NCBI GenBank assembly: GCA_029254745.1
Contig: JAQWWZ010000025.1
Coordinates: forward strand, 124,001-188,000
DNA: 64,000 nt
From: Opitutales bacterium
GTDB taxonomy: Bacteria > Verrucomicrobiota > Verrucomicrobiia > Opitutales > Seribacteraceae
Direction of reading: 5' to 3'
Each line of letters starts with the position of its first letter. Position 1 is the stretch's first letter. The notes beneath the pieces were generated by a model, which was not told where the DNA came from, ran no database searches, and saw only the letters and a list, made by a program, of their open reading frames with translations. Below are positions 1 to 64,000 of this stretch, piece by piece. A program made the position numbers and the translations under genes.

Positions 1-17
1 TAGATTTTACAGTCACT

Positions 18-46
18 TTGTCAAGTAAAACGGCTTATTTTAAAAT
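18..46 (+). promoter_or_regulatory. Sigma70-type promoter of tRNA-Gly
   Basis: A -35 element TTGTCA (18-23) is followed after exactly 17 bases by a -10 element TAAAAT (41-46). Each matches the consensus in five of six positions. Transcription would begin near base 53, giving a leader of about 50 bases before the tRNA. The site is assigned from sequence only. Confidence 0.5.
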
Positions 47-102
47 AGAAGACAAATAATTTGCTTGAGCTTTTTCAATAAATGGCGATTGTGTGTCTTT
101 TC

Positions 103-178
<76 letters not shown>

Positions 179-180
179 TT

Positions 181-954
181 TTACTGACAAAAAATTTTCA
201 GGATTTTTTCTCTAAGTTGCGGATTACAAACTATGAGGTCCTTATTTTTTGTTGTCGATAGGTTTATTATTGAAAATCCTAATGCCTCAATTACCGGTAT
301 TATTGGCAATATGTCACATTCCTTAAGATCTAAATCTAACATAGCATCAGCTTTACCAGTTAGGACCATGTGGTAGCCAAAACAATCTCCCCAAGATCTT
401 GAAATCGATTTATCGGTTTTCAATTTATTCCACATTTCTGCGTATCTTGAACGAGACACTCTGTCTTCATCAGTCGTCAACAAAAGGGAAACCGCAGTAT
501 CAGTGACTGATAAATCTTTAGTAGGAAGAATTGCATTTGAAAAACAAGCCGTACCATCACCAGCAACAAAAATATTATTGTATGAAGGTAATCGATAAGA
601 TCCGTAAATAATTTCTTCCTTATAGCATAAGCCTAACAGTATTCCATAGAAGGGGATTCCAGCGGCAAAATTTAGTGTTCCATCAATAGGATCAACGATC
701 CATCGGTAATCAGAATCATTGACTAAATCTTCTTCTTCCTCGCCGTGTATAGAGTGTTTAGGGTATGTACTAATGATCTCACCTCTAATTAAAGTTTCTA
801 TTTCAAGATCGACTTCCGTAACTACAGTACCATCTAATTTGTTCCATTTACTAAAATTTTTGTTAAATTTTACTAAAGCTATCTCTGAAGCCTTTTCAGT
901 TATAGATTCTGCAAAAGAAGCAAATTCATCAAAACTTATTTCATCATTATGCAT
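181..954 (-). CDS. hisN: Inositol monophosphatase family protein, probably histidinol-phosphatase (HisN type)
   Basis: This is a Mg-dependent phosphomonoesterase of the inositol monophosphatase fold. Counting from the start chosen here, GEE is at 71-73 and the signature WIVDPIDGTLNF follows with metal ligands D88 and D91. A second block, WGDCFGYHMVLTGKAD, resembles the HisN branch, which removes phosphate from histidinol phosphate. The C-terminal Asp is kept in ECDILP in place of the usual WD-AA motif. A longer reading frame starts at 1008, but the family N-terminus fits the internal Met at 954 better, and that start reduces the overlap with the divergent exonuclease gene to six bases. Substrate assignment is by motif only; inositol phosphate or PAP are alternatives. 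Confidence 0.75.
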   Translation of the reverse strand: MHNDEISFDEFASFAESITEKASEIALVKFNKNFSKWNKLDGTVVTEVDLEIETLIRGEIISTYPKHSIHGEEEEDLVNDSDYRWIVDPIDGTLNFAAGIPFYGILLGLCYKEEIIYGSYRLPSYNNIFVAGDGTACFSNAILPTKDLSVTDTAVSLLLTTDEDRVSRSRYAEMWNKLKTDKSISRSWGDCFGYHMVLTGKADAMLDLDLKECDILPIIPVIEALGFSIINLSTTKNKDLIVCNPQLREKILKIFCQ

Positions 955-1443
955 GGTAGTGGAGTAGTAATTGATTTCGAAGGAACTTTGAATTTTGGCT
1001 TTAGCCAAATTGGTTGCATAGAAATTAAAAATTTTAAAATTATAAATGTATGTGAAATAACACTCATAGAAGAGAAGAGGGATGCTATCCTGTCAAAATA
1101 CCTAAACAAAAAAGTTGATTTTCTTTGTGCACACCATCATACGACCGAAAAAAACTTTATAAAAAGAGAAATGCCTTACACGAAATTTACAAAAACCGGA
1201 GAGTGGGGACCATGGGTCGATACCGAAATAATATACAAAAATCTTTATCCGCAAATCAAAAACTACAAATTAGAAAATCTAGCAAAAGAATTTTTAAATT
1301 TATCAAATGTCAACAATGAGGTAAAAAAATACTCACCAAATTCAATAACAAAGTTTCACAATCCACTGTATGATGCATTTTGCTGCTTCTACCTTATTAA
1401 TCGGCTACATGAAGCTATCGATTTAAAAAAATTCTGTATCTAA
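949..1443 (+). CDS. DEDDh-like 3'-5' exonuclease (DnaQ superfamily)
   Basis: A 164-residue protein with the ordered acidic residues of an RNase H-like 3'-5' exonuclease: VVIDFEGT near the N-terminus (D9 and E11), GPWVDTEIIY (D91) and HNPLYDA (H137 and D142). The last fits the Hx4D motif of the DEDDh class, which includes the proofreading subunit DnaQ and RNase T. It is too short for a DNA polymerase domain and has no BRCT or UvrC-like extension. Similar small stand-alone exonucleases occur in Verrucomicrobiota, to my recollection. Its start overlaps the divergent phosphatase start by six bases, and its stop abuts the gyrA stop with no gap. The real substrate (DNA repair or RNA trimming) cannot be told from sequence. 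Confidence 0.7.
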   Translation: MHGSGVVIDFEGTLNFGFSQIGCIEIKNFKIINVCEITLIEEKRDAILSKYLNKKVDFLCAHHHTTEKNFIKREMPYTKFTKTGEWGPWVDTEIIYKNLYPQIKNYKLENLAKEFLNLSNVNNEVKKYSPNSITKFHNPLYDAFCCFYLINRLHEAIDLKKFCI

Positions 1444-3981
1444 TTATTCCAAGTTTAGTTCAGACACCTCTTTGGTATCAACTGTGGTTGTAGTTGTCTC
1501 GTCCTCTACCTCGGAGGTAGAATTTTCTTCATCCAATTCAATCACTTCTGATACACCAGTGAGTTGGTCTTTCTTATCAAGGTTTACTAATTTAACACCT
1601 TTAGATCCCCGATTTGTTTCTCGGATATTCAATACCGGGCAGCGAACTGCTTGCCCACGGGCAGTGATCATTAAAATTTCACTATCTTCTGCAACGCTCA
1701 ACGCAGAACAAACTGCATCCGTATTCATTGCCGTCACTCCTTGTCCACCTCTTTTTCTTGGCGTGATATCATTTAAATTGTCGGTATTGTTTCCCCCATT
1801 TGGCAAGAAAGCACTGAATCGTGTTCGAATGCCCAAACCGTTACAACCTGCTATAAGTAATAATTTTTCATCCTCGACTACAAGCATGCTTACAACTTCG
1901 TCTGCTGCTTTTAAGCGAATCCCTCTTACGCCACGTGTAACTCGACCCTGATCCCTTAGTTGGTCACAACTAAACCTCAAACCTTTACCGTTTTTTGTTA
2001 GGAACAATAAATGATTATCAGAAGTTGCACGTAAAGCCTTCAATATAGTATCACCATCATCAATATTGATGCCAATTATACCTCCTTTTCGGTGATTTCT
2101 ATACGCACTAATTTTAGTTTTCTTAACGACGCCTTTCTTAGTACATAAGACAAGAGACTCTTCTGATTCAAAACTATCAATTGCAATAATAGCTTTAACA
2201 GTTTCATCTTTTTGCATGTCTAAAAAGTTTATAATATTTCGCCCTTTTGAGGTCCTACTGCCTTCGGGAATCTCATAAGCTTTCTCCACATAGACTCTTC
2301 CATTATTCATGAAATACATCAATGTATCGTGGGCATTACAAGTTTGCAAGATACTCACAGGATCCTCTTTTTTTTGCCCTGTTCCAATTACGCCTTTACC
2401 ACCTCTATTTTGAACGCGATATTCTTCTATTTGTGTGCGCTTAATAAACCCTGTGTCCGTAATAGTAACAACACAGCCGTCATTGGGTATCAAGTCTTCC
2501 ATTCTTACATCACCTTCTGCTTCTGTGATAATGGTTTTTCTCTCATCCGCGTAATTTTCTTTCAGCAATAACAGTTCATCTTTTATCACAGAGAGCAGAA
2601 TAAACTCATTTTCAATGATTTCTTTGAACCCAGAAATCTGCTCCATAAGCTCCAAGTACTCTGCATCAATTTTTTCGCGCTCCATACCTGTTAACTGGTA
2701 TAATCTTAAATCAAGAATTGCGCTGGCTTGCCTATCTGAGAGAGAGTATTTTGATATTAAACTAATCTTTGCTTCATTTCTGTTCGCTGATGCCCGAATT
2801 ATTTTTACAAAATCATCAAGATTATCCAATGCGATCTTATAACCCTCAAGGATGTGTGCTCTAGCCTCAGCTTTACGAAGCCGGAATTTAGTTCTTCGTA
2901 AAATTACATCCCTTCGATGCTCAACATAGCATTCTAGGGCCTCTTTTATGTTCAATTGCCTTGGACGTCTTTTATCAAGTGCAAGTAATATAACTCCAAA
3001 ACTACTCTCAAGTGCAGTCATCTTGAAGAGCTTATTCATAGTAACACGCTCTATTTCTCCCATCTTTAGTTCGACGACAATTCTAGTAGTTTCCGTAGAC
3101 TCATCTCTCAGATCACTAACGCCATCAAGTATTTTATCTTTTACAAGATCAGCAATTCGAGTAACTAATGTCGCTCTATTTACATTATACGGTATCTGGG
3201 TTATGATGATTTGTTGTTTTCCTGAAGGTAGGTCTTCAACATGCATTGATCCTCGCATTCTCACAATTCCTCTACCCGTATGCATGTAGGAGTTTATGCC
3301 GGATCTTCCTGAGATACTTCCGCCAGCAGGAAAATCAGGTCCAGGAAGAATTTCCATAATTTCATCGATGGAAATACTTGGTTTATCGATGAGCAGGCAT
3401 ACAGCATCAATCAATTCTCCTAAGTTATGCGGTGGAATATTTGTAGCCATCCCAACTGCGATTCCAGTGGAGCCGTTCATCAATAAGGTTGGAAGTGCAG
3501 AAGGAAGCACAGATGGTTCCGTCGAACTTTCCTTGTAATTAGGAATAAAGTCTACCGTATCTTCATCAATATATTTTAAAAGCTCCTCAGAAATCTTTGT
3601 TAACCTACATTCTGTATATCTATAGGCTGCAGCAGAATCTCCGTCTACTGAACCAAAATTACCCTGTCCATCGACTAACGGATAACGCATTACCCATGGT
3701 TGGGCCATCCTTACGAGTGTATCATATACTGATCCATCCCCGTGAGGGTGGTAATTTTTCAAAACCTCACCAACAACACCAGCACACTTGTCATAAGCTC
3801 TATTATGAAGTAAACCCTCTCGAAGCATCGCATAAAGTACCCTTCTCTGAACAGGCTTTAAACCATCCCTTACATCCGGTAAAGCTCTACTTACGATAAC
3901 CGACATCGAATAATCGATGTAGGCAGACTGCATGATTTCACTGATATTTCCCGAAATTAAACCTTTGTTTTCTTCATTCAT
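1444..3981 (-). CDS. gyrA: DNA gyrase subunit A
   Basis: The breakage-reunion subunit of gyrase, a cytoplasmic type II topoisomerase that supercoils DNA with GyrB. At 845 residues it has the usual length. The catalytic tyrosine is Y122 in RYTE, with the same number as in E. coli. The C-terminal beta-pinwheel carries the GyrA box QNRGGKG, which separates gyrase from topoisomerase IV. The quinolone region reads HPHGDGSVYD, so the residue at position 83 is Gly rather than Ser, while D87 is kept. The C-terminus is acidic and Thr-rich. It lies four bases after gyrB on the same strand, so the two are surely co-transcribed. Confidence 0.98.
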   Translation of the reverse strand: MNEENKGLISGNISEIMQSAYIDYSMSVIVSRALPDVRDGLKPVQRRVLYAMLREGLLHNRAYDKCAGVVGEVLKNYHPHGDGSVYDTLVRMAQPWVMRYPLVDGQGNFGSVDGDSAAAYRYTECRLTKISEELLKYIDEDTVDFIPNYKESSTEPSVLPSALPTLLMNGSTGIAVGMATNIPPHNLGELIDAVCLLIDKPSISIDEIMEILPGPDFPAGGSISGRSGINSYMHTGRGIVRMRGSMHVEDLPSGKQQIIITQIPYNVNRATLVTRIADLVKDKILDGVSDLRDESTETTRIVVELKMGEIERVTMNKLFKMTALESSFGVILLALDKRRPRQLNIKEALECYVEHRRDVILRRTKFRLRKAEARAHILEGYKIALDNLDDFVKIIRASANRNEAKISLISKYSLSDRQASAILDLRLYQLTGMEREKIDAEYLELMEQISGFKEIIENEFILLSVIKDELLLLKENYADERKTIITEAEGDVRMEDLIPNDGCVVTITDTGFIKRTQIEEYRVQNRGGKGVIGTGQKKEDPVSILQTCNAHDTLMYFMNNGRVYVEKAYEIPEGSRTSKGRNIINFLDMQKDETVKAIIAIDSFESEESLVLCTKKGVVKKTKISAYRNHRKGGIIGINIDDGDTILKALRATSDNHLLFLTKNGKGLRFSCDQLRDQGRVTRGVRGIRLKAADEVVSMLVVEDEKLLLIAGCNGLGIRTRFSAFLPNGGNNTDNLNDITPRKRGGQGVTAMNTDAVCSALSVAEDSEILMITARGQAVRCPVLNIRETNRGSKGVKLVNLDKKDQLTGVSEVIELDEENSTSEVEDETTTTTVDTKEVSELNLE

Positions 3982-3985
3982 AATT

Positions 3986-6932
<2,947 letters not shown>

Positions 6933-8774
6933 TTATAACCACCCCCAATACCAGCAAACTAGAAAAATTGTCCCGCTAAAATAAATTAAATTAAACAGTA
7001 TTCCAACCTTTATAAAATCTGTGAAGCGATACCCGCCCACGGAATAAACAAATGTATTTGTCTGATAACCAATGGGAGTCAAGAAGCTAGCAGATGCGGC
7101 GATACAAGTGGTTAAAACATATGCCCTAGCATCGTATACCGCCATCTCCATTTGATTAGCAATTTCTAGGGCTATAGGTGCCATAATCACGATGGTCGCA
7201 TTATTTGACAATATTTCGGTTAGAAATGATGTTACTACATAAATTAATATCAGTATTCCTATAATTTTAAATTCTGGCGAAAAAGCATTAATAGAGATCT
7301 CTTCCACTGTTTTTGCGATAAGAGCAGAGGCCCCAGATTTCTTCATCGTGACACCAAGAGCAAGCATACCATAAATTAAAATAAGGATATTCCATTCTAT
7401 TGAACGATACGCTTCAGATGGCTTTACGCATTTTGTTAGAAGTAACAACGCAACTCCACCCATAGCTGCAGTAGAAATTGGGATTATTCCTATACTAGCT
7501 ATCGCAACTACTCCTAAAAGGACAGATATAACGAGTGGTGCTTTTGATTTTCTGTTTTCCAATGAAACCGGGGGATTGTCGAGTAACACTACATCCCCTT
7601 CTTTCCGTAGTTCATTAATTGAGTCTTTAGTACCCAAGATCAAGAGCGTGTCGCTTGTTTTTAACCTAATAGAGTCTAACCTGTCATAAACATTTTTTCC
7701 CTTTCTATGTACAGCTAGAACTGAAAGATTAAACCTCGACCTAAAGTTTGCTTCTTGAACTGTTTTTGAGAGTATAGAGGAAGATGGTCTTACTACCCCT
7801 TCGACCATAATACTTTCTTTTGAAGATAGATGCTCTATTCCAAAATCTTCATGACTAAACAGATCTAATCCCTTGATTTCATTGGCTTCAACTATTCCTT
7901 CTGGTTTACATGAAAGAATAATCTTATCTCCTTTTTTAAAAACTAATTTTTCTCCTAAAGCATAAATAGAATTTTTTCTTCTCACAATATCAATGACCCT
8001 AGTCCCTGGAATTTCCTTGATTTTCGACTCTTTAATTGATTTTCCTACCATTGGAGAGTCTGGAAGTATTCTCGCTTCGGTTAGAAAATCTTTACTGTTA
8101 ATCTCTGAAATAATACTACTCAATGCTTCCCTTTCTGGTAGAAGCTTTCTACCAAATAAAACCAACAAGACTAGCGAGACAATCATCAGGGGAATTCCTA
8201 TTTTTGAAAGTTCAAACATAGACATACTTACCATTTGAGGGTAGACATCATTTGAGCCCATTATTCCGCTAGCTAAAATATTGGTGCTTGTTCCCATTAG
8301 AGTACAACATCCGCCGAAAATCGAAGCATATGACACAGGAATGAGCATTTTTGAAGATGAAATCCCCAAAGATTTTGACAAAGCCATCACTACAGGTAGC
8401 AACACTACAACCACAGGGGTGTTATTTATGAATGCAGATACCAGGGCAACTAGACACAATAATACCAGCATAAATTTACGGTACCCATGATTACAAAATT
8501 TCTGCAAATAATTTGAAACTTGCTCCAAAACTCGGCACTTATTCAAGGCAGAACTAATCACAAACATCGCTGCAATCGTAAGAGGTGCTTCGTTTGTGAA
8601 TACATAAAGCACTTCTTTCAGGGATGGCCAAGATGGCAAAATTTCTACACTGGATAAAAGCATAATTACGGCTAAAAGCGAAATCGCAGTAACATCCAAA
8701 CTTACTTTTTCCAGTATGAAAGATAGTAAAGCAGAAAAAAGAAGCACAAATGCAATTGCTGTCTCAATACCCAT
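6933..8774 (-). CDS. SLC13/CitT-type anion permease with two TrkA_C (RCK_C) domains
   Basis: A 613-residue inner-membrane transporter. Two halves of hydrophobic helices flank a soluble middle part (about residues 210-400). The conserved loops are present in both halves: NNTPVVVVLLPV with GTSTNILA in the first, and LSNNATIVIMAPIA with PIGYQTNTFVY in the second. The soluble part contains two RCK_C (TrkA_C) regulatory domains, about 225-290 and 310-385, as in the YfbS/SAC1 type. Members move sulfate, phosphate or dicarboxylates with sodium or protons; the substrate here is unknown. Neighbouring genes do not help: gyrB lies upstream of the stop and hemB is divergent. Confidence 0.88.
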   Translation of the reverse strand: MGIETAIAFVLLFSALLSFILEKVSLDVTAISLLAVIMLLSSVEILPSWPSLKEVLYVFTNEAPLTIAAMFVISSALNKCRVLEQVSNYLQKFCNHGYRKFMLVLLCLVALVSAFINNTPVVVVLLPVVMALSKSLGISSSKMLIPVSYASIFGGCCTLMGTSTNILASGIMGSNDVYPQMVSMSMFELSKIGIPLMIVSLVLLVLFGRKLLPEREALSSIISEINSKDFLTEARILPDSPMVGKSIKESKIKEIPGTRVIDIVRRKNSIYALGEKLVFKKGDKIILSCKPEGIVEANEIKGLDLFSHEDFGIEHLSSKESIMVEGVVRPSSSILSKTVQEANFRSRFNLSVLAVHRKGKNVYDRLDSIRLKTSDTLLILGTKDSINELRKEGDVVLLDNPPVSLENRKSKAPLVISVLLGVVAIASIGIIPISTAAMGGVALLLLTKCVKPSEAYRSIEWNILILIYGMLALGVTMKKSGASALIAKTVEEISINAFSPEFKIIGILILIYVVTSFLTEILSNNATIVIMAPIALEIANQMEMAVYDARAYVLTTCIAASASFLTPIGYQTNTFVYSVGGYRFTDFIKVGILFNLIYFSGTIFLVCWYWGWL

Positions 8775-8883
8775 TTCTAAGTTTTATTGCTTGTAGATAA
8801 ACTAGCTGAAATAATAGTGGTTTAATGTACATCCTTTCATAATTTGCCTTCTTGTCGACAATATCTTAAAACCATTATCTAAG

Positions 8884-9867
8884 ATGCCCTACGATTTACT
8901 TCACCGACCGCGACGCCTGCGAGAAAACCCTATCCTCCGTGACATGCTTGCTGAAAACAAGATTACCATCAAGGACTTAGTTTTTCCCATATTCGTATCA
9001 GATTCAATTACTCAACCAGAGGCAATTCAGTCAATGCCAGGAATTTTCAGGTGGCCACTTAATACTCTTTCTGAACAAGTTAAGAAATGGGTGGACCTTG
9101 GGCTTAAAAGTTTTGCGATCTTTCCCTGTATTTCGGATTGTAAAAAGTCGGAAAAAGGGGATGAGATTCTAAACGCTAACTCTATTATTTATCAAGCTGC
9201 TGATAAAATTAAATCAGCATGCGGTGAAATCTTTTTAATCAGTGATATCGCATTAGATCCCTACACAACCCATGGGCATGATGGCATTCTTGACAACCAC
9301 GGGAAGGTTCTAAATGATGAAACTGTTGAAGTTTTAGCCAAAGCCTCTGTTATGGCAGCTGAATCTGGTTATGATTTTGTTGCACCTTCTGATATGATGG
9401 ATGGTCGAGTAATCGCTATTAGAAATTCCTTAGATAATGCTCAATATATTCACACAGGTATCATGGCTTATTCTGCCAAATTCTGCTCTGCTTACTATGG
9501 CCCTTTTCGGGATGCTATCGGAACTACTCAGTCAAAACCAATCGATAAATCATCATACCAGTTAAATCCCAGTAACACACGAGAAGCTGTAAGGGAACTA
9601 CTTTTAGACATGCAGGAAGGTGCTGATATTCTAATGGTTAAACCAGCGGAACCGTATTTGGATATTATTGCTCTTGCACGACAAGAGTGTGAACTTCCGA
9701 TTGCTGCGTATCAAGTGTCAGGGGAGTACTCTCGGATTTGGGCAGCAGCATCACAAGGATGGTTAGATTTAGATGCCTGTGCATTTGAGTCACTCCTTTC
9801 AATTAAAAGAGCAGGAGCCAATATTATTATAAGTTATTTTGCAGAAAGAATTGCAAAATCAATATAA
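8884..9867 (+). CDS. hemB: Delta-aminolevulinic acid dehydratase (porphobilinogen synthase)
   Basis: Condenses two 5-aminolevulinate molecules to porphobilinogen in heme synthesis. At 327 residues it has normal length. The two Schiff-base lysines are K199 (MAYSAKFCSAYYG) and K253 (LMVKPAEPYLD). The metal loop reads ALDPYTTHGHDG, with Asp in place of the Cys residues of the zinc enzymes, so it should be a magnesium/potassium type. It is transcribed divergently from the SLC13 transporter and ends three bases before the convergent acidic protein. Confidence 0.97.
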   Translation: MPYDLLHRPRRLRENPILRDMLAENKITIKDLVFPIFVSDSITQPEAIQSMPGIFRWPLNTLSEQVKKWVDLGLKSFAIFPCISDCKKSEKGDEILNANSIIYQAADKIKSACGEIFLISDIALDPYTTHGHDGILDNHGKVLNDETVEVLAKASVMAAESGYDFVAPSDMMDGRVIAIRNSLDNAQYIHTGIMAYSAKFCSAYYGPFRDAIGTTQSKPIDKSSYQLNPSNTREAVRELLLDMQEGADILMVKPAEPYLDIIALARQECELPIAAYQVSGEYSRIWAAASQGWLDLDACAFESLLSIKRAGANIIISYFAERIAKSI

Positions 9868-9870
9868 GTA

Positions 9871-10602
9871 TCACTTGTCTTCATCTGGGGCACCGCCTTC
9901 ATATGGCGTAGTTTCTTCTCGCTCTTCTTCTTCCCACTTCAAATCTTCATCAGGAAGTAGTTTTTCCTCTTTTTCAGAAACTTCAACTAAGTCAGTTTCG
10001 AGATCTGAGTAATCCTCTTCTTTTTCTGTAGATTTTTCAACATCTTCTTCCAAATCAGAATCGATTGCAAAGCCTTCGGGAACAAATTCTAATATCGATA
10101 TTAATTCCTCACTGTAATGGCTGCGTCTAGCTTCTAAGAAATCATTATTTTCTTTTTCTGCCAAAACTTCTTCCATTTCCTCCTGAGTATATGGTTCAGT
10201 AAATTCGATCAACTCATTTAACATGGAAACACGAACTTTTGAAATATGGTTTAAAAAATCCGCATAAGGTCCTTTTTCTTCATTTAGTACATCGGGCAAT
10301 GCAAAGAGCATATCTTCTGCTTTGAGCAAAGAATCTCTAACTCGAAGTAATTTTATGAGTCCTCCCTCTAATTCTTCTGCTATTTCAAATGTGAAAAAGG
10401 CTTCATCAACCAGTTGAGAATCAAGGCCGAATTCCGTCATGGAATCTATTAACTCGTTGATATACAAAAATTGCTTCGGGTCGATAATCCCTAGATCATC
10501 AACATCCCAATTTTCTTTATCGCTAATTGAGTCTATCCACCATTTCTCATCTTTTCCAAGGCGAACAATACACCACTCTAAACTAGGTCCTGTTTTTTTC
10601 AT
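9871..10602 (-). CDS. Acidic protein of unknown function
   Basis: A 243-residue protein not recognised. The first 120 residues look folded and mostly helical, starting with a segment EWCIVRLGKDEKWWI that could be a small beta structure. The last 90 residues are very rich in Glu and Asp (for example WEEEEREETTPYEGG) and probably disordered. No signal peptide or membrane segment is present, so it should be cytoplasmic. It stands alone between hemB (convergent) and pyrD (divergent). The acidic tail could contact basic proteins or nucleic-acid-binding partners, but that is only a guess. Confidence 0.6.
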   Translation of the reverse strand: MKKTGPSLEWCIVRLGKDEKWWIDSISDKENWDVDDLGIIDPKQFLYINELIDSMTEFGLDSQLVDEAFFTFEIAEELEGGLIKLLRVRDSLLKAEDMLFALPDVLNEEKGPYADFLNHISKVRVSMLNELIEFTEPYTQEEMEEVLAEKENNDFLEARRSHYSEELISILEFVPEGFAIDSDLEEDVEKSTEKEEDYSDLETDLVEVSEKEEKLLPDEDLKWEEEEREETTPYEGGAPDEDK

Positions 10603-10713
10603 TGGTTTGGCTTAATCGTGATTTTTTAAATCTGTCAACTTTCTTGTATAAATTAATAATTTGCTATCTCTTGTTTCAAAACTGAAATTAATACTAAAAT
10701 CTCTTTATCCATT

Positions 10714-11775
10714 GTGAACACCATTTACCAACATTTTTTTAGAAAACTTTTATTTAAACTGGATCCTGAAACTGCACATGATCTAACCTGTGATATATTG
10801 GGCGTGGCAGAAACACTTCCATTTGTAAGAAAAAGTATTAGTAGAATCTTAAAAACCCCCGATCATAAAATCTCTCTATTTGGGCTGAAATTTCCAAATT
10901 GCCTAGGTTTGGCAGCAGGGCTTGATAAGAACGCTATGTTTTCAGGGATTTCTTCAGCCCTCGGTTTTGGACACATTGAAGTTGGCACGGTTACACCTGT
11001 ATCTCAACCCGGGAATCCTAAGCCCAGGCTTTTCAGGTATCCAGATCAAAGAGCGCTTATTAACCGTATGGGGTTTAATAATTTAGGTTCTGAAGCACTT
11101 GTTGAAAGATTAAATAAATATAACCCTAAGGGCTCCCGAACTTCGCCAGTTGGTATCAATATAGGAAAAGCGAAAAATACTTCACCTGATTTGGCTATAG
11201 AAGATTATCTTTCCGCATTTAAAAATGTAGCTCCCCAAGCAGATTACATAACGATAAACATTAGTTCGCCCAATACCATTGGATTAAGATTACTTCATCA
11301 AAAAGATTTTTTGGATCCTCTTCTTAATAGTATTCAATCATTGAACAAACAGCTATCAACTAAGTCTTTTCAGCGACCCCTCCCTTGTTTAATTAAAATT
11401 TCGCCAGACGAAGACTTTAACAGTCTAGAAACCATTATACAAATTGCCCTAGAAAATAAAATCGACGGTATAATTGCCACCAACACAACACTGAAAAGAT
11501 ATCCAAGTGACCCAGGTTCCTTTTTTGAAAAAGGTGGCTTAAGTGGAGAACCTCTTGCACTTGATTCACTTGAAATCATCAAATTTATAACAAAAGAAAC
11601 TAATAATATGCTCCCGGTTATAGGTGTCGGTGGCATCAACGACACAAATTCGGCTCATAAAAAACTTGATGCAGGTGCATCTTTGTTGCAACTCTACACA
11701 GCATTAATCTACAATGGACCTCTCTTTCCTTCTCGCCTCGTTAAATCATTAAAAACAAGATATCTTTGGCCTTAA
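10714..11775 (+). CDS. pyrD: Dihydroorotate dehydrogenase (quinone), class 2
   Basis: Oxidises dihydroorotate to orotate in pyrimidine synthesis and passes electrons to membrane quinones. The 353-residue sequence has the N-terminal helical extension of class 2 enzymes (about residues 1-40), which docks on the membrane. Conserved blocks follow: LAAGLDKNA, EVGTVTP, INRMGFNN, the active-site loop NISSPNT with Ser as base, and IGVGGI for FMN phosphate. The start codon is GTG at 10714, since no ATG gives the family N-terminus. Other genes of the same pathway (pyrB, pyrC') lie 5 kb downstream on the other strand. Confidence 0.96.
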   Translation: MNTIYQHFFRKLLFKLDPETAHDLTCDILGVAETLPFVRKSISRILKTPDHKISLFGLKFPNCLGLAAGLDKNAMFSGISSALGFGHIEVGTVTPVSQPGNPKPRLFRYPDQRALINRMGFNNLGSEALVERLNKYNPKGSRTSPVGINIGKAKNTSPDLAIEDYLSAFKNVAPQADYITINISSPNTIGLRLLHQKDFLDPLLNSIQSLNKQLSTKSFQRPLPCLIKISPDEDFNSLETIIQIALENKIDGIIATNTTLKRYPSDPGSFFEKGGLSGEPLALDSLEIIKFITKETNNMLPVIGVGGINDTNSAHKKLDAGASLLQLYTALIYNGPLFPSRLVKSLKTRYLWP

Positions 11776-11801
11776 TAATCTTAGCTTTGTTCGATTGATT
11801 T

Positions 11802-12761
11802 ATGAAAAAAGTTCTCATTGCTCTATCTGCACTTGGTCTTGTCACCGCAGGACTCGCTTTCATGATATTATTTGAAGGAAAATTTCTTAATTTTGAAACA
11901 TGGTGGGATAAACAAACGAGGCACAGTGAGAGTATTCCATTTAGCCCTTACAAAAAGTATGTAAAAAGCTCGTCACAACTTCACTTCAAAGAGGCAAATT
12001 CTATAAAGCTTTTGGACCAGCACCTTTTCTGGAAAGGGTCTGGTGCAATTGTTAAACCAGAATTAACTAAAGATAATCAACTTGTAAGCATTGTTATCGT
12101 TTCTGGTGGTTATGGCTATTCAAAACAAGTTGAAGCTATAGTTACTGGCAGTGGGGGGAATGATTTTGTTATTTCCCCAGTGATCACAAATAATGGAAAA
12201 ATTGAATCAATTGGTATTGCTAAAACCAGCAAATGGAATTTTACACCTTTGGCATATCATGGTGAAGATAATTTTCCTTTTAGTGGAACGGTAGTAACAA
12301 AGTTTAAAACAGGACAAACAATTGAAGAAATACAATATCTATCGGGTAAAAAACATGGCTTACAAAATAGATTTAGTAAGAAAGGGGTAGGTTTATATTC
12401 AAAAGAGTTCGTGCATGGAAAGAAACACGGTACACATATTTATTGGTTCGACAGACCAATCGACCCCGACCCCTATCAGTCTCCAAAAGGAAAACAATAC
12501 TCATCGCTTTGGATGGAGATTAATGAAAGAGCAAAACAAAAATTCAAAGGCGGTGTTGGCTCACCAGATTACAATGAATGGGTAATTTCAAATTATAAAT
12601 TGAATGGTGGCGACTTCATGGTTAAGTTACTAGAGCATTGGCATCATAATCAAAAACACGGATTATTCGAAGGATTTGATAAATTCGGGAACAAAACATT
12701 TAAGGACGAATTCAAATATGGCCTCAGGACAAAACATAAAATATTCGATAAAACAAAATGA
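11802..12761 (+). CDS. Membrane-anchored protein with a GxGY module and MORN/YwqK-like repeats
   Basis: A 319-residue exported or anchored protein. Residues about 5-25 form a hydrophobic segment (signal anchor or uncleaved signal). Residues about 90-145 contain a beta-rich module with VSGGYGYS and a following IVTGSGG, the same module found many times in the giant proteins at 45-64 kb. The C-terminal half has repeats of the MORN/YwqK type: GKKHGLQNRF, HGKKHGTHIYWF and QKHGLFEGFDKFGN. These repeats are known in surface and membrane-associated proteins and in the YwqK antitoxin-like family. No enzyme motif is seen. It starts 26 bases after pyrD; the stop codon touches the 3' end of the tRNA-Leu gene on the other strand. 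Function unknown. Confidence 0.65.
   Translation: MKKVLIALSALGLVTAGLAFMILFEGKFLNFETWWDKQTRHSESIPFSPYKKYVKSSSQLHFKEANSIKLLDQHLFWKGSGAIVKPELTKDNQLVSIVIVSGGYGYSKQVEAIVTGSGGNDFVISPVITNNGKIESIGIAKTSKWNFTPLAYHGEDNFPFSGTVVTKFKTGQTIEEIQYLSGKKHGLQNRFSKKGVGLYSKEFVHGKKHGTHIYWFDRPIDPDPYQSPKGKQYSSLWMEINERAKQKFKGGVGSPDYNEWVISNYKLNGGDFMVKLLEHWHHNQKHGLFEGFDKFGNKTFKDEFKYGLRTKHKIFDKTK
12076..12225 (+). repeat. GxGY module in the MORN-like protein
   Basis: One copy of the beta-rich module: a hydrophobic strand, then VSGGYGYS, a strand with TGSGG, and a return strand with NGKIESIGIA. It follows the same pattern as the copies in the two giant proteins more than 30 kb away. Confidence 0.5.
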
Positions 12762-12846
12762 TGGTGCTCAAGGGGGGACTCGAACCCCCACGCCTTACGG
12801 CACTAGATCCTTAGTCTAGCGCGTCTACCAATTCCGCCACCTGAGC
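12762..12846 (-). tRNA. tRNA-Leu (anticodon AAG)
   Basis: An 85-base class II tRNA with a long variable arm. The acceptor stem is GCTCAGG with CTTGAGC (one G-T pair), discriminator A and encoded CCA. The D arm GGCGGAATTGGTAGACGCGC is typical of leucine tRNAs. The anticodon stem CTAGA/TCTAG encloses the loop CTAAGGA, so positions 34-36 are AAG and position 37 is G, as expected for a CUN-reading tRNA. A34 would need TadA-type conversion to inosine. Bacteria usually use GAG here. Confidence 0.93.
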
Positions 12847-12875
12847 AATAAAACTTTTTCTACAATAAAAAATAC

Positions 12876-12904
12876 ATAATAGCAAGATCATCCAATTTAG
12901 TAAA
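12876..12904 (-). promoter_or_regulatory. Sigma70-type promoter of tRNA-Leu
   Basis: Read on the minus strand, TTTACT (12904-12899) is followed after 17 bases by TATTAT (12881-12876). Matches to the consensus are four and five of six. Transcription would start near 12869, about 23 bases before the tRNA. Confidence 0.45.
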
Positions 12905-12926
12905 TAGTTAGTACTGAAGTATAATC

Positions 12927-14099
12927 ATGGAAAAAAATGAAAATAGGGTAGATGTTTCTACATTAAAAGATTTTAATCTATCACCATCATGGGATACTCA
13001 AGAGAAACATAAATTTTCTTCAAACAAGACTTCTGATAAAACCAGACGAAAAAAAGAATACCCATCTAAAAGCAGGGGTAGGGCGACGATACCAGAATCT
13101 AAGAATAGTGAATTTTTTTACTCTGTTTTACCGCTAAAAGATATAATACGGGAAATTAAGCAAAAAATTAAAGAAACCAGTATTAGTTATTCATTAAGGG
13201 AAATAGCAGATGTTATAGCAGAGAAAACTGACAGGTTAGCAGTTAAAATTGTTTGTAAAAGTAAGAGTAAAAATTTGTGGCAATCCAAAAACACCAAACG
13301 AATATACAGTGAAAAGGATGAGGCAATACACGAAATCTTAAGTTTAACAAAAAACAAAATTATTATTTCTGTTGTTAATAGCGAAGAATTGCCAAAGGGG
13401 AACTTTAATTATGTGCTTCAGTGTCCAAGAACGCAAAAATTACTTCCGCCAACTAATTTCCACGATTTTAAACAGATTGTTGAGCACCATTTACTGGAAT
13501 CAGAAATACGAACTTCTACGGATACCTATGTAAATCAACTTATAAAAATCAGCGATAAAGACCAAATAGATTGCTGGTCTAAAGAAGTTATTAGGCGATA
13601 TTCTTACAAGTTAGTAAATGATTCAGAACCCGTACTCTACACTCTTGAAAAAATTAGGTCCTTGATAGAAGAGAAATTTGAAACCTATTTTTTGAAATTT
13701 AACCAAATTGTTGTTGGTGCTAAAGAATTCGATAATTTACCAAATTCAATTAATATTGAAATCAACAATTTTTTAAAAAACAAGAAAATATGGCGTAAAG
13801 ATTTTTTTATATCGTGTATCATTTATTTCAAAAAGAGTCCTTTCTATAGTTTCAAAAAAGGAGAGTTTCTTTATGTGCGGTACAATGCGAGAAAATCAGC
13901 GAAAGGAATAAATGCCAATAAATTGGTAAATAAAATTATAATGCTAATTTCAGAAAAAAAGAACATTAATAAAAGAACAATAGTTGAATTGTTAAAAACA
14001 GAAGAAATTACCACTAAAGAAATTATCGTTGAAATGAAATGGCTTGCAAAAACAGGTTATATAAACGAATACAGCGACGGGACCTTAGATCTGAACTAG
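12927..14099 (+). CDS. Protein of unknown function, basic N-terminus and winged-helix-like C-terminus
   Basis: A 390-residue cytoplasmic protein that I cannot name. Residues 1-65 are polar, rich in Lys and Ser, and probably disordered. Residues about 70-330 look folded, mixed helix and strand. The last 60 residues (from about 330) read like a winged helix: helix, NKRTIVELLKTEE, then EMKWLAKTGYINEYSDGTL, where the final strand-turn-strand would be the wing. The basic tail and the possible winged helix suggest nucleic acid binding, which is inference. It is divergent from tRNA-Leu and its stop overlaps the tsaE stop by four bases. Confidence 0.6.
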   Translation: MEKNENRVDVSTLKDFNLSPSWDTQEKHKFSSNKTSDKTRRKKEYPSKSRGRATIPESKNSEFFYSVLPLKDIIREIKQKIKETSISYSLREIADVIAEKTDRLAVKIVCKSKSKNLWQSKNTKRIYSEKDEAIHEILSLTKNKIIISVVNSEELPKGNFNYVLQCPRTQKLLPPTNFHDFKQIVEHHLLESEIRTSTDTYVNQLIKISDKDQIDCWSKEVIRRYSYKLVNDSEPVLYTLEKIRSLIEEKFETYFLKFNQIVVGAKEFDNLPNSINIEINNFLKNKKIWRKDFFISCIIYFKKSPFYSFKKGEFLYVRYNARKSAKGINANKLVNKIIMLISEKKNINKRTIVELLKTEEITTKEIIVEMKWLAKTGYINEYSDGTLDLN

Positions 14100-14530
14100 T
14101 GCTTAAAGAGCGAAAATTGCCTTTCAGTGTGACTGAGATGCCTTGCCCTGAGTTCATATTCAGGACAACCAAAATTCCATGACCCTATCTCACCCCACTC
14201 TATTAATATAATCCAAGGATCAATGAGTAAGGGCTCTACTTCGTACTCAAAAAAATAATCCTCTGCAGGCGTTCGGTAAAAGTCACAATGTATAATGTTA
14301 ACCTTTCCCCTAGAGAACGAAACCCTAGAAAATGAGGAACTTTTAACAGATTCTGATTCAAAAAAATTTCCGATAGAATGAGATACAAAGGTTTTTCCAA
14401 CACCTAGATCACCGTTCAAATATAGCACATATGGTGGAGTTAAAGTCTTTGCTAATTTGTGAGAAAAGATTTTTGATTCATCTAAGGAAGTACAAATATA
14501 ATTAGTTTCAAAAGTAATTTGGGTTTTCAT
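14096..14530 (-). CDS. tsaE: tRNA threonylcarbamoyladenosine biosynthesis ATPase TsaE
   Basis: A small P-loop ATPase (144 residues) that works with TsaB and TsaD to make t6A at position 37 of ANN-reading tRNAs. The Walker A motif is GDLGVGKT (40-47). The family signature around IIHCDFYR and the Walker B-like ILIEWGEIG are present. The usual SPTF switch is replaced by a Ser-rich SSFSRV, a clear deviation that may still work. It overlaps the upstream CPBP protease gene by four bases (ATGA type), so the two are translated in tandem. Confidence 0.88.
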   Translation of the reverse strand: MKTQITFETNYICTSLDESKIFSHKLAKTLTPPYVLYLNGDLGVGKTFVSHSIGNFFESESVKSSSFSRVSFSRGKVNIIHCDFYRTPAEDYFFEYEVEPLLIDPWIILIEWGEIGSWNFGCPEYELRARHLSHTERQFSLFKH

Positions 14531-15216
14531 TTAACTATTATTGAAACAACCATGACTAAATTAAAGACGAAATGTATCCAGATCGAAGCATAAAGTGAGT
14601 TAAATATCTCATAGCAAAAACATAAAAATATTCCGAATAAAAATAGAATAACAAACGAAAACATGTTAAAATGGATGAGTGCAAATGCAAATGAACTCAA
14701 AATTGATGACATTCCAATACCTAGTTTAGATTTGATACCCGAATACAGAAATTTTCTAAAGACTACCTCTTCTATTATAGGTGCAATTAGAAGTGAAGAT
14801 ATCATAATGGTTATAATTTGGCTTACATTACCATCCCTTAGTTGGTGTACACTTTTCTGAACAGGATAGTCCCCAAGAAAAAATATAGATAGCAAAGAAA
14901 AAATAAATATAACCGGCCAAAATCTTAAGAGTGCCCGAGACCAGTTTATCGCATTTTTTGACCATTTTAAGTTTAAATTATCACAAACCTTCAAAAATGT
15001 GAATTTTGAAAAAGGACTTATTATAATTAATCCTATAACCAAAAAGTGACTGCCAATCCAAAATATAACAGATAAGCATAATAATCCTAAGAAAATATTT
15101 CTTTCAGAATTGTTTACTCCAACTGTGGATGATAGTTTTACCGTTCTTCCGTATCGCTTAACATTCAAAGTTAGGCCAAAAATCGAAAGTAGGAGCGAAA
15201 AAATCAATCCCATCAT
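14527..15216 (-). CDS. CPBP family intramembrane metalloprotease
   Basis: A 229-residue inner-membrane protein with six to eight hydrophobic helices. The C-terminal half holds the CPBP (CAAX protease/Abi) motifs: EEVVFRKF (motif 1, EExxxR), FALIHFNMF (motif 2, FxxxH) and HFVFNLV (motif 3, HxxxN). These form the catalytic site in Rce1-like proteases. Bacterial members cut peptides or prenylated proteins, or act in bacteriocin self-protection; the substrate is not known here. The gene sits between pyrC' (13-base gap) and tsaE (4-base overlap). Confidence 0.88.
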   Translation of the reverse strand: MMGLIFSLLLSIFGLTLNVKRYGRTVKLSSTVGVNNSERNIFLGLLCLSVIFWIGSHFLVIGLIIISPFSKFTFLKVCDNLNLKWSKNAINWSRALLRFWPVIFIFSLLSIFFLGDYPVQKSVHQLRDGNVSQIITIMISSLLIAPIIEEVVFRKFLYSGIKSKLGIGMSSILSSFAFALIHFNMFSFVILFLFGIFLCFCYEIFNSLYASIWIHFVFNLVMVVSIIVK

Positions 15217-15229
15217 TCAAATAAATTAC

Positions 15230-16510
15230 TTAATTCTTACCGAACACAACTTTTCCATCCACAAAAGTTTTTTCAATAACTGATTTTAACTTTTTGCCAT
15301 AAAAAGGATTATTAGAAGCAAGACTGCAGGTATCTTTTTCGGAATAAATCTTTTTTGCTTTTGGATTTATAACTACGAAATCAGCACACATACCGGGACC
15401 TAAATTTCCACCTTCGATTTTAAGAATTTTAGACGGGTTAAATGAAAGCCACTTTGCACATTCAAATGCAAGGTCATTCAACTCTTCAGAAAATCTTGTA
15501 AATATGGCACTGAAACATGTATCGAGTGATGTAACTCCGGCTGGAGCGATATCATACTCAGCTTGCTTTAAGTAATCTTGGTGTGGTTCATGGGCGGTAC
15601 AAATAGCATCTATCGTGCCCTCCTTTAACCCTGATAAGAGGGCTCTTTGATCACTTTCCTCCCGTAACGGTGGGTGGGTTTTAAAGTTTGCGTCATAATC
15701 TGTTATCATGCGGTCATCAAAAAAGATATGATGGGGAGTGGTGTCAGCTGTTATAAAAACGCCTTTTGATTTTGCATCATGAATAAGCTCAACTGAACCT
15801 CTTGATGATATTGAAGATAAATGAATAGGTACCTCTAAATTTTTTGAGACTGTAATCGACCTCTGAACAAATATTTCCTCTGCCATTCTCGGATAGCCAC
15901 CAAGACCCATAGAAAGTGCGATTTTACTGTCATGAGCTGTGCCATGTTTTGATAAAGATAATTCTCTAGGAAAGTCGATAACCGGTAAATTAAACATTGC
16001 TGCATACTCTACACCTTTAACAAAGATTTCATTATTTTGGGTTGAGTAAGGGCAATCTGTAACCGCTTTTATTCCTGATTCTTTCAAAGAGCCTATAGGC
16101 GACAATTTGTTCCCTTCTGATTTTTCGGTTAACGCTCCAGCTAGATAAAATTTAATCACAGCGTCTCTTTCTGCACATTCTGTGGCATACCTCGCATCTC
16201 CAGGGTTATCTATAAAGGGTGTTATATTAGGCATTCCTAAAATAGAGGTATAACCCCCCTGGGCAGCTGTTTTGCTAATACTACAAATATTCTCCGTACT
16301 TCCGCCGGTAACATTTCTTGGGTGGCATCTTAGATCAATAAAACCAGGCAGTACCATCCTACCCTCTAAGTCAATTACCTCTAAATGGGTACTTTTCTCG
16401 ATTTCATTTTTATCGACAAATCTTGATCCCTGAATCCATAGATCTTTTACCTCGTTTATATTGTTGGCTGGGTCAACAATATGACCATTTTTAAGATGTA
16501 AATTATTCAC
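15230..16510 (-). CDS. pyrC': Inactive dihydroorotase homologue, probable aspartate carbamoyltransferase partner (PyrC')
   Basis: A 426-residue amidohydrolase-fold protein of the class I dihydroorotase family, with the usual GFIDL, PHH and THPPLR blocks. Most metal and catalytic residues are missing. The HxH motif reads DLRCHPR, so the first His is Arg61 and only H63 remains. The HCED block is replaced by DFPR. The HVST ligand is replaced by SISS. The catalytic Asp of TDHAPH is Ala306 (CTAHEPH). It overlaps pyrB by four bases. In Pseudomonas an inactive PyrC' binds PyrB and is needed for assembly of the carbamoyltransferase; I infer the same structural role. An active dihydroorotase must then be encoded elsewhere. 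Confidence 0.88.
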   Translation of the reverse strand: MNNLHLKNGHIVDPANNINEVKDLWIQGSRFVDKNEIEKSTHLEVIDLEGRMVLPGFIDLRCHPRNVTGGSTENICSISKTAAQGGYTSILGMPNITPFIDNPGDARYATECAERDAVIKFYLAGALTEKSEGNKLSPIGSLKESGIKAVTDCPYSTQNNEIFVKGVEYAAMFNLPVIDFPRELSLSKHGTAHDSKIALSMGLGGYPRMAEEIFVQRSITVSKNLEVPIHLSSISSRGSVELIHDAKSKGVFITADTTPHHIFFDDRMITDYDANFKTHPPLREESDQRALLSGLKEGTIDAICTAHEPHQDYLKQAEYDIAPAGVTSLDTCFSAIFTRFSEELNDLAFECAKWLSFNPSKILKIEGGNLGPGMCADFVVINPKAKKIYSEKDTCSLASNNPFYGKKLKSVIEKTFVDGKVVFGKN

Positions 16511-17442
16511 TGCAGGTCAGATGAGTTTGCACAAAGGTAAAGAATCGCCATTCTTACCGCAATTCCATTAGCTACTTGTTGCAGAATAACTGAATTCTTC
16601 GAGTCTGCAATTGATGAGTCTATCTCAACTCCTCGGTTTATGGGTCCGGGATGAAGGATAATGGCATTGGGCTTCAAAAGCTTAGCTCGCTCCATATTAA
16701 GTCCAAATATTTTTGTATATTCTTCTAATGATGGAAAATGAGATGTACTTTGCCTTTCATGCTGTATCCTTAAAAGCATAATAGCATCTGCATTCTTTAA
16801 AGATTTATCAACATCATGGGATACGACTGCTCCTAATTTTTCGAATTCTTTAGGAACTAAAGTTGATGGGCCAACAAGGGTTACCTTTGCGCCTAGCTTT
16901 TTTAAGCCCCACAAATTCGACCTAGCCACACGACTAAACAAAATATCGCCTAAAATGGTAATGTTTTTATTGTCCAACCGCCCAAGTTTTTGCTGTAAGG
17001 TAAAAATATCCAACAATGCTTGGCTTGGGTGCTCATGAGAACCATCACCAGCGTTTATAATGGGAACCGGTATAGTTTTCGATAAAAATAAAGGGGACCC
17101 GGCAGATGGATGGCGTATAACAATTGCATCTGCTCCCAAAGCCTGTATATTATTTGCTGTATCTTTAAGAGTTTCTCCCTTGGTTAAACTACTACTTTGA
17201 CTAGCAATAGATATTACATCTGCAGATAAGGATTTGGCCGCTATTTCGAAAGCAACTCGCGTACGAGTGCTAGGTTCCATGAAAAGATTAACAATTCTTT
17301 TTCCTTTCAAGTTTTTAGACGGAAGAACTTTATTTTGCAGATTTCTTTTAAATTCTGATGCTAGTTCTAAAATCATCGTTATTTCTTCTACCGTTAGGTC
17401 TTCCAAACCTAATAAAGATGTTCGATTCCAATTCATTTCCAC
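16507..17442 (-). CDS. pyrB: Aspartate carbamoyltransferase catalytic subunit
   Basis: Joins carbamoyl phosphate and aspartate, the committed step of pyrimidine synthesis. The 311-residue protein has the carbamoyl phosphate motif EPSTRTR, KGET for the moving active-site loop, HPSQALLD, and the C-terminal HPGPINRGVEI. No regulatory chain gene (pyrI) is adjacent. The start overlaps the upstream HAD gene by ten bases, and an alternative Met lies two codons in. The gene is followed by pyrC' with a four-base overlap, as in Pseudomonas pyrBC'. Confidence 0.97.
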   Translation of the reverse strand: MEMNWNRTSLLGLEDLTVEEITMILELASEFKRNLQNKVLPSKNLKGKRIVNLFMEPSTRTRVAFEIAAKSLSADVISIASQSSSLTKGETLKDTANNIQALGADAIVIRHPSAGSPLFLSKTIPVPIINAGDGSHEHPSQALLDIFTLQQKLGRLDNKNITILGDILFSRVARSNLWGLKKLGAKVTLVGPSTLVPKEFEKLGAVVSHDVDKSLKNADAIMLLRIQHERQSTSHFPSLEEYTKIFGLNMERAKLLKPNAIILHPGPINRGVEIDSSIADSKNSVILQQVANGIAVRMAILYLCANSSDLQ

Positions 17443-18440
17443 AGAGTATCTTGCTTCACATTTTTAGGATCAACAGAAATTTCCCCCGATGAAAGATGCT
17501 TGGGAGGATTGCCAGATCGTGCATCAAGTTGATTTTGTCTTTTTTTAATCATTTGCCGCATGATTTCTTTTACTTTTTGCTTCATCCATATAGAAGTTGG
17601 CGAATGACTGCGATAATCTGCGGGGCCATTATTATGAACCCTAGATCTTTCAACAAGGTCACAAGTTTGCTCAAATTCCCTTTCGTTAGTTGGATCATAA
17701 ACCGCATAAGTTTTACCACCCATTTGCTTAACAACGGCAAAAACCGGAACATCACTGGGACCATCTGCCACATATAACATTTGGTCAATAGGTACCCGAC
17801 GATCTTGATGGGGAATGGAAGTGTTAACATCAATTGAAGAATTCTTGTTTGATCCTTTATTAATTTCGAAAATAAACCTTGTTTTTATCGTATTATCTAC
17901 AGTCATTCCAACTTGTGAAATTTCAAGATCTAACGGTAGAGAGAGTTCACTCTGATTCATAAAATTTGGAGGCACGGGTGACTCAATAAACTCACAAGCA
18001 AAAACATCTTCTACAAAGGAGTATATTTGGCTACCCTTAATCATTTGGGATAAACCTGTACTTATTATGTAATGCTCTACTTTAAAATCATAACTTTTAA
18101 ACTCTACACTATCTGCAATCTTCATCAATTCCTCGAAGAGTTCTGGCAGTCCTGGGCAAAATTTTAACTCGGATCCGAGTTCTAGTAATTTTTGGTTTGT
18201 TAACCCTCGCATCGGACCATTTTTTACATAACTAAGTAAATGATTTAAATAAATTGTGTCTGGAGATACGGTTAGCCCTCGACTAGAGTATAATGAAGGC
18301 AGTTCATTCACTTCTTTCCAAAACTTCGTCTCATCAATTGAAAAATGATTGAACAAAGGTGTCTGCATATAGCCAGGTATCAGGGTTTTATCGAAATCCC
18401 ACACGCAAGCGATTATATTTTGTCCGTGAATTTGTAACAT
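17433..18440 (-). CDS. HAD-superfamily hydrolase
   Basis: A 335-residue cytoplasmic protein of the haloacid dehalogenase fold. Motif I is WDFDKTL with the nucleophile and acid Asp pair, motif II is IISTGLSQ, and the last acidic motif is ADGPSDVPVF. A large cap region lies between motif I and motif II, and a basic C-terminal helix plus a polar tail follow (after about residue 285). The substrate cannot be read from the sequence. It leads the minus-strand operon with pyrB, pyrC', the CPBP protease and tsaE, which does not prove a role in pyrimidine metabolism. Confidence 0.85.
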   Translation of the reverse strand: MLQIHGQNIIACVWDFDKTLIPGYMQTPLFNHFSIDETKFWKEVNELPSLYSSRGLTVSPDTIYLNHLLSYVKNGPMRGLTNQKLLELGSELKFCPGLPELFEELMKIADSVEFKSYDFKVEHYIISTGLSQMIKGSQIYSFVEDVFACEFIESPVPPNFMNQSELSLPLDLEISQVGMTVDNTIKTRFIFEINKGSNKNSSIDVNTSIPHQDRRVPIDQMLYVADGPSDVPVFAVVKQMGGKTYAVYDPTNEREFEQTCDLVERSRVHNNGPADYRSHSPTSIWMKQKVKEIMRQMIKKRQNQLDARSGNPPKHLSSGEISVDPKNVKQDTLWK

Positions 18441-18503
18441 GATTAAAAGTAATTAATTATTTACGAGTTCCAGATAGCACTTAATTATGATAAAATAAAC
18501 GAT

Positions 18504-19583
18504 ATGGATATAATACCAGACATTGAACCATTTCGGCAACGTTACAATGAATTGGAATCTCAGCTGTCAAACCCTGATGTTTTTAAAGACGCACTGCTTT
18601 CTTCCTCTCTATCCCGGGAACATAATCGTTTGAAAAACATTATTGAAACGGCAGAGAAATTAACTGCTGTTAACCTAGAAATTGTTGAAAGCAAGGAATT
18701 ACTTGATGATGCAGAATTTGCTGATACCGCTAGAGACGATATCGTGCAACTCACCAAAGAAGCGTCATCATTTGCCGAAAGCCTGCTACTTGCAATGCTT
18801 CCGGAGGACCCCGATGTAGGACGCAATACAATTCTAGAAATTAGAGCAGGTGCAGGCGGTAATGAAGCTTCCCTTTTTGCACTAGATTTGTATCGCATGT
18901 ATTGTAAGTATTCTGAAAACAAAAATTGGAATGTGGAATGTCTTTCACAAAGTTCGTCGGATTCTGGTGGATTTAAAGAAGTCATTTTCATGATCAAAGG
19001 TGAAGACGCATGGTCTAAATTAAAATTAGAAAGCGGAGTTCACAGGGTTCAACGCGTTCCTGTAACCGAGGCAAGTGGAAGAATTCACACATCAACTGCA
19101 ACTGTAGCCGTTTTACCGGAAGCAAAAGAAGTTGAAATTGATATAGATCCATCAGACCTAGAAATTAATGTCTGCCGAGCAAGTGGACCTGGAGGGCAGG
19201 GAGTTAATACCACAGATTCAGCTGTTCAGCTGTTGCATAAGCCCAGCGGAATTAATGTCTACTGTGCGGACGAAAGGTCTCAGCTCAAAAACAAAAATAA
19301 GGCCATGACGGTATTAAGATCTCGCTTACTTAAAGTTAAACAGAATGAAGAAAAAGAGAAATACGCGAGAGAACGAAAAGACCAAGTAGGGACTGGAGAT
19401 AGGAGCGAAAGAATTAGAACTTATAATTTTCCTCAAAGCAGAATAACTGACCATAGAATTCATTACACTTCTCATGCCTTAAATGAATCATTAATGGGCG
19501 ACTTGGATCATATTTTTGAAAATCTCCACAATTACTATCAAAAGCTAAGCCTAGATAATCTTCTCCAAAATAATGAAGGATGA
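18504..19583 (+). CDS. prfA: Peptide chain release factor 1
   Basis: Recognises UAA and UAG stop codons and triggers peptide release. The 359 residues are the normal length. The codon-recognition tripeptide is PVT in RVPVTEASGRIHTS, a known variant of PxT, which separates it from RF2 (SPF). The catalytic GGQ is at 230-232 in SGPGGQGVNTTDSAV. It overlaps prmC, which methylates this very Gln, by 11 bases, the classical gene pair. Confidence 0.98.
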   Translation: MDIIPDIEPFRQRYNELESQLSNPDVFKDALLSSSLSREHNRLKNIIETAEKLTAVNLEIVESKELLDDAEFADTARDDIVQLTKEASSFAESLLLAMLPEDPDVGRNTILEIRAGAGGNEASLFALDLYRMYCKYSENKNWNVECLSQSSSDSGGFKEVIFMIKGEDAWSKLKLESGVHRVQRVPVTEASGRIHTSTATVAVLPEAKEVEIDIDPSDLEINVCRASGPGGQGVNTTDSAVQLLHKPSGINVYCADERSQLKNKNKAMTVLRSRLLKVKQNEEKEKYARERKDQVGTGDRSERIRTYNFPQSRITDHRIHYTSHALNESLMGDLDHIFENLHNYYQKLSLDNLLQNNEG

Positions 19584-20430
19584 TCGTTTAACTTACGGAG
19601 AAATCATTGAAAAATCGAAGGATTTTTTAATGCGAAAAAATGTCCCATCCGCAAAATGTGATGCGGAATGGATCGTTTCACTTTTAACTAATAAGAGGAG
19701 AATGGAGTTATATCTCGAGTTTGATAATTTTGTACCCCATGAGCAAATATCAAAAATTCGGGATATGGTTGTTAAGAGGGGAACGCGTATACCCCTACAG
19801 CATCTTCTTGGTAGTGTAGAATTTTGTAGCTTAGAATTAAAATGCGATGATAGAGCACTTATACCTAGGTCAGAAACCGAAAGATTGGTAGAATTAATTA
19901 TTGAACGGTATGATCTTAATTTTTCCGGGAAAATATTAGACTTAGGTACTGGCTCAGGTGCAATAGTTTTAGCTTTATGTAATATACTAAAATTTGCTCA
20001 TGGTACAGGAATGGATTGTTCCAAGGAAAGTTTGAGTCTTGCGCGAGAAAACCTAATTCTATCTGGAATCGATGGGCGAATAGAATTTAAAACTTTCGAC
20101 TGGCTTGAAGAAAAAGAACTGGAAGGGAGTTATGATTTGGTCGTCTCTAATCCCCCTTATCTATCTATTCAAGAATGGGAGCAGGCACAGCCTGAGGTAA
20201 AACTTCATGACCCCAAACATGCATTAGTGTCAAAAAAAGGAGGGCTTCAACATATCCAAGGATTAATGAAAATAGTCCCAAATATACTTAAAGATGGTGG
20301 ATATTTTTGTCTAGAAATTGGACTTGGTCAGGCAGAGGAAACAAAAACAATTATGGGGGAAAGTTTTAAAAATGTAGAAGTTTTAAAAGACCTGACTGGC
20401 GTAAGGAGATTTGTATTTGGTAGAAATTAA
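19573..20430 (+). CDS. prmC: Release factor glutamine methyltransferase
   Basis: Methylates the Gln of the GGQ motif of release factors using S-adenosylmethionine. The 285-residue protein has an N-terminal helical domain (1-90) and a Rossmann-type methyltransferase domain with LDLGTGSGAIVLAL for AdoMet and the catalytic NPPY at 193-196. It follows prfA with an 11-base overlap. Its stop overlaps the stop of the convergent protease gene by four bases. Confidence 0.97.
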   Translation: MKDDRLTYGEIIEKSKDFLMRKNVPSAKCDAEWIVSLLTNKRRMELYLEFDNFVPHEQISKIRDMVVKRGTRIPLQHLLGSVEFCSLELKCDDRALIPRSETERLVELIIERYDLNFSGKILDLGTGSGAIVLALCNILKFAHGTGMDCSKESLSLARENLILSGIDGRIEFKTFDWLEEKELEGSYDLVVSNPPYLSIQEWEQAQPEVKLHDPKHALVSKKGGLQHIQGLMKIVPNILKDGGYFCLEIGLGQAEETKTIMGESFKNVEVLKDLTGVRRFVFGRN

Positions 20431-22637
20431 ATTTCTCCGTTCGATAACTTCGAATCAAGTGAGGATTGGTCATGCTCTCTGAATGAAATCCAATCTGTCA
20501 TTATGCGAAATGATTCGTGCAACCTAATATCAAAACTATCAGGAACGATAAAGCCCGAAGCGTTAGTATCAATCATTTCTTGGTCTAAGACTCCTCGAGC
20601 TATCCTAGACTTTTCTTGCTGTTTTTGAACAACCTCCAAAGCAATGTCTTTCTTAGGAAAGGAAAAGCTTTTAAAAGAATCAAATGTAGATTTGAGTGAA
20701 ACCGAAATATTTGAGTCAATAAGTCGTTGTTCAAAACGATTTTGTAAGTTTAGAGATGCCTTTTTTTGGTCTTTTTTAGATTTAAATATTTCGATATTTC
20801 TATCAATATACTTGAATTCTGCTAATTGCTTTTGTCTTGATAAACTAGACTGAGATATGAAATTTAACTCATCATCAGTGTAGACAAATTCGTAATCTGG
20901 TCTTCTATGGCTGACTGGTGGAATTGTATCCCAAGCCAAAGCATTGTCCAAATCTGACTCACCTATAGGTAAAAGTTCGTTAATTGATGAGATTGAAATA
21001 TCACTTTTAACACCATAGATTTGGGTACTTTCACCAGACGGCAAGTAATATTTTTGAATTGTTATTTTGGCCGCACTACCTTTCTTTTTAGAATTCGAGA
21101 AATTGAAGGGTATATTCATTTGCAGCAGAGATTGAACGGTACCTTTTCCATGAGTTGAAGAATCGCCAACGATTAAAGCTCGTTTGTGATTTTTGAGTGC
21201 ACCCGCAACAATTTCAGAAGCAGAGGCACTATACCGTGAAATTAGAATAATTAAGGGTTTGTTCCAAGAAAGTTTGGGGTCAAAATCAAATTTTTTTCTG
21301 ATTTTTCCGTCCGTACTTTTTACCTGTACAACTGGACCTCGTGAGATAAAAAGCCCTGCCAAGTTAACAGCTTCACTAAGATATCCACCTCCATTACGCC
21401 TCAAATCTAAAATTAAGCCTTCAATATCATTTTTTTTAAGCTCATTAATTAATTCATCAACATCCTCAGTAGCTTTCGCTCCATCTCCACTAGATCCATA
21501 GAAAGAAGGTAGTTCAATGACGCCAACCTTTATATTATTTTGATCATGCTTTATTTTATGAACACTAGCCTTAGCGAGTTTACCTGTTAATTTAATTTTA
21601 TCTCTTACAATACTCACAACCTTAGTTGAGGTAGAAGCTTTAATCGGTTTTATTTCAAGCCGAACAATTGTGTCCTTAGGTCCTTTAATTAATTCAACGA
21701 TTTTCGAAAGTTTCATATCAACAACATCAACAAACTCACCTTGTGATTGAGAAACCTTGAGAATAATATCTTCAGCATCTATCTCTCGGGAAGCTTCCGC
21801 AGGACCTCCTGGTAAAAGCTCCTTTATGGTACAATATCCATCGACATCGGTTAAAACAGCCCCAATTCCAACAAACTCGTTATTCATGGCCTGATCAAAT
21901 TTTTGCTTTTCCTTCAAATTCATAAATGTTGTATGAGGATCAAAGACTTGAGTAAACGAGGTAAGGTAAAGTTCTTGGACATCCTCGGGTTCAAAATCAT
22001 TAATATTTTTTTTCCAACGGTTATATCGATCTTTTAAAAGTTTCTTTGCGTCTGTTAAAATCGTGTTAAAGTTGTCACTACTTGTATTTAAGACGGAGAC
22101 ATTGGAATCAATAGAATTTAGAATTTCATTTATTATTTCATGTGAAATTAAATTATCCCATGTAATAGATAACTGTTCCTTAGACTGTGCCCAGGTTGCT
22201 TGACTTCGATCGTATAAATATTCAGCGCTCTTATTTAAATCTATTGGCTGCTCAATTTTTAATATAGCATTATCGAGAGAGTCTAACGCCCTCATTTGGT
22301 AAGTATTAAAAATATCAAAAGCAGGAAAAAGATTTCCTTGACGAAAATAAGTAATTATATTGGGAGAAATGTTTTGTTGGTATTTATTTACATCCTCTTG
22401 AGTAAAATAAAGTTTTTGGGGATCAAGCTTATTAAGATATGAGTCCATAAACATAGTCTGATTGAGATCGCCTATAAAAACTTTATTGTAATGTGCTTGC
22501 TCAAGTGCTTGAACTAACCACTTGGACTCATATTTCATTAAAGCAGTAGGCTCTAACTTGTTACCTTCTTCAGCGTAAATAAATTGGTGGAACAGAGCTA
22601 GAAGTATTAAAACTAAAATTGGCTTATTCGTTATCAT
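20427..22637 (-). CDS. prc: Carboxy-terminal processing protease, Prc/Tsp type (S41)
   Basis: A 736-residue exported serine protease. A signal peptide with a hydrophobic core and a YAEEG end is at residues 1-23. A long helical N-terminal domain is followed by a PDZ domain (about 245-340) and the S41 protease domain. The Ser-Lys dyad is at about S472 (YSASASEIVAG) and K498 (HGKGTVQSLL). A helical C-terminal domain completes the Tsp layout. Such proteases trim or degrade periplasmic proteins, including cell-wall enzymes and lipoproteins. Convergent with prmC. Confidence 0.93.
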   Translation of the reverse strand: MITNKPILVLILLALFHQFIYAEEGNKLEPTALMKYESKWLVQALEQAHYNKVFIGDLNQTMFMDSYLNKLDPQKLYFTQEDVNKYQQNISPNIITYFRQGNLFPAFDIFNTYQMRALDSLDNAILKIEQPIDLNKSAEYLYDRSQATWAQSKEQLSITWDNLISHEIINEILNSIDSNVSVLNTSSDNFNTILTDAKKLLKDRYNRWKKNINDFEPEDVQELYLTSFTQVFDPHTTFMNLKEKQKFDQAMNNEFVGIGAVLTDVDGYCTIKELLPGGPAEASREIDAEDIILKVSQSQGEFVDVVDMKLSKIVELIKGPKDTIVRLEIKPIKASTSTKVVSIVRDKIKLTGKLAKASVHKIKHDQNNIKVGVIELPSFYGSSGDGAKATEDVDELINELKKNDIEGLILDLRRNGGGYLSEAVNLAGLFISRGPVVQVKSTDGKIRKKFDFDPKLSWNKPLIILISRYSASASEIVAGALKNHKRALIVGDSSTHGKGTVQSLLQMNIPFNFSNSKKKGSAAKITIQKYYLPSGESTQIYGVKSDISISSINELLPIGESDLDNALAWDTIPPVSHRRPDYEFVYTDDELNFISQSSLSRQKQLAEFKYIDRNIEIFKSKKDQKKASLNLQNRFEQRLIDSNISVSLKSTFDSFKSFSFPKKDIALEVVQKQQEKSRIARGVLDQEMIDTNASGFIVPDSFDIRLHESFRIMTDWISFREHDQSSLDSKLSNGEI

Positions 22638-22662
22638 TTGTGGAAGTAATATATGTTTACTA

Positions 22663-23520
22663 TTATTTTTTTAGATTCGATTTTGCTTTATCTAGAAAAA
22701 CTTTTTCTTGATCGGTTAACGAGCCGAACCCCTTTTCATTTATCTTGTCCAGAATTCGATCAAGCTCTTCATGTATCCTGGTATCAGTAGCAAAATTTAC
22801 TTTGAAATCGGTAGTAGCAGGATGCGTTTTTGATGAGTGATTGCGGTTTCTTTTACGAGAACGAAATTTTACGACGGGTATAGAGAGGCCATTCTTTAAT
22901 AAAATAAAAAATAAAATACCAGCTACAATTCCACCTATATGAGCGGAATGGGCGATTCCACCACTTTTACTAATCTCGTTAAAAAGAAAACCGTAAACTT
23001 CCAATGCAATGACACCATACAAAATAACCTTTGGTCTAAGTGTTAAGGGTAAAATAAAAAAGAGTAAGAAACTTATCGGCTGATTGGGCTTTGTTAGGCA
23101 AAAATAAGATAAGTAACCGCAAACCATAGCAGATGCACCAATTAAAATTCCACTACCACTATCAACGCATAACCAAAAAATACCTCCAAACAATATAGAT
23201 AAGACGCTAAGCAAAATAAACTCATTTCTACCTAGCTCTCGACACACAGACCTTCCAATAAAGTGTATCCCCAACAGATTAAAAATGAGATGCAGTGGCC
23301 CTTCATGAAGTCCAGCATATGATAAAACAGTCCATAAAAAACCATCGCTTAAAGCTTTTAGTGAAAGAGAGACGCTAGTCGTGATAAAAAAGCCAAAACC
23401 AAACAAACTAAAACTTGATTGAATAACGAAGGATACGAGCAATAGAATGATCAGCTTATCTACTAAAGAAAACCTTTCTTGGAAAAGCGGACTTTTCATG
23501 TATTTTCGGTCATAAATCAT
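22663..23520 (-). CDS. Rhomboid family intramembrane serine protease
   Basis: A polytopic membrane protein with six helices and a basic cytoplasmic tail (after about residue 220). The early loop contains LHLIFNLLGIHFIG, the HxxxN part of the rhomboid site. The serine motif is GASAM, differing from the usual GxSG at the last position, and the catalytic His lies in AHSAHIGGIVAG. The reading frame is open back to 23568, but the Met at 23520 (MIYDRKYM) gives a more likely N-terminus. It is separated by 25 bases from the Prc-type protease downstream and could share its transcript. Confidence 0.83.
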   Translation of the reverse strand: MIYDRKYMKSPLFQERFSLVDKLIILLLVSFVIQSSFSLFGFGFFITTSVSLSLKALSDGFLWTVLSYAGLHEGPLHLIFNLLGIHFIGRSVCRELGRNEFILLSVLSILFGGIFWLCVDSGSGILIGASAMVCGYLSYFCLTKPNQPISFLLFFILPLTLRPKVILYGVIALEVYGFLFNEISKSGGIAHSAHIGGIVAGILFFILLKNGLSIPVVKFRSRKRNRNHSSKTHPATTDFKVNFATDTRIHEELDRILDKINEKGFGSLTDQEKVFLDKAKSNLKK

Positions 23521-23622
23521 TATTTTAAAGTCATCATCTAAGATCACAAATTGTAATAGGTTGAGCAAGCTATATAGAGGAGGACCGAAAAAATTTTTAG
23601 CAAAAGGATACCATCACTAAAT

Positions 23623-25062
23623 TTGGTTCTGCCAGTTTTGGTACTAGCACCGGTTCACTGTTCAGTAGGTCAACTGTCGTTATTAGACATAGTCATAAAT
23701 ATTACGCTAATGATTATGTTACAAATAAACCCTCAAAGAATACTACGGTGTAGAAACCAAATAACTAAAATAATATTAATTTTGATCGGGGTTTTTATAT
23801 CCTACAGTAGCACAGTAGATGTAATACCAGTTTTGAAAGAAATTGTTAAAACTGAAGAAAATATACAAGTCAAAATTGAAGGTCTAACAAAAGGCAACGG
23901 AGATTCAATCGCAATTGCTGCAAAAATTATTAATACCTCGAAATCCAAAAGGTGTTACATAAATCAAGATATAATACTTTATTTCAATAACGCTGAGTAT
24001 TATGATTATAAATTATCGAAATTAAATATAAAGGGAAATTTTTATACGAATGAAAATAATGTACTGTGTATGGATGTTACGAATTTCAAAATAATAATAA
24101 TACATAATGAACTTAAAAAATATTTTCATAACTTAAATAATTATTATAAGTATGAAATAGAAAACTTTTCAAAATTAAAAAAGGATACAAAATCATTTTT
24201 GATTGCATTAACGACAGGTAATAAAACTTTATTTGAAAACCAAAGTAAAGACTTATTTATTAGGACTGGTACAATTCATTTATTTGCAGTAAGCGGACTT
24301 CATTTTGGAGTAATATATTTAATAATAAAAACATGTTTAAGTCTTTTTATTAAAAAAAATTGGATTACCAGTATAATTATTGTTCTAATATTATATCTTT
24401 ACTTAGTTTTTATCAATGAACCTATATCTGCCACAAGGGCTTTCTTCATGCTAACATTTTGGGAAGTACATTCTGTAAATAGGAAAAAAAAATCGGCTTT
24501 ATCAACAATTTCTATGGCATTTATTTTTTCCTACATAGCAAATCCACTTTCTTTTTACAGTGTAAGTTTTCAACTATCGTTTAGCATCGTGCTGGTAATA
24601 ATTTGGTTTTTTTCTGGAAAATTAAGAACCAATAACAAAGGATCAAAAAGTTTTATCATTAACACAATTACAGCTTCTTCAGCATCCTTTTCTGGAAGTT
24701 TTCTAATATTACTAGTTTCATTTAAGCAATTTGTTCCCATTGCTATCATTTCGAATATATTCCTTGTTCCTTTAGCATTTCCAATGATGGTTGCATGTAT
24801 TGTCTATTGTTTTTTCTTTTTTCTTTTCAATATAGACTTAATATTTATTTTAGATTATACATACAAAATTGTCGTATTCCTATTAGACTTTTTTGATTTT
24901 AAGAATTTTTATTTTCATGGTTTAGATTTTAAATTATCCAAAGCAAATTATATTATTTTGCCTGCTATTATTATATTATTTTTTAATATCAATTTACAAG
25001 CTTTCACCAAATTCATATTTATAATTTTAATACAAACTATGATAATTATGATTTCATTTTAA
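23623..25062 (+). CDS. comEC: ComEC/Rec2-type competence membrane protein
   Basis: The inner-membrane channel for uptake of single-stranded DNA. The hallmark HLFAVSGLHFG (about residues 220-230) and the PISATRAFFML block are present, inside a polytopic C-terminal half with about ten hydrophobic helices. An N-terminal soluble domain (about 60-190) corresponds to the DUF4131/OB-fold part but is poorly conserved. At 479 residues it lacks the C-terminal metallo-beta-lactamase-like nuclease domain of many homologues. The start is unclear: TTG at 23623 is the first standard codon, ATGs follow at 23710 and 23716, and the frame is open back to 23578 right at an AGGAGG. The gene is even richer in A and T than its neighbours. 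Confidence 0.85.
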   Translation: MVLPVLVLAPVHCSVGQLSLLDIVINITLMIMLQINPQRILRCRNQITKIILILIGVFISYSSTVDVIPVLKEIVKTEENIQVKIEGLTKGNGDSIAIAAKIINTSKSKRCYINQDIILYFNNAEYYDYKLSKLNIKGNFYTNENNVLCMDVTNFKIIIIHNELKKYFHNLNNYYKYEIENFSKLKKDTKSFLIALTTGNKTLFENQSKDLFIRTGTIHLFAVSGLHFGVIYLIIKTCLSLFIKKNWITSIIIVLILYLYLVFINEPISATRAFFMLTFWEVHSVNRKKKSALSTISMAFIFSYIANPLSFYSVSFQLSFSIVLVIIWFFSGKLRTNNKGSKSFIINTITASSASFSGSFLILLVSFKQFVPIAIISNIFLVPLAFPMMVACIVYCFFFFLFNIDLIFILDYTYKIVVFLLDFFDFKNFYFHGLDFKLSKANYIILPAIIILFFNINLQAFTKFIFIILIQTMIIMISF

Positions 25063-26118
25063 TTTATCAACAAGGTGTTTTTTTATTTCCTGTTTTTTAA
25101 TTTTTCCAATCAGGGATAGTATTATTTTTTTATTGGTTCCTAAGAATACAGTTAGCGGTGTGACGCTTCTGCTATTAGGGGGGATAAATTGGGTCAATGG
25201 TGTAATATCTTTTCCAGGAATATAAAAATTTATCGACGAAAGTTGCGCTTGTTTAAGGCACATCAGAGCATTTTCTTTAGAACTGCCTATACAGAATGTA
25301 TACAATTTAAAACCACGTTTTCGAAATATTTTATAAATTTCAGATAATGCCAATAGGTTTTCCCTACTATTTGTATCAGTTGTTTCCCAAAGATAAAATA
25401 TCGACGGGTTTTTTGTACCAAACTCCAAATAAAATTCTAAAGTTGGTTTTTCTATTTCCCTAATTGTTACCTTTTCTTTAGAATATCTCCTCTTAACTTG
25501 TTCTGCAATTTCTAGATTCCTACTCGATTTAATTGAACTACCGTGGACTTTCGTTTTTAAAAATTCTCGATTTTTGTGACGTGCTTCAATATAAACCCTA
25601 AGTAAATCAGATTTCTCTAAATTTTTTGGTTCATTATAATCTCCAATTCTACCGTTATAAATCAGTTTTCTCTCTTGATTGAATAAAAATGCCTGGGGGG
25701 TTGTGCTTGCTTGTAAACTGGTTGATAAAGTTTGTTTTCGTCCATCATATAAAAAAGGGAAGTTAAATTGTCTTTGTAAATACCTTTTTTTCATATCATC
25801 AAAACCATCACTTAAGTCTGAATAAGCTAATTCATCCGGAATTATTGCGTTTTCATTATTCGGTGAAACAACAACAATAGTAGAATTTGATTCTTGAAAT
25901 TTCTTTGCTATTTCTTTTATGGCAAATTCAAATTGCTGTGAAACTCTGCAATGATTCGAATAGAATATTATGCAAACAAATTCCGATTTTATAAAATTCA
26001 TGTTCGTGTATTCTTTGTCGTCTACATTTTTTAGTTTTATTACTGGTAGATCACCCCCAAGTAACATCCTACTAAGGTTTACCAAAAATAAAATATAAAT
26101 AAAAATCACTTTTTTCAT
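25054..26118 (-). CDS. Secreted thioredoxin-fold (redoxin) protein
   Basis: A 354-residue exported protein with a signal peptide (about 1-22). The first domain (about 23-170) is a redoxin/AhpC-TSA-like thioredoxin fold: FVCIIFYSNHCRVSQQFE carries a single Cys at the place of the redox centre, so it is not a CxxC thioredoxin. The cis-Pro region TPQAFLFN follows, then RKLIYNGRIGD. A second, weaker thioredoxin-like half (about 215-350) has PSIFYLWE and ends in SVTPLTVFLG but lacks a redox motif. It may be a one-Cys peroxiredoxin-like or structural protein. It overlaps the comEC stop by nine bases. Confidence 0.75.
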   Translation of the reverse strand: MKKVIFIYILFLVNLSRMLLGGDLPVIKLKNVDDKEYTNMNFIKSEFVCIIFYSNHCRVSQQFEFAIKEIAKKFQESNSTIVVVSPNNENAIIPDELAYSDLSDGFDDMKKRYLQRQFNFPFLYDGRKQTLSTSLQASTTPQAFLFNQERKLIYNGRIGDYNEPKNLEKSDLLRVYIEARHKNREFLKTKVHGSSIKSSRNLEIAEQVKRRYSKEKVTIREIEKPTLEFYLEFGTKNPSIFYLWETTDTNSRENLLALSEIYKIFRKRGFKLYTFCIGSSKENALMCLKQAQLSSINFYIPGKDITPLTQFIPPNSRSVTPLTVFLGTNKKIILSLIGKIKKQEIKKHLVDKLK

Positions 26119-26177
26119 TATTTCTTTTATTGTGATTCAAAGTAATGGTTGTCTGACAACTTATCAACCATTAGAAA

Positions 26178-27320
26178 GTGGTTATGTATCCAATCGATAG
26201 CTTACCCAATTGGGCCCAAGGTAAAGGTATTTGGTCTGATGTGCCAGATGCTGAATGGAATGACTGGCGCTGGCAAATGCGCAACCGATTACAAAGCAAA
26301 AGAGACTTTGAAAAATTCATTACATTGACTGATGATGAGCTTCTGGGTTTTACTGCCGCTGAAAATAAACTATCTGTTGCGGTTACGCCTTACTTTTTCA
26401 ATCTTATAGATCATAAAAATATTAATTGTCCTCTTAGGAAGCAAATTATTCCTTCCGGGAAAGAGTCGTTAGAATCACCAGAAGAAATGCTAGACCCTGT
26501 TGGAGAGGAGTCTTCAATGGCAGTACCTGGTGTTGTCCATCGTTATCCAGATAGGGTATTGTTTTTAGTGACTGATAGGTGTGCAGCCTACTGTAGGTAT
26601 TGTACTAGGAGTCGGCTAGTATCCAATGCTCAGGGATATGGGTTCCATCCCCAAATTGACCAGTCTATAGAGTATATATCTAAGAATGAAGCTATACGTG
26701 ATGTTTTGATAAGTGGTGGAGATCCCTTAATGCTTTCAGATGAAAAGCTTTTTTCGATTCTCAGTAGGCTATCGAAAATACCACATGTAGAATTTGTTCG
26801 TTTTGGATCAAGAATTCCTGTGTTTTTACCGCAACGCATTACTGATTCTCTGGTAAATGCTCTCTCCTCTCACCCAAATGTTTGGATAAGTATTCATGTT
26901 AATCATCCTGAGGAATGTAGCATCGAATTACGGGACGCCTGCCATAAACTTGCATCTTCTGGAATACCTTTAGGCAATCAGTCTGTTCTTTTGAAAGGTA
27001 TTAATGATGATATTTCTATTATGAAACAATTGATACACCGGTTGTTAATGATGAAAGTAAAACCCTATTATTTGTATCAATGTGATTTGGTTAAAGGTAG
27101 TTCGCATCTACGTGTAGATCCTTCTGTTGGTATCGATATTATTGAGAAGCTTCGTGGCCATACAACCGGTTATGCCATACCCCAGTTTGTTATAGATGCC
27201 CCTAAAGGTGGGGGTAAAATTCCTATAAATCCGAATTATCTAATCGATAAAAACAGTGAATATTTTACTCTTAAAAACTTTGAAGGTAAAAGTTTTCAAT
27301 ACCCACGAGTTCCTGAATAA
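26178..27320 (+). CDS. kamA: Lysine 2,3-aminomutase family radical SAM enzyme
   Basis: Converts L-lysine to beta-lysine with an iron-sulfur cluster, AdoMet and PLP, or belongs to the related EF-P modification group. The 380-residue protein has cluster cysteines C135, C139 and C142 in RCAAYCRYC, followed by TRSR. The barrel contains ISGGDPLML and RIPVFLPQRI, and the PLP lysine is K347 in APKGGGKIPINP. The length and this C-terminal block fit KamA better than the shorter EpmB. No acetyltransferase (AblB) or EF-P gene lies next to it, so the end use (osmolyte or protein modification) is open. Confidence 0.9.
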   Translation: MVMYPIDSLPNWAQGKGIWSDVPDAEWNDWRWQMRNRLQSKRDFEKFITLTDDELLGFTAAENKLSVAVTPYFFNLIDHKNINCPLRKQIIPSGKESLESPEEMLDPVGEESSMAVPGVVHRYPDRVLFLVTDRCAAYCRYCTRSRLVSNAQGYGFHPQIDQSIEYISKNEAIRDVLISGGDPLMLSDEKLFSILSRLSKIPHVEFVRFGSRIPVFLPQRITDSLVNALSSHPNVWISIHVNHPEECSIELRDACHKLASSGIPLGNQSVLLKGINDDISIMKQLIHRLLMMKVKPYYLYQCDLVKGSSHLRVDPSVGIDIIEKLRGHTTGYAIPQFVIDAPKGGGKIPINPNYLIDKNSEYFTLKNFEGKSFQYPRVPE

Positions 27321-27346
27321 TTCCACAAATTAACTTATAACAATCC

Positions 27347-28474
27347 TCAGTCTGTTCTGATTGGCATTACAACACAAAGAAATACAATCTCTTCATTGGG
27401 TTTTTGTACTTTGAATACACCAGGGCTCATATCATCCCTGAAGTCTAATGTAATTTTGTCTTGTGGTATTGATCTTAATGGATCCAATAAGAACCGAGGA
27501 TTGAAGGAAACCGTAGAGTCATCACCTTCATAATTTACACTCATTGATTCACATGCGTCGCCCAGGGTGCTTAATCCTGTTATTTCCATAACGCTCTTTT
27601 TTATGCGTAGTGTTACTTTTTCATCCGATACAAGTGCTGCTCTATGCACACATTCCTGCATCAACTCTCTTTCTATTTCGGCACTATTAAAATCGTCTTT
27701 AGGTATTACTTGTTTGTAATTTGGGTATTTTCCTTCAACTACTTTTGAAACTAAATAAATAGAATTTTTAAATCCACTAGATTCTCCATTTTCTCCCACT
27801 TGGAGCTCAAAAGAAACCTGACGATCTGTAAATGAAACCTTTATTTTTTCTCCAACTTTTGGCAGCTTTTCAATTTCGTTTACAGACAGGGATGGAAGAA
27901 TAAATTCCCCTTCGTCTTTTGTAGAAATATCTCCTTTGGTTACAGCCAACCTTCTTCCGTCTGTAGCAACTAGAGCTAATTTACCCTGATTTAATTGAAA
28001 AAAGACACCCTTCAACATGTATCTTTCTTCGTTTACAGATTGAGCATACGATACGCTTTTAAGCATACTGATAAGTTCTTCTCGATCGAATTCAAACTCA
28101 ATCTTATCTTCTAATTCTGGAAGTGGTGGAAATTCTTTACTCTCCATTCCAATTACATTGAAAATAGACCCTCTTGTGCTGATAGTTGCTTTAGGTGTAT
28201 CATGAGTCTCGACACTGACTTCCATATCAGCAAGCTCGCGTATTATTCTTCCCAATTCTTTGACTGGTAGTGTAATGGACCCTTCTTCTGAGATATCTGC
28301 TTTCACACTACATTTTGCACCTAAATCTAGATTGGTTGTTGTAAGCCACACCAGACCATCTTTCGCCTCAATAAGAACATTTTGTAGAATAGGCATAGTC
28401 TTCCTGGAACCAACAACACTCATAACTAGTTGGATACCTGAACTAAAGTGATCCCGATTAATTTTAAATTTCAT
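27347..28474 (-). CDS. dnaN: DNA polymerase III sliding clamp (beta subunit)
   Basis: The ring-shaped processivity clamp of the replicative polymerase. Three repeated clamp domains are visible, ending in the conserved VVMPIRTD. From the start MKFKINRDHF at 28474 it has 375 residues, the normal length; the frame is open to 28510 but the extra residues do not fit the family. The 250 bases upstream hold no gene and no cluster of DnaA boxes. dnaA is not near, so the classical dnaA-dnaN-recF-gyrB order is broken up here. Confidence 0.97.
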   Translation of the reverse strand: MKFKINRDHFSSGIQLVMSVVGSRKTMPILQNVLIEAKDGLVWLTTTNLDLGAKCSVKADISEEGSITLPVKELGRIIRELADMEVSVETHDTPKATISTRGSIFNVIGMESKEFPPLPELEDKIEFEFDREELISMLKSVSYAQSVNEERYMLKGVFFQLNQGKLALVATDGRRLAVTKGDISTKDEGEFILPSLSVNEIEKLPKVGEKIKVSFTDRQVSFELQVGENGESSGFKNSIYLVSKVVEGKYPNYKQVIPKDDFNSAEIERELMQECVHRAALVSDEKVTLRIKKSVMEITGLSTLGDACESMSVNYEGDDSTVSFNPRFLLDPLRSIPQDKITLDFRDDMSPGVFKVQKPNEEIVFLCVVMPIRTD

Positions 28475-28724
28475 AATGTCTTTTTTGAAAGAAAACCGAG
28501 AAATAAACAATCTTCAATTATAAAGATAAAGAAAATTTAAATAAACAGTATTCTTATTATGTAAGTAAATAAGACCAACAACTTTTTAAGTAATTGGTAA
28601 TTAATGGGTAACAGAAAAAAAAAGTGTACATAATAAATCTATAAAATAGAAAAGATCCCGAAAATGTATAAACTCTTATAATAAATACATTTACATTAAG
28701 AAGTTATACCCAACAAAAGAATGG

Positions 28725-29078
28725 TTATTTCTTCTTCAATGATTCTAAGTAATCCCAAAAACTTTGATGATTTTCTAATACGGCCTTTTCCGATGAAGGA
28801 AGTTTACAACGGAAAAGAAAATCATTGAGTGAGTTCTTAGGAAGTATGTATAGGCAATGTAATGCTATTTCAACCTTTTCGAAATATATTCTTAAATCAT
28901 CAATTCTAAGCCTGTAAAATAACTTGTTATCTCGATGAAACTTTCCTATATCAGATTCAGATTCATTCAATATAGTATTAGTAAGAGAGCTTAATGTATC
29001 CATCAACTTTAGTTGATCGTTTTGGGGTAGATCATTAAGAACGGATAAGCTTTGTTCAGAAAAAGTAACTTGAAACAT
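28725..29078 (-). CDS. RelE/ParE-like small protein without partner
   Basis: A 117-residue protein (from Met at 29078; the frame is open to 29129) with the compact fold pattern of the RelE/ParE superfamily: MFQVTFSEQSLSVLNDLP, FYRLRIDDLRIYFEK, and LHCLYILPKNSLNDFLF. The C-terminus adds a helical part with WDYLESLKK. RelE-type toxins cleave mRNA on ribosomes or block gyrase, but they normally come with an antitoxin. No antitoxin gene is on either side (dnaN downstream, kdsD divergent). It may therefore be a housekeeping relative with a different role. Confidence 0.65.
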   Translation of the reverse strand: MFQVTFSEQSLSVLNDLPQNDQLKLMDTLSSLTNTILNESESDIGKFHRDNKLFYRLRIDDLRIYFEKVEIALHCLYILPKNSLNDFLFRCKLPSSEKAVLENHQSFWDYLESLKKK

Positions 29079-29196
29079 GATTAGAGTGTTACAAACCAAT
29101 AATTTCTTAACCGCAAACAAGAAGTACAAAGTTTACAACTTTTTAATCGGAGTTTTAAAAAAGAGAGAGTATAGATAGAGGAAGTAATTTAATTTC

Positions 29197-30168
29197 ATGG
29201 AAAATAAAAAAGATTTAGAAATCGCAACGGCCGTTTTAAAGAAGGAAGCAAATTCAATTTTAAAGGCATCAGATCGATTATCCTTATCGTTTACGGAAGC
29301 TGTAAATATTCTGTTAAAAGAAGATAAGAAAATCATTGTTTCTGGAATTGGTAAGTCTGGACACCTCGGGAAAAAAATTTCCGCTACATTATGTAGCACC
29401 GGATCTCCGTCATCGTTCCTTCACCCATCAGAAGCATTACACGGAGATTTGGGGATACATCAACACGGAGATCCAGTTATTTTTTTATCGAATAGCGGGA
29501 CTACGCCAGAACTATTAGCTTTAGCTCCTATTTTAAGAAGTAGAAATGCAAAAATAGTAGGAATTTTTGGACGACCTAACAGTGCACTATCAAAATTAGT
29601 TGATACATCACTTGATGCAAGTGTAAGTAACGAAGCCGATCCATTAGGAATTGTACCTACTGCTAGTTTTGCAGTGGCTTCAGCAATAGGTGATGCTATT
29701 GCTTCCGCCATAATGAATAGAAAGGGTTTTACTGAAAAAGATTATGCTATTACACACCCGGCGGGTCAATTGGGAAGAAATTTGGTACTTCGTGTGCAAG
29801 ATGTCATGCAAAAACCAGATAAAACCGCTATTGTATATGAAAGTACATCGGTAAAGGAGGTCGTTATCGAAATGACCTTACATCCACTAGGAGCCGCTTG
29901 TGTATTATCTAAAAATGGCAACTTGGCTGGCCTAATTACTGATGGTGATATAAGAAGAACGCTTTACAAATTTGACGAATTAAACGATGTAAAAGCTAAA
30001 GATATTATGACACAAAATCCGGTGGTAATAGGACCCAGTATTTCATTAGGTGATGCATTGGAAAAAATGGAGGAAGGAGAATCCTCCATTTCTGTCTTAC
30101 CTGTATTAGACTCTAAACAAAAGGGTATACAGGGAATGGTTAGGATTCACGACATTCTTAATTCTTAA
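29197..30168 (+). CDS. kdsD: Arabinose-5-phosphate isomerase (KdsD/KpsF)
   Basis: Interconverts ribulose 5-phosphate and arabinose 5-phosphate for KDO synthesis, implying lipopolysaccharide with KDO. The 323-residue protein has a SIS domain (about 30-180) with SGIGKSGHLGKKISATL and HPSEALHGDLG, followed by two CBS domains (about 200-320) in which DVMQKPDK and DIMTQNPVV start the repeats. It opens a three-gene block with an FtsB-like protein and a phosphohexomutase. Confidence 0.95.
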   Translation: MENKKDLEIATAVLKKEANSILKASDRLSLSFTEAVNILLKEDKKIIVSGIGKSGHLGKKISATLCSTGSPSSFLHPSEALHGDLGIHQHGDPVIFLSNSGTTPELLALAPILRSRNAKIVGIFGRPNSALSKLVDTSLDASVSNEADPLGIVPTASFAVASAIGDAIASAIMNRKGFTEKDYAITHPAGQLGRNLVLRVQDVMQKPDKTAIVYESTSVKEVVIEMTLHPLGAACVLSKNGNLAGLITDGDIRRTLYKFDELNDVKAKDIMTQNPVVIGPSISLGDALEKMEEGESSISVLPVLDSKQKGIQGMVRIHDILNS

Positions 30169-30184
30169 CCTTGTATACTAACTT

Positions 30185-30472
30185 ATGAGTAAAAATAAAA
30201 TATTTACAGGCATTATCGTATGTATTGCCATTAGTGCAGCAATTTGGTTATTAGTAAGTTATAAAGATGCCCTTGATGAACTTTCATACAGAGAAAGCAA
30301 CAAAGCTGTCTTAGAGAAGGATATTCATGAGTTTCGGAAAGAAGCAGATAATAACCGGAAGTATTTGGAAAATCTTAGAAAAAACCCAGACTTTCAAGAT
30401 GCCACTGCGAGAAAAGAGTTAGGTTATGGAGCCAAAGGAGAGCGAGTGTATCGTTTTCCACAAGAAAAATAA
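30185..30472 (+). CDS. FtsB/DivIC-like septum formation initiator protein
   Basis: A 95-residue bitopic membrane protein: short cytoplasmic N-terminus, one membrane helix (about 8-24), a coiled coil (about 30-65) and the C-terminal signature ARKELGYGAKGERVYRFP, typical of the FtsB/DivIC family. In E. coli FtsB binds FtsL and FtsQ in the divisome. It lies 16 bases after kdsD and 14 bases before the phosphohexomutase, so it is probably in the same operon. Confidence 0.85.
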   Translation: MSKNKIFTGIIVCIAISAAIWLLVSYKDALDELSYRESNKAVLEKDIHEFRKEADNNRKYLENLRKNPDFQDATARKELGYGAKGERVYRFPQEK

Positions 30473-30486
30473 AAATTTAAAATATA

Positions 30487-32472
30487 ATGGAAACAGAAAA
30501 AAAAGAAGAATTAATCAATAATGTCCATAAGGCTCTTGAGGGTGAAAACCTAATTAAGACCTCATTTGAAAATATAATGGCATACCTGAAAACCGATGAA
30601 ATGCCAGATAGGATTATCGAATCGATTCAAGAATTGTTGACAGATGAAAATTGGGATGAATTAAACGACCGGTTTCATGCTAGTTTAGCATTTGGAACAG
30701 GTGGAATGAGGGGTCGAACAATAGGGAAAACTGTTACAAAATCAGAAAGAGGGAAGAAATCGCCAACCGGTGGTCCAGAATTTGCTGCCGTTGGAACGAG
30801 TACCCTTAATGAATTAACTGTAATTCGTGCGACAAAAGCACTATTTATATTTATAAAACAATGGATGGCAGAAGAGGGTATCCACGAGCAACCACGGTTG
30901 GTGGTCGCACACGATGTTAGGCATTTTTCAGTAAACTTTTCAGATTTAGTTGCGACTGAATGGACCAGAATGGGTGGTTGTGCAATGAAATTTGACGGTC
31001 CTCGTTCAACTCCGCAACTTAGTTTTGCCGTAAGAAGTAACTATGCTCACGCTGGCGTTGTAATAACAGCGAGTCACAATCCATTTCATGATAATGGATT
31101 TAAGGCCTACTTTTACGATGGAGCACAGTTGGTGCCCCCTCATGCTAACCAAGTTGTGGAAAACTATAATAAAATCACAATCGGTGACCTTTTAGTGAGC
31201 TTACAAGGTGATAAGGGAAATTTTCCTATTACTACTTTACCTACATCAGATGACTTAGGGTATAGGGCCGTCCTGGAAGATGCTGTTTTGGATCCAGAAA
31301 TGTTAAAAAATCAAAGTCTTAAACTAGTGTTTACTCCTATTCACGGAACAGGTGCTATAACAGCTGTACCAGCCTTGTGGGACCATGGAGTAGAAGTTTG
31401 TATTGTTGATGAGCAAAACATTCAGGATCCAAATTTTAGCACCGTAAAGTCTCCGAATCCAGAAAACCAAGAAGCTTTAAAAATGGGCATTAGTGTTGCT
31501 AAGAAAACTCGTTCGAGTTTAGTTTTAGGAAGTGATCCTGATAGTGACAGAATTGGGGTAGCTGCTCGTGATAAAGAAGGCAAATTTCATTGTTTAACCG
31601 GCAATCAGGTTGCATGTATGTTGGCTGAATATCGCATCATGCAGTTAAAAAGAAAACAACTTCTAAAAGAAGAAAACCAAAAAGGTTTTTCATTATTAAA
31701 AACTTTTGTTACAAGCCCGTTATTAAGCAAAATAGCTCAAACCAACGGAATATCATGCATAAACACTCCAACAGGTTTCAAATGGATGTCGCAAAAGCTT
31801 AGAAAATATGAAGAGCAAGCAACGATAGAAATCAAAGAGAGGGAGGGACTGGGATTAGACTATGATAATACAGATCTCTTTGCCAGGATTGATATTCTTA
31901 GTAGATATTCAAGATATGTCTTGCTTGCAGCTGAAGAAAGTTACGGATATTTACCTGTAGATTTAGTGAGAGATAAAGATGGGAATGCATCAGCCCTTGC
32001 CATAGCAGAGTTGTTTGCCTTTTTGAATTCCTCAAAATCAACAGCATTTGATTTTCTTGATAGTTTATATTTAAAATATGGTTATCATGCGGAAAAAACT
32101 GAAAATATATACTTTGAAGGTGCAGAGGGAGGTGAAACAATAAATAGATTGGCAAAGTCGTATCGTAATTCTCCACCCACCACTGTTTGTGATATCAAGA
32201 TAACCGGAATAAAAGATTTCTTACAAACGGGTCATTTAGATGAAGAGGAGGAAAACCTTCCTCTAGAGAACTTTCTTATTATCAATTTAGAAAACGAATT
32301 TTCAGTAGCTATTAGACCAAGTGGAACGGAACCGAAAATCAAATATTACATATTTGGTTCAGATGCAAAAGGGTCCCAAGACCTAAATAAATCCAAAGAA
32401 GGAGTTAATGCACTGGTTGATAAAATCGCAAGCTGGCTAGTGGAGGATGCAGAGCTAAGAGTGAAAAGTTAA
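30487..32472 (+). CDS. Phosphoglucomutase/phosphomannomutase family protein
   Basis: An alpha-D-phosphohexomutase of 661 residues, longer than the usual 550-600. The phosphoserine is S196 in TASHNPFHDNGFK, the metal-binding loop is GSDPDSDRIG, the sugar-specificity loop is near AAEESYGY, and the phosphate-binding loop is RPSGTEPKIKYY. The early FGTGGMRG block fits the PgcA/YhxB-like branch, with an insertion after it (about residues 80-100). It likely interconverts glucose 1- and 6-phosphate, or the mannose pair, for envelope sugar synthesis. The stop lies 18 bases from the convergent pdhC stop. Confidence 0.92.
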   Translation: METEKKEELINNVHKALEGENLIKTSFENIMAYLKTDEMPDRIIESIQELLTDENWDELNDRFHASLAFGTGGMRGRTIGKTVTKSERGKKSPTGGPEFAAVGTSTLNELTVIRATKALFIFIKQWMAEEGIHEQPRLVVAHDVRHFSVNFSDLVATEWTRMGGCAMKFDGPRSTPQLSFAVRSNYAHAGVVITASHNPFHDNGFKAYFYDGAQLVPPHANQVVENYNKITIGDLLVSLQGDKGNFPITTLPTSDDLGYRAVLEDAVLDPEMLKNQSLKLVFTPIHGTGAITAVPALWDHGVEVCIVDEQNIQDPNFSTVKSPNPENQEALKMGISVAKKTRSSLVLGSDPDSDRIGVAARDKEGKFHCLTGNQVACMLAEYRIMQLKRKQLLKEENQKGFSLLKTFVTSPLLSKIAQTNGISCINTPTGFKWMSQKLRKYEEQATIEIKEREGLGLDYDNTDLFARIDILSRYSRYVLLAAEESYGYLPVDLVRDKDGNASALAIAELFAFLNSSKSTAFDFLDSLYLKYGYHAEKTENIYFEGAEGGETINRLAKSYRNSPPTTVCDIKITGIKDFLQTGHLDEEEENLPLENFLIINLENEFSVAIRPSGTEPKIKYYIFGSDAKGSQDLNKSKEGVNALVDKIASWLVEDAELRVKS

Positions 32473-32490
32473 AACAGTAAATTTAGATTA

Positions 32491-33822
32491 CTAAATAAAC
32501 ATATTAGCAGGATTTTCTAAATTTTCTGCTAATGACTTTAAAAAGTTAGCTGCCACAGCTCCGTCAACAAGCCTATGATCGCAACTTAGCCCAAGCATCA
32601 TTGTTTGCCCTGCGATAACATTTCCGCAAGGCCCAATGACTGCCTTATCTACACTTGCACCTACAGATAAGATGGCTGCATTGGGCGGGTTGATAATACC
32701 ACTGAAAAAGTCTACCCCAAACATGCCCAAGTTCGTGACTGTAAAAGTAGAACCGGTCATCTCGTCGGGCATTAACTTTTTATTTCTCGCTTTTGCGATA
32801 AGAGCCTTTGCTTCGATAGAAAGAGCCCGTAGGGATAATGCATTAGCCCCTCGAATCACAGGGGTTAATAAACCATCCTCAATAGCCACACCAAAAGCCA
32901 AATTTATACTCTTATAGTATTTTATTTCATTCTTTTCCCAAGAGGTATTTATTTGGGGGTGCCATTTTATTGTTTCTGCACAGGCTTTAAGGATCAAATC
33001 GTTGACTGTGATCTTTAGTTCACTTGAATTGCTGTGCCCTTGGGTGATAGCCAATTTTTTATTCATGGCTGCACGGGTCAAATGCAACGGTTTTGCATTA
33101 ATCTCTTTTTGTAAATAAAAATGAGGAATTGTCGTTTTAGATTCTAATAAACGAGAAGCTATAACCGATCTCATTTTTGTAATTGGTATAACTTTATCTG
33201 ACAAGATACCTGTTGAATCTTCGATATCGTTATACATCTGTTTAGAATCTGACAAGGGCCCATCTCCCACTTGTCCAATGTGTTGTTCTAAATCAATTTT
33301 TGTAACTCTCCCTCTTGGTCCACTTCCCGTAATTGTCGATAAATCGATGTTTTTATCTGCTGCTATTTTTTTTGCAAGAGGAGAAGCAATTATGCGTTCG
33401 TTTTCTTTTTTACCTGAAATATCTTGTTCGGGACGAACATTTTGTAAATTTAACTTTTCAGGCGAACTTTCTCCAGGAAGTGTTTTTTCTTCTGTGGGCT
33501 CAATTTCTATTTCCTGATGTTTTTCATCAGAAGTTGGTTCACTTTTTATACTTTCGGAGGGAATTAATGATGAAATATCTTCACCTTGGTTTCCCACGAT
33601 TGCCAGAGGGCTGCCAATCGGTGCCTCATTTCCCTCTCCGACGATGATGTCTAGTAAAATACCCTCATCAAAGTTTTCAAGTTCCATGGTTGCTTTATCT
33701 GTTTCAATTTCAGCAAGAATATCACCGTTTGATACAGTGTCCCCTTTTGTTTTGTGCCATTTAACGACAGTGCCCACCGCCATGGTGTCGCTTAACTTCG
33801 GCATTTCGATTACTTGAGCCAT
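32491..33822 (-). CDS. pdhC: Pyruvate dehydrogenase E2, dihydrolipoamide acetyltransferase
   Basis: The core of the pyruvate dehydrogenase complex. The 443-residue protein has one lipoyl domain (1-80) with the lipoyl lysine in IETDKATME, an acidic linker, a peripheral-subunit-binding domain (about 140-180) with SPLAKKIAADKNIDL, and the acetyltransferase domain ending in LSCDHRLVDGAVAANFL, which holds the catalytic His and Asp. It follows pdhB after 14 bases. The E3 gene (lpd) is not in the window. Confidence 0.96.
   Translation of the reverse strand: MAQVIEMPKLSDTMAVGTVVKWHKTKGDTVSNGDILAEIETDKATMELENFDEGILLDIIVGEGNEAPIGSPLAIVGNQGEDISSLIPSESIKSEPTSDEKHQEIEIEPTEEKTLPGESSPEKLNLQNVRPEQDISGKKENERIIASPLAKKIAADKNIDLSTITGSGPRGRVTKIDLEQHIGQVGDGPLSDSKQMYNDIEDSTGILSDKVIPITKMRSVIASRLLESKTTIPHFYLQKEINAKPLHLTRAAMNKKLAITQGHSNSSELKITVNDLILKACAETIKWHPQINTSWEKNEIKYYKSINLAFGVAIEDGLLTPVIRGANALSLRALSIEAKALIAKARNKKLMPDEMTGSTFTVTNLGMFGVDFFSGIINPPNAAILSVGASVDKAVIGPCGNVIAGQTMMLGLSCDHRLVDGAVAANFLKSLAENLENPANMFI
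32503..32533. other. Inverted repeat at the pdhC end
   Basis: Perfect 8-bp arms ATTAGCAG and CTGCTAAT are separated by 15 AT-rich bases, inside the last codons of pdhC and just after the convergent phosphohexomutase. There is no T-run, so it is at best a weak bidirectional terminator or an mRNA 3'-end structure. It could be chance. Confidence 0.25.
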
Positions 33823-33836
33823 TTTATATAATTGAA

Positions 33837-34814
33837 TTAGAGGATTGTAAGTGCTGAAGCTATGACACAGTTGTGATCCGGAATTTGAGCATTCTCTAAA
33901 GCTTTGCTGTAAGCCTGTGGTGCGTCGACTGCTGATACTCTCTTAATGGGTGCATCAAGAAAATCAAATGCTTGATCCTGAATAAGGTATGAAATTTGAG
34001 CCCCAACCCCACAGAATGGTTTATTTTCTTCCACAAGAAGTACTCGATTGGTTTTCTTGACGGATTGTAGAATTGTTTCTACGTCAAGAGGGCGAATGGA
34101 ACGGAGATCAATGACTTCAGCATTAATATTATGCTTTTCCTCTAGTACACTGGCAGCCTCCAATGAAGTGTGCACTGCTTTTCCGTGGGCTATAATTGAT
34201 ATATCAGTACCTTCTCGTAAAACATTTGCTTTCCCAAGGGGAATTAGAAATTCATTATCTTCTGGAACTTCATCTTTCATATTATAAAGAATTGTATTCT
34301 CCATAACACACACAGGGTCATTATCTCTAATAGCCGATTTTAACATTCCTTTAGCATCAGCAGGAGTGGAGGGGCAAATGACTTTCAAGCCTGGGGTATT
34401 AGCAATAAAGTTTTCAGGAGTATGGGAGTGGGTAGCTCCCACATTTGTACCTCCATTTGCTGGTCCCCTAAACACGATGGGAACATTGATCAGACCACCG
34501 GACATGTACCTAACACTGGCTGCATTATTGAAAATCTGATCAAACGCAACGTAGCAAAAGCTCCAAAACATAAATTCCACAACCGGTCTCATTCCCATCA
34601 TGGCAGCACCGACTGCCAATCCAGAGAAAGCGGCCTCACTTATGGGTGTATCAATAATTTTTTTCGGCCCATATCTTTCTAGCATCCCTTCGGATACCTT
34701 ATACGACCCCTTAAATTGGGCTACTTCTTCTCCAAGTAAGATAACATTTTCATCTCGCTCAATTTCTTCGGAAAGGGCTTGGTTGAGTGCTTCTCTGTAA
34801 GTAATGATAGCCAT
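33837..34814 (-). CDS. pdhB: Pyruvate dehydrogenase E1 component, beta subunit
   Basis: Completes the thiamine-diphosphate site with the alpha subunit and decarboxylates pyruvate. The 325-residue protein starts ITYREALNQALSEE, with GEEVAQFKGSYKV and DTPISEAAFSGLAVGAA as conserved blocks and the C-terminal transketolase-type domain with LLVEENKPFCGVG. It lies two bases after pdhA, so translation is probably coupled, and before pdhC. Confidence 0.97.
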   Translation of the reverse strand: MAIITYREALNQALSEEIERDENVILLGEEVAQFKGSYKVSEGMLERYGPKKIIDTPISEAAFSGLAVGAAMMGMRPVVEFMFWSFCYVAFDQIFNNAASVRYMSGGLINVPIVFRGPANGGTNVGATHSHTPENFIANTPGLKVICPSTPADAKGMLKSAIRDNDPVCVMENTILYNMKDEVPEDNEFLIPLGKANVLREGTDISIIAHGKAVHTSLEAASVLEEKHNINAEVIDLRSIRPLDVETILQSVKKTNRVLLVEENKPFCGVGAQISYLIQDQAFDFLDAPIKRVSAVDAPQAYSKALENAQIPDHNCVIASALTIL

Positions 34815-34816
34815 TT

Positions 34817-35989
34817 TTATGAATTGGATTTAGGAAATTCAAAGAACATGGTTCCCTCGGATTTAGATTTGCCAGGATTATCTGTTTCCCAATAAATATC
34901 GTCCATGAGCTCTGTTGGATCCGGGAAAGGGCTAGCGAGGGCAAATTCCGCAGAAGCTTCGGCTTCGTCTTTTGCTTTTACATCAATTTCAGCGACTTGT
35001 TCGTCTGTAATGACACCTTCTTGCACTAGTTGATCTTTAAAAATACTTATAGGATCCTTGTTCTTTTTATACTCTTCGATCTCTTCTTTACTTCTATATG
35101 TCTGATCTGGATCCGCTACTGAATGACCGCGGTATCGGTAGGTATTAATTTCTAAAACAGACGGGCGGCAGTCTTTGTGTGCTTGCTCAAGGGCATTCGT
35201 GATAGTTTCACGAACTTCGTAAACATTATGTCCCTCAGTAACTGACCAGTCGATGTCAAACGCTTCACCTCTTCTTGCAAGCGGTTCTCCTGCAGAGTGC
35301 CGTGATTCTGCTGTGCCCATAGAATATCCATTGTTTTCAATAATATAAATAACTGGGAGATTCCATAGAGAGGCAAGGTTAAGGGATTCATAAAAGGGAC
35401 CCTGATTGGTAGCACCGTCTCCCATGTAACATAGGCACGCACCTTTTTTCCCACTTTGCTTTAGAGCAAATGCCATACCTAAGCCCAATGGAGTTTGTCC
35501 ACCGACAATACCATGGCCGCCCCAAAAGTTTTTATCAGGTGCAAAAAAATGCATAGAACCACCTTTTCCCTTCGAGCAACCTGTTTTTTTGCCAAATAAT
35601 TCAGCCATACACTCGTCCATGTCCATCCCAACAGCCAACGCATGACCGTGATCTCTGTATGCAGTAATTATATGATCATCCTGACCCATAGCTGAAACTG
35701 ACCCTACGGCCACAGCTTCTTGACCTATGTATAAATGTAAAAATCCTCCAATATGCCCCTGTTGGTAGGCTCGAAGGGATCTCTCTTCAAACCTCCTAAT
35801 CCGAATCATTTGAGTAAGGAGATCGACTTTTGCAGATGAACTTAAATTAATATTACATTCAGACTGGGCGAAGTTAACCTCAGTTTTACTAGAGGAGTCA
35901 TGCTTTAATGTACTGGAGTTAGAATCTGGGTCATTTTTGTTAGTAACATCAGATTCTTCAGGGGTGGCGTCGTGATAAAGTCCTTCCAT
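34817..35989 (-). CDS. pdhA: Pyruvate dehydrogenase E1 component, alpha subunit
   Basis: Binds thiamine diphosphate through GDGATNQGPFYESLNLA with the following ENN. The phosphorylation-loop region YRYRGHSVADPD is also conserved. The protein has 390 residues because of an N-terminal extension of about 50 residues, rich in Asp, Ser and Asn and without a clear fold. It leads the pdhA-pdhB-pdhC operon. With a KDO pathway gene nearby and quinone-linked PyrD, the window suggests a respiring heterotroph. Confidence 0.97.
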   Translation of the reverse strand: MEGLYHDATPEESDVTNKNDPDSNSSTLKHDSSSKTEVNFAQSECNINLSSSAKVDLLTQMIRIRRFEERSLRAYQQGHIGGFLHLYIGQEAVAVGSVSAMGQDDHIITAYRDHGHALAVGMDMDECMAELFGKKTGCSKGKGGSMHFFAPDKNFWGGHGIVGGQTPLGLGMAFALKQSGKKGACLCYMGDGATNQGPFYESLNLASLWNLPVIYIIENNGYSMGTAESRHSAGEPLARRGEAFDIDWSVTEGHNVYEVRETITNALEQAHKDCRPSVLEINTYRYRGHSVADPDQTYRSKEEIEEYKKNKDPISIFKDQLVQEGVITDEQVAEIDVKAKDEAEASAEFALASPFPDPTELMDDIYWETDNPGKSKSEGTMFFEFPKSNS

Positions 35990-36020
35990 AAATTTTAAAG
36001 TAAATTTTATTATTTATTTA

Positions 36021-36503
36021 TTATGCTTTTGCTTCAATCTTAATCTGCGGTTCTCCTTTTACCCATTTTGCTCGTAAGCCCCAAAAATTATCATTTCTTT
36101 TAAAATAGTAAGGCCAAACCAATGTGTGGTCACTCTCTGGGATATTCAAATCCTTGATGGCATTTTCTTCGAAAAATTCAAAATACCCCTCGTCAAATTC
36201 TTTCGGTAATTGGTCAATATTTTTTTTACTGTCAAAAAGGAACATTAGCCAATGACCGCTATTTTCGTAGCATTTTTCGGAAACATAACCAAATAACTGT
36301 AAATCTGTTTCACTAAGTGTCATGCCTGTTTCTTCTTTTGCTTCCCTGATGGCACATTCAACTGGTGATTCTCCATCACTCATAATTAATTTTCCTCCTG
36401 GGGGACTCCACTTTCCCTTATTTGGGGATTTCCTTCTTTTGAGTAAAAGAATTTTATTCTGTTGATTCCTGATGAAGAGAAGACATGAAATGTTGAAGTG
36501 CAT
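36021..36503 (-). CDS. Nudix hydrolase
   Basis: A 160-residue pyrophosphohydrolase of the MutT type. The Nudix box runs from GGKLIMSDGESP to REAKEETGM; the REAKEE part with the metal-binding Glu residues is intact, while the first loop is two residues longer than the usual Gx5E. The early RRKSPNKGKWSPPGGK matches 8-oxo-dGTP-cleaning members, but the substrate is not certain. It is 31 bases from pdhA and could be in the same transcript. It is divergent from the pilus-like cluster. Confidence 0.88.
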   Translation of the reverse strand: MHFNISCLLFIRNQQNKILLLKRRKSPNKGKWSPPGGKLIMSDGESPVECAIREAKEETGMTLSETDLQLFGYVSEKCYENSGHWLMFLFDSKKNIDQLPKEFDEGYFEFFEENAIKDLNIPESDHTLVWPYYFKRNDNFWGLRAKWVKGEPQIKIEAKA

Positions 36504-36526
36504 TTGGATTTTGCTTGTTAAAATGT

Positions 36527-36547
36527 CTTATCTTAGAAAAAGATAAG
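36527..36547. promoter_or_regulatory. Perfect hairpin/palindrome upstream of the pilus-like cluster
   Basis: CTTATCTT, a 5-base loop AGAAA, then AAGATAAG. The 8-bp perfect inverted repeat lies in the only gap between the divergent Nudix gene and the pilus-like operon, 36 bases before the ATG. It could be an operator for a dimeric regulator or an mRNA leader hairpin. There is no direct evidence for a regulator. Confidence 0.35.
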
Positions 36548-36582
36548 CAACTAGGCAAAAATCTTAATAAATACAAAGACCT

Positions 36583-37272
36583 ATGAAAATAATTTTATTC
36601 TCTCTTTTATCATTCGCTTTTTTTTCCATCGGATCCTTATTTGTATTGGGCGAAGAAGATAAGTTTGCAAAGCTAGACATTACCAATGGCAACCTTTCCA
36701 TCAAAAAGCAAAGTGACCAATGGCTAAGAATAACTGTTCCCTTTAAACTCGTAAGCCATCCCAGAATAGAAGCACTCGAGGGCAGAAGACCTTTAACCTT
36801 AAGCCAGGCTTTTAACCCCAAATTTATAGACGACATAAAGGTTAAATTATGGATATGTTTTGCTAACAAATTTAAACAGAATCTTCTTAGATCGACCAGT
36901 AATTTAAAAGATTCTGATTTTTATCAATATTATGATGCTGAAATTGAATACCTAACCCTTGACTTTGATCGATCTACCAAAAATGCAATCTTTCTTTTCC
37001 CTACAACGATTGCAGAAAGAGATGGATTTTTGGGAGCCAATGTTAAGCCAGTGGGTTATGTGGTAGAAATTTCGCATGCTGATTCTAATTTTAAGCTATC
37101 TAATGCAGTTTATTTTAACTACCGAGGGGCAACGGAAGAGATTCTAGAAAGCTTTAAATCCCAAGCTTTATCCGAAAGTCCGGAGAATAAAGGAGTGCTC
37201 GTACCAGCCCACAAAATAGATGCAAGTTACCTTGTAGGAATGGGACCTGTGAAGACAGCAGATGAAAGATAA
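36583..37272 (+). CDS. Amuc_1102 family pilus-like protein
   Basis: A 229-residue exported protein with a signal peptide (about 1-22, ending near VLGEED). The rest is predicted to be beta-rich, with LRITVPFKLVSHPRIE, VKLWICFANKF and a C-terminal YRGATEEIL stretch. I assign it to the Amuc_1102 family mainly from its place as the first gene before the Amuc_1101, 1100, 1099 and 1098 homologues, the order known in Akkermansia. The exact role is unknown; it may be periplasmic and part of the envelope complex. It is followed by the PilM-like gene after 36 bases. Confidence 0.7.
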   Translation: MKIILFSLLSFAFFSIGSLFVLGEEDKFAKLDITNGNLSIKKQSDQWLRITVPFKLVSHPRIEALEGRRPLTLSQAFNPKFIDDIKVKLWICFANKFKQNLLRSTSNLKDSDFYQYYDAEIEYLTLDFDRSTKNAIFLFPTTIAERDGFLGANVKPVGYVVEISHADSNFKLSNAVYFNYRGATEEILESFKSQALSESPENKGVLVPAHKIDASYLVGMGPVKTADER

Positions 37273-37308
37273 AAGGGTGCACGACTCGAGCAAAGAGTAA
37301 ATAATTGT

Positions 37309-39069
37309 ATGGCAGCCAAAAATGAGCTAATCATAAATTGCGGTATATCGCATGTTTCCGCGAGCGTCTTTAGTTATGACGGTAATATGCTAAACCTTAA
37401 CAAGGTGGGCCTGCATACCCTGACTCACGATTATACCCAAGATTCATTATGGCTTGATTCAGTCATTGCTGGAATAAAAACTCTTTGTCTTGAGCTTAAA
37501 TTAAAAGGTAATGCCAGGTTTATTTTTCCAGGTAGTTTTCTTTTAACTAAAACGATTCGGGTCCCGAAAGTAGAAAAAGACAAGCAGGATAAAATTGTCG
37601 GATTTGAGCTATCCCAAAAAATGCCTTTTCCTCTAGCCGAGCTGATATGGGATTATCAGATCATTGATGACGATGGAGTAGAGCAAGAAATTTTAGCCTT
37701 TGCAGTAAAGCCAGAAGTTGCAGAAACTTTTTGTGAACGAGTCGTACAATTGGGACTGACGCCTACACAATTAACGCCGGCACCAGTCTTAGACTATAAT
37801 GCCATGCGAGCATCAGGAATAGGTTTGAACGATAGTGAAACCCTGGTTGTGAATATGGGGGCAAAGTCAACTAATTTGCTTTTTATAAACCCAACAGGCT
37901 TTTTAATCAGAAGTATAGCCGTCGGTGGAAATGCACTTTCGCAAAACTTAGCTGACCGATTGGGAGTTCTTTTCGGGAAAGCAGAAGAACTCAAAAAGTC
38001 TTATTTTGCTGGTCACATGACTTTTTCACCAGATGACCCGAATTTGCAGAATATTGAATCTTGTGCTCAACAGTTTTTAGCACGAGCCAGTCAGGAAATT
38101 ACCCGCTCAATTGTAACTTACAAACGCTTAAAAAAAGGTAAATCCCCCGAAAGAATATTTTTGGCTGGTAGGGGGGCACTTCTTCGTCATTTACCAGAGT
38201 ATATTAGCCAAAGCCAGCAATTGAGTATTGATTACTTTGATCCTACTAAGATTATTCAAATTGGTCCTGAAGTTTCTGTCGAGATGCAGAGTTTGCTTCC
38301 GTTTATGTTGAGTGAACCAGTTGGTTTAGCCAGTACAATATATATGGATGTCGGCGACAATAAGTTTGCACCACCTTTAAACCTTTTACCATCTTCAAAG
38401 TTATCAAGTTTGAGTTTTAAGAAGAAGAAACCCTTTCTTTGCATGGCTTGTTGTGTTTTTGCTCTTTTACCTCTACCCGGCCTTTTGAGGTCAAAAAGTA
38501 ATCTTCAAAGTCTGCAAGAAAATCTTGCCGATCAAAAGGTAATCACGCGAAAAATTTCGCAAGACCTATCCAAGCAAAAAGGTCTGAAAAGAAAGTTTGA
38601 GTTTATTGACAGGCTAGCTAGTGAAGTAACCAATAAAAATAAACCATTTATTGAAAAACAGAATACTTGCTGGCAAATACATTCCTTTTTGAATGAGCTA
38701 CAGGATACATTGGAACATTCAGAAATTAGTGACACTTGGTTTGATAACCTCGAAATCATTATCCAAGAAAAAAATCAAAACTTAAGAGGAAATACTTTTA
38801 AAGATAATAATAAAGTATCAATCAAAATAGAATTATCTGGTCGATATTTAGTAAGAGCAACAGATGAAGAATTATCTGGGGGTGGGTCAGAGAAACGAAA
38901 TGCACTTATTGATTTAAACAGTCAGAAGCAGGCGGCGTTGACTACCTATATCCAAAGTATTCCCATTGTAGGTAAAATTGATCAAAAAGTTTTTTCAATT
39001 GAAGGGAAGGGTGATCTTTTTGGAAAATACTTTACCCATTTTGAGTACCAAGTAAGTACGAAGTTATAA
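37309..39069 (+). CDS. Amuc_1101 family PilM-like protein with a PilN-like C-terminal part
   Basis: A 586-residue protein that seems to join two pilus platform parts. Residues 1-350 are an actin-like ATPase fold of the PilM/FtsA type: IINCGISHVSASVF at the phosphate-1 loop, VVNMGAKSTNLLFI at the second loop and RIFLAGRGALLRHLPEYI near the end. A single membrane helix follows at about 380-397 (FLCMACCVFALLP). The remaining 190 residues lie outside the membrane and start with a coiled coil, as in PilN. In type IV pili PilM binds the cytoplasmic tail of PilN, so a fusion would fix that contact. The next gene starts within a few bases. Confidence 0.83.
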   Translation: MAAKNELIINCGISHVSASVFSYDGNMLNLNKVGLHTLTHDYTQDSLWLDSVIAGIKTLCLELKLKGNARFIFPGSFLLTKTIRVPKVEKDKQDKIVGFELSQKMPFPLAELIWDYQIIDDDGVEQEILAFAVKPEVAETFCERVVQLGLTPTQLTPAPVLDYNAMRASGIGLNDSETLVVNMGAKSTNLLFINPTGFLIRSIAVGGNALSQNLADRLGVLFGKAEELKKSYFAGHMTFSPDDPNLQNIESCAQQFLARASQEITRSIVTYKRLKKGKSPERIFLAGRGALLRHLPEYISQSQQLSIDYFDPTKIIQIGPEVSVEMQSLLPFMLSEPVGLASTIYMDVGDNKFAPPLNLLPSSKLSSLSFKKKKPFLCMACCVFALLPLPGLLRSKSNLQSLQENLADQKVITRKISQDLSKQKGLKRKFEFIDRLASEVTNKNKPFIEKQNTCWQIHSFLNELQDTLEHSEISDTWFDNLEIIIQEKNQNLRGNTFKDNNKVSIKIELSGRYLVRATDEELSGGGSEKRNALIDLNSQKQAALTTYIQSIPIVGKIDQKVFSIEGKGDLFGKYFTHFEYQVSTKL

Positions 39070-39073
39070 GTTG

Positions 39074-40201
39074 ATGACTATAATAAAGAATAATTTATTA
39101 CTTTTCACTTTTGGTATCTTATCATTTATATCGATTACAATCTTTCTAGGTTACCGTTCGAATATTGCTTCTGAAATCGAAGAAACAGAAGATGAGATCC
39201 GAAAAGTTGTGAGGTTGCAGGAGGGTTACCATGAAGAAATTTCTGTTTTTAAGAATTTAAAAAATGATTTTTCTAAAGTGCAGGATGAACTCAGCCAGCT
39301 TGCAACAATTGAAAAAAATCAAAATCTTTTTTGGAAAAAAATTCTTAATCACAGAGAAAATCACATGGTTAAGTGGAAAAACAAAACTGCTGAATCAGTA
39401 AATGCCGATATAACTAGGATGTTTTCTTCCTTGAGGGCTAGATGTCGTGCTAAAGATATTGAATTACCTTCTGCAGTAAATAAAGCACCCACCATTGGCT
39501 TTGGGTCAACGAATAAGAAGCCAAAGAACAATTATGGTTTCGGTTTCTCTGCTTACGACGGTTTTTGGCCAAGCTTTTCCCAAGAGGAGGCAAAAATTAT
39601 TGGGGTGCAGGCAAAGATAATTAAGGAAATAGTAGAAATTCTGACCCAATCTGTTACTGACAAAAAGAAACTGAAATTAATAAAGATTTTAAGAGAAAGT
39701 GCGGGTAGTGTCGACATCAAGCATATAAAAAATGATCAATTAAACTTGGGATCTGAACGCCACCTTTTACTGCAAAGTATGGGCAAAATTGAAAGTCTTG
39801 TTTTTGAGATCTCGATAAAAGGTCAATCAAGTCATGCAAGAAGATTTATCAACCAACTTAGAGCACCATACATGTTGAGAGATATCTCTGTAAAAAGAGA
39901 AATTGTGTTAGAAGAAAAAATTCAAGAGGACTTAAACTTTATACCTAACCCTTTTGGAAATACTAGTGATAAAATATCTCTTCCGAAGAATAAAATTAGC
40001 CCCATCGTAAAAGATGTAAATTCCGAGTTCATTTTTCTCATTGAATACATAACTGAAATTTCAAACGACTTTAGTATTTTATTTAACAACAAATTGATTT
40101 GGGAAAATGCCGAAAAAGATCTCTTGGTTGAGTTTTTAACTAAATCCGGGAATGCGGAGATTATAGAAGAAGCTAAATCAAAACTATTTTCAACTGAGTA
40201 A
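39074..40201 (+). CDS. Amuc_1100 family pilus-like protein (PilO-like)
   Basis: A 375-residue bitopic protein with an N-terminal membrane helix (about 7-26) and a coiled coil (about 30-85), followed by a globular periplasmic part. This layout and position match PilO and the Akkermansia protein Amuc_1100, known as an abundant surface-exposed protein that signals to host TLR2. The closeness to that protein is judged from layout and neighbours; sequence identity is likely low. A TTG codon at 39071 directly precedes the ATG chosen here. It is four bases after the PilM-like gene and one base before the next. Confidence 0.8.
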   Translation: MTIIKNNLLLFTFGILSFISITIFLGYRSNIASEIEETEDEIRKVVRLQEGYHEEISVFKNLKNDFSKVQDELSQLATIEKNQNLFWKKILNHRENHMVKWKNKTAESVNADITRMFSSLRARCRAKDIELPSAVNKAPTIGFGSTNKKPKNNYGFGFSAYDGFWPSFSQEEAKIIGVQAKIIKEIVEILTQSVTDKKKLKLIKILRESAGSVDIKHIKNDQLNLGSERHLLLQSMGKIESLVFEISIKGQSSHARRFINQLRAPYMLRDISVKREIVLEEKIQEDLNFIPNPFGNTSDKISLPKNKISPIVKDVNSEFIFLIEYITEISNDFSILFNNKLIWENAEKDLLVEFLTKSGNAEIIEEAKSKLFSTE

Positions 40202-40202
40202 A

Positions 40203-41483
40203 ATGAGAAAATATTACGATAAAATGCTCTTAGCATTTGGGCTGAGTTTATTGGCAATTATTTCAATCAATGGTTTTTTTAACCCCAGTCGTTCATCTAA
40301 AAGTTCACAACCTCTCTTGAATATTCAACCGTTTGAGTTTGAAATTAAAAACGGACTTGGAGCGTTGACCCTAAGAAATACTCATCGTCTTATGCCTGGC
40401 AATACGATTACGGCTGTTGATTTCAATGGATCAGACATAGAAAGTTTTGAGATTAAAGAAGTTATTTTTAGAAGAAGAGCTGAGGTTGAGGTAAATCTTA
40501 AAAATGGCCAAAAGATTTCAGGAAAACTTACCAATCAAGATGAACTTATATTGGGCAAATCATGGCAAAATACTCGGCAACCGTTAACAGTTTCTAGAAA
40601 TAGAAAAACCATCAATATTTCCCTAGCAACTGTAGAATCTGTCAAGAGTGATCACAAAATCTTATTTTCCTCCCCTAATGGATTTGATTTGCAAAATTTT
40701 TCTCTTTCTTTTTACCAACGAAAAAACATCTACAATCAACATCCACAAAATTTTGAACGACCTACATGGAACCAAAAAAACCTAGATGAAAATGAAACAA
40801 ACTATGACCTATTTACTCCTCCAGTCATTTATTTGGTAGACGGAAAACTATCAACCAACATTCCACAAGAGCCAATTCTCAAGCAAGCAAACGATGAAGA
40901 GTTCGGCATGGAATTAATTAAATTCTCCAACGAACCTTATCCATACAAACTGGTCAGTTGGATTGGAGAAACGCCATACTTCGAAGATACTCAAACTAGG
41001 CAATCCCCGAACTCCTTATCTTTTGTGAGAAATAGGCTTGAAGTCGGTATTCCATACAAGAAAAATAAGGACAGAAAAGGAGGGCAACCTTCGCTCGTGC
41101 ATTCAACTCTGGAAGATGAAGAAAAGCAGTTGGTAATAGAAAAATTTGTTGTGCAACAATACAGGGATGAGAAAACAGGAGGTATGAAAATAATCGGAAG
41201 GGCGTTAGTCAAAGATTTTCAACTTGGTGGAAAATCTTTTGAGATTAATAACCAAATGAAGGAAGTATATGCCGGAAATATAAAAATTGAAGTTCGCATG
41301 ACACTGAATGATTTGGACAATAAAACCTTTACTTTTACAACGAAGGACATGGGCATATCTTTTGATTTTGGAGACCGCTTATTTACTGTGGTTGAAATTG
41401 ATGAAGTGAAGAAAACAATTTTAGTTAATAAAAAAGGACCAAAGCCAAATCAACAGATTGAGCAATTACTCAGATTACCTTAA
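40203..41483 (+). CDS. Amuc_1099 family pilus-like system protein
   Basis: A 426-residue protein with an N-terminal membrane helix (about 8-26) and a beta-rich periplasmic part. It has no enzyme motif. In the Akkermansia cluster the gene at this position encodes an uncharacterised pilus-system component, and by analogy with type IV pili it might take the place of the pilot or PilP-like link between the inner-membrane platform and the secretin. The repeated segments on valine and lysine strands (KKTILVNKKGPKPN) fit a small beta domain at the C-terminus. It lies between the PilO-like gene and the secretin. Confidence 0.75.
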   Translation: MRKYYDKMLLAFGLSLLAIISINGFFNPSRSSKSSQPLLNIQPFEFEIKNGLGALTLRNTHRLMPGNTITAVDFNGSDIESFEIKEVIFRRRAEVEVNLKNGQKISGKLTNQDELILGKSWQNTRQPLTVSRNRKTINISLATVESVKSDHKILFSSPNGFDLQNFSLSFYQRKNIYNQHPQNFERPTWNQKNLDENETNYDLFTPPVIYLVDGKLSTNIPQEPILKQANDEEFGMELIKFSNEPYPYKLVSWIGETPYFEDTQTRQSPNSLSFVRNRLEVGIPYKKNKDRKGGQPSLVHSTLEDEEKQLVIEKFVVQQYRDEKTGGMKIIGRALVKDFQLGGKSFEINNQMKEVYAGNIKIEVRMTLNDLDNKTFTFTTKDMGISFDFGDRLFTVVEIDEVKKTILVNKKGPKPNQQIEQLLRLP

Positions 41484-41526
41484 TTTAATCTTTTTCGAGA
41501 TTGACCCCAAGTCCTGAATCTATGCA

Positions 41527-44500
41527 ATGAAGAGTTCGTTTAAGTTCGACTCTTGCCCGTTTTGTTCGATGTCATATCTACATTTAAATTTTGTTAGCAT
41601 ATTTTTTTCCTTATTGCTCGTTCCCTTGGGCTTTGGGCAAGCAGACTCTGTTGGTTCTAGCATTCCATATGTTCAAATACCCAAGCAAGCAGCACCACCC
41701 AAAATTGAGACTCCCTTGGATGATGTTAAAAATTACAATGTCGGAAAAGATACGAATCTAGTAACCCTTCTTCAAAAAGTTAGGCAATTACTAAACAATG
41801 GTGATATTGAAAGTGCCCAAGCTTTGGCTCAGTCTGCACTTGCAAATGTTGAGAGAACAGCAAAAAACCAATTTTACCTTACACAAATCCGACAGCAAGA
41901 GACAAAATTATACTACGAACTTGCGACCAAGGCGATGAGTGAAAAAAAGTTTTCTCTGGCAAGCCAATTACTTGATAGATATCGGGATAATATAGCTCTT
42001 GAATTGAGTGAGAGACAGCGGAAGCGCGACATAGTGCTCAATAAAGAAGGTCCAAGCAATGTATCATTAGTGGGAAAGCTGGTTGAAGAACTGGACAATG
42101 CCAAGCGAGACTTGGCTGAAATTCGGGCGAAAGCGGGTTTACCAGAAGACGATGCGAAACCAGATTTAGAACGTCTTATGGAGCGAGAACAGGCAAAGGT
42201 CAGTTCTACGATGAGAACAAGCGAAAGGCTTTTAATTAAGGCTAGAAAAGCAGGTGAAGATGGTCGTTATGATGAGGCAACGCAATTACTTGATGAAGCG
42301 CTCTCTCTCATTCCGGAAGGATATTCTACCATTGCCTTGATAAGTGATTTATACAAAGCAAAGCAGCAGATCACTTGGTACAAAATGGGTGAGGCTATGC
42401 TAAAGGGGCAAGTTTCAAATGTGCAGGAGCTGGTGGTTGAGTACAAGAAAGTAGAGGATAGGAGAAGGAAGGCTGAGACTGAAACTCTGGGAATAGATGC
42501 TGAAATAGATTACGATGCTGAGATTCGTAAAGCATTAGAAAAAAATAAAGAGCAAGCTAAGCAAGCTGAATTCATTCTCGGTCAGGCACGGGAAAATATA
42601 AAATTAAAAAATTATGATGAAGCGGAGTCAGATCTGCTTAATATTATGAATTACCTTGAGCCTAACACCCTGACATGGCCAATAATTCTAGAGGCTTCAT
42701 TGGTAAAAAATAGGATTAATTTGGCAAAAGCTGAAGATTACCGTGAGAAAAAGGATTGGCAAAAAGCAAATGAATACATTGACGCATTCAAGCTAGGTTT
42801 TCATCAAGATAAAAATATCCAAGGAGATACTTTATCATTTGGCAGACCTGGTCTTAAAAAAACCGGAGGTGAGAAGGCAGTAAGCAAAGAACTTGGTTTG
42901 GCGGACAAACTGGTCAAGAAAATCGAAAAGGATAAAAGAAACCCTTACAAGCGTGATATAACCGAATTTTCACCGACATGGAAAGATGAGCAAGCTGCAT
43001 TAGATGAGCTTCTGATGAGGGCAAAGGTTCAATTTGTAAACAATGATTTAGTTGGTGCAACTGAAACCTATCGTGCGATTGAAACACGATTTTCAGATAA
43101 TTATGAAGCCAAGGAAATGTTGAAAAGAATTTCCAAAATACGCCAAGAAGAAAGTTATTTGGGCTACCTTAAGACGAGACAAGAAATGCTCGAAGAAATT
43201 GAACGGGAATGGGAGCGCCCTAAGGTTTTCGATCGTGTAGTAGAAGAAACTGCTGATGTACAAGATGTTACCTCAAAAGTTGAAGAAAAATTAAACCTCA
43301 TTCAAGTTTCCCCGATGCCCTATTTCGACTCTCCTTTGCCAGATGTGATTATGGACCTCCAAAGATTAGCCAGGCAAAATGATCTAACTGAGCCCGATAT
43401 CACAAAAAAGGGCATATTAATGTACGCTAAAAAGCCCCCAGAAGATGAAGAGTATCCCAATGTAACAATCACACTTATTCCGATGTCTTTAGGAAATGCA
43501 ATTTCTGTGATCACGGAATCCATAAGTTGGACTTATGAAATTGAACCCAATGCTATTGTTATTTCAAAAACTGGCGGCAGCATACAGGGGCGACGATTAG
43601 AGACCGAAGAATATGAGATTACTCAGGGAACTGTTCGCAGAATGACTGGTGGCTCTGGAGGAGGAGGAGGTGCAGCAGCCGATCCTTTTGCCGCAGGAGG
43701 CGGGGGAATGGGTGGTGGTGGTGATGGTGATGACCTCAAAGTAAAAGCATATTTAGAGGCAGCAGGGATTTCTTTTGATGAAAGTAAAGGTCATCGTTTT
43801 GCTTTTGATGGTTTTCTTATCATCGTTACCCACGACCGAAGAAGTTTGGACAAAATAGAGAGAATTTTGGCTCGGCTTGACAAAGATACAAGCAAGCAAG
43901 TGGAAATAGAAACCAAATTTTTGGAAGTGCAAGAGGGTGCCTTAGATGAGATCAGTTTTGGCTGGCAGTTTGGATGGGGAGACCCCACTTACATGGTCGA
44001 CCCTGCAACGAGTCAGCCAATAATTGACTCACAGGGAAATCCGGTGTTTTCTTTTTCAAACACACTGATGGGGAACACCCGTACTTTGGCACAAGCCCAT
44101 AGCCCGGGGGCAAGTTCAAATAGTCAGATTGTAATCAGCGACTCCCTCAATCCCTTGGCTAGTATGACATTGCCAACACCTGCCCCAGTATTACCCGGCT
44201 TTGTTGATATAGGTGCGGGCGTCTCACCTTTGGTGCAATCTCAGAAAAACAGCATGCAATATGCTCAGGGAGCAGGGAGCATGATTTTGGGGGGTAGCCA
44301 GGCCAAGCTTCTCATTAGTGCTCTTAAGAGAAAACAGGGAACGGACTTGTTAAGCGCACCCAGGATTACTGTTGTTGATGGCGAAGAAGCAACTATTACA
44401 ATTGCGCAAGAATTCATATATCCGATCCAATATGCAGCCCCAGAACCCCCTCAGGTTAATAATAATGGTGGCGGCGTCGGTGGCGGTGGCGGCGGCGGTG

Positions 44501-45096
44501 GAGTTACTGTCAGATCGGCAACTCCGGAATTTGGCGATGTTGCTCCAGAAGGTAAGCAGCAAGGTTTCCGAGAAGTTGGAGTCATTCTTTTTGTTCGTCC
44601 AAAAGTTGAAAAATACAATTCCATCAACCTTTTTCTCAAGCCAGAAGTCACAGAATTTGATGGCTTTGTTGAATATGGTGGACCATCTGCGGCAATCAAC
44701 GATACCAAAACGATCATTCAACCATCAGGTAATTTAATGCCAATTTTTTCTACTCGTAAAGTAGAGACAACTGTAAGTATTTTTGATGGTGCTACAGTAG
44801 TTATTGGTGGTTTGACTAGGGAAGAGGTCAAGACGGTAAATGATAAGATTCCAGTCTTGGGAAATATTCCCTTATTGGGTAGACTTTTTCAATCCTCTGC
44901 TGAGAGTTATCAAAAGCGTAATCTCTTAATTTTTGTCAGCGCCAACATTGTTTCCAGGGGTGGCTCACCAGTTCGTGAGACAATCCAAAATATTAGCCCG
45001 CAATCAATTTTTAAAGATCCTGTCATCATGACCCCAACTGGAACCATTCGGCGCACTTTTAAGGATGACGACAATGTTATGCGGTTAATTAAGTAA
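41527..45096 (+). CDS. Amuc_1098 family secretin (PilQ-like outer-membrane channel)
   Basis: A 1189-residue exported protein. A signal peptide ends near GFGQADS (an internal Met at 41569 would give a more usual one). Residues about 60-590 are helical, TPR-like repeats with many Glu, Lys and Ala, unusual for a PilQ. An N-type secretin domain (about 595-680) follows, then a Gly-rich linker (about 705-735), and the secretin channel domain (about 770-1150) with VEIETKFLEVQEG, LLSAPRITVVDGEEATI and the signature DKIPVLGNIPLLGRLFQ. A second Gly-rich insert lies at about 977-992. It should form the outer-membrane pore of the pilus-like complex, or export surface proteins such as the giants encoded next to it. 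Confidence 0.9.
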   Translation: MKSSFKFDSCPFCSMSYLHLNFVSIFFSLLLVPLGFGQADSVGSSIPYVQIPKQAAPPKIETPLDDVKNYNVGKDTNLVTLLQKVRQLLNNGDIESAQALAQSALANVERTAKNQFYLTQIRQQETKLYYELATKAMSEKKFSLASQLLDRYRDNIALELSERQRKRDIVLNKEGPSNVSLVGKLVEELDNAKRDLAEIRAKAGLPEDDAKPDLERLMEREQAKVSSTMRTSERLLIKARKAGEDGRYDEATQLLDEALSLIPEGYSTIALISDLYKAKQQITWYKMGEAMLKGQVSNVQELVVEYKKVEDRRRKAETETLGIDAEIDYDAEIRKALEKNKEQAKQAEFILGQARENIKLKNYDEAESDLLNIMNYLEPNTLTWPIILEASLVKNRINLAKAEDYREKKDWQKANEYIDAFKLGFHQDKNIQGDTLSFGRPGLKKTGGEKAVSKELGLADKLVKKIEKDKRNPYKRDITEFSPTWKDEQAALDELLMRAKVQFVNNDLVGATETYRAIETRFSDNYEAKEMLKRISKIRQEESYLGYLKTRQEMLEEIEREWERPKVFDRVVEETADVQDVTSKVEEKLNLIQVSPMPYFDSPLPDVIMDLQRLARQNDLTEPDITKKGILMYAKKPPEDEEYPNVTITLIPMSLGNAISVITESISWTYEIEPNAIVISKTGGSIQGRRLETEEYEITQGTVRRMTGGSGGGGGAAADPFAAGGGGMGGGGDGDDLKVKAYLEAAGISFDESKGHRFAFDGFLIIVTHDRRSLDKIERILARLDKDTSKQVEIETKFLEVQEGALDEISFGWQFGWGDPTYMVDPATSQPIIDSQGNPVFSFSNTLMGNTRTLAQAHSPGASSNSQIVISDSLNPLASMTLPTPAPVLPGFVDIGAGVSPLVQSQKNSMQYAQGAGSMILGGSQAKLLISALKRKQGTDLLSAPRITVVDGEEATITIAQEFIYPIQYAAPEPPQVNNNGGGVGGGGGGGGVTVRSATPEFGDVAPEGKQQGFREVGVILFVRPKVEKYNSINLFLKPEVTEFDGFVEYGGPSAAINDTKTIIQPSGNLMPIFSTRKVETTVSIFDGATVVIGGLTREEVKTVNDKIPVLGNIPLLGRLFQSSAESYQKRNLLIFVSANIVSRGGSPVRETIQNISPQSIFKDPVIMTPTGTIRRTFKDDDNVMRLIK
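43645..43733 (+). repeat. Gly-rich low-complexity linker in the secretin
   Basis: Codons for runs of Gly interrupted by Ala, Asp, Pro and Met join the N-type domain to the channel domain. A second stretch of GGC/GGT codons is at 44459-44503. Both look flexible, and both create false reading frames on the other strand. Confidence 0.8.
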
Positions 45097-45107
45097 AGAG
45101 AAATTTG

Positions 45108-45179
45108 ATGAAAGTAATTATGTCTAAACAATATATGGTTATTTTTTGCATATCTCTTAGTCTTCAATTAGCTTGTTGA
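45108..45179 (+). CDS. Possible 23-residue lipoprotein signal peptide ORF
   Basis: An ATG is followed by Lys residues, a hydrophobic stretch and LQLAC, a good lipobox, and the stop codon comes directly after the Cys. It could encode a minimal lipopeptide, which would be unusual, or be the remnant of a lipoprotein gene cut off by a stop. The next in-frame stop comes nine codons later. It lies in the only gap between the secretin and the giant protein. Real expression is unproven. Confidence 0.25.
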   Translation: MKVIMSKQYMVIFCISLSLQLAC

Positions 45180-45220
45180 ATCTATCAGGATTTTGTGTGT
45201 TTTTGGTAGATTATTGACAT

Positions 45221-48200
45221 ATGATTGATCGCCTAAAAAAGTTTTTTTTACATTTATTTTTATTTACTGTTTCTATTATTTTTTCTTTATCTTTTCTGTT
45301 TCAGGAAACACAAAAAAGAACAACGAATGTAAAGGTTGTTAAAGAGAAGTTTGCAGATGAGAAAGATTTGAATTCTGATTTGAGTCTAGTCCAGGATGTA
45401 AAAATTTCTAAAGCAAATGAGTCAGTCCCCAAATTGACCAGTAGAATTTATCGGGATTCAATACTCGGTGAATTTTCTAATTGGATAGAATCATATCAAA
45501 GACTTTCATGTTTATTGGATGATAACTGTACGGAGCATGACCCTAGGCAAATAAGCCATTTTTTGAAGATGGGTGAAAAATTAGCTCGGAAAAGAATGTC
45601 TGTTTTTAAAAGTTTAATACAAACGAATCCTCAAAAAGCTCTTTTAGTTGCGATTGATGCTAATGTTATTGATACATTACCCACTCCGATTCGTTCTTAC
45701 CTTGAAAACTGGGAGTTTGGTAAGGGTACTCTTTCAAGCTTTTACAAGTGTAAGGGTTCCGATCATGCAAAGTGTATAAATGAAAAAAAAGTTTCACTTG
45801 AGGATGGTACTGAATTCAGAGCCCATACTTATGGTTTAAGAGATAATATTTATAATGTAAAAGATTTTGTTTTCTGGGGTGTATCTATGGGGCAAGACCT
45901 CGCTATCTCTGAGTACCCATTTTCGTCTACGGATTTAGAAAATGGTAAATCCTCATATTCTTTTGACGGTAAGCCTTTACATTTTTCTAACGACGCCGAA
46001 AAGTCATTATTTACAGAGCAATCACTGACCGCTGAAAGACGGGCACAGGTACAATCAAACTATGTAAGCTATCCGGTCATTGCAGGAAGTAACGGGGTAA
46101 CAGTTAATCTAAAAAAAAGATATGACTTGGTGCTTACGCCCATGACATGGGAGGAGGCAAAAGAATATTCGTCAGCCCAAAATGGTAGGCTGGTATGTAT
46201 TAATTCTGCTGCTGAAAATAATTATATCCAAAATCTTCTCTTTGACGCACTTAATGGTTTTGATGAAAATAATCAGAGTGTTTCATATGGCTGGATTGGA
46301 GCAACTGATGATGAGGATGAGAACGGCACAATTTTCAACCCTGAGACAAACTCAACTGCACCTTTTGAGCTTAATTCAACAAAAGGCAGTTGGAGTTGGT
46401 TAAGTGGCGATAGGGTCGCTGATGGATATTCTAACTGGGAGGATTTAGGGATATCTAATTGGGGTGAGCCCAATAGTTCGAATTATTCTTACGGAGCGAT
46501 CGATTTTTCAGATGCTGCTTGGATTGCAGTTACCAAAGATTTTAAACTTCCATTCGTTATAGAGTATGATGATGGGGCAGCTACCGAAAATAATTTCAGA
46601 ACGGTTAATGGGTTTAGGAAAGTCCTCGTCGTTCCAGCAAGATTTCGGGATGAGGGTTATTCGGCGAGCGGTGATTCCGCTCCACTTGTAGATAGGGATG
46701 GAAATGTTTTATACCCAGAATTCCAACAAAATAGTTATGAGCCTGTCTCACAGACAGAACTCAAGGAAACCATGGATAAGGTAAAAGAATATTTCCTCCG
46801 CAATAGTGATAATAGTTTTGTGCTTGAAGCAGTGATAACCCCAACCGTGACCTTAGATTTTGATAAGTACACACCGGGGAGATTAATCAGTGGAGAAACA
46901 TCCGGTAACTTATACGACAGCAGTGGTGAATATTTTACTATATTTGGGGAAACTGTGTACCAAGATGAACTTTCCATTTTGAGTGAAAATGCTTTAGCAC
47001 AAGCGGCTTTGCAAAGCAAGGAGTGGAATTACAATGGTAGAGCTTTCGTAGGCGTTGCCCAGGTCCTTATTCCAAAAGGTGGTGTAGGCCAAGGATTTCT
47101 TGTCCCGCCGTCTATCCAGTTTGAGGGAGGCAATATTGACCCTGATGGTTCACCTGACCCAGATTTTTTGCCTGCAAAAGCTGAAGCAATCGTAGGGCCT
47201 TCTGGGAAAATAGAAGCGATAAAGATTATTGATTCAGGAGCTTTTTATCATGGAGCGCCTAAGATATTAATTGATGGCGTTGAAAGCACAGAGATGGCAC
47301 CAATTGTAGCTAAGATTGCGATTTCATGGGTGGTGGTGACAAGTTATTCAGCTGGAGGTGTACAAGGATTAGGTTATATCGGTGAAGCAGGTGCACATGC
47401 CCAGGCACCCCCACAGAATACTATGTTTGCCGAAACAATAGCCCATGAATTGGGCCATAATTTTAATCTTCATCATGCTAATACATACACTTCACAAAGT
47501 GAGCGGCCCACGAGTGATGAAGGAGTTACGAATGCGTATGCTAATCCCTATTCTATCATGGGAAACTTGGCCTCCATATCTGCCGGAGAGTTAAATATAC
47601 CATCCAAGGTATCCATGAAACAGCTTCGTGGCTTTGGCTTAAACCTTGGCCAGTCTAATGGAAATGATGTAGCCGGGCTAATTTTTTCTGAAGCGGACTT
47701 AATTGCATCAGAACTAAAAGAAATAGATGAAGCTCTACCCGCTAACACATTTCGAATATATCGCCATGATTTTGGGCATGGTCCTTATTCCTTAAAGCTT
47801 GGAGATTTCGACCTAAAGTTTCCGGCTGGTAGCAGCATCAGTGACACCCTAAATAATCTCTACTTCGAGCAAAATGTCTCAATCAAGATTAATGGAATTG
47901 GGGATGGTGCGAAAGCTGTCTTGGATATGAGTGCATCCCCAAAACTTCAAATCGTCTCGGGAGGAAGAGGCTATGCAGAAGAACCTCAAGTAGAGGTTTT
48001 AGATGAGAATAATCAAACCATATTGACCCTTGCCCCAAATTGGATTCAAAGACCAACCGGGACTGGATCTTACGCTCAGGTAGGACTTAGGGATTTGAGC
48101 CCTAGGAGTCCTCGGGGTTTACGCGGAATGGAATTACCTGCTTCACTTAACTCTCCCCGAGGAAAACTGGAACCAGATTTACAAGAATGGAATAGTGCCT

Positions 48201-51200
48201 TGGCATCCTATTGGATTTCGTACCGACGGAAGGCAACAGAGTACGGCTTGACTGTAATTAATGGCCATTTTATCGCCCAAATTGGTCAGGATGCACCTAA
48301 TTATCAAGTGGAACAAAATCTTTTGGATATGACCTTGAATACGCCGGGTGATTTTTCTGATTGCTTTCTTTTGCCCGGACATACTTTTTCAGACTATGAC
48401 TCTGGTGTTCATATAACACCGATAGGGAAGGGTGGTACTTCTCCGATGGAGTACCTCAGTGTAACTGTTAACATTGGAGAAGCTGAAGCAGCACCCACCT
48501 TTTCTATCGCTACGAATACCCGAACTCCTGATATTGGTGAGATGGTAGAAATCTCGGTGGTTTTAGACTTGGACGATAATAAAACCGTGAAAGACTACGG
48601 TTTTGGTTGGTTTACAAATGAGAAAATTGAATCGAATTCTGTTTTTTTAAATAAACCGAGTATCACCAAAGTATTTGAAAATCCTGGACACCATATTGTA
48701 AGAGCAGTGGTATCAAATTTACAAGGGGGAGTTTCTTCTAAAAATATAGTTTTCACTGTTGGGGATTATCAAAATACAAACAAGTCTTCGATCTCAGGCA
48801 CTGTACGTTCTGGAAAACAATTTGTACAAGGGGCTCGTGTTCTTGTTTCGCCTGCAAAGATTATAAATCATGAGGTAAGCATCACAGGAAACGAAAGAGA
48901 TTGGTTTTTACCAACAGGTGAAAATAACCCTCTCAGTTATGTAATTGATGGAATCAAAGCACCTAACTTGACGGTGCGGAAGGGGGAAGTCCACCGATTC
49001 AATTTTGATAATACTGCTCAAAAATACGCCATGGCTTTTTATGATCATCCTCAACATGAAGCGTCGCTAATTAAGCTTGATATGTTGGTCACCCCCAATG
49101 TAGATGATCGGGGTACAGGTTATACCGAAAACCCTGATGTTCACGTATCTGGAGGAAGTGCTTTTGCTAATTATTTGAGCTATCAAGTAGGAACCATTGA
49201 AGATTATCAAAACAATCTCATTGGTGATCCGACCCAAAAATTACTAGTTTCTAGACCTGGAGCAAAATCTTTACTGCAGGACACAAATGTAACTTCTATA
49301 AAGATTCACCCCACGACTCTCGATGATTCTGGCTTATACCTTCAATACGGAGGCAGGGGTCATGATCGAGATAATTTGCCAAATCTCTCTATCTTTCGTT
49401 CCAGTTTGTGGGAAGATTATGTTAACGAGCCCAATGCGACTGCAATCCCCTATGTGGATGGTATCGGTACTATATCCCCATGTATGTCATACGCTTTTTT
49501 GGGGAATGCATGGCAAACCCGATCTGGATCTGAACCTCTTCCGGAAGTGGTGGTCTGGGGAACCAGCCAAGATGCAAATGTAAGCGTTACACCAAATGCA
49601 GTTGGTCCTAATGGAAAAAAAGTTTACAAGGAGATTACTATCCACGACCAAGGTACAGGTTATGAGCCGAATGCGACCATGGCCGTCCTTCATTACCCTT
49701 TGCAGCCTTTGGCGAGGTGGACATTTGATCGTCATGAATCATTGTTTGATGACAAGAACTATGCACGATATCAAGCATCCCCTGCCTGGAATCGAGAAAT
49801 TCTTGAAAACCTTGTTCATTATTGGGACTTAGATGAAGAGAGTGGTACAATTCTAGGCGACAAACCACTTACAGGGGAGGGTGAAGATGTTGATGTCAGT
49901 CCACTTCTTTCAGATATTGAAAACAATTCGACTTGGGGCGTAAAGGGCAGAGCCTTAGACCTAGATCTAAGTGGAACAATTTTGGAATTTGAGGGAGCAT
50001 CCCTTGATTCTAACTTCACGATTTCCTTTTGGGTAAAGCCTAATGCCAGTGATCATACTTTTACTTTGGGTGATGCTTCTCTTACATACAATCATACAGC
50101 ACAAACTTTTAAGTTTATAAGTTCTACTTTAGACAGAAAAGCAGATGCTCAAGGTTGGAGTCATATAGCGATTGTTTATGATGGATTAGGGGCAGGAGAA
50201 TTTTACTTAGATGGCGATTCAACCTCTTATTCAGAAACAATTTCTGTTGGTAGTCTTTCAAGTACTGACTTCAATGGTTCGCTCGATGAAGTCAGAGTGT
50301 ATTCTGAAGCAATGTCAGAGGGAAAAGTTAAATACTTGGCTGGGCGTTCTTTTCTTGATATTTCAGGCAACAAATACCATGCGTCCGGTGTAGGACCTGA
50401 CTTTTTATTTGTTACCCCAGGCACTGGCAACATTAACGGAGGGAGCTCTACTGAAGTACCTGGAGACGGCCCTCTGAGTGATTATCCCGGGAGATTAGGC
50501 GATAGCTTCCCCGGAGAAGGGCATGGGCATTCAATTTTTTGGGATGATAACGACAGCTACCTTGACTTAAGCACCCATGCACGGGAATTTGCTGGTTACA
50601 CTCAGGGCTCGATAAGCTTTTGGGTCAGATCAGCAGGAAGGGATGAATCGGGAGAAGCAGACCTAACTGTGTTTTCAGCTACCAATACCGATGACAATGC
50701 AACATACCTCAAGGTTATGATTCGGGATAATGGATACCCTCAATTTGAAGTTTTCAACAACGGGCAGGAAGTTTCAAAATTCTATGCTTTGGAAAAAGTT
50801 ACCCACGGCCTTGCTGCTCCTACGGCGGAGGACTGGCATCATGTTGTTCTTGTTGTGGGTGATGCAACTTCAGCTTTTTGGGTGGATGGTGAATTGGCGG
50901 AAACCAAAACATATGATGTTACAAGCTCGGGTGATCAGCGTGCCTTTTTCGCGGATGTAGAAAATATGAACTTTATGGCCATTGGAAGAATGGAAACCAG
51001 TGAAGCTAATGCAACGAGTTCTTACCGCGGGTGTATAGATGATTTCACAATGTATGATCGACCTTTAAATGCTACCGAAATTTCTTATTTGTATGGCTTA
51101 AAATTAGGAAGGGAGCAAATACCTAGACTGGAAGCAGTTGTAGATGCTGTAGGAAGCATAAAAATTGATCAGGGAGGTCATGGGTATAAAGAAACTCCGG

Positions 51201-54200
51201 ATGTAGTTTTTTCATTTGGGCAGGAAGGTAATGTGACTACCGAACTCGACCTTTATGATGCGTCCGATACACCTGCTCACGGAAAACTTGCTTATAATTC
51301 TGATAAAGCTGTTATCATGTCATACTACATGGTCCGACCGGATTCGGATACGACTTGGCGTGATGGATTTGATAGCACCGGTTGGAGAGTTTACGGACAA
51401 GCCTTTGCGGTTGCCGAGCTCAACGCATCAAAACTTGATCACATTCTGTGGACTAAAGAAATGGATACCTTAACGACATTCAGTCTACCTGATAATCGTG
51501 AAGTATCACGAAGATTTATCGAGTATGTTACCGTTGATGCAAGCGGTAATTATGCTCTGCCCAATGGTCTTTTTGGATATGTAAAGCCTCCGGAATTAAG
51601 CGTGGATCCTCCTAGTTCAGGTGAAACATCAACGGCTTTTTCTCTTTTCTTTCTCGATAAAAATACATCGGCAAGAATTGTTAATTCAGGTCAAGGGTAT
51701 GGTGATGGGGGTTTTACCGAGGCAGCAGTGCGTGTTAGTGGTAAAGGCTTTAGACCAAGTCAAGTTGTTCGAACTTCAATCCAGGATCAAATGGGGAATC
51801 TTGATGAGCTAGATATAAAAATCAGTGAAAAGGAGGGAAGCTTAACCATGCAAGAAGAAGATGGTGGCAAAGAGCATGCTTTCAAGGTTACAACGAAGTT
51901 AAAAATAGACGGCAATTTTTCCTACACTTCAACTTACGGGGACGATTTCAACGACACTATTATTGGAAATTTGAGTACAAAGTTTACGAATCAAATAAGG
52001 GTTGGAGATCTGTTTTATCTGGGAGATGCTTATACCATATCTGACCAGAAGTATTTGGTATCTCAAGTATTTGATGACCAAAAGTTCACCTTTAACCTGT
52101 ATAATGAGTTACAAGAAAGAAGTGAAATTGTTGGTTTGATTACAAAAGATACGGATGATGGAGATATAAACTTTTTTGATCCGGATAGAGATAAGGTATT
52201 AGGAGTAAATATATATATAATATCATCTACCGGACCCCAGGGAGAACATGTTTTTTATGACTGGGAGAGTAACCGCACAAAAACAGGAGAGCCTCGTACC
52301 GATGATTTGCATACAGAGTTTAACAAAACTATATCTCATGTAATTCTGGATAATCCAGGATTCGGATATTCTATGCCGGTAAAACTTTCGGTTGTTGGTG
52401 GCTACCCTAAGCGGGAAACTTTACTGAAACATATGGATGAAAATGGAAGCAGGTGGGATTTCAGGCCTGCGGTCTTAGAATTGAATGCATCTGCGGTCGA
52501 TAGTAATGGCACACTGGGTGAAAATGCCATTGTGGTGATAGATGGAGGTAAGGGTTACGAACTGATTACCAATGATGCAGGTGATAAGGCCTACTTTCCT
52601 GCCATCCAGATATCAGGGGGCGGAGGAAATGGAGCGTTTGCGATTGCGACTGATTTAAATGTAACAGAAGGAAACTTTTCTAGAGTTGAAGTTATTATCG
52701 GTGGTCGAGGTTATTTCAATACCAATTCAACCAATATACCGAAGGCCGCTTTATCTCACACCACTTCACTTACTGCAGACGAAGAAGATGCAAATTTTAC
52801 GGTTCGCCTGGGCGGTTTGTGGGATGAAATCCCACCCTGCGATAAGTGTACCGAAGGAAAACATGGGGTCCGAGGCTGGTTTGATAAACCATCTCACTCT
52901 CATCCATGGGTTGAAATTTGGGATCGGGCACGAACCGAAGAAGAGATTGATACCAACGAGGATCGTGCTCATGCCGTTGCCAAAATCAAAGATGGCAAAA
53001 TCGAAAAAATTATCGTAACCGAAAGTGGTCGCGGATATCGGGATCCTGTTGCTTATGTAAGGGGAGTTGCCCCAAAACATCATGCCTATGATCCTTACGA
53101 TGATGTATCTAATAGAGAGTGGCGTTGCACCAACATTAGAGAGACGATAGAAGGCCAGCTTTTGGAATGTGGCCATATAGAAAGATCTTCTTATCCACCG
53201 GAGAGTTGCCTTGGTGAAGTAGATGAAAATTTTTTAATAGATGAGGAAAATACTGATCAAAAAGTAATTGCTTGGCAGAAAAGACATACAGGTTTAGCCC
53301 GACACCTTTGTAAGCTTGAAGATAAAATTACTATTTTTAATGAAGGAGTTGAATCAGATTATAATACAACAGCCCACATGTCTGTAAATTTCAAGAGTCG
53401 AAAATGCGGAGGAACAAAGGTTAATTTTGTTCTCTTGAATGATTACGCCCGCTTTCCTTACGAAGACTGGGAGGTTTTTGATGCTAGTTTTACATTGCTT
53501 GTAAGGAATGGAGAAATTCAGGAGATAGTGGTGGATGATGGCGGAGATATGTATTCGGCTAATGAGATAGATTTAGCGGGCTCGGGTTCAGGCGTGGATG
53601 CCATCCCAATCTTTGATGAAGATGGTAAAATGATAAGAGTTATATTTGATGACCCAAAGCTTAGAAATTTGGAGTATGATCAAATTTTAAGACCTCAAGG
53701 AGCAGGTCAGGGATTTCAAGAAAGACCTTGGTCGTGGGATCAAACTTATGAGCCAACTTTTGGTGTAAGGGAGACACACAGCTTGGTATCCATTTCTTCG
53801 GAAAAAGTACTTCTTACAAAAGATGTAACAGGACTTGAGGAAGATTGGATATTTGGTTCCCCTGCCCATGCTGACTTCTTGGGCGATCGAATTGTTGATG
53901 TAGAGGTTACATCTTTTGGTAAGTTTAGCCAAAGCCGGGATATTGATAGTTTAGCTTTTGATTTCAATGGCTCTCACCGACCTGACTCAAATGATGGTCA
54001 GGTCGGTTTTGTGCAGGCAAGCGCCACACCTTTTACAACTACTCGGTTAACAAAAATACAATTGGATCAAAATGGTACTTATTTAGATAACAGTGCAAAT
54101 GATGCTGAGGATCATCGCTGGAGAAGTCTGTTTGATGAACAGCCATCGTTGAATCTTATTAATACTTACCACGAAGAAAAAATTGCGGGAGCAATAAATG

Positions 54201-57200
54201 GTGACCAAGATCTTATAAATATATTAGATTCGAACAAAAGTTCTCTCTTCAGATTAAACGGAGCTAATGCCTTTAATACAATCGGAGAGGTTGATTACAT
54301 AGATTTGCGTATTGATGAGCGTTTTCCGTCGAAATTTTACTATGGTTTTGGGGCAGGTATGGAGCATCTTCCAGCTATGGGTGCAGAGATAATAGTGACC
54401 GACGGACTACCAGGAATGAATTGGGCGGAGAATGAACCAGCTGAAAGGAATATGACGGCATATACAGACCAGGCAGGTTATTACATGATACCAGATTTAG
54501 AACCAGGAATTTACAATCTTGCGGTCTTTATGGAAGACCCTTTCTTCCAAGAAACCACCTTTAGACCAAGTTCTTACCCAACAAATGTAAGCCAGGTTTT
54601 ATATGTTCCCGGAATGCCGGACTTAATCTTGGAAACGGATAACCGGGGAATTGGCAGAAGTACTCTTGTTTGGTCTGCCCAGGCTCGCTCTTTGGCCAAA
54701 CCTTCTAGGTCCATGAGCGCAAGTCAAGAATACCAGGAGGAACTAAAAATGATCCAAGGAATAGGGGCTGGCTTTCAAAACGGAGAAAGACCGCAGGTTA
54801 TAATCAACCCATTCCCAGGAAATACTAGTTCTGCTGTGCCATCTTTAACGGTAGTTGGACAATCAGATGGGTCTTTAATCCTTACGATCGTCGATGACGA
54901 AAACACCACAAACTTTAATCCCAATGACCGTTTCACCGTTACTTATTCTTCATCCGTAAGCGGGAAAGATTTCTTCGAGGATTTTATGCACTCCTCGTCA
55001 GAAACTTCGTCTTGGCAAGGTTCGTTGGATTCTGTAACATCTACATCTGATGGACTTTTTTATATTGTACCCAATGATGGAAACGGTACGAATTTTGTTG
55101 AAGTTCCACTCAATGTACAAGGAGTAGAAGAGGCAAACTTTACCTTTTCAGCCATTGGATTTGATGCCACTGGAACACCTTTTGAGACTAACAATACAAA
55201 TTGGAGCTTTAGCCTTGATTACAGCGATGTAAACCAAAGTAATGTTGCCGTCCTTAGTAATGTAACCGGAATTTCTACGGATTTAAATTTATTTTCTACT
55301 CTAAAAAGAGGGAGGGTAGAGGAGGTGCAGATATTAGGAGGCGGTATAGATTATACTAATGAATCTCGGGTCTCATTAAATGGTAATGGAGTCGACTTCA
55401 ATGCAAGTGTGTTGGTTGGCAGTAATGGTGAAATATTGGATGTAAACATTGCCAGTTCAGGATCAGGATATAATCAAAATGCGGAATTTATAATCCATGA
55501 TCTATCAGGCAAAGGCAGTGGTGCTGTCCTGAAGCCAATCCTTGGTGGCGGACAATTAATTCTGGAAGCAAATATTACAAAGGATGGAGTTGTTTACAAA
55601 GCAAGCACTGTTGTGCGAGCATCTCCAAGAAATGTGTTGTCTCCCACAGAAAAATGGCTGGATTTTTATATCGGATCTTTCAAAGATCAAAACAGCAGTT
55701 GGTGGTCAACTGATGAGGATAGTGACGGCTTGAACAATATGGATGAATATCATTTAGGAACGCATCCATTTTTATCAGATACTGACATGGATGGCTTAAA
55801 TGACGGGGATGAAACCATGGTAACTTTTACAAACCCCTTGCGCTGGGATACAGATGGGGATGGGGTTGATGACCGCAACGAAACCGAAGATCAAAACACA
55901 AACCCTCTTCTTGCAGATTCCGACTTTGACGGTTTGAATGATCGGTACGAATTAGAGATGGGTCTTGACCCAATGTCTTCCAACCCGACGGCTTCAATCG
56001 GGGGCATAATCTTTAATCCTCAACATTTAGATTTCCCGCTTTTTCTAAAAAAAGAAGTAGATACACAAGGCACTGCTAAGGCCATTTTTACTGCACAGGA
56101 AGAAGTTATAGATTACAATCATACCAAGCCTTATGTCTTCTCTTTTCCACATTTGGAACTGAATAAATACCACAGATTATCCGCTTTTCTTGATACCGAT
56201 GGAAATGCATCGCAAACGGAAGGTGAGCCTTTTGCGGTATGGGAAGGTATTATTACCCAAAATATTTTTAATGCGAACCTTTACCTTAAGGATTCTCCCC
56301 CAAGTATTGCATTTAGTAACGAATTAAGTACGGAGGTATCTATACCCGATGGATTGGGTTCCTATGAATTTGCCCATAATGTAGAAGCCTTAGATGTGCT
56401 GGATGGTGCGTGGGATCCAGTTAATCCCCAAAAATTATTGATCCTCGTGGATGGCTCTTTGTCGGGATACCTAATAGATTTTAACGGAACTTTGTCATCG
56501 AATTATTTAGAAGTTAATCAAACTATTCCGTTGGGAACATACAATCTTTCTTACCAAGCGTTTGATTCTTCAGGCGAGAAGTCATCCATCATCTCTCAAG
56601 CAATCACCGTTCAAGATAACCATGGTCCTGTCATATCATTGATCAGTGGACAGGAAATGGATTGGGTTGTGAAGGAGCCATGGTCTGATCCATTGTACAA
56701 AATTTTTGATAATAGAGATGCCAATGAGTCCATTGTGGTAACAATTTCAGGCAATCCCAATATCAATGTAATTGGAACTTACGCCATCACATACAGAGCG
56801 GTAGACACTTCAGGTAATATTAGTGAAACCGTGAGGCAAGTTGATGTAAAAGACAAAGAAAAGCCATCAATTTATGTTTCACAAAATCCTCTCATCTTAA
56901 CTATTGGCCAGGCTTTGGAGCTTCCATCATATAGTGCCAATGATAATTATGACGGAGACATAACGGCCAAAGTCACAATGAGTGGACAGGATTTGGTGGA
57001 TGTCAACACAGATGGAGATTACAGCATAGTGTTGGAAGTGGTTGATTCTTCCGGCAATAGAGTAACAGAAACTCTTGTGGTTCGAGTATCTCCACCAGCT
57101 TATACTTTGGCTGGTAATGCCATCGACGGATATCTGGTAGGATCCAGTGTGATTTTTGATAGTGATGGAGATGGAATATCGGATCTTTCTGTTCCTGCCT

Positions 57201-58645
57201 TTACGGATCAAAACGGAGAATATGTTTTGAGAATAACCGAAGCAGAATTTATTAAATTTGATGAAAATAATAATAGCATTCTTGATCCAAACGAAGGAAG
57301 AATTATTGTTTCAGGCGGGGTAGACGGATCAACAGGATTTGCTTTTCTGGGTAGTTTTTCAGCGGATGCGAATGCCTCGGTTGTGACTCCTCTAACAACC
57401 CTAATATCAGGTCTGCTTGATTTGGGTCTTTCTAAAAGCAAATCGCTAGAAAAATTGAATGAAATTTTAGATTTAAATGTTTCAGATATTACCGATTACG
57501 ATCCGCTTCAAAAAGCGGTATTACAAGACGAGAGTGCAGCCAAAATCCTTATTGAGAGTGCAAGAGTTGCTAATTTGTTTAAGCAAACTGAATCATTACT
57601 GGAATATAAGTTGGGTGCGGGCTATAAAAGAGGAAGCTCAAGTTTAGCCTTAAGTAGTAAGATAGCTAGCGGCCTCAGCCAAACTTCGCCAAAATATATA
57701 CTGGATGAGCCTGAGTTATTGGAAGATATGCTGAAAACTTTCATCGATGAAGAAATAGATAGTGGTTTACTGAGTGCAGGTGAATTGGAAGCGTTTGTTG
57801 ATATTGTAGAAAAAACGGATGCATTACACGAAAGCCTGAAAAGCCAAGCATTGACACCCAGAGATTTACTTAGCGAATTATCCAAGCAACAGTTGGCGGT
57901 CGAACAAGAAGTGATTTCTGTTTATCAGGAATTGGCAACCTCAGTTGGCAGTGTAATTTCGTTGGCGGAAACGCTCACAACGGCCTCACTCATACAAAGT
58001 AGTAATGGATTTACCAATTTAAACCTTTTCGCTCCGCAAGCCGAGGATTTCAGATTTGTTTTCCGTAAGGCTGATGGAGTAAACAATGTAGTAGTAAAAG
58101 ATTTCCCTTCTGTTGACTATGATGGTGATACTGTGGAGATTGAGATTACTTCTGGTAATATCGATACAGATGGAGATGGAATTCCCTTTTTGGTACTATC
58201 TGCAGGAGATCTTATAGTTCAGGATGCAGATGAACTTTCAAACTTGATGGGCCAGCAATTTTCACTCATTTTTTCTATGACCGATGGCCGAGGAAAGTCG
58301 AGTGAAGTTCAAGGTATAATTTTGATCGACAATGGCTTAACTTTTGAGAGCGAAACGAATGCAGAAAATATGTGGGTCACATCAAGCTGGTTTGGTTCAT
58401 TTTACTCCACGGGAAGTCCTTGGATTTATCATTATAAACTTGGTTGGCTTTATGTTTATTCAGATGACGCCCAAGGCTATTGGTTTTGGGATGCGGTTTA
58501 TAGTAATTGGTGGTGGAGTAATCCGGATGTGTTTCCTTATTTTATAGAGCAAGTTGACTCCCAAAAATGGAAATATTTTGATCTTGGTCAAAATACCACA
58601 CGGGCTTATGATTTCGATTCTAATGTATGGTTAATTCGCCCATGA
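45221..58645 (+). CDS. Giant exported multi-domain surface protein: C-type lectin, M11-like metallopeptidase, LamG, GxGY modules
   Basis: A 4474-residue exported protein. An N-terminal signal anchor (about 5-27) precedes a C-type lectin-like domain at about 301-450 (WEEAKEYSSAQ, WIGATDDEDENG, EPN). A metallopeptidase with HELGHNFNLHH (742-752) and a Met-turn YSIMG (M780) recalls the gametolysin M11 family; the usual Gly of HExxHxxGxxH is Asn. Later parts are a PKD-like domain (about 1087-1180), two LamG-like domains (about 1497-1708 and 1756-1961), at least ten GxGY modules, a carboxypeptidase-regulatory-like domain (about 3080-3110), DxDxDG calcium-binding repeats (about 3490-3590), Ig/HYR-like domains (about 3730-3960) and a Trp-rich C-terminus (4380-4474). 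I infer an adhesin-protease for polymer or particle surfaces. Confidence 0.85.
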   Translation: MIDRLKKFFLHLFLFTVSIIFSLSFLFQETQKRTTNVKVVKEKFADEKDLNSDLSLVQDVKISKANESVPKLTSRIYRDSILGEFSNWIESYQRLSCLLDDNCTEHDPRQISHFLKMGEKLARKRMSVFKSLIQTNPQKALLVAIDANVIDTLPTPIRSYLENWEFGKGTLSSFYKCKGSDHAKCINEKKVSLEDGTEFRAHTYGLRDNIYNVKDFVFWGVSMGQDLAISEYPFSSTDLENGKSSYSFDGKPLHFSNDAEKSLFTEQSLTAERRAQVQSNYVSYPVIAGSNGVTVNLKKRYDLVLTPMTWEEAKEYSSAQNGRLVCINSAAENNYIQNLLFDALNGFDENNQSVSYGWIGATDDEDENGTIFNPETNSTAPFELNSTKGSWSWLSGDRVADGYSNWEDLGISNWGEPNSSNYSYGAIDFSDAAWIAVTKDFKLPFVIEYDDGAATENNFRTVNGFRKVLVVPARFRDEGYSASGDSAPLVDRDGNVLYPEFQQNSYEPVSQTELKETMDKVKEYFLRNSDNSFVLEAVITPTVTLDFDKYTPGRLISGETSGNLYDSSGEYFTIFGETVYQDELSILSENALAQAALQSKEWNYNGRAFVGVAQVLIPKGGVGQGFLVPPSIQFEGGNIDPDGSPDPDFLPAKAEAIVGPSGKIEAIKIIDSGAFYHGAPKILIDGVESTEMAPIVAKIAISWVVVTSYSAGGVQGLGYIGEAGAHAQAPPQNTMFAETIAHELGHNFNLHHANTYTSQSERPTSDEGVTNAYANPYSIMGNLASISAGELNIPSKVSMKQLRGFGLNLGQSNGNDVAGLIFSEADLIASELKEIDEALPANTFRIYRHDFGHGPYSLKLGDFDLKFPAGSSISDTLNNLYFEQNVSIKINGIGDGAKAVLDMSASPKLQIVSGGRGYAEEPQVEVLDENNQTILTLAPNWIQRPTGTGSYAQVGLRDLSPRSPRGLRGMELPASLNSPRGKLEPDLQEWNSALASYWISYRRKATEYGLTVINGHFIAQIGQDAPNYQVEQNLLDMTLNTPGDFSDCFLLPGHTFSDYDSGVHITPIGKGGTSPMEYLSVTVNIGEAEAAPTFSIATNTRTPDIGEMVEISVVLDLDDNKTVKDYGFGWFTNEKIESNSVFLNKPSITKVFENPGHHIVRAVVSNLQGGVSSKNIVFTVGDYQNTNKSSISGTVRSGKQFVQGARVLVSPAKIINHEVSITGNERDWFLPTGENNPLSYVIDGIKAPNLTVRKGEVHRFNFDNTAQKYAMAFYDHPQHEASLIKLDMLVTPNVDDRGTGYTENPDVHVSGGSAFANYLSYQVGTIEDYQNNLIGDPTQKLLVSRPGAKSLLQDTNVTSIKIHPTTLDDSGLYLQYGGRGHDRDNLPNLSIFRSSLWEDYVNEPNATAIPYVDGIGTISPCMSYAFLGNAWQTRSGSEPLPEVVVWGTSQDANVSVTPNAVGPNGKKVYKEITIHDQGTGYEPNATMAVLHYPLQPLARWTFDRHESLFDDKNYARYQASPAWNREILENLVHYWDLDEESGTILGDKPLTGEGEDVDVSPLLSDIENNSTWGVKGRALDLDLSGTILEFEGASLDSNFTISFWVKPNASDHTFTLGDASLTYNHTAQTFKFISSTLDRKADAQGWSHIAIVYDGLGAGEFYLDGDSTSYSETISVGSLSSTDFNGSLDEVRVYSEAMSEGKVKYLAGRSFLDISGNKYHASGVGPDFLFVTPGTGNINGGSSTEVPGDGPLSDYPGRLGDSFPGEGHGHSIFWDDNDSYLDLSTHAREFAGYTQGSISFWVRSAGRDESGEADLTVFSATNTDDNATYLKVMIRDNGYPQFEVFNNGQEVSKFYALEKVTHGLAAPTAEDWHHVVLVVGDATSAFWVDGELAETKTYDVTSSGDQRAFFADVENMNFMAIGRMETSEANATSSYRGCIDDFTMYDRPLNATEISYLYGLKLGREQIPRLEAVVDAVGSIKIDQGGHGYKETPDVVFSFGQEGNVTTELDLYDASDTPAHGKLAYNSDKAVIMSYYMVRPDSDTTWRDGFDSTGWRVYGQAFAVAELNASKLDHILWTKEMDTLTTFSLPDNREVSRRFIEYVTVDASGNYALPNGLFGYVKPPELSVDPPSSGETSTAFSLFFLDKNTSARIVNSGQGYGDGGFTEAAVRVSGKGFRPSQVVRTSIQDQMGNLDELDIKISEKEGSLTMQEEDGGKEHAFKVTTKLKIDGNFSYTSTYGDDFNDTIIGNLSTKFTNQIRVGDLFYLGDAYTISDQKYLVSQVFDDQKFTFNLYNELQERSEIVGLITKDTDDGDINFFDPDRDKVLGVNIYIISSTGPQGEHVFYDWESNRTKTGEPRTDDLHTEFNKTISHVILDNPGFGYSMPVKLSVVGGYPKRETLLKHMDENGSRWDFRPAVLELNASAVDSNGTLGENAIVVIDGGKGYELITNDAGDKAYFPAIQISGGGGNGAFAIATDLNVTEGNFSRVEVIIGGRGYFNTNSTNIPKAALSHTTSLTADEEDANFTVRLGGLWDEIPPCDKCTEGKHGVRGWFDKPSHSHPWVEIWDRARTEEEIDTNEDRAHAVAKIKDGKIEKIIVTESGRGYRDPVAYVRGVAPKHHAYDPYDDVSNREWRCTNIRETIEGQLLECGHIERSSYPPESCLGEVDENFLIDEENTDQKVIAWQKRHTGLARHLCKLEDKITIFNEGVESDYNTTAHMSVNFKSRKCGGTKVNFVLLNDYARFPYEDWEVFDASFTLLVRNGEIQEIVVDDGGDMYSANEIDLAGSGSGVDAIPIFDEDGKMIRVIFDDPKLRNLEYDQILRPQGAGQGFQERPWSWDQTYEPTFGVRETHSLVSISSEKVLLTKDVTGLEEDWIFGSPAHADFLGDRIVDVEVTSFGKFSQSRDIDSLAFDFNGSHRPDSNDGQVGFVQASATPFTTTRLTKIQLDQNGTYLDNSANDAEDHRWRSLFDEQPSLNLINTYHEEKIAGAINGDQDLINILDSNKSSLFRLNGANAFNTIGEVDYIDLRIDERFPSKFYYGFGAGMEHLPAMGAEIIVTDGLPGMNWAENEPAERNMTAYTDQAGYYMIPDLEPGIYNLAVFMEDPFFQETTFRPSSYPTNVSQVLYVPGMPDLILETDNRGIGRSTLVWSAQARSLAKPSRSMSASQEYQEELKMIQGIGAGFQNGERPQVIINPFPGNTSSAVPSLTVVGQSDGSLILTIVDDENTTNFNPNDRFTVTYSSSVSGKDFFEDFMHSSSETSSWQGSLDSVTSTSDGLFYIVPNDGNGTNFVEVPLNVQGVEEANFTFSAIGFDATGTPFETNNTNWSFSLDYSDVNQSNVAVLSNVTGISTDLNLFSTLKRGRVEEVQILGGGIDYTNESRVSLNGNGVDFNASVLVGSNGEILDVNIASSGSGYNQNAEFIIHDLSGKGSGAVLKPILGGGQLILEANITKDGVVYKASTVVRASPRNVLSPTEKWLDFYIGSFKDQNSSWWSTDEDSDGLNNMDEYHLGTHPFLSDTDMDGLNDGDETMVTFTNPLRWDTDGDGVDDRNETEDQNTNPLLADSDFDGLNDRYELEMGLDPMSSNPTASIGGIIFNPQHLDFPLFLKKEVDTQGTAKAIFTAQEEVIDYNHTKPYVFSFPHLELNKYHRLSAFLDTDGNASQTEGEPFAVWEGIITQNIFNANLYLKDSPPSIAFSNELSTEVSIPDGLGSYEFAHNVEALDVLDGAWDPVNPQKLLILVDGSLSGYLIDFNGTLSSNYLEVNQTIPLGTYNLSYQAFDSSGEKSSIISQAITVQDNHGPVISLISGQEMDWVVKEPWSDPLYKIFDNRDANESIVVTISGNPNINVIGTYAITYRAVDTSGNISETVRQVDVKDKEKPSIYVSQNPLILTIGQALELPSYSANDNYDGDITAKVTMSGQDLVDVNTDGDYSIVLEVVDSSGNRVTETLVVRVSPPAYTLAGNAIDGYLVGSSVIFDSDGDGISDLSVPAFTDQNGEYVLRITEAEFIKFDENNNSILDPNEGRIIVSGGVDGSTGFAFLGSFSADANASVVTPLTTLISGLLDLGLSKSKSLEKLNEILDLNVSDITDYDPLQKAVLQDESAAKILIESARVANLFKQTESLLEYKLGAGYKRGSSSLALSSKIASGLSQTSPKYILDEPELLEDMLKTFIDEEIDSGLLSAGELEAFVDIVEKTDALHESLKSQALTPRDLLSELSKQQLAVEQEVISVYQELATSVGSVISLAETLTTASLIQSSNGFTNLNLFAPQAEDFRFVFRKADGVNNVVVKDFPSVDYDGDTVEIEITSGNIDTDGDGIPFLVLSAGDLIVQDADELSNLMGQQFSLIFSMTDGRGKSSEVQGIILIDNGLTFESETNAENMWVTSSWFGSFYSTGSPWIYHYKLGWLYVYSDDAQGYWFWDAVYSNWWWSNPDVFPYFIEQVDSQKWKYFDLGQNTTRAYDFDSNVWLIRP
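47074..47330 (+). repeat. GxGY module pair inside the metallopeptidase region
   Basis: From GQGFLVPPSIQF through KIEAIKIIDSGAFYHG to VAKIAISW: two module units lie between the N-terminal part of the peptidase (VVPARFRD) and its zinc helix. The position suggests an insertion in a surface loop of the enzyme. Confidence 0.5.
52519..52755 (+). repeat. GxGY modules, central part of the giant protein
   Basis: Two adjacent units with IDGGKGYE, SGGGGNGAFAIAT and IGGRGYFNT. Other copies of the pattern are at about 47941, 49081, 49627, 51131, 51670, 52332, 52967 and 53494. Confidence 0.55.
55291..55545 (+). repeat. GxGY modules before the calcium-binding repeats
   Basis: Two units, GRVEEVQILGGGIDYTN and GEILDVNIASSGSGYNQN, each followed by a strand and a Gly-rich turn (LNGNGVD, GKGSGAVL). 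This is the clearest tandem copy and a good seed for a profile. Confidence 0.6.
55690..55985 (+). repeat. DxDxDG thrombospondin type 3-like repeats
   Basis: Four units: DEDSDGLNNMDE, DTDMDGLNDGDE, DTDGDGVDDRNE, DSDFDGLNDRYE. The regularly spaced Asp residues form calcium sites in thrombospondin type 3 and OmpA-family linkers. Such repeats stiffen exported proteins when calcium is bound. Confidence 0.85.
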
Positions 58646-61600
58646 CTAAATTGACTAAATTACTTTTGTTCTCTGTCCTGAGTTTCTTCTGCCTAGGCCA
58701 AAAATCTGGTGCACAAGTCACAGATCTGTCAATTGAGTTCACTGGCACGCAACCAGCTGAGGTATTGGTCGGATCATCCTTTGCAATAACCGGTCGGGTT
58801 TTTCATGTGGATGCAAATTCTACGGATGTTCCTGCGGGAGAGACAGTAATTGCGACCGTGGAATTAAAAGACCCCGATGGTCAAATAATAAGTACCCACA
58901 TCCAAACTTGGAGCGGTTTCAAGCAAAGTACGCCAAACCCAGAGCTTAATAACGATAATGTTGCAACTGCGAAACAGATTATCTTTTCTATGCCTTGGTC
59001 TCAGGCCCAAAAATGGACTGAAGACGCCCTATGGTCGGTGACGATACGGGTTCAGGGGGCAGCCCTTGAGAATAACCCGGCAAATAATCAAGCTACCCAC
59101 ACTTTTTCCTTGGTGATCCCGAACTTACAGGTAACCTCTTTAAGCACTCAATTCAATGACTATTTGCCAGGCTCTGATATATATCCTGCGGTTGTTGTGC
59201 GAAATGATTCAGCAGTAAGAACCCAAGAAGGAGTATTTTTTCCATTAGTTGTAAGACTCCTAGAAAATGGTATAATCGTAGATGAAGAAAGTGTGGTTTT
59301 GCCATTCGCCGATGGAGGTCTCACTCCATCGATTGAAGCCGAGTCAGATACAGGGGAGATAACCATGCCACCTCTTCGTTTGCCAGCGGACGCAAATCCT
59401 AATTCCACTTGGATGGTTGAGGCGGTTGTGGATCCTTCTTTTATTGCACCAGAACATATTATTCATGAAACCATAGAGGACGCGGAAGGATCTGACAATC
59501 GTATGGAAATTCCCATCACGATTGATCCTGGAAATGTGATCTTAACGGTCGATCAAGACAGCTTTTTTGGAGACATTGGTACATTTAATGGACTTGATCC
59601 TGTTCGGATTAGCTTTTCGATTCGCCATACAGGTACAACTTTATTGTCCGGGGAATTTACCGCCCGAGTTTTGCTGTCAGAGGACGACTCCTTTACAGAC
59701 AATGATGATTTTATATTGAGGGAGTTCAATGTTGGCCAGAGTGGGCTTGGGGCAAACCTAAAACCTAATGAAACCATTCATTTAGACTGGATACAGCAAC
59801 TTCCAGACAATTTGGAAGGTGACTATTACTTGGGAGTTACCATTGCCAACCAAAATTTCCCCCTAGATAATACACCAGTTATTACACTTGTTTCGGAAAA
59901 TAATGGCATCACAAGCTTGGTTACCGACACTTCCGGTATGGCTGAAAGACCGCATACAAGCAAAGATGGAAGATTTGTGGTTTATGAACAAACGAACCAA
60001 AATGGAGACCAACAAATTTATTACCAAGATCTTGTGATTGGGGGTGCACCAACTTTAATTTCCAAGTCGTTTTTGAATCCAAATGTGGGGGCCAACGGGG
60101 ACAGCTTTCGGCCTCGTATAAGTGGGGATGGGACAACCATTGTTTTCCACTCGATTGCCGGTAATTTGGTGCCTGGTGATGGAAATAATCATGAAGATAT
60201 TTTTCTTTACAAAATTTATAATCAACAACTCATAAGAGCGGAAGGTTTTGGTGGAAATGAGGCAGATGAAGGAAGTTTTTACCCGGATATAAACCAAGAT
60301 GGTAAATTTGTTGTTTTTGAGTCCGATGCTACAAATTTAAATTCAAACGGAATTAGCAGTACTGGGCGACAGATCTTTTTGTGGGATCTCACGAATCCAT
60401 TGGACTCTCAAATCAAACCTTTGACGCAAGGCAATAAAGCAAGCAAAGCTCCAAAGATAGACGACAATGCTTCAAATGTCGTTTTCGTTTCAGATGCAAC
60501 AGATTTATCAGATCGAAATTTCACCAATGATGTTGATACCAATGGAGAAACCGATGTTTTCTTACTGCGATTAGAAGATAACTATCTTACTCGAGTAAAT
60601 CGGCCCAGTGATACTTTTTTAGCTTACTTTCCGAGTAATATGGAAGCAAGGGGCGGTCCATCGGATCAGGTTGAAATTAGTGGAGATGGAGAAACCATTG
60701 TGTTTCGTTCAGAAGCGACAAACTTACTTTTACTTAAAGGTATATCTAATATTCGGGTCGACCGTGGTGGTGTAGGTTATTTTGGCAATCCGTCCATTGT
60801 AGTTACAGATTCAAACGGCACTGGGAGCGGAGCAATTCTTTCCCTTTCCACTGGGGTTAATAGTTACGGACAAATCCAATTGTCCGGAGTGAGAATTATT
60901 AATCCTGGCATAAATTATGTGGACCCCATCGTTTCTGTCATACCAGACCCAAATTTTCCATCTCCTCGAGAGACTGCAGTGATTACAGCTTTTATCTCTC
61001 ACCCAGAAGGTGATATTTACAGAGTCAAGACATCTGATGCTTTACTTTTACAGTCAAATATACCTTTAAATCGTGTGAGTGAAAAAAATGAAGTTGGAGG
61101 AAATATGCCGAGTCGTGAGCCTTCGATCAGTGAAGACGGTAGAACTATTGTTTATGCAACAAAATCCTCAAATTTGTTAGATAGTAATGTGACTCGTTCG
61201 GATGGAAGGGTGTATTTTTCAAATCCTACTGAGCAGGCAAGTGCGACCGCCATTCTAGTTGGTGGTATTGGTGAGATAGAAATTCAAAATCCTGGCTTGG
61301 GATACCAGAATGGTTTTTTAAAAATTGAGGATTTTTCTGGAATCGGAAGTGGTGCGATCGCCTCTTACCAAGTAGACACTTTTGGAAGAATATCATCGGT
61401 TCTAGTGGTTTCTGGCGGTGAGAATTATGACCTTGATAGTACCACTATTAGTGTGGACAACCCTAGGGGTGGTACAGGCTTTGAGGCTGGTGTCATCCGT
61501 TTTGAGCAGGTGGCTGGCAGTGTTGCTAATCGCACCGGGGGAGCTTTGGTTCATCGGGTTGAAATGTTAAACAACGGAGCAGGTTACCAGCAAGCAGTCA

Positions 61601-64000
61601 CTACTGCCCGCGGGCTTGATACTTTAATTTCTATCCAGGGTGATGGCGTGGATATCGACCAAGATGGCTATCCTGATGCAAAGATTGACCAGTCCAAAAT
61701 ACATATTGGTTTCAAGGGTGAAGTTTTCCTTGAACAATCCTTTTATGTTGAAATTTTATCTGCCGCTAGCCTTGCGAATACAACCTTAACCATTGGGGAT
61801 ACAAACAGAACAATTACAATCGACTATGCTCTTAATGGGGCAACTGCACTGACCACCGTGGGGTATACAGCCAGCGATTCACTTACCGATATTCGGGATC
61901 GCACTACAGATATTATTAGAAAGCAGTGGGCATTCCCAGAATCTCTACTATCTGGTCCACAAATCGAAAATAATGCTAGCGGGGGCACTTCATTTACTTT
62001 TTCTGCATTAACAGGGAAATTTACCACCAACAACCCCTCCTCTATTTTAATCACTCCTGAAAGTAATATGCTTTTCAGCGGCCTCGGTTTTACCCGGGCA
62101 ACACCAGTGATTGCACCGGCTCCCTCCATATTTGGCTTCTCTGAAGTTTTAACCTCGAGTAACATAGACTCCACCAGTAGCAATCGCCCTTCCTTGACTG
62201 CGACCAGGGACAACGAAACTGACGATATTTACCTCTTAGACCTTGATACCAATGAAACCGAAAGAGTGAGTTTGAGCAGCTTCGGCTTTCCGGTTAACTA
62301 TATACCAAGTACGGCTTCGACAATGCCAAGTAATCGGTTTCCGACTATTAGCGGTAATGGTAGGCATATTTTCTTTAGTAGCGATGCAGAGGACGAAGCA
62401 GGTTTAGCTTTTACTACTTCCAACCAGAACCCACTGGATACAGGTAATGCAAGAGATATTTATCATCGAAATCGACAGCTCAGTAAGATTGCCAATAATC
62501 TGACTGATGTAGAAATTCTTTTTCCTTCCTCAGAACTTACTTTTTCTTTTGGTGCGAGTGCAACTATCCCCGTCGTGGTAGATGTTAAAGAAAATATTTC
62601 TGCTGTTTCTTTCGTGGGAATCTTTGTGGACAATGAACGCGTTGGCTTTATGTCATCATTTAGTGCAGGGAATTCTTTAAATACCGGCAGGTACACATAC
62701 CTGTTAAATAGTTCCAACTTTTTCAATTCCCAGGTAACGGGTCAAGGGACGCATGAAATTTCAGTACTAGCGTTTGATAGAAATTCCAATGTCGTTGGAT
62801 CTTCTTCTTCAACAATCACCATGAATGATTTTGAAGGATCATTAAACCCGACGATTGAAATGGTAGACCCAGTTTTCGATAATATTACTTCGACTTCAAC
62901 TATTCCATTGCTTGCGAGAGGTAGTGATGCTGATGGTAATTTCATAGGAGTTCAATTTTATGTAAATGGACAACCTGAAGGGAAAAAACTATTTCGGGCA
63001 TCATCAGAATTCCCGGAAGCCACAAATTACACTCTTCAGTGGTCCCCCAAACAACAGGGAAACTTTAGCTTTTTTGCCCTTGGTTGGGATAATAGTGGTA
63101 ACTATGTTAGCTCTGCTATTTACAATATCTCTTCAACGACAGGCTCAGATCCTCCTGCAGTAGAAATCTCCAAACCATTCCAGACGATTGACTTGAATAG
63201 TAGTTTTATTGTTTTGGATCCTATCACAGGATCTATTGTTAATGTTAATTTAACCGAACCCATAGGCAGAGGCTATTTCACGCATCCCAAAATAAGTGTT
63301 ACGGGTGTGGGTACGGGTGCAAAAATAACCCCGATTGTAGATTGGAGTTTTAGTTCACCAGATTATGGTAAAGTTACAAAATTAACCGTGGAAAGTACAG
63401 GGCAGGGTTATGACTCCAAAGATACCTCTATTAGGATTACTCCAGTGCTTCAAAGTGTTAAGCTTGGAGTGGAAGCCAGCATTAGTACCTTTTATGAATT
63501 TAATGCATCTGGTGATTTGCAATCCACTCGGTTTTATATCGGCACTAGGTTTGATGGTAAATTACTAACAGGCTCAGGATATGTAACCGCACCTAAGTTT
63601 AGGCCACGAACAGTTTCTACACCAGGGCGACTTCCCTTAGCGCCACCATCACTCGGTGAAACCACAACAAATGTGCTACCCTTGGATGCTACACTAGCAT
63701 CTCCTCCGAGCTACCCTGCCGCTCGGATTAGTGGAGGCTTTAATCATTCACCTTTTTATCTAGAAGCAAATGTTTCAAGCTCAAATGCCAATATTGCGGA
63801 AGTAGGACTATCAATTAATGGTGAAGTTTCAGAAGAGTCCCTAAAAACGAGCCCTCCTTATGTTTTCCCAGTTTACATCGATGACCCTATAGAATATTCC
63901 ATCGTTGTCTTGGTAAAAGATGACAATGGGAATATTTCATCAAGTGACCCACTTACTTTTGACTGTCGTGAGATGGTAGAATCTTCACCCATAGCTTTCT
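58642..64000 (+). CDS. Second giant exported protein (partial, open at the window end): CARDB-like, PD40 propeller, GxGY modules
   Basis: The frame is open from the ATG at 58642 to base 64000 (at least 1786 residues) and runs out of the window. A signal peptide (about 1-25, ending near KSGAQ) starts it. Residues about 30-420 look like CARDB-type beta domains that recur in archaeal and bacterial surface proteins. From about 430 to 1280, PD40/TolB-like propeller blades occur (SKDGRFVVYE, SGDGTTIVFHS, NQDGKFVVFESDATNL, SEDGRTIVYA, SGNGRHIFFSSDA). GxGY modules interrupt them (about 704-786 and 867-1016), and more lie at about 1541-1620, after an Ig-like region. The start overlaps the preceding stop (ATGA), so translation is coupled. 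Function unknown; exported or surface-bound by inference. Confidence 0.8.
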   Translation, partial: MTKLTKLLLFSVLSFFCLGQKSGAQVTDLSIEFTGTQPAEVLVGSSFAITGRVFHVDANSTDVPAGETVIATVELKDPDGQIISTHIQTWSGFKQSTPNPELNNDNVATAKQIIFSMPWSQAQKWTEDALWSVTIRVQGAALENNPANNQATHTFSLVIPNLQVTSLSTQFNDYLPGSDIYPAVVVRNDSAVRTQEGVFFPLVVRLLENGIIVDEESVVLPFADGGLTPSIEAESDTGEITMPPLRLPADANPNSTWMVEAVVDPSFIAPEHIIHETIEDAEGSDNRMEIPITIDPGNVILTVDQDSFFGDIGTFNGLDPVRISFSIRHTGTTLLSGEFTARVLLSEDDSFTDNDDFILREFNVGQSGLGANLKPNETIHLDWIQQLPDNLEGDYYLGVTIANQNFPLDNTPVITLVSENNGITSLVTDTSGMAERPHTSKDGRFVVYEQTNQNGDQQIYYQDLVIGGAPTLISKSFLNPNVGANGDSFRPRISGDGTTIVFHSIAGNLVPGDGNNHEDIFLYKIYNQQLIRAEGFGGNEADEGSFYPDINQDGKFVVFESDATNLNSNGISSTGRQIFLWDLTNPLDSQIKPLTQGNKASKAPKIDDNASNVVFVSDATDLSDRNFTNDVDTNGETDVFLLRLEDNYLTRVNRPSDTFLAYFPSNMEARGGPSDQVEISGDGETIVFRSEATNLLLLKGISNIRVDRGGVGYFGNPSIVVTDSNGTGSGAILSLSTGVNSYGQIQLSGVRIINPGINYVDPIVSVIPDPNFPSPRETAVITAFISHPEGDIYRVKTSDALLLQSNIPLNRVSEKNEVGGNMPSREPSISEDGRTIVYATKSSNLLDSNVTRSDGRVYFSNPTEQASATAILVGGIGEIEIQNPGLGYQNGFLKIEDFSGIGSGAIASYQVDTFGRISSVLVVSGGENYDLDSTTISVDNPRGGTGFEAGVIRFEQVAGSVANRTGGALVHRVEMLNNGAGYQQAVTTARGLDTLISIQGDGVDIDQDGYPDAKIDQSKIHIGFKGEVFLEQSFYVEILSAASLANTTLTIGDTNRTITIDYALNGATALTTVGYTASDSLTDIRDRTTDIIRKQWAFPESLLSGPQIENNASGGTSFTFSALTGKFTTNNPSSILITPESNMLFSGLGFTRATPVIAPAPSIFGFSEVLTSSNIDSTSSNRPSLTATRDNETDDIYLLDLDTNETERVSLSSFGFPVNYIPSTASTMPSNRFPTISGNGRHIFFSSDAEDEAGLAFTTSNQNPLDTGNARDIYHRNRQLSKIANNLTDVEILFPSSELTFSFGASATIPVVVDVKENISAVSFVGIFVDNERVGFMSSFSAGNSLNTGRYTYLLNSSNFFNSQVTGQGTHEISVLAFDRNSNVVGSSSSTITMNDFEGSLNPTIEMVDPVFDNITSTSTIPLLARGSDADGNFIGVQFYVNGQPEGKKLFRASSEFPEATNYTLQWSPKQQGNFSFFALGWDNSGNYVSSAIYNISSTTGSDPPAVEISKPFQTIDLNSSFIVLDPITGSIVNVNLTEPIGRGYFTHPKISVTGVGTGAKITPIVDWSFSSPDYGKVTKLTVESTGQGYDSKDTSIRITPVLQSVKLGVEASISTFYEFNASGDLQSTRFYIGTRFDGKLLTGSGYVTAPKFRPRTVSTPGRLPLAPPSLGETTTNVLPLDATLASPPSYPAARISGGFNHSPFYLEANVSSSNANIAEVGLSINGEVSEESLKTSPPYVFPVYIDDPIEYSIVVLVKDDNGNISSSDPLTFDCREMVESSPIAF
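60752..61000 (+). repeat. GxGY module pair within a propeller blade
   Basis: Units IRVDRGGVGYFGNPSIVV and VRIINPGINYVDPIVSV, with GTGSGAILSLS between them. The flanks SEATNLLLLKG and HPEGDIYRVKT read like one PD40 blade split by the module. Confidence 0.5.
61240..61690 (+). repeat. GxGY module run splitting the propeller
   Basis: Three units: IEIQNPGLGYQNG, VLVVSGGENYDLD and VEMLNNGAGYQQA, each with a Gly-rich turn (GIGSGAIASY, RGGTGFEAG). They follow the blade DGRTIVYATKSSNLL, and propeller sequence resumes near 62150 with DDIYLLDLD. Confidence 0.5.
63262..63500 (+). repeat. GxGY module pair near the window end
   Basis: Units IGRGYFTHPKISV and LTVESTGQGYDSKD, with GVGTGAKITPIV between them. 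Same pattern as above, after an Ig-like part. Confidence 0.5.

Follow-up and report, generated by a model that had tools for sequence, protein, structure and literature searches.

Does a pilus-like secretin cluster form one system with the two giant proteins encoded directly behind it? The question is raised by a window of 64,000 nucleotides (C54:124001-188000) from a draft genome of 2.45 Mb in 72 contigs. Positions below are those of this window, and features lie on its plus strand, unless stated otherwise. The host family, here f1, comprises uncultured and probably marine Verrucomicrobiota, and close relatives with a name are MAGs of Opitutales or Opitutia. A first-pass annotation had proposed that the secretin and the giants form a single export or adhesion system. 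We find that they are a conserved genetic unit within the family, which upholds the genetic half of that proposal; a shared machine is only plausible. The unit extends a known cluster, Amuc_1098-1102, in a way that is conserved and apparently undescribed; from that cluster comes Amuc_1100, an Akkermansia protein that has been studied widely. The permanent coupling of this gate to protease- and lectin-bearing giants in relatives provides a concrete cargo or partner hypothesis.

The cluster and the giants are laid out as an uninterrupted run of seven genes. All large open reading frames from 36583 to 64000 lie on the plus strand in the ORF listing of the window, just as first annotated. The gaps between them, given earlier as 1-124 bases, measure 36, 1, 1, 43, and 124 bases, after which the genes for GiantA and GiantB overlap. 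Upstream, an intergenic stretch of 79 bases (36504..36582) separates the run from a divergent gene on the minus strand (36021-36503), and this layout makes it the likely location of the operon promoter. The gap of 124 bases between the secretin gene and GiantA (45097..45220) contains no terminator-like site and, by consensus scan only, no promoter-like site on the plus strand. The absence of a hairpin terminator is borne out by a consensus scan of the plus strand over 44001-47441, which found no terminator-like site. Across 20 family loci, the corresponding gap spans 42-436 bases and has anything terminator-like in only three. We infer that the secretin and the giants share one transcript. A small lipoprotein-like ORF within the gap (45108-45179) was rejected, as it has no equivalent in the same gap of a family member, G017.

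The five genes preceding the giants resemble the Amuc_1098-Amuc_1102 cluster of Akkermansia muciniphila, which encodes PilQ and pili-like proteins (PMC5332112, PMC4960237). Both clusters have, in the same order, PilM-like and secretin genes with three small envelope proteins. The first gene (36583..37272) encodes a 229-aa protein with a signal-peptide-like N terminus in the Amuc_1102 position; its place is conserved in the family, and Pfam and NCBIfam scans gave it no match. The second (37309..39069) encodes an Amuc_1101-like, PilM-like protein (PilM_2, PF11104, 50.5 bits, cut-off 27). The next two products also occupy places conserved in the family, and have an N-terminal hydrophobic segment, a single one in the first of them. 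By position only, the 376-aa protein in the Amuc_1100 position (39071..40201) would be PilO-like, and the role of the 426-aa protein in the Amuc_1099 position (40203..41483) is likewise assigned from position only. The fifth gene (41527..45096) encodes an Amuc_1098-like secretin of 1189 aa (PF00263, 118.1 bits, cut-off 27.5).

The relationship to the Akkermansia cluster is distant. The models for Amuc_1101 and Amuc_1098 give strong E-values here, but scores far below their equivalog cut-offs. The PilM-like protein scores 241.8 bits against NF045709 in the NCBIfam scan (cut-off 650), and the secretin 342.2 bits against NF042912 (E 5.5e-102; equivalog cut-off 750), a cut-off that is reached in none of 177 genomes of the order. 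The cluster is thus a distant relative, and by the NF042912 equivalog rule its secretin is not a member of the Amuc_1098 family. Unlike our cluster, the Akkermansia cluster as described in the two papers cited above is without giants or glycosyltransferases. Searches of open-access papers found no account of secretin-linked giants or of the Trp-rich domain described below, and the Verrucomicrobium spinosum essential-genome paper makes no mention of PilQ, PilM, or pili.

Both giants are probably cell-surface proteins with many domains. GiantA (45221..58645) begins 124 bases after the secretin gene, and GiantB follows it, so the description of the giants as directly following the secretin was accurate. 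At 4474 aa, GiantA combines a C-type lectin domain (residues 307-445; 46139..46555; PF00059, 26.1 bits, cut-off 22.6), a metzincin-like protease, LamG and bacterial Ig-like domains, GxGY repeats, and a C-terminal Trp-rich domain, hereafter the W-domain (residues 4384-4470; 58370..58630). The better of its two Laminin_G_3 (LamG-like) domains lies at 50543..51085. GiantB (58627..64000, the first 1791 of 3471 aa) has a signal-peptide-like N terminus, PD40 repeats, Ig-like Big_7 domains, and GxGY repeats. Its likely start is the second Met at 58642, which overlaps the TGA stop of GiantA; the ATGA coupling noted at first pass holds for that start, and not for the longer reading from 58627. Contig C54 ends inside GiantB. 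The frame runs to C54 position 190161 and, through an exact overlap of 119 bases, on to contig C29, where it stops at 43695; the joined protein has 3471 aa and ends with a W-domain. Both products are therefore as large as the word “giant” had implied, and the GxGY motif singled out earlier is indeed enriched, with 12 copies in GiantA and 11 in GiantB versus about one in shuffled sequence.

GiantA is a putative metzincin protease of the reprolysin-like kind. Its protease domain (residues 450-885; 46568..47875; PF13688, 27.7 bits, cut-off 27) contains the zinc motif HELGHNFNLHH (47444-47476). Every one of the 21 GiantA orthologues that could be read retains the metzincin pattern HExxHxx[G/N]xxH, and three of them (our genome, G017, and G010) have N where G is usual. 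Downstream lies a Met-turn-like NPYSIMG, the Met of which is invariant in 14 of 14 aligned domains, and all 14 match Reprolysin_5. The closest solved structures by sequence are metzincins of the ADAM, snake-venom, and serralysin types, with weak E-values. GiantA thus shares its motif, Met-turn, and Reprolysin_5 match with known reprolysins, but differs from them in that the domain is embedded in a repeat protein of 4474 aa.

Selection maintains both giants. The dN/dS ratios relative to G017 are 0.07-0.12 for three pieces of GiantA and about 0.09 for part of GiantB, showing that both are under purifying selection. We therefore rejected the idea that the giants are decaying pseudogenes. Separately, giant copies in G017, G021, and G023 are broken by frameshifts, which could be assembly errors or decay.

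The domain content of the giants and the pilus-like genes beside them could be explained if the giants were PilY1-like tip adhesins, carried on type IV pili through the secretin, with the beta-propeller-like PD40 part of GiantB and the lectin of GiantA as binding ends. Like a type IV pilus pilMNOPQ locus, the cluster has PilM and secretin domains with envelope proteins between them and motor genes elsewhere, although the PilN/O/P identities are by position only. ATPases with PF00437 occur on C18 (two), C40, and C7, and PilC-type PF00482 on C18 and C40; the C18 genes are two PilB-type ATPases with PilC, and the C7 gene is PilT-like. However, a pilin-like N terminus is absent from both giants, and no minor-pilin linkage is seen in the cluster. 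No PilY1-type, beta-propeller, or pilin family was matched by GiantA (Pfam, NCBIfam) or GiantB (Pfam), PD40 being the only such hit. We regard this pilus-borne arrangement as decidedly unlikely.

The secretin and the giants are conserved together throughout the family. Of the 25 f1 loci, 24 have GiantA directly after the secretin, and the 25th is cut at 158 aa. Wherever the contig reaches, our locus included, GiantB follows GiantA (12/12), and orthology spans most of each protein. On C29, the same strand continues after GiantB with two glycosyltransferases of the GT4 type (350 and 369 aa), beyond which lies a convergent hisF-like gene. These glycosyltransferases are present in 10 and 9 loci, respectively, again counting our own, and both in 9. 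The conserved gene order excludes chance and strongly supports a single conserved genetic unit. The glycosyltransferases lie outside the window; along with the zinc-protease site of GiantA and the shared C-terminal W-domain, they add to what the first-pass annotation had recorded. Since gate genes are always followed by giants and glycosyltransferases within the family, the gate and the giants probably belong to one surface system.

We tentatively favor a lineage-specific extension of a PilM...PilQ-like cluster, a reading to which we give somewhat less than an even chance. In the mechanism we infer, from export through the secretin to anchoring, glycosylation, and function, one unit would encode an envelope-spanning secretin complex plus its surface partners. 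The giants would reach the periplasm by Sec, and the secretin complex would help to display them at the outer membrane. The W-domain would then keep them attached, whether to the cell surface, to the secretin complex, or to a glycan at the surface. The glycosyltransferases suggest glycosylated giants or a surface polymer; they would probably modify the giants or the surface that carries them. The giants would probably serve to bind polymers or the surfaces of particles and to cleave them. The PilB-, PilC-, and PilT-type genes found elsewhere in the genome also speak for this reading.

A rival reading is that the giants owe their place behind the secretin to inheritance alone, and are expressed and work independently. 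Flanking genes, hisF among them, likewise hold their place in f1, and position alone can therefore be inherited. Against this, the link recurs far above chance in four other families that have different flanking genes. We give inherited position little probability.

That recurrence emerged from the wider order. The Amuc_1098-type secretin is near-universal there (155/177 genomes), and most of the clusters read are without giants, so the secretin must have a function without them. The neighborhood comparison suggested by the first-pass annotation therefore gave a divided answer: the giants adjoin the secretin throughout the family (24/25 and 12/12), and the secretin usually lacks them elsewhere. 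Clusters lacking giants, which that annotation had named as evidence against a joint system, occur in most of the order and in no readable close relative. We rejected the notion that every Amuc_1098-type cluster had giants ancestrally, since most of the order is without them.

A weaker, older link between the secretin and GiantB-type proteins reaches other families. A W-domain protein lies directly behind the secretin in f3 (G038, G364), f20 (G386, G412), and f21 (G056, G209, G387). In f79 (G341, G352), it lies two genes further on, after genes for a PolA-type exonuclease and a subtilase, and it carries the sole W-domain detected in either genome. Outside f1, among genomes not cut by a contig end, 7 of 23 immediate secretin neighbors have a W-domain versus 0.32 expected (P ~1.5e-8 under independence, an optimistic value because the genomes share ancestry and three of them, G056, G038, and G209, had been seen before counting). 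When a stretch of GiantB lying outside its W-domain was searched against whole genomes, the best match was the secretin neighbor in G341, G352, G412, and G038, and a protein elsewhere in G209, G372, and G388. Together, the W-domain neighbors in four other families and the GiantB matches indicate a real link with the secretin, one that predates the giants. The GiantB matches at secretin neighbors further suggest that GiantB is probably the old partner, to which this family added GiantA. The subtilase of f79 stands where f1 has a metalloprotease giant, a suggestive parallel only.

The W-domain extends well beyond the secretin neighborhood. It comprises 87 residues and closes both giants. Seven of its positions are invariant, and Trp occupies six of these. 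Our genome has 19 places with the domain by single-sequence search and at least 23 by profile; profile counts are lower bounds for many genomes. It is present in 51 of 177 genomes drawn from the order and in only 7 of 289 drawn from the phylum. Many W-domain proteins are unlinked to the secretin. In most cases no more than 25 residues separate the domain from the C terminus, with exceptions in L117, L131, L122, and one of two G021 copies. A strict C-terminal signal was rejected, as some copies are not terminal.

These distributions could also be read as the mark of a general surface-attachment or glycan-binding module on giants exported by an ordinary type II secretion system (T2SS), with regulation shared for the sake of attachment. 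Contig C40 carries a separate and complete-looking run of T2SS-like genes, which includes a secretin of its own, GspD, and to which the PF00437 and PF00482 genes of that contig belong. This T2SS is a ready alternative route for the giants. Besides the many unlinked and not strictly C-terminal W-domains, two genomes (G030 and G443) retain the domain without an Amuc_1098-type secretin, their secretins being T2SS-type or partial. What T2SS export leaves unexplained is the presence of GiantB-type W-domain proteins beside this particular secretin in five families, in a survey that covered only this secretin's neighborhoods. We consider T2SS export somewhat unlikely. For the secretin-linked display that we favor, the unlinked W-domain proteins and the order's many clusters without giants count against it, as do G033 and G429, which have five and three W-domains and no secretin found; both are incomplete drafts (MAGs 90-91% complete).

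A stronger version of secretin-linked display would make the Amuc_1098-type secretin a gate dedicated to displaying or secreting giant surface proteins. The W-domain would be its targeting or anchoring tag, having originated in the secretin's GiantB-type neighbor before being taken up by dozens of secreted proteins. We think this unlikely. Type IX secretion sorts its cargo through a C-terminal sorting domain. There too, a single genome encodes many secreted proteins of several domains that have a C-terminal beta domain in common, but the W-domain is not always C-terminal, and no sequence link between the two was found. If true, Opitutales would have, in the dedicated gate, a counterpart of C-terminal-tag secretion that is based on a secretin.

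The W-domain is a discovery in itself, being uncatalogued and, in several families of Opitutales, reaching up to tens of copies in a single genome. It offers a way into the surface proteome of bacteria that have not been cultured and the best lead to the mechanism. Pfam and NCBIfam give it no consistent family match, its best hit among PDB sequences has an E-value of 0.89, and its predicted fold matches no PDB or viral structure at E <= 0.001. The AlphaFold model predicts an all-beta domain of ten strands with a mean pLDDT of 90, and we read these strands as five beta-hairpins.

The Trp-rich domain at the C termini of GiantA and GiantB recurs throughout this genome. About 20 further proteins of 260-2900 aa carry it (e.g., at loci L116, L117, L118, L121, and L131), and the majority of these have signal-peptide-like N termini. 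These proteins are an entire, uncatalogued class of putative surface proteins. We also find that W-domain proteins are retained in four smaller genomes of genus g2 (G030, G033, G429, and G443), where a search for the Amuc_1098-type secretin found none; this absence could reflect either gene loss or an assembly gap.

In family f79, the interval from the secretin to the GiantB-type protein contains a subtilase with Ig-like domains (L153:4139-7564 in G341, and the equivalent place in G352). The subtilase occupies a position corresponding to that of the GiantA metalloprotease domain in family f1, although the protease itself differs.

Two or three ORFs replace a single GiantA or GiantB in G017 (L079/L099), G021, and G023, owing to either frameshifts or assembly errors. 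Furthermore, the draft contigs of many relatives end within or just 3' of the secretin, or within the giants (e.g., G020:C88, G004:C40, and G053:C3), probably because of repeats. The locus is therefore under-sampled in public MAGs.

The gap 5' of GiantA contains a 23-codon ORF, MKVIMSKQYMVIFCISLSLQLAC (window 45108-45179), ending with a lipobox-like Cys; no counterpart was detected in G017. Within the separate T2SS-like gene run on contig C40 of this genome, the GspE/PilB-type ATPase (L169:7330-9555, minus strand) appears, from its sequence, to bear an N-terminal response-regulator receiver domain.
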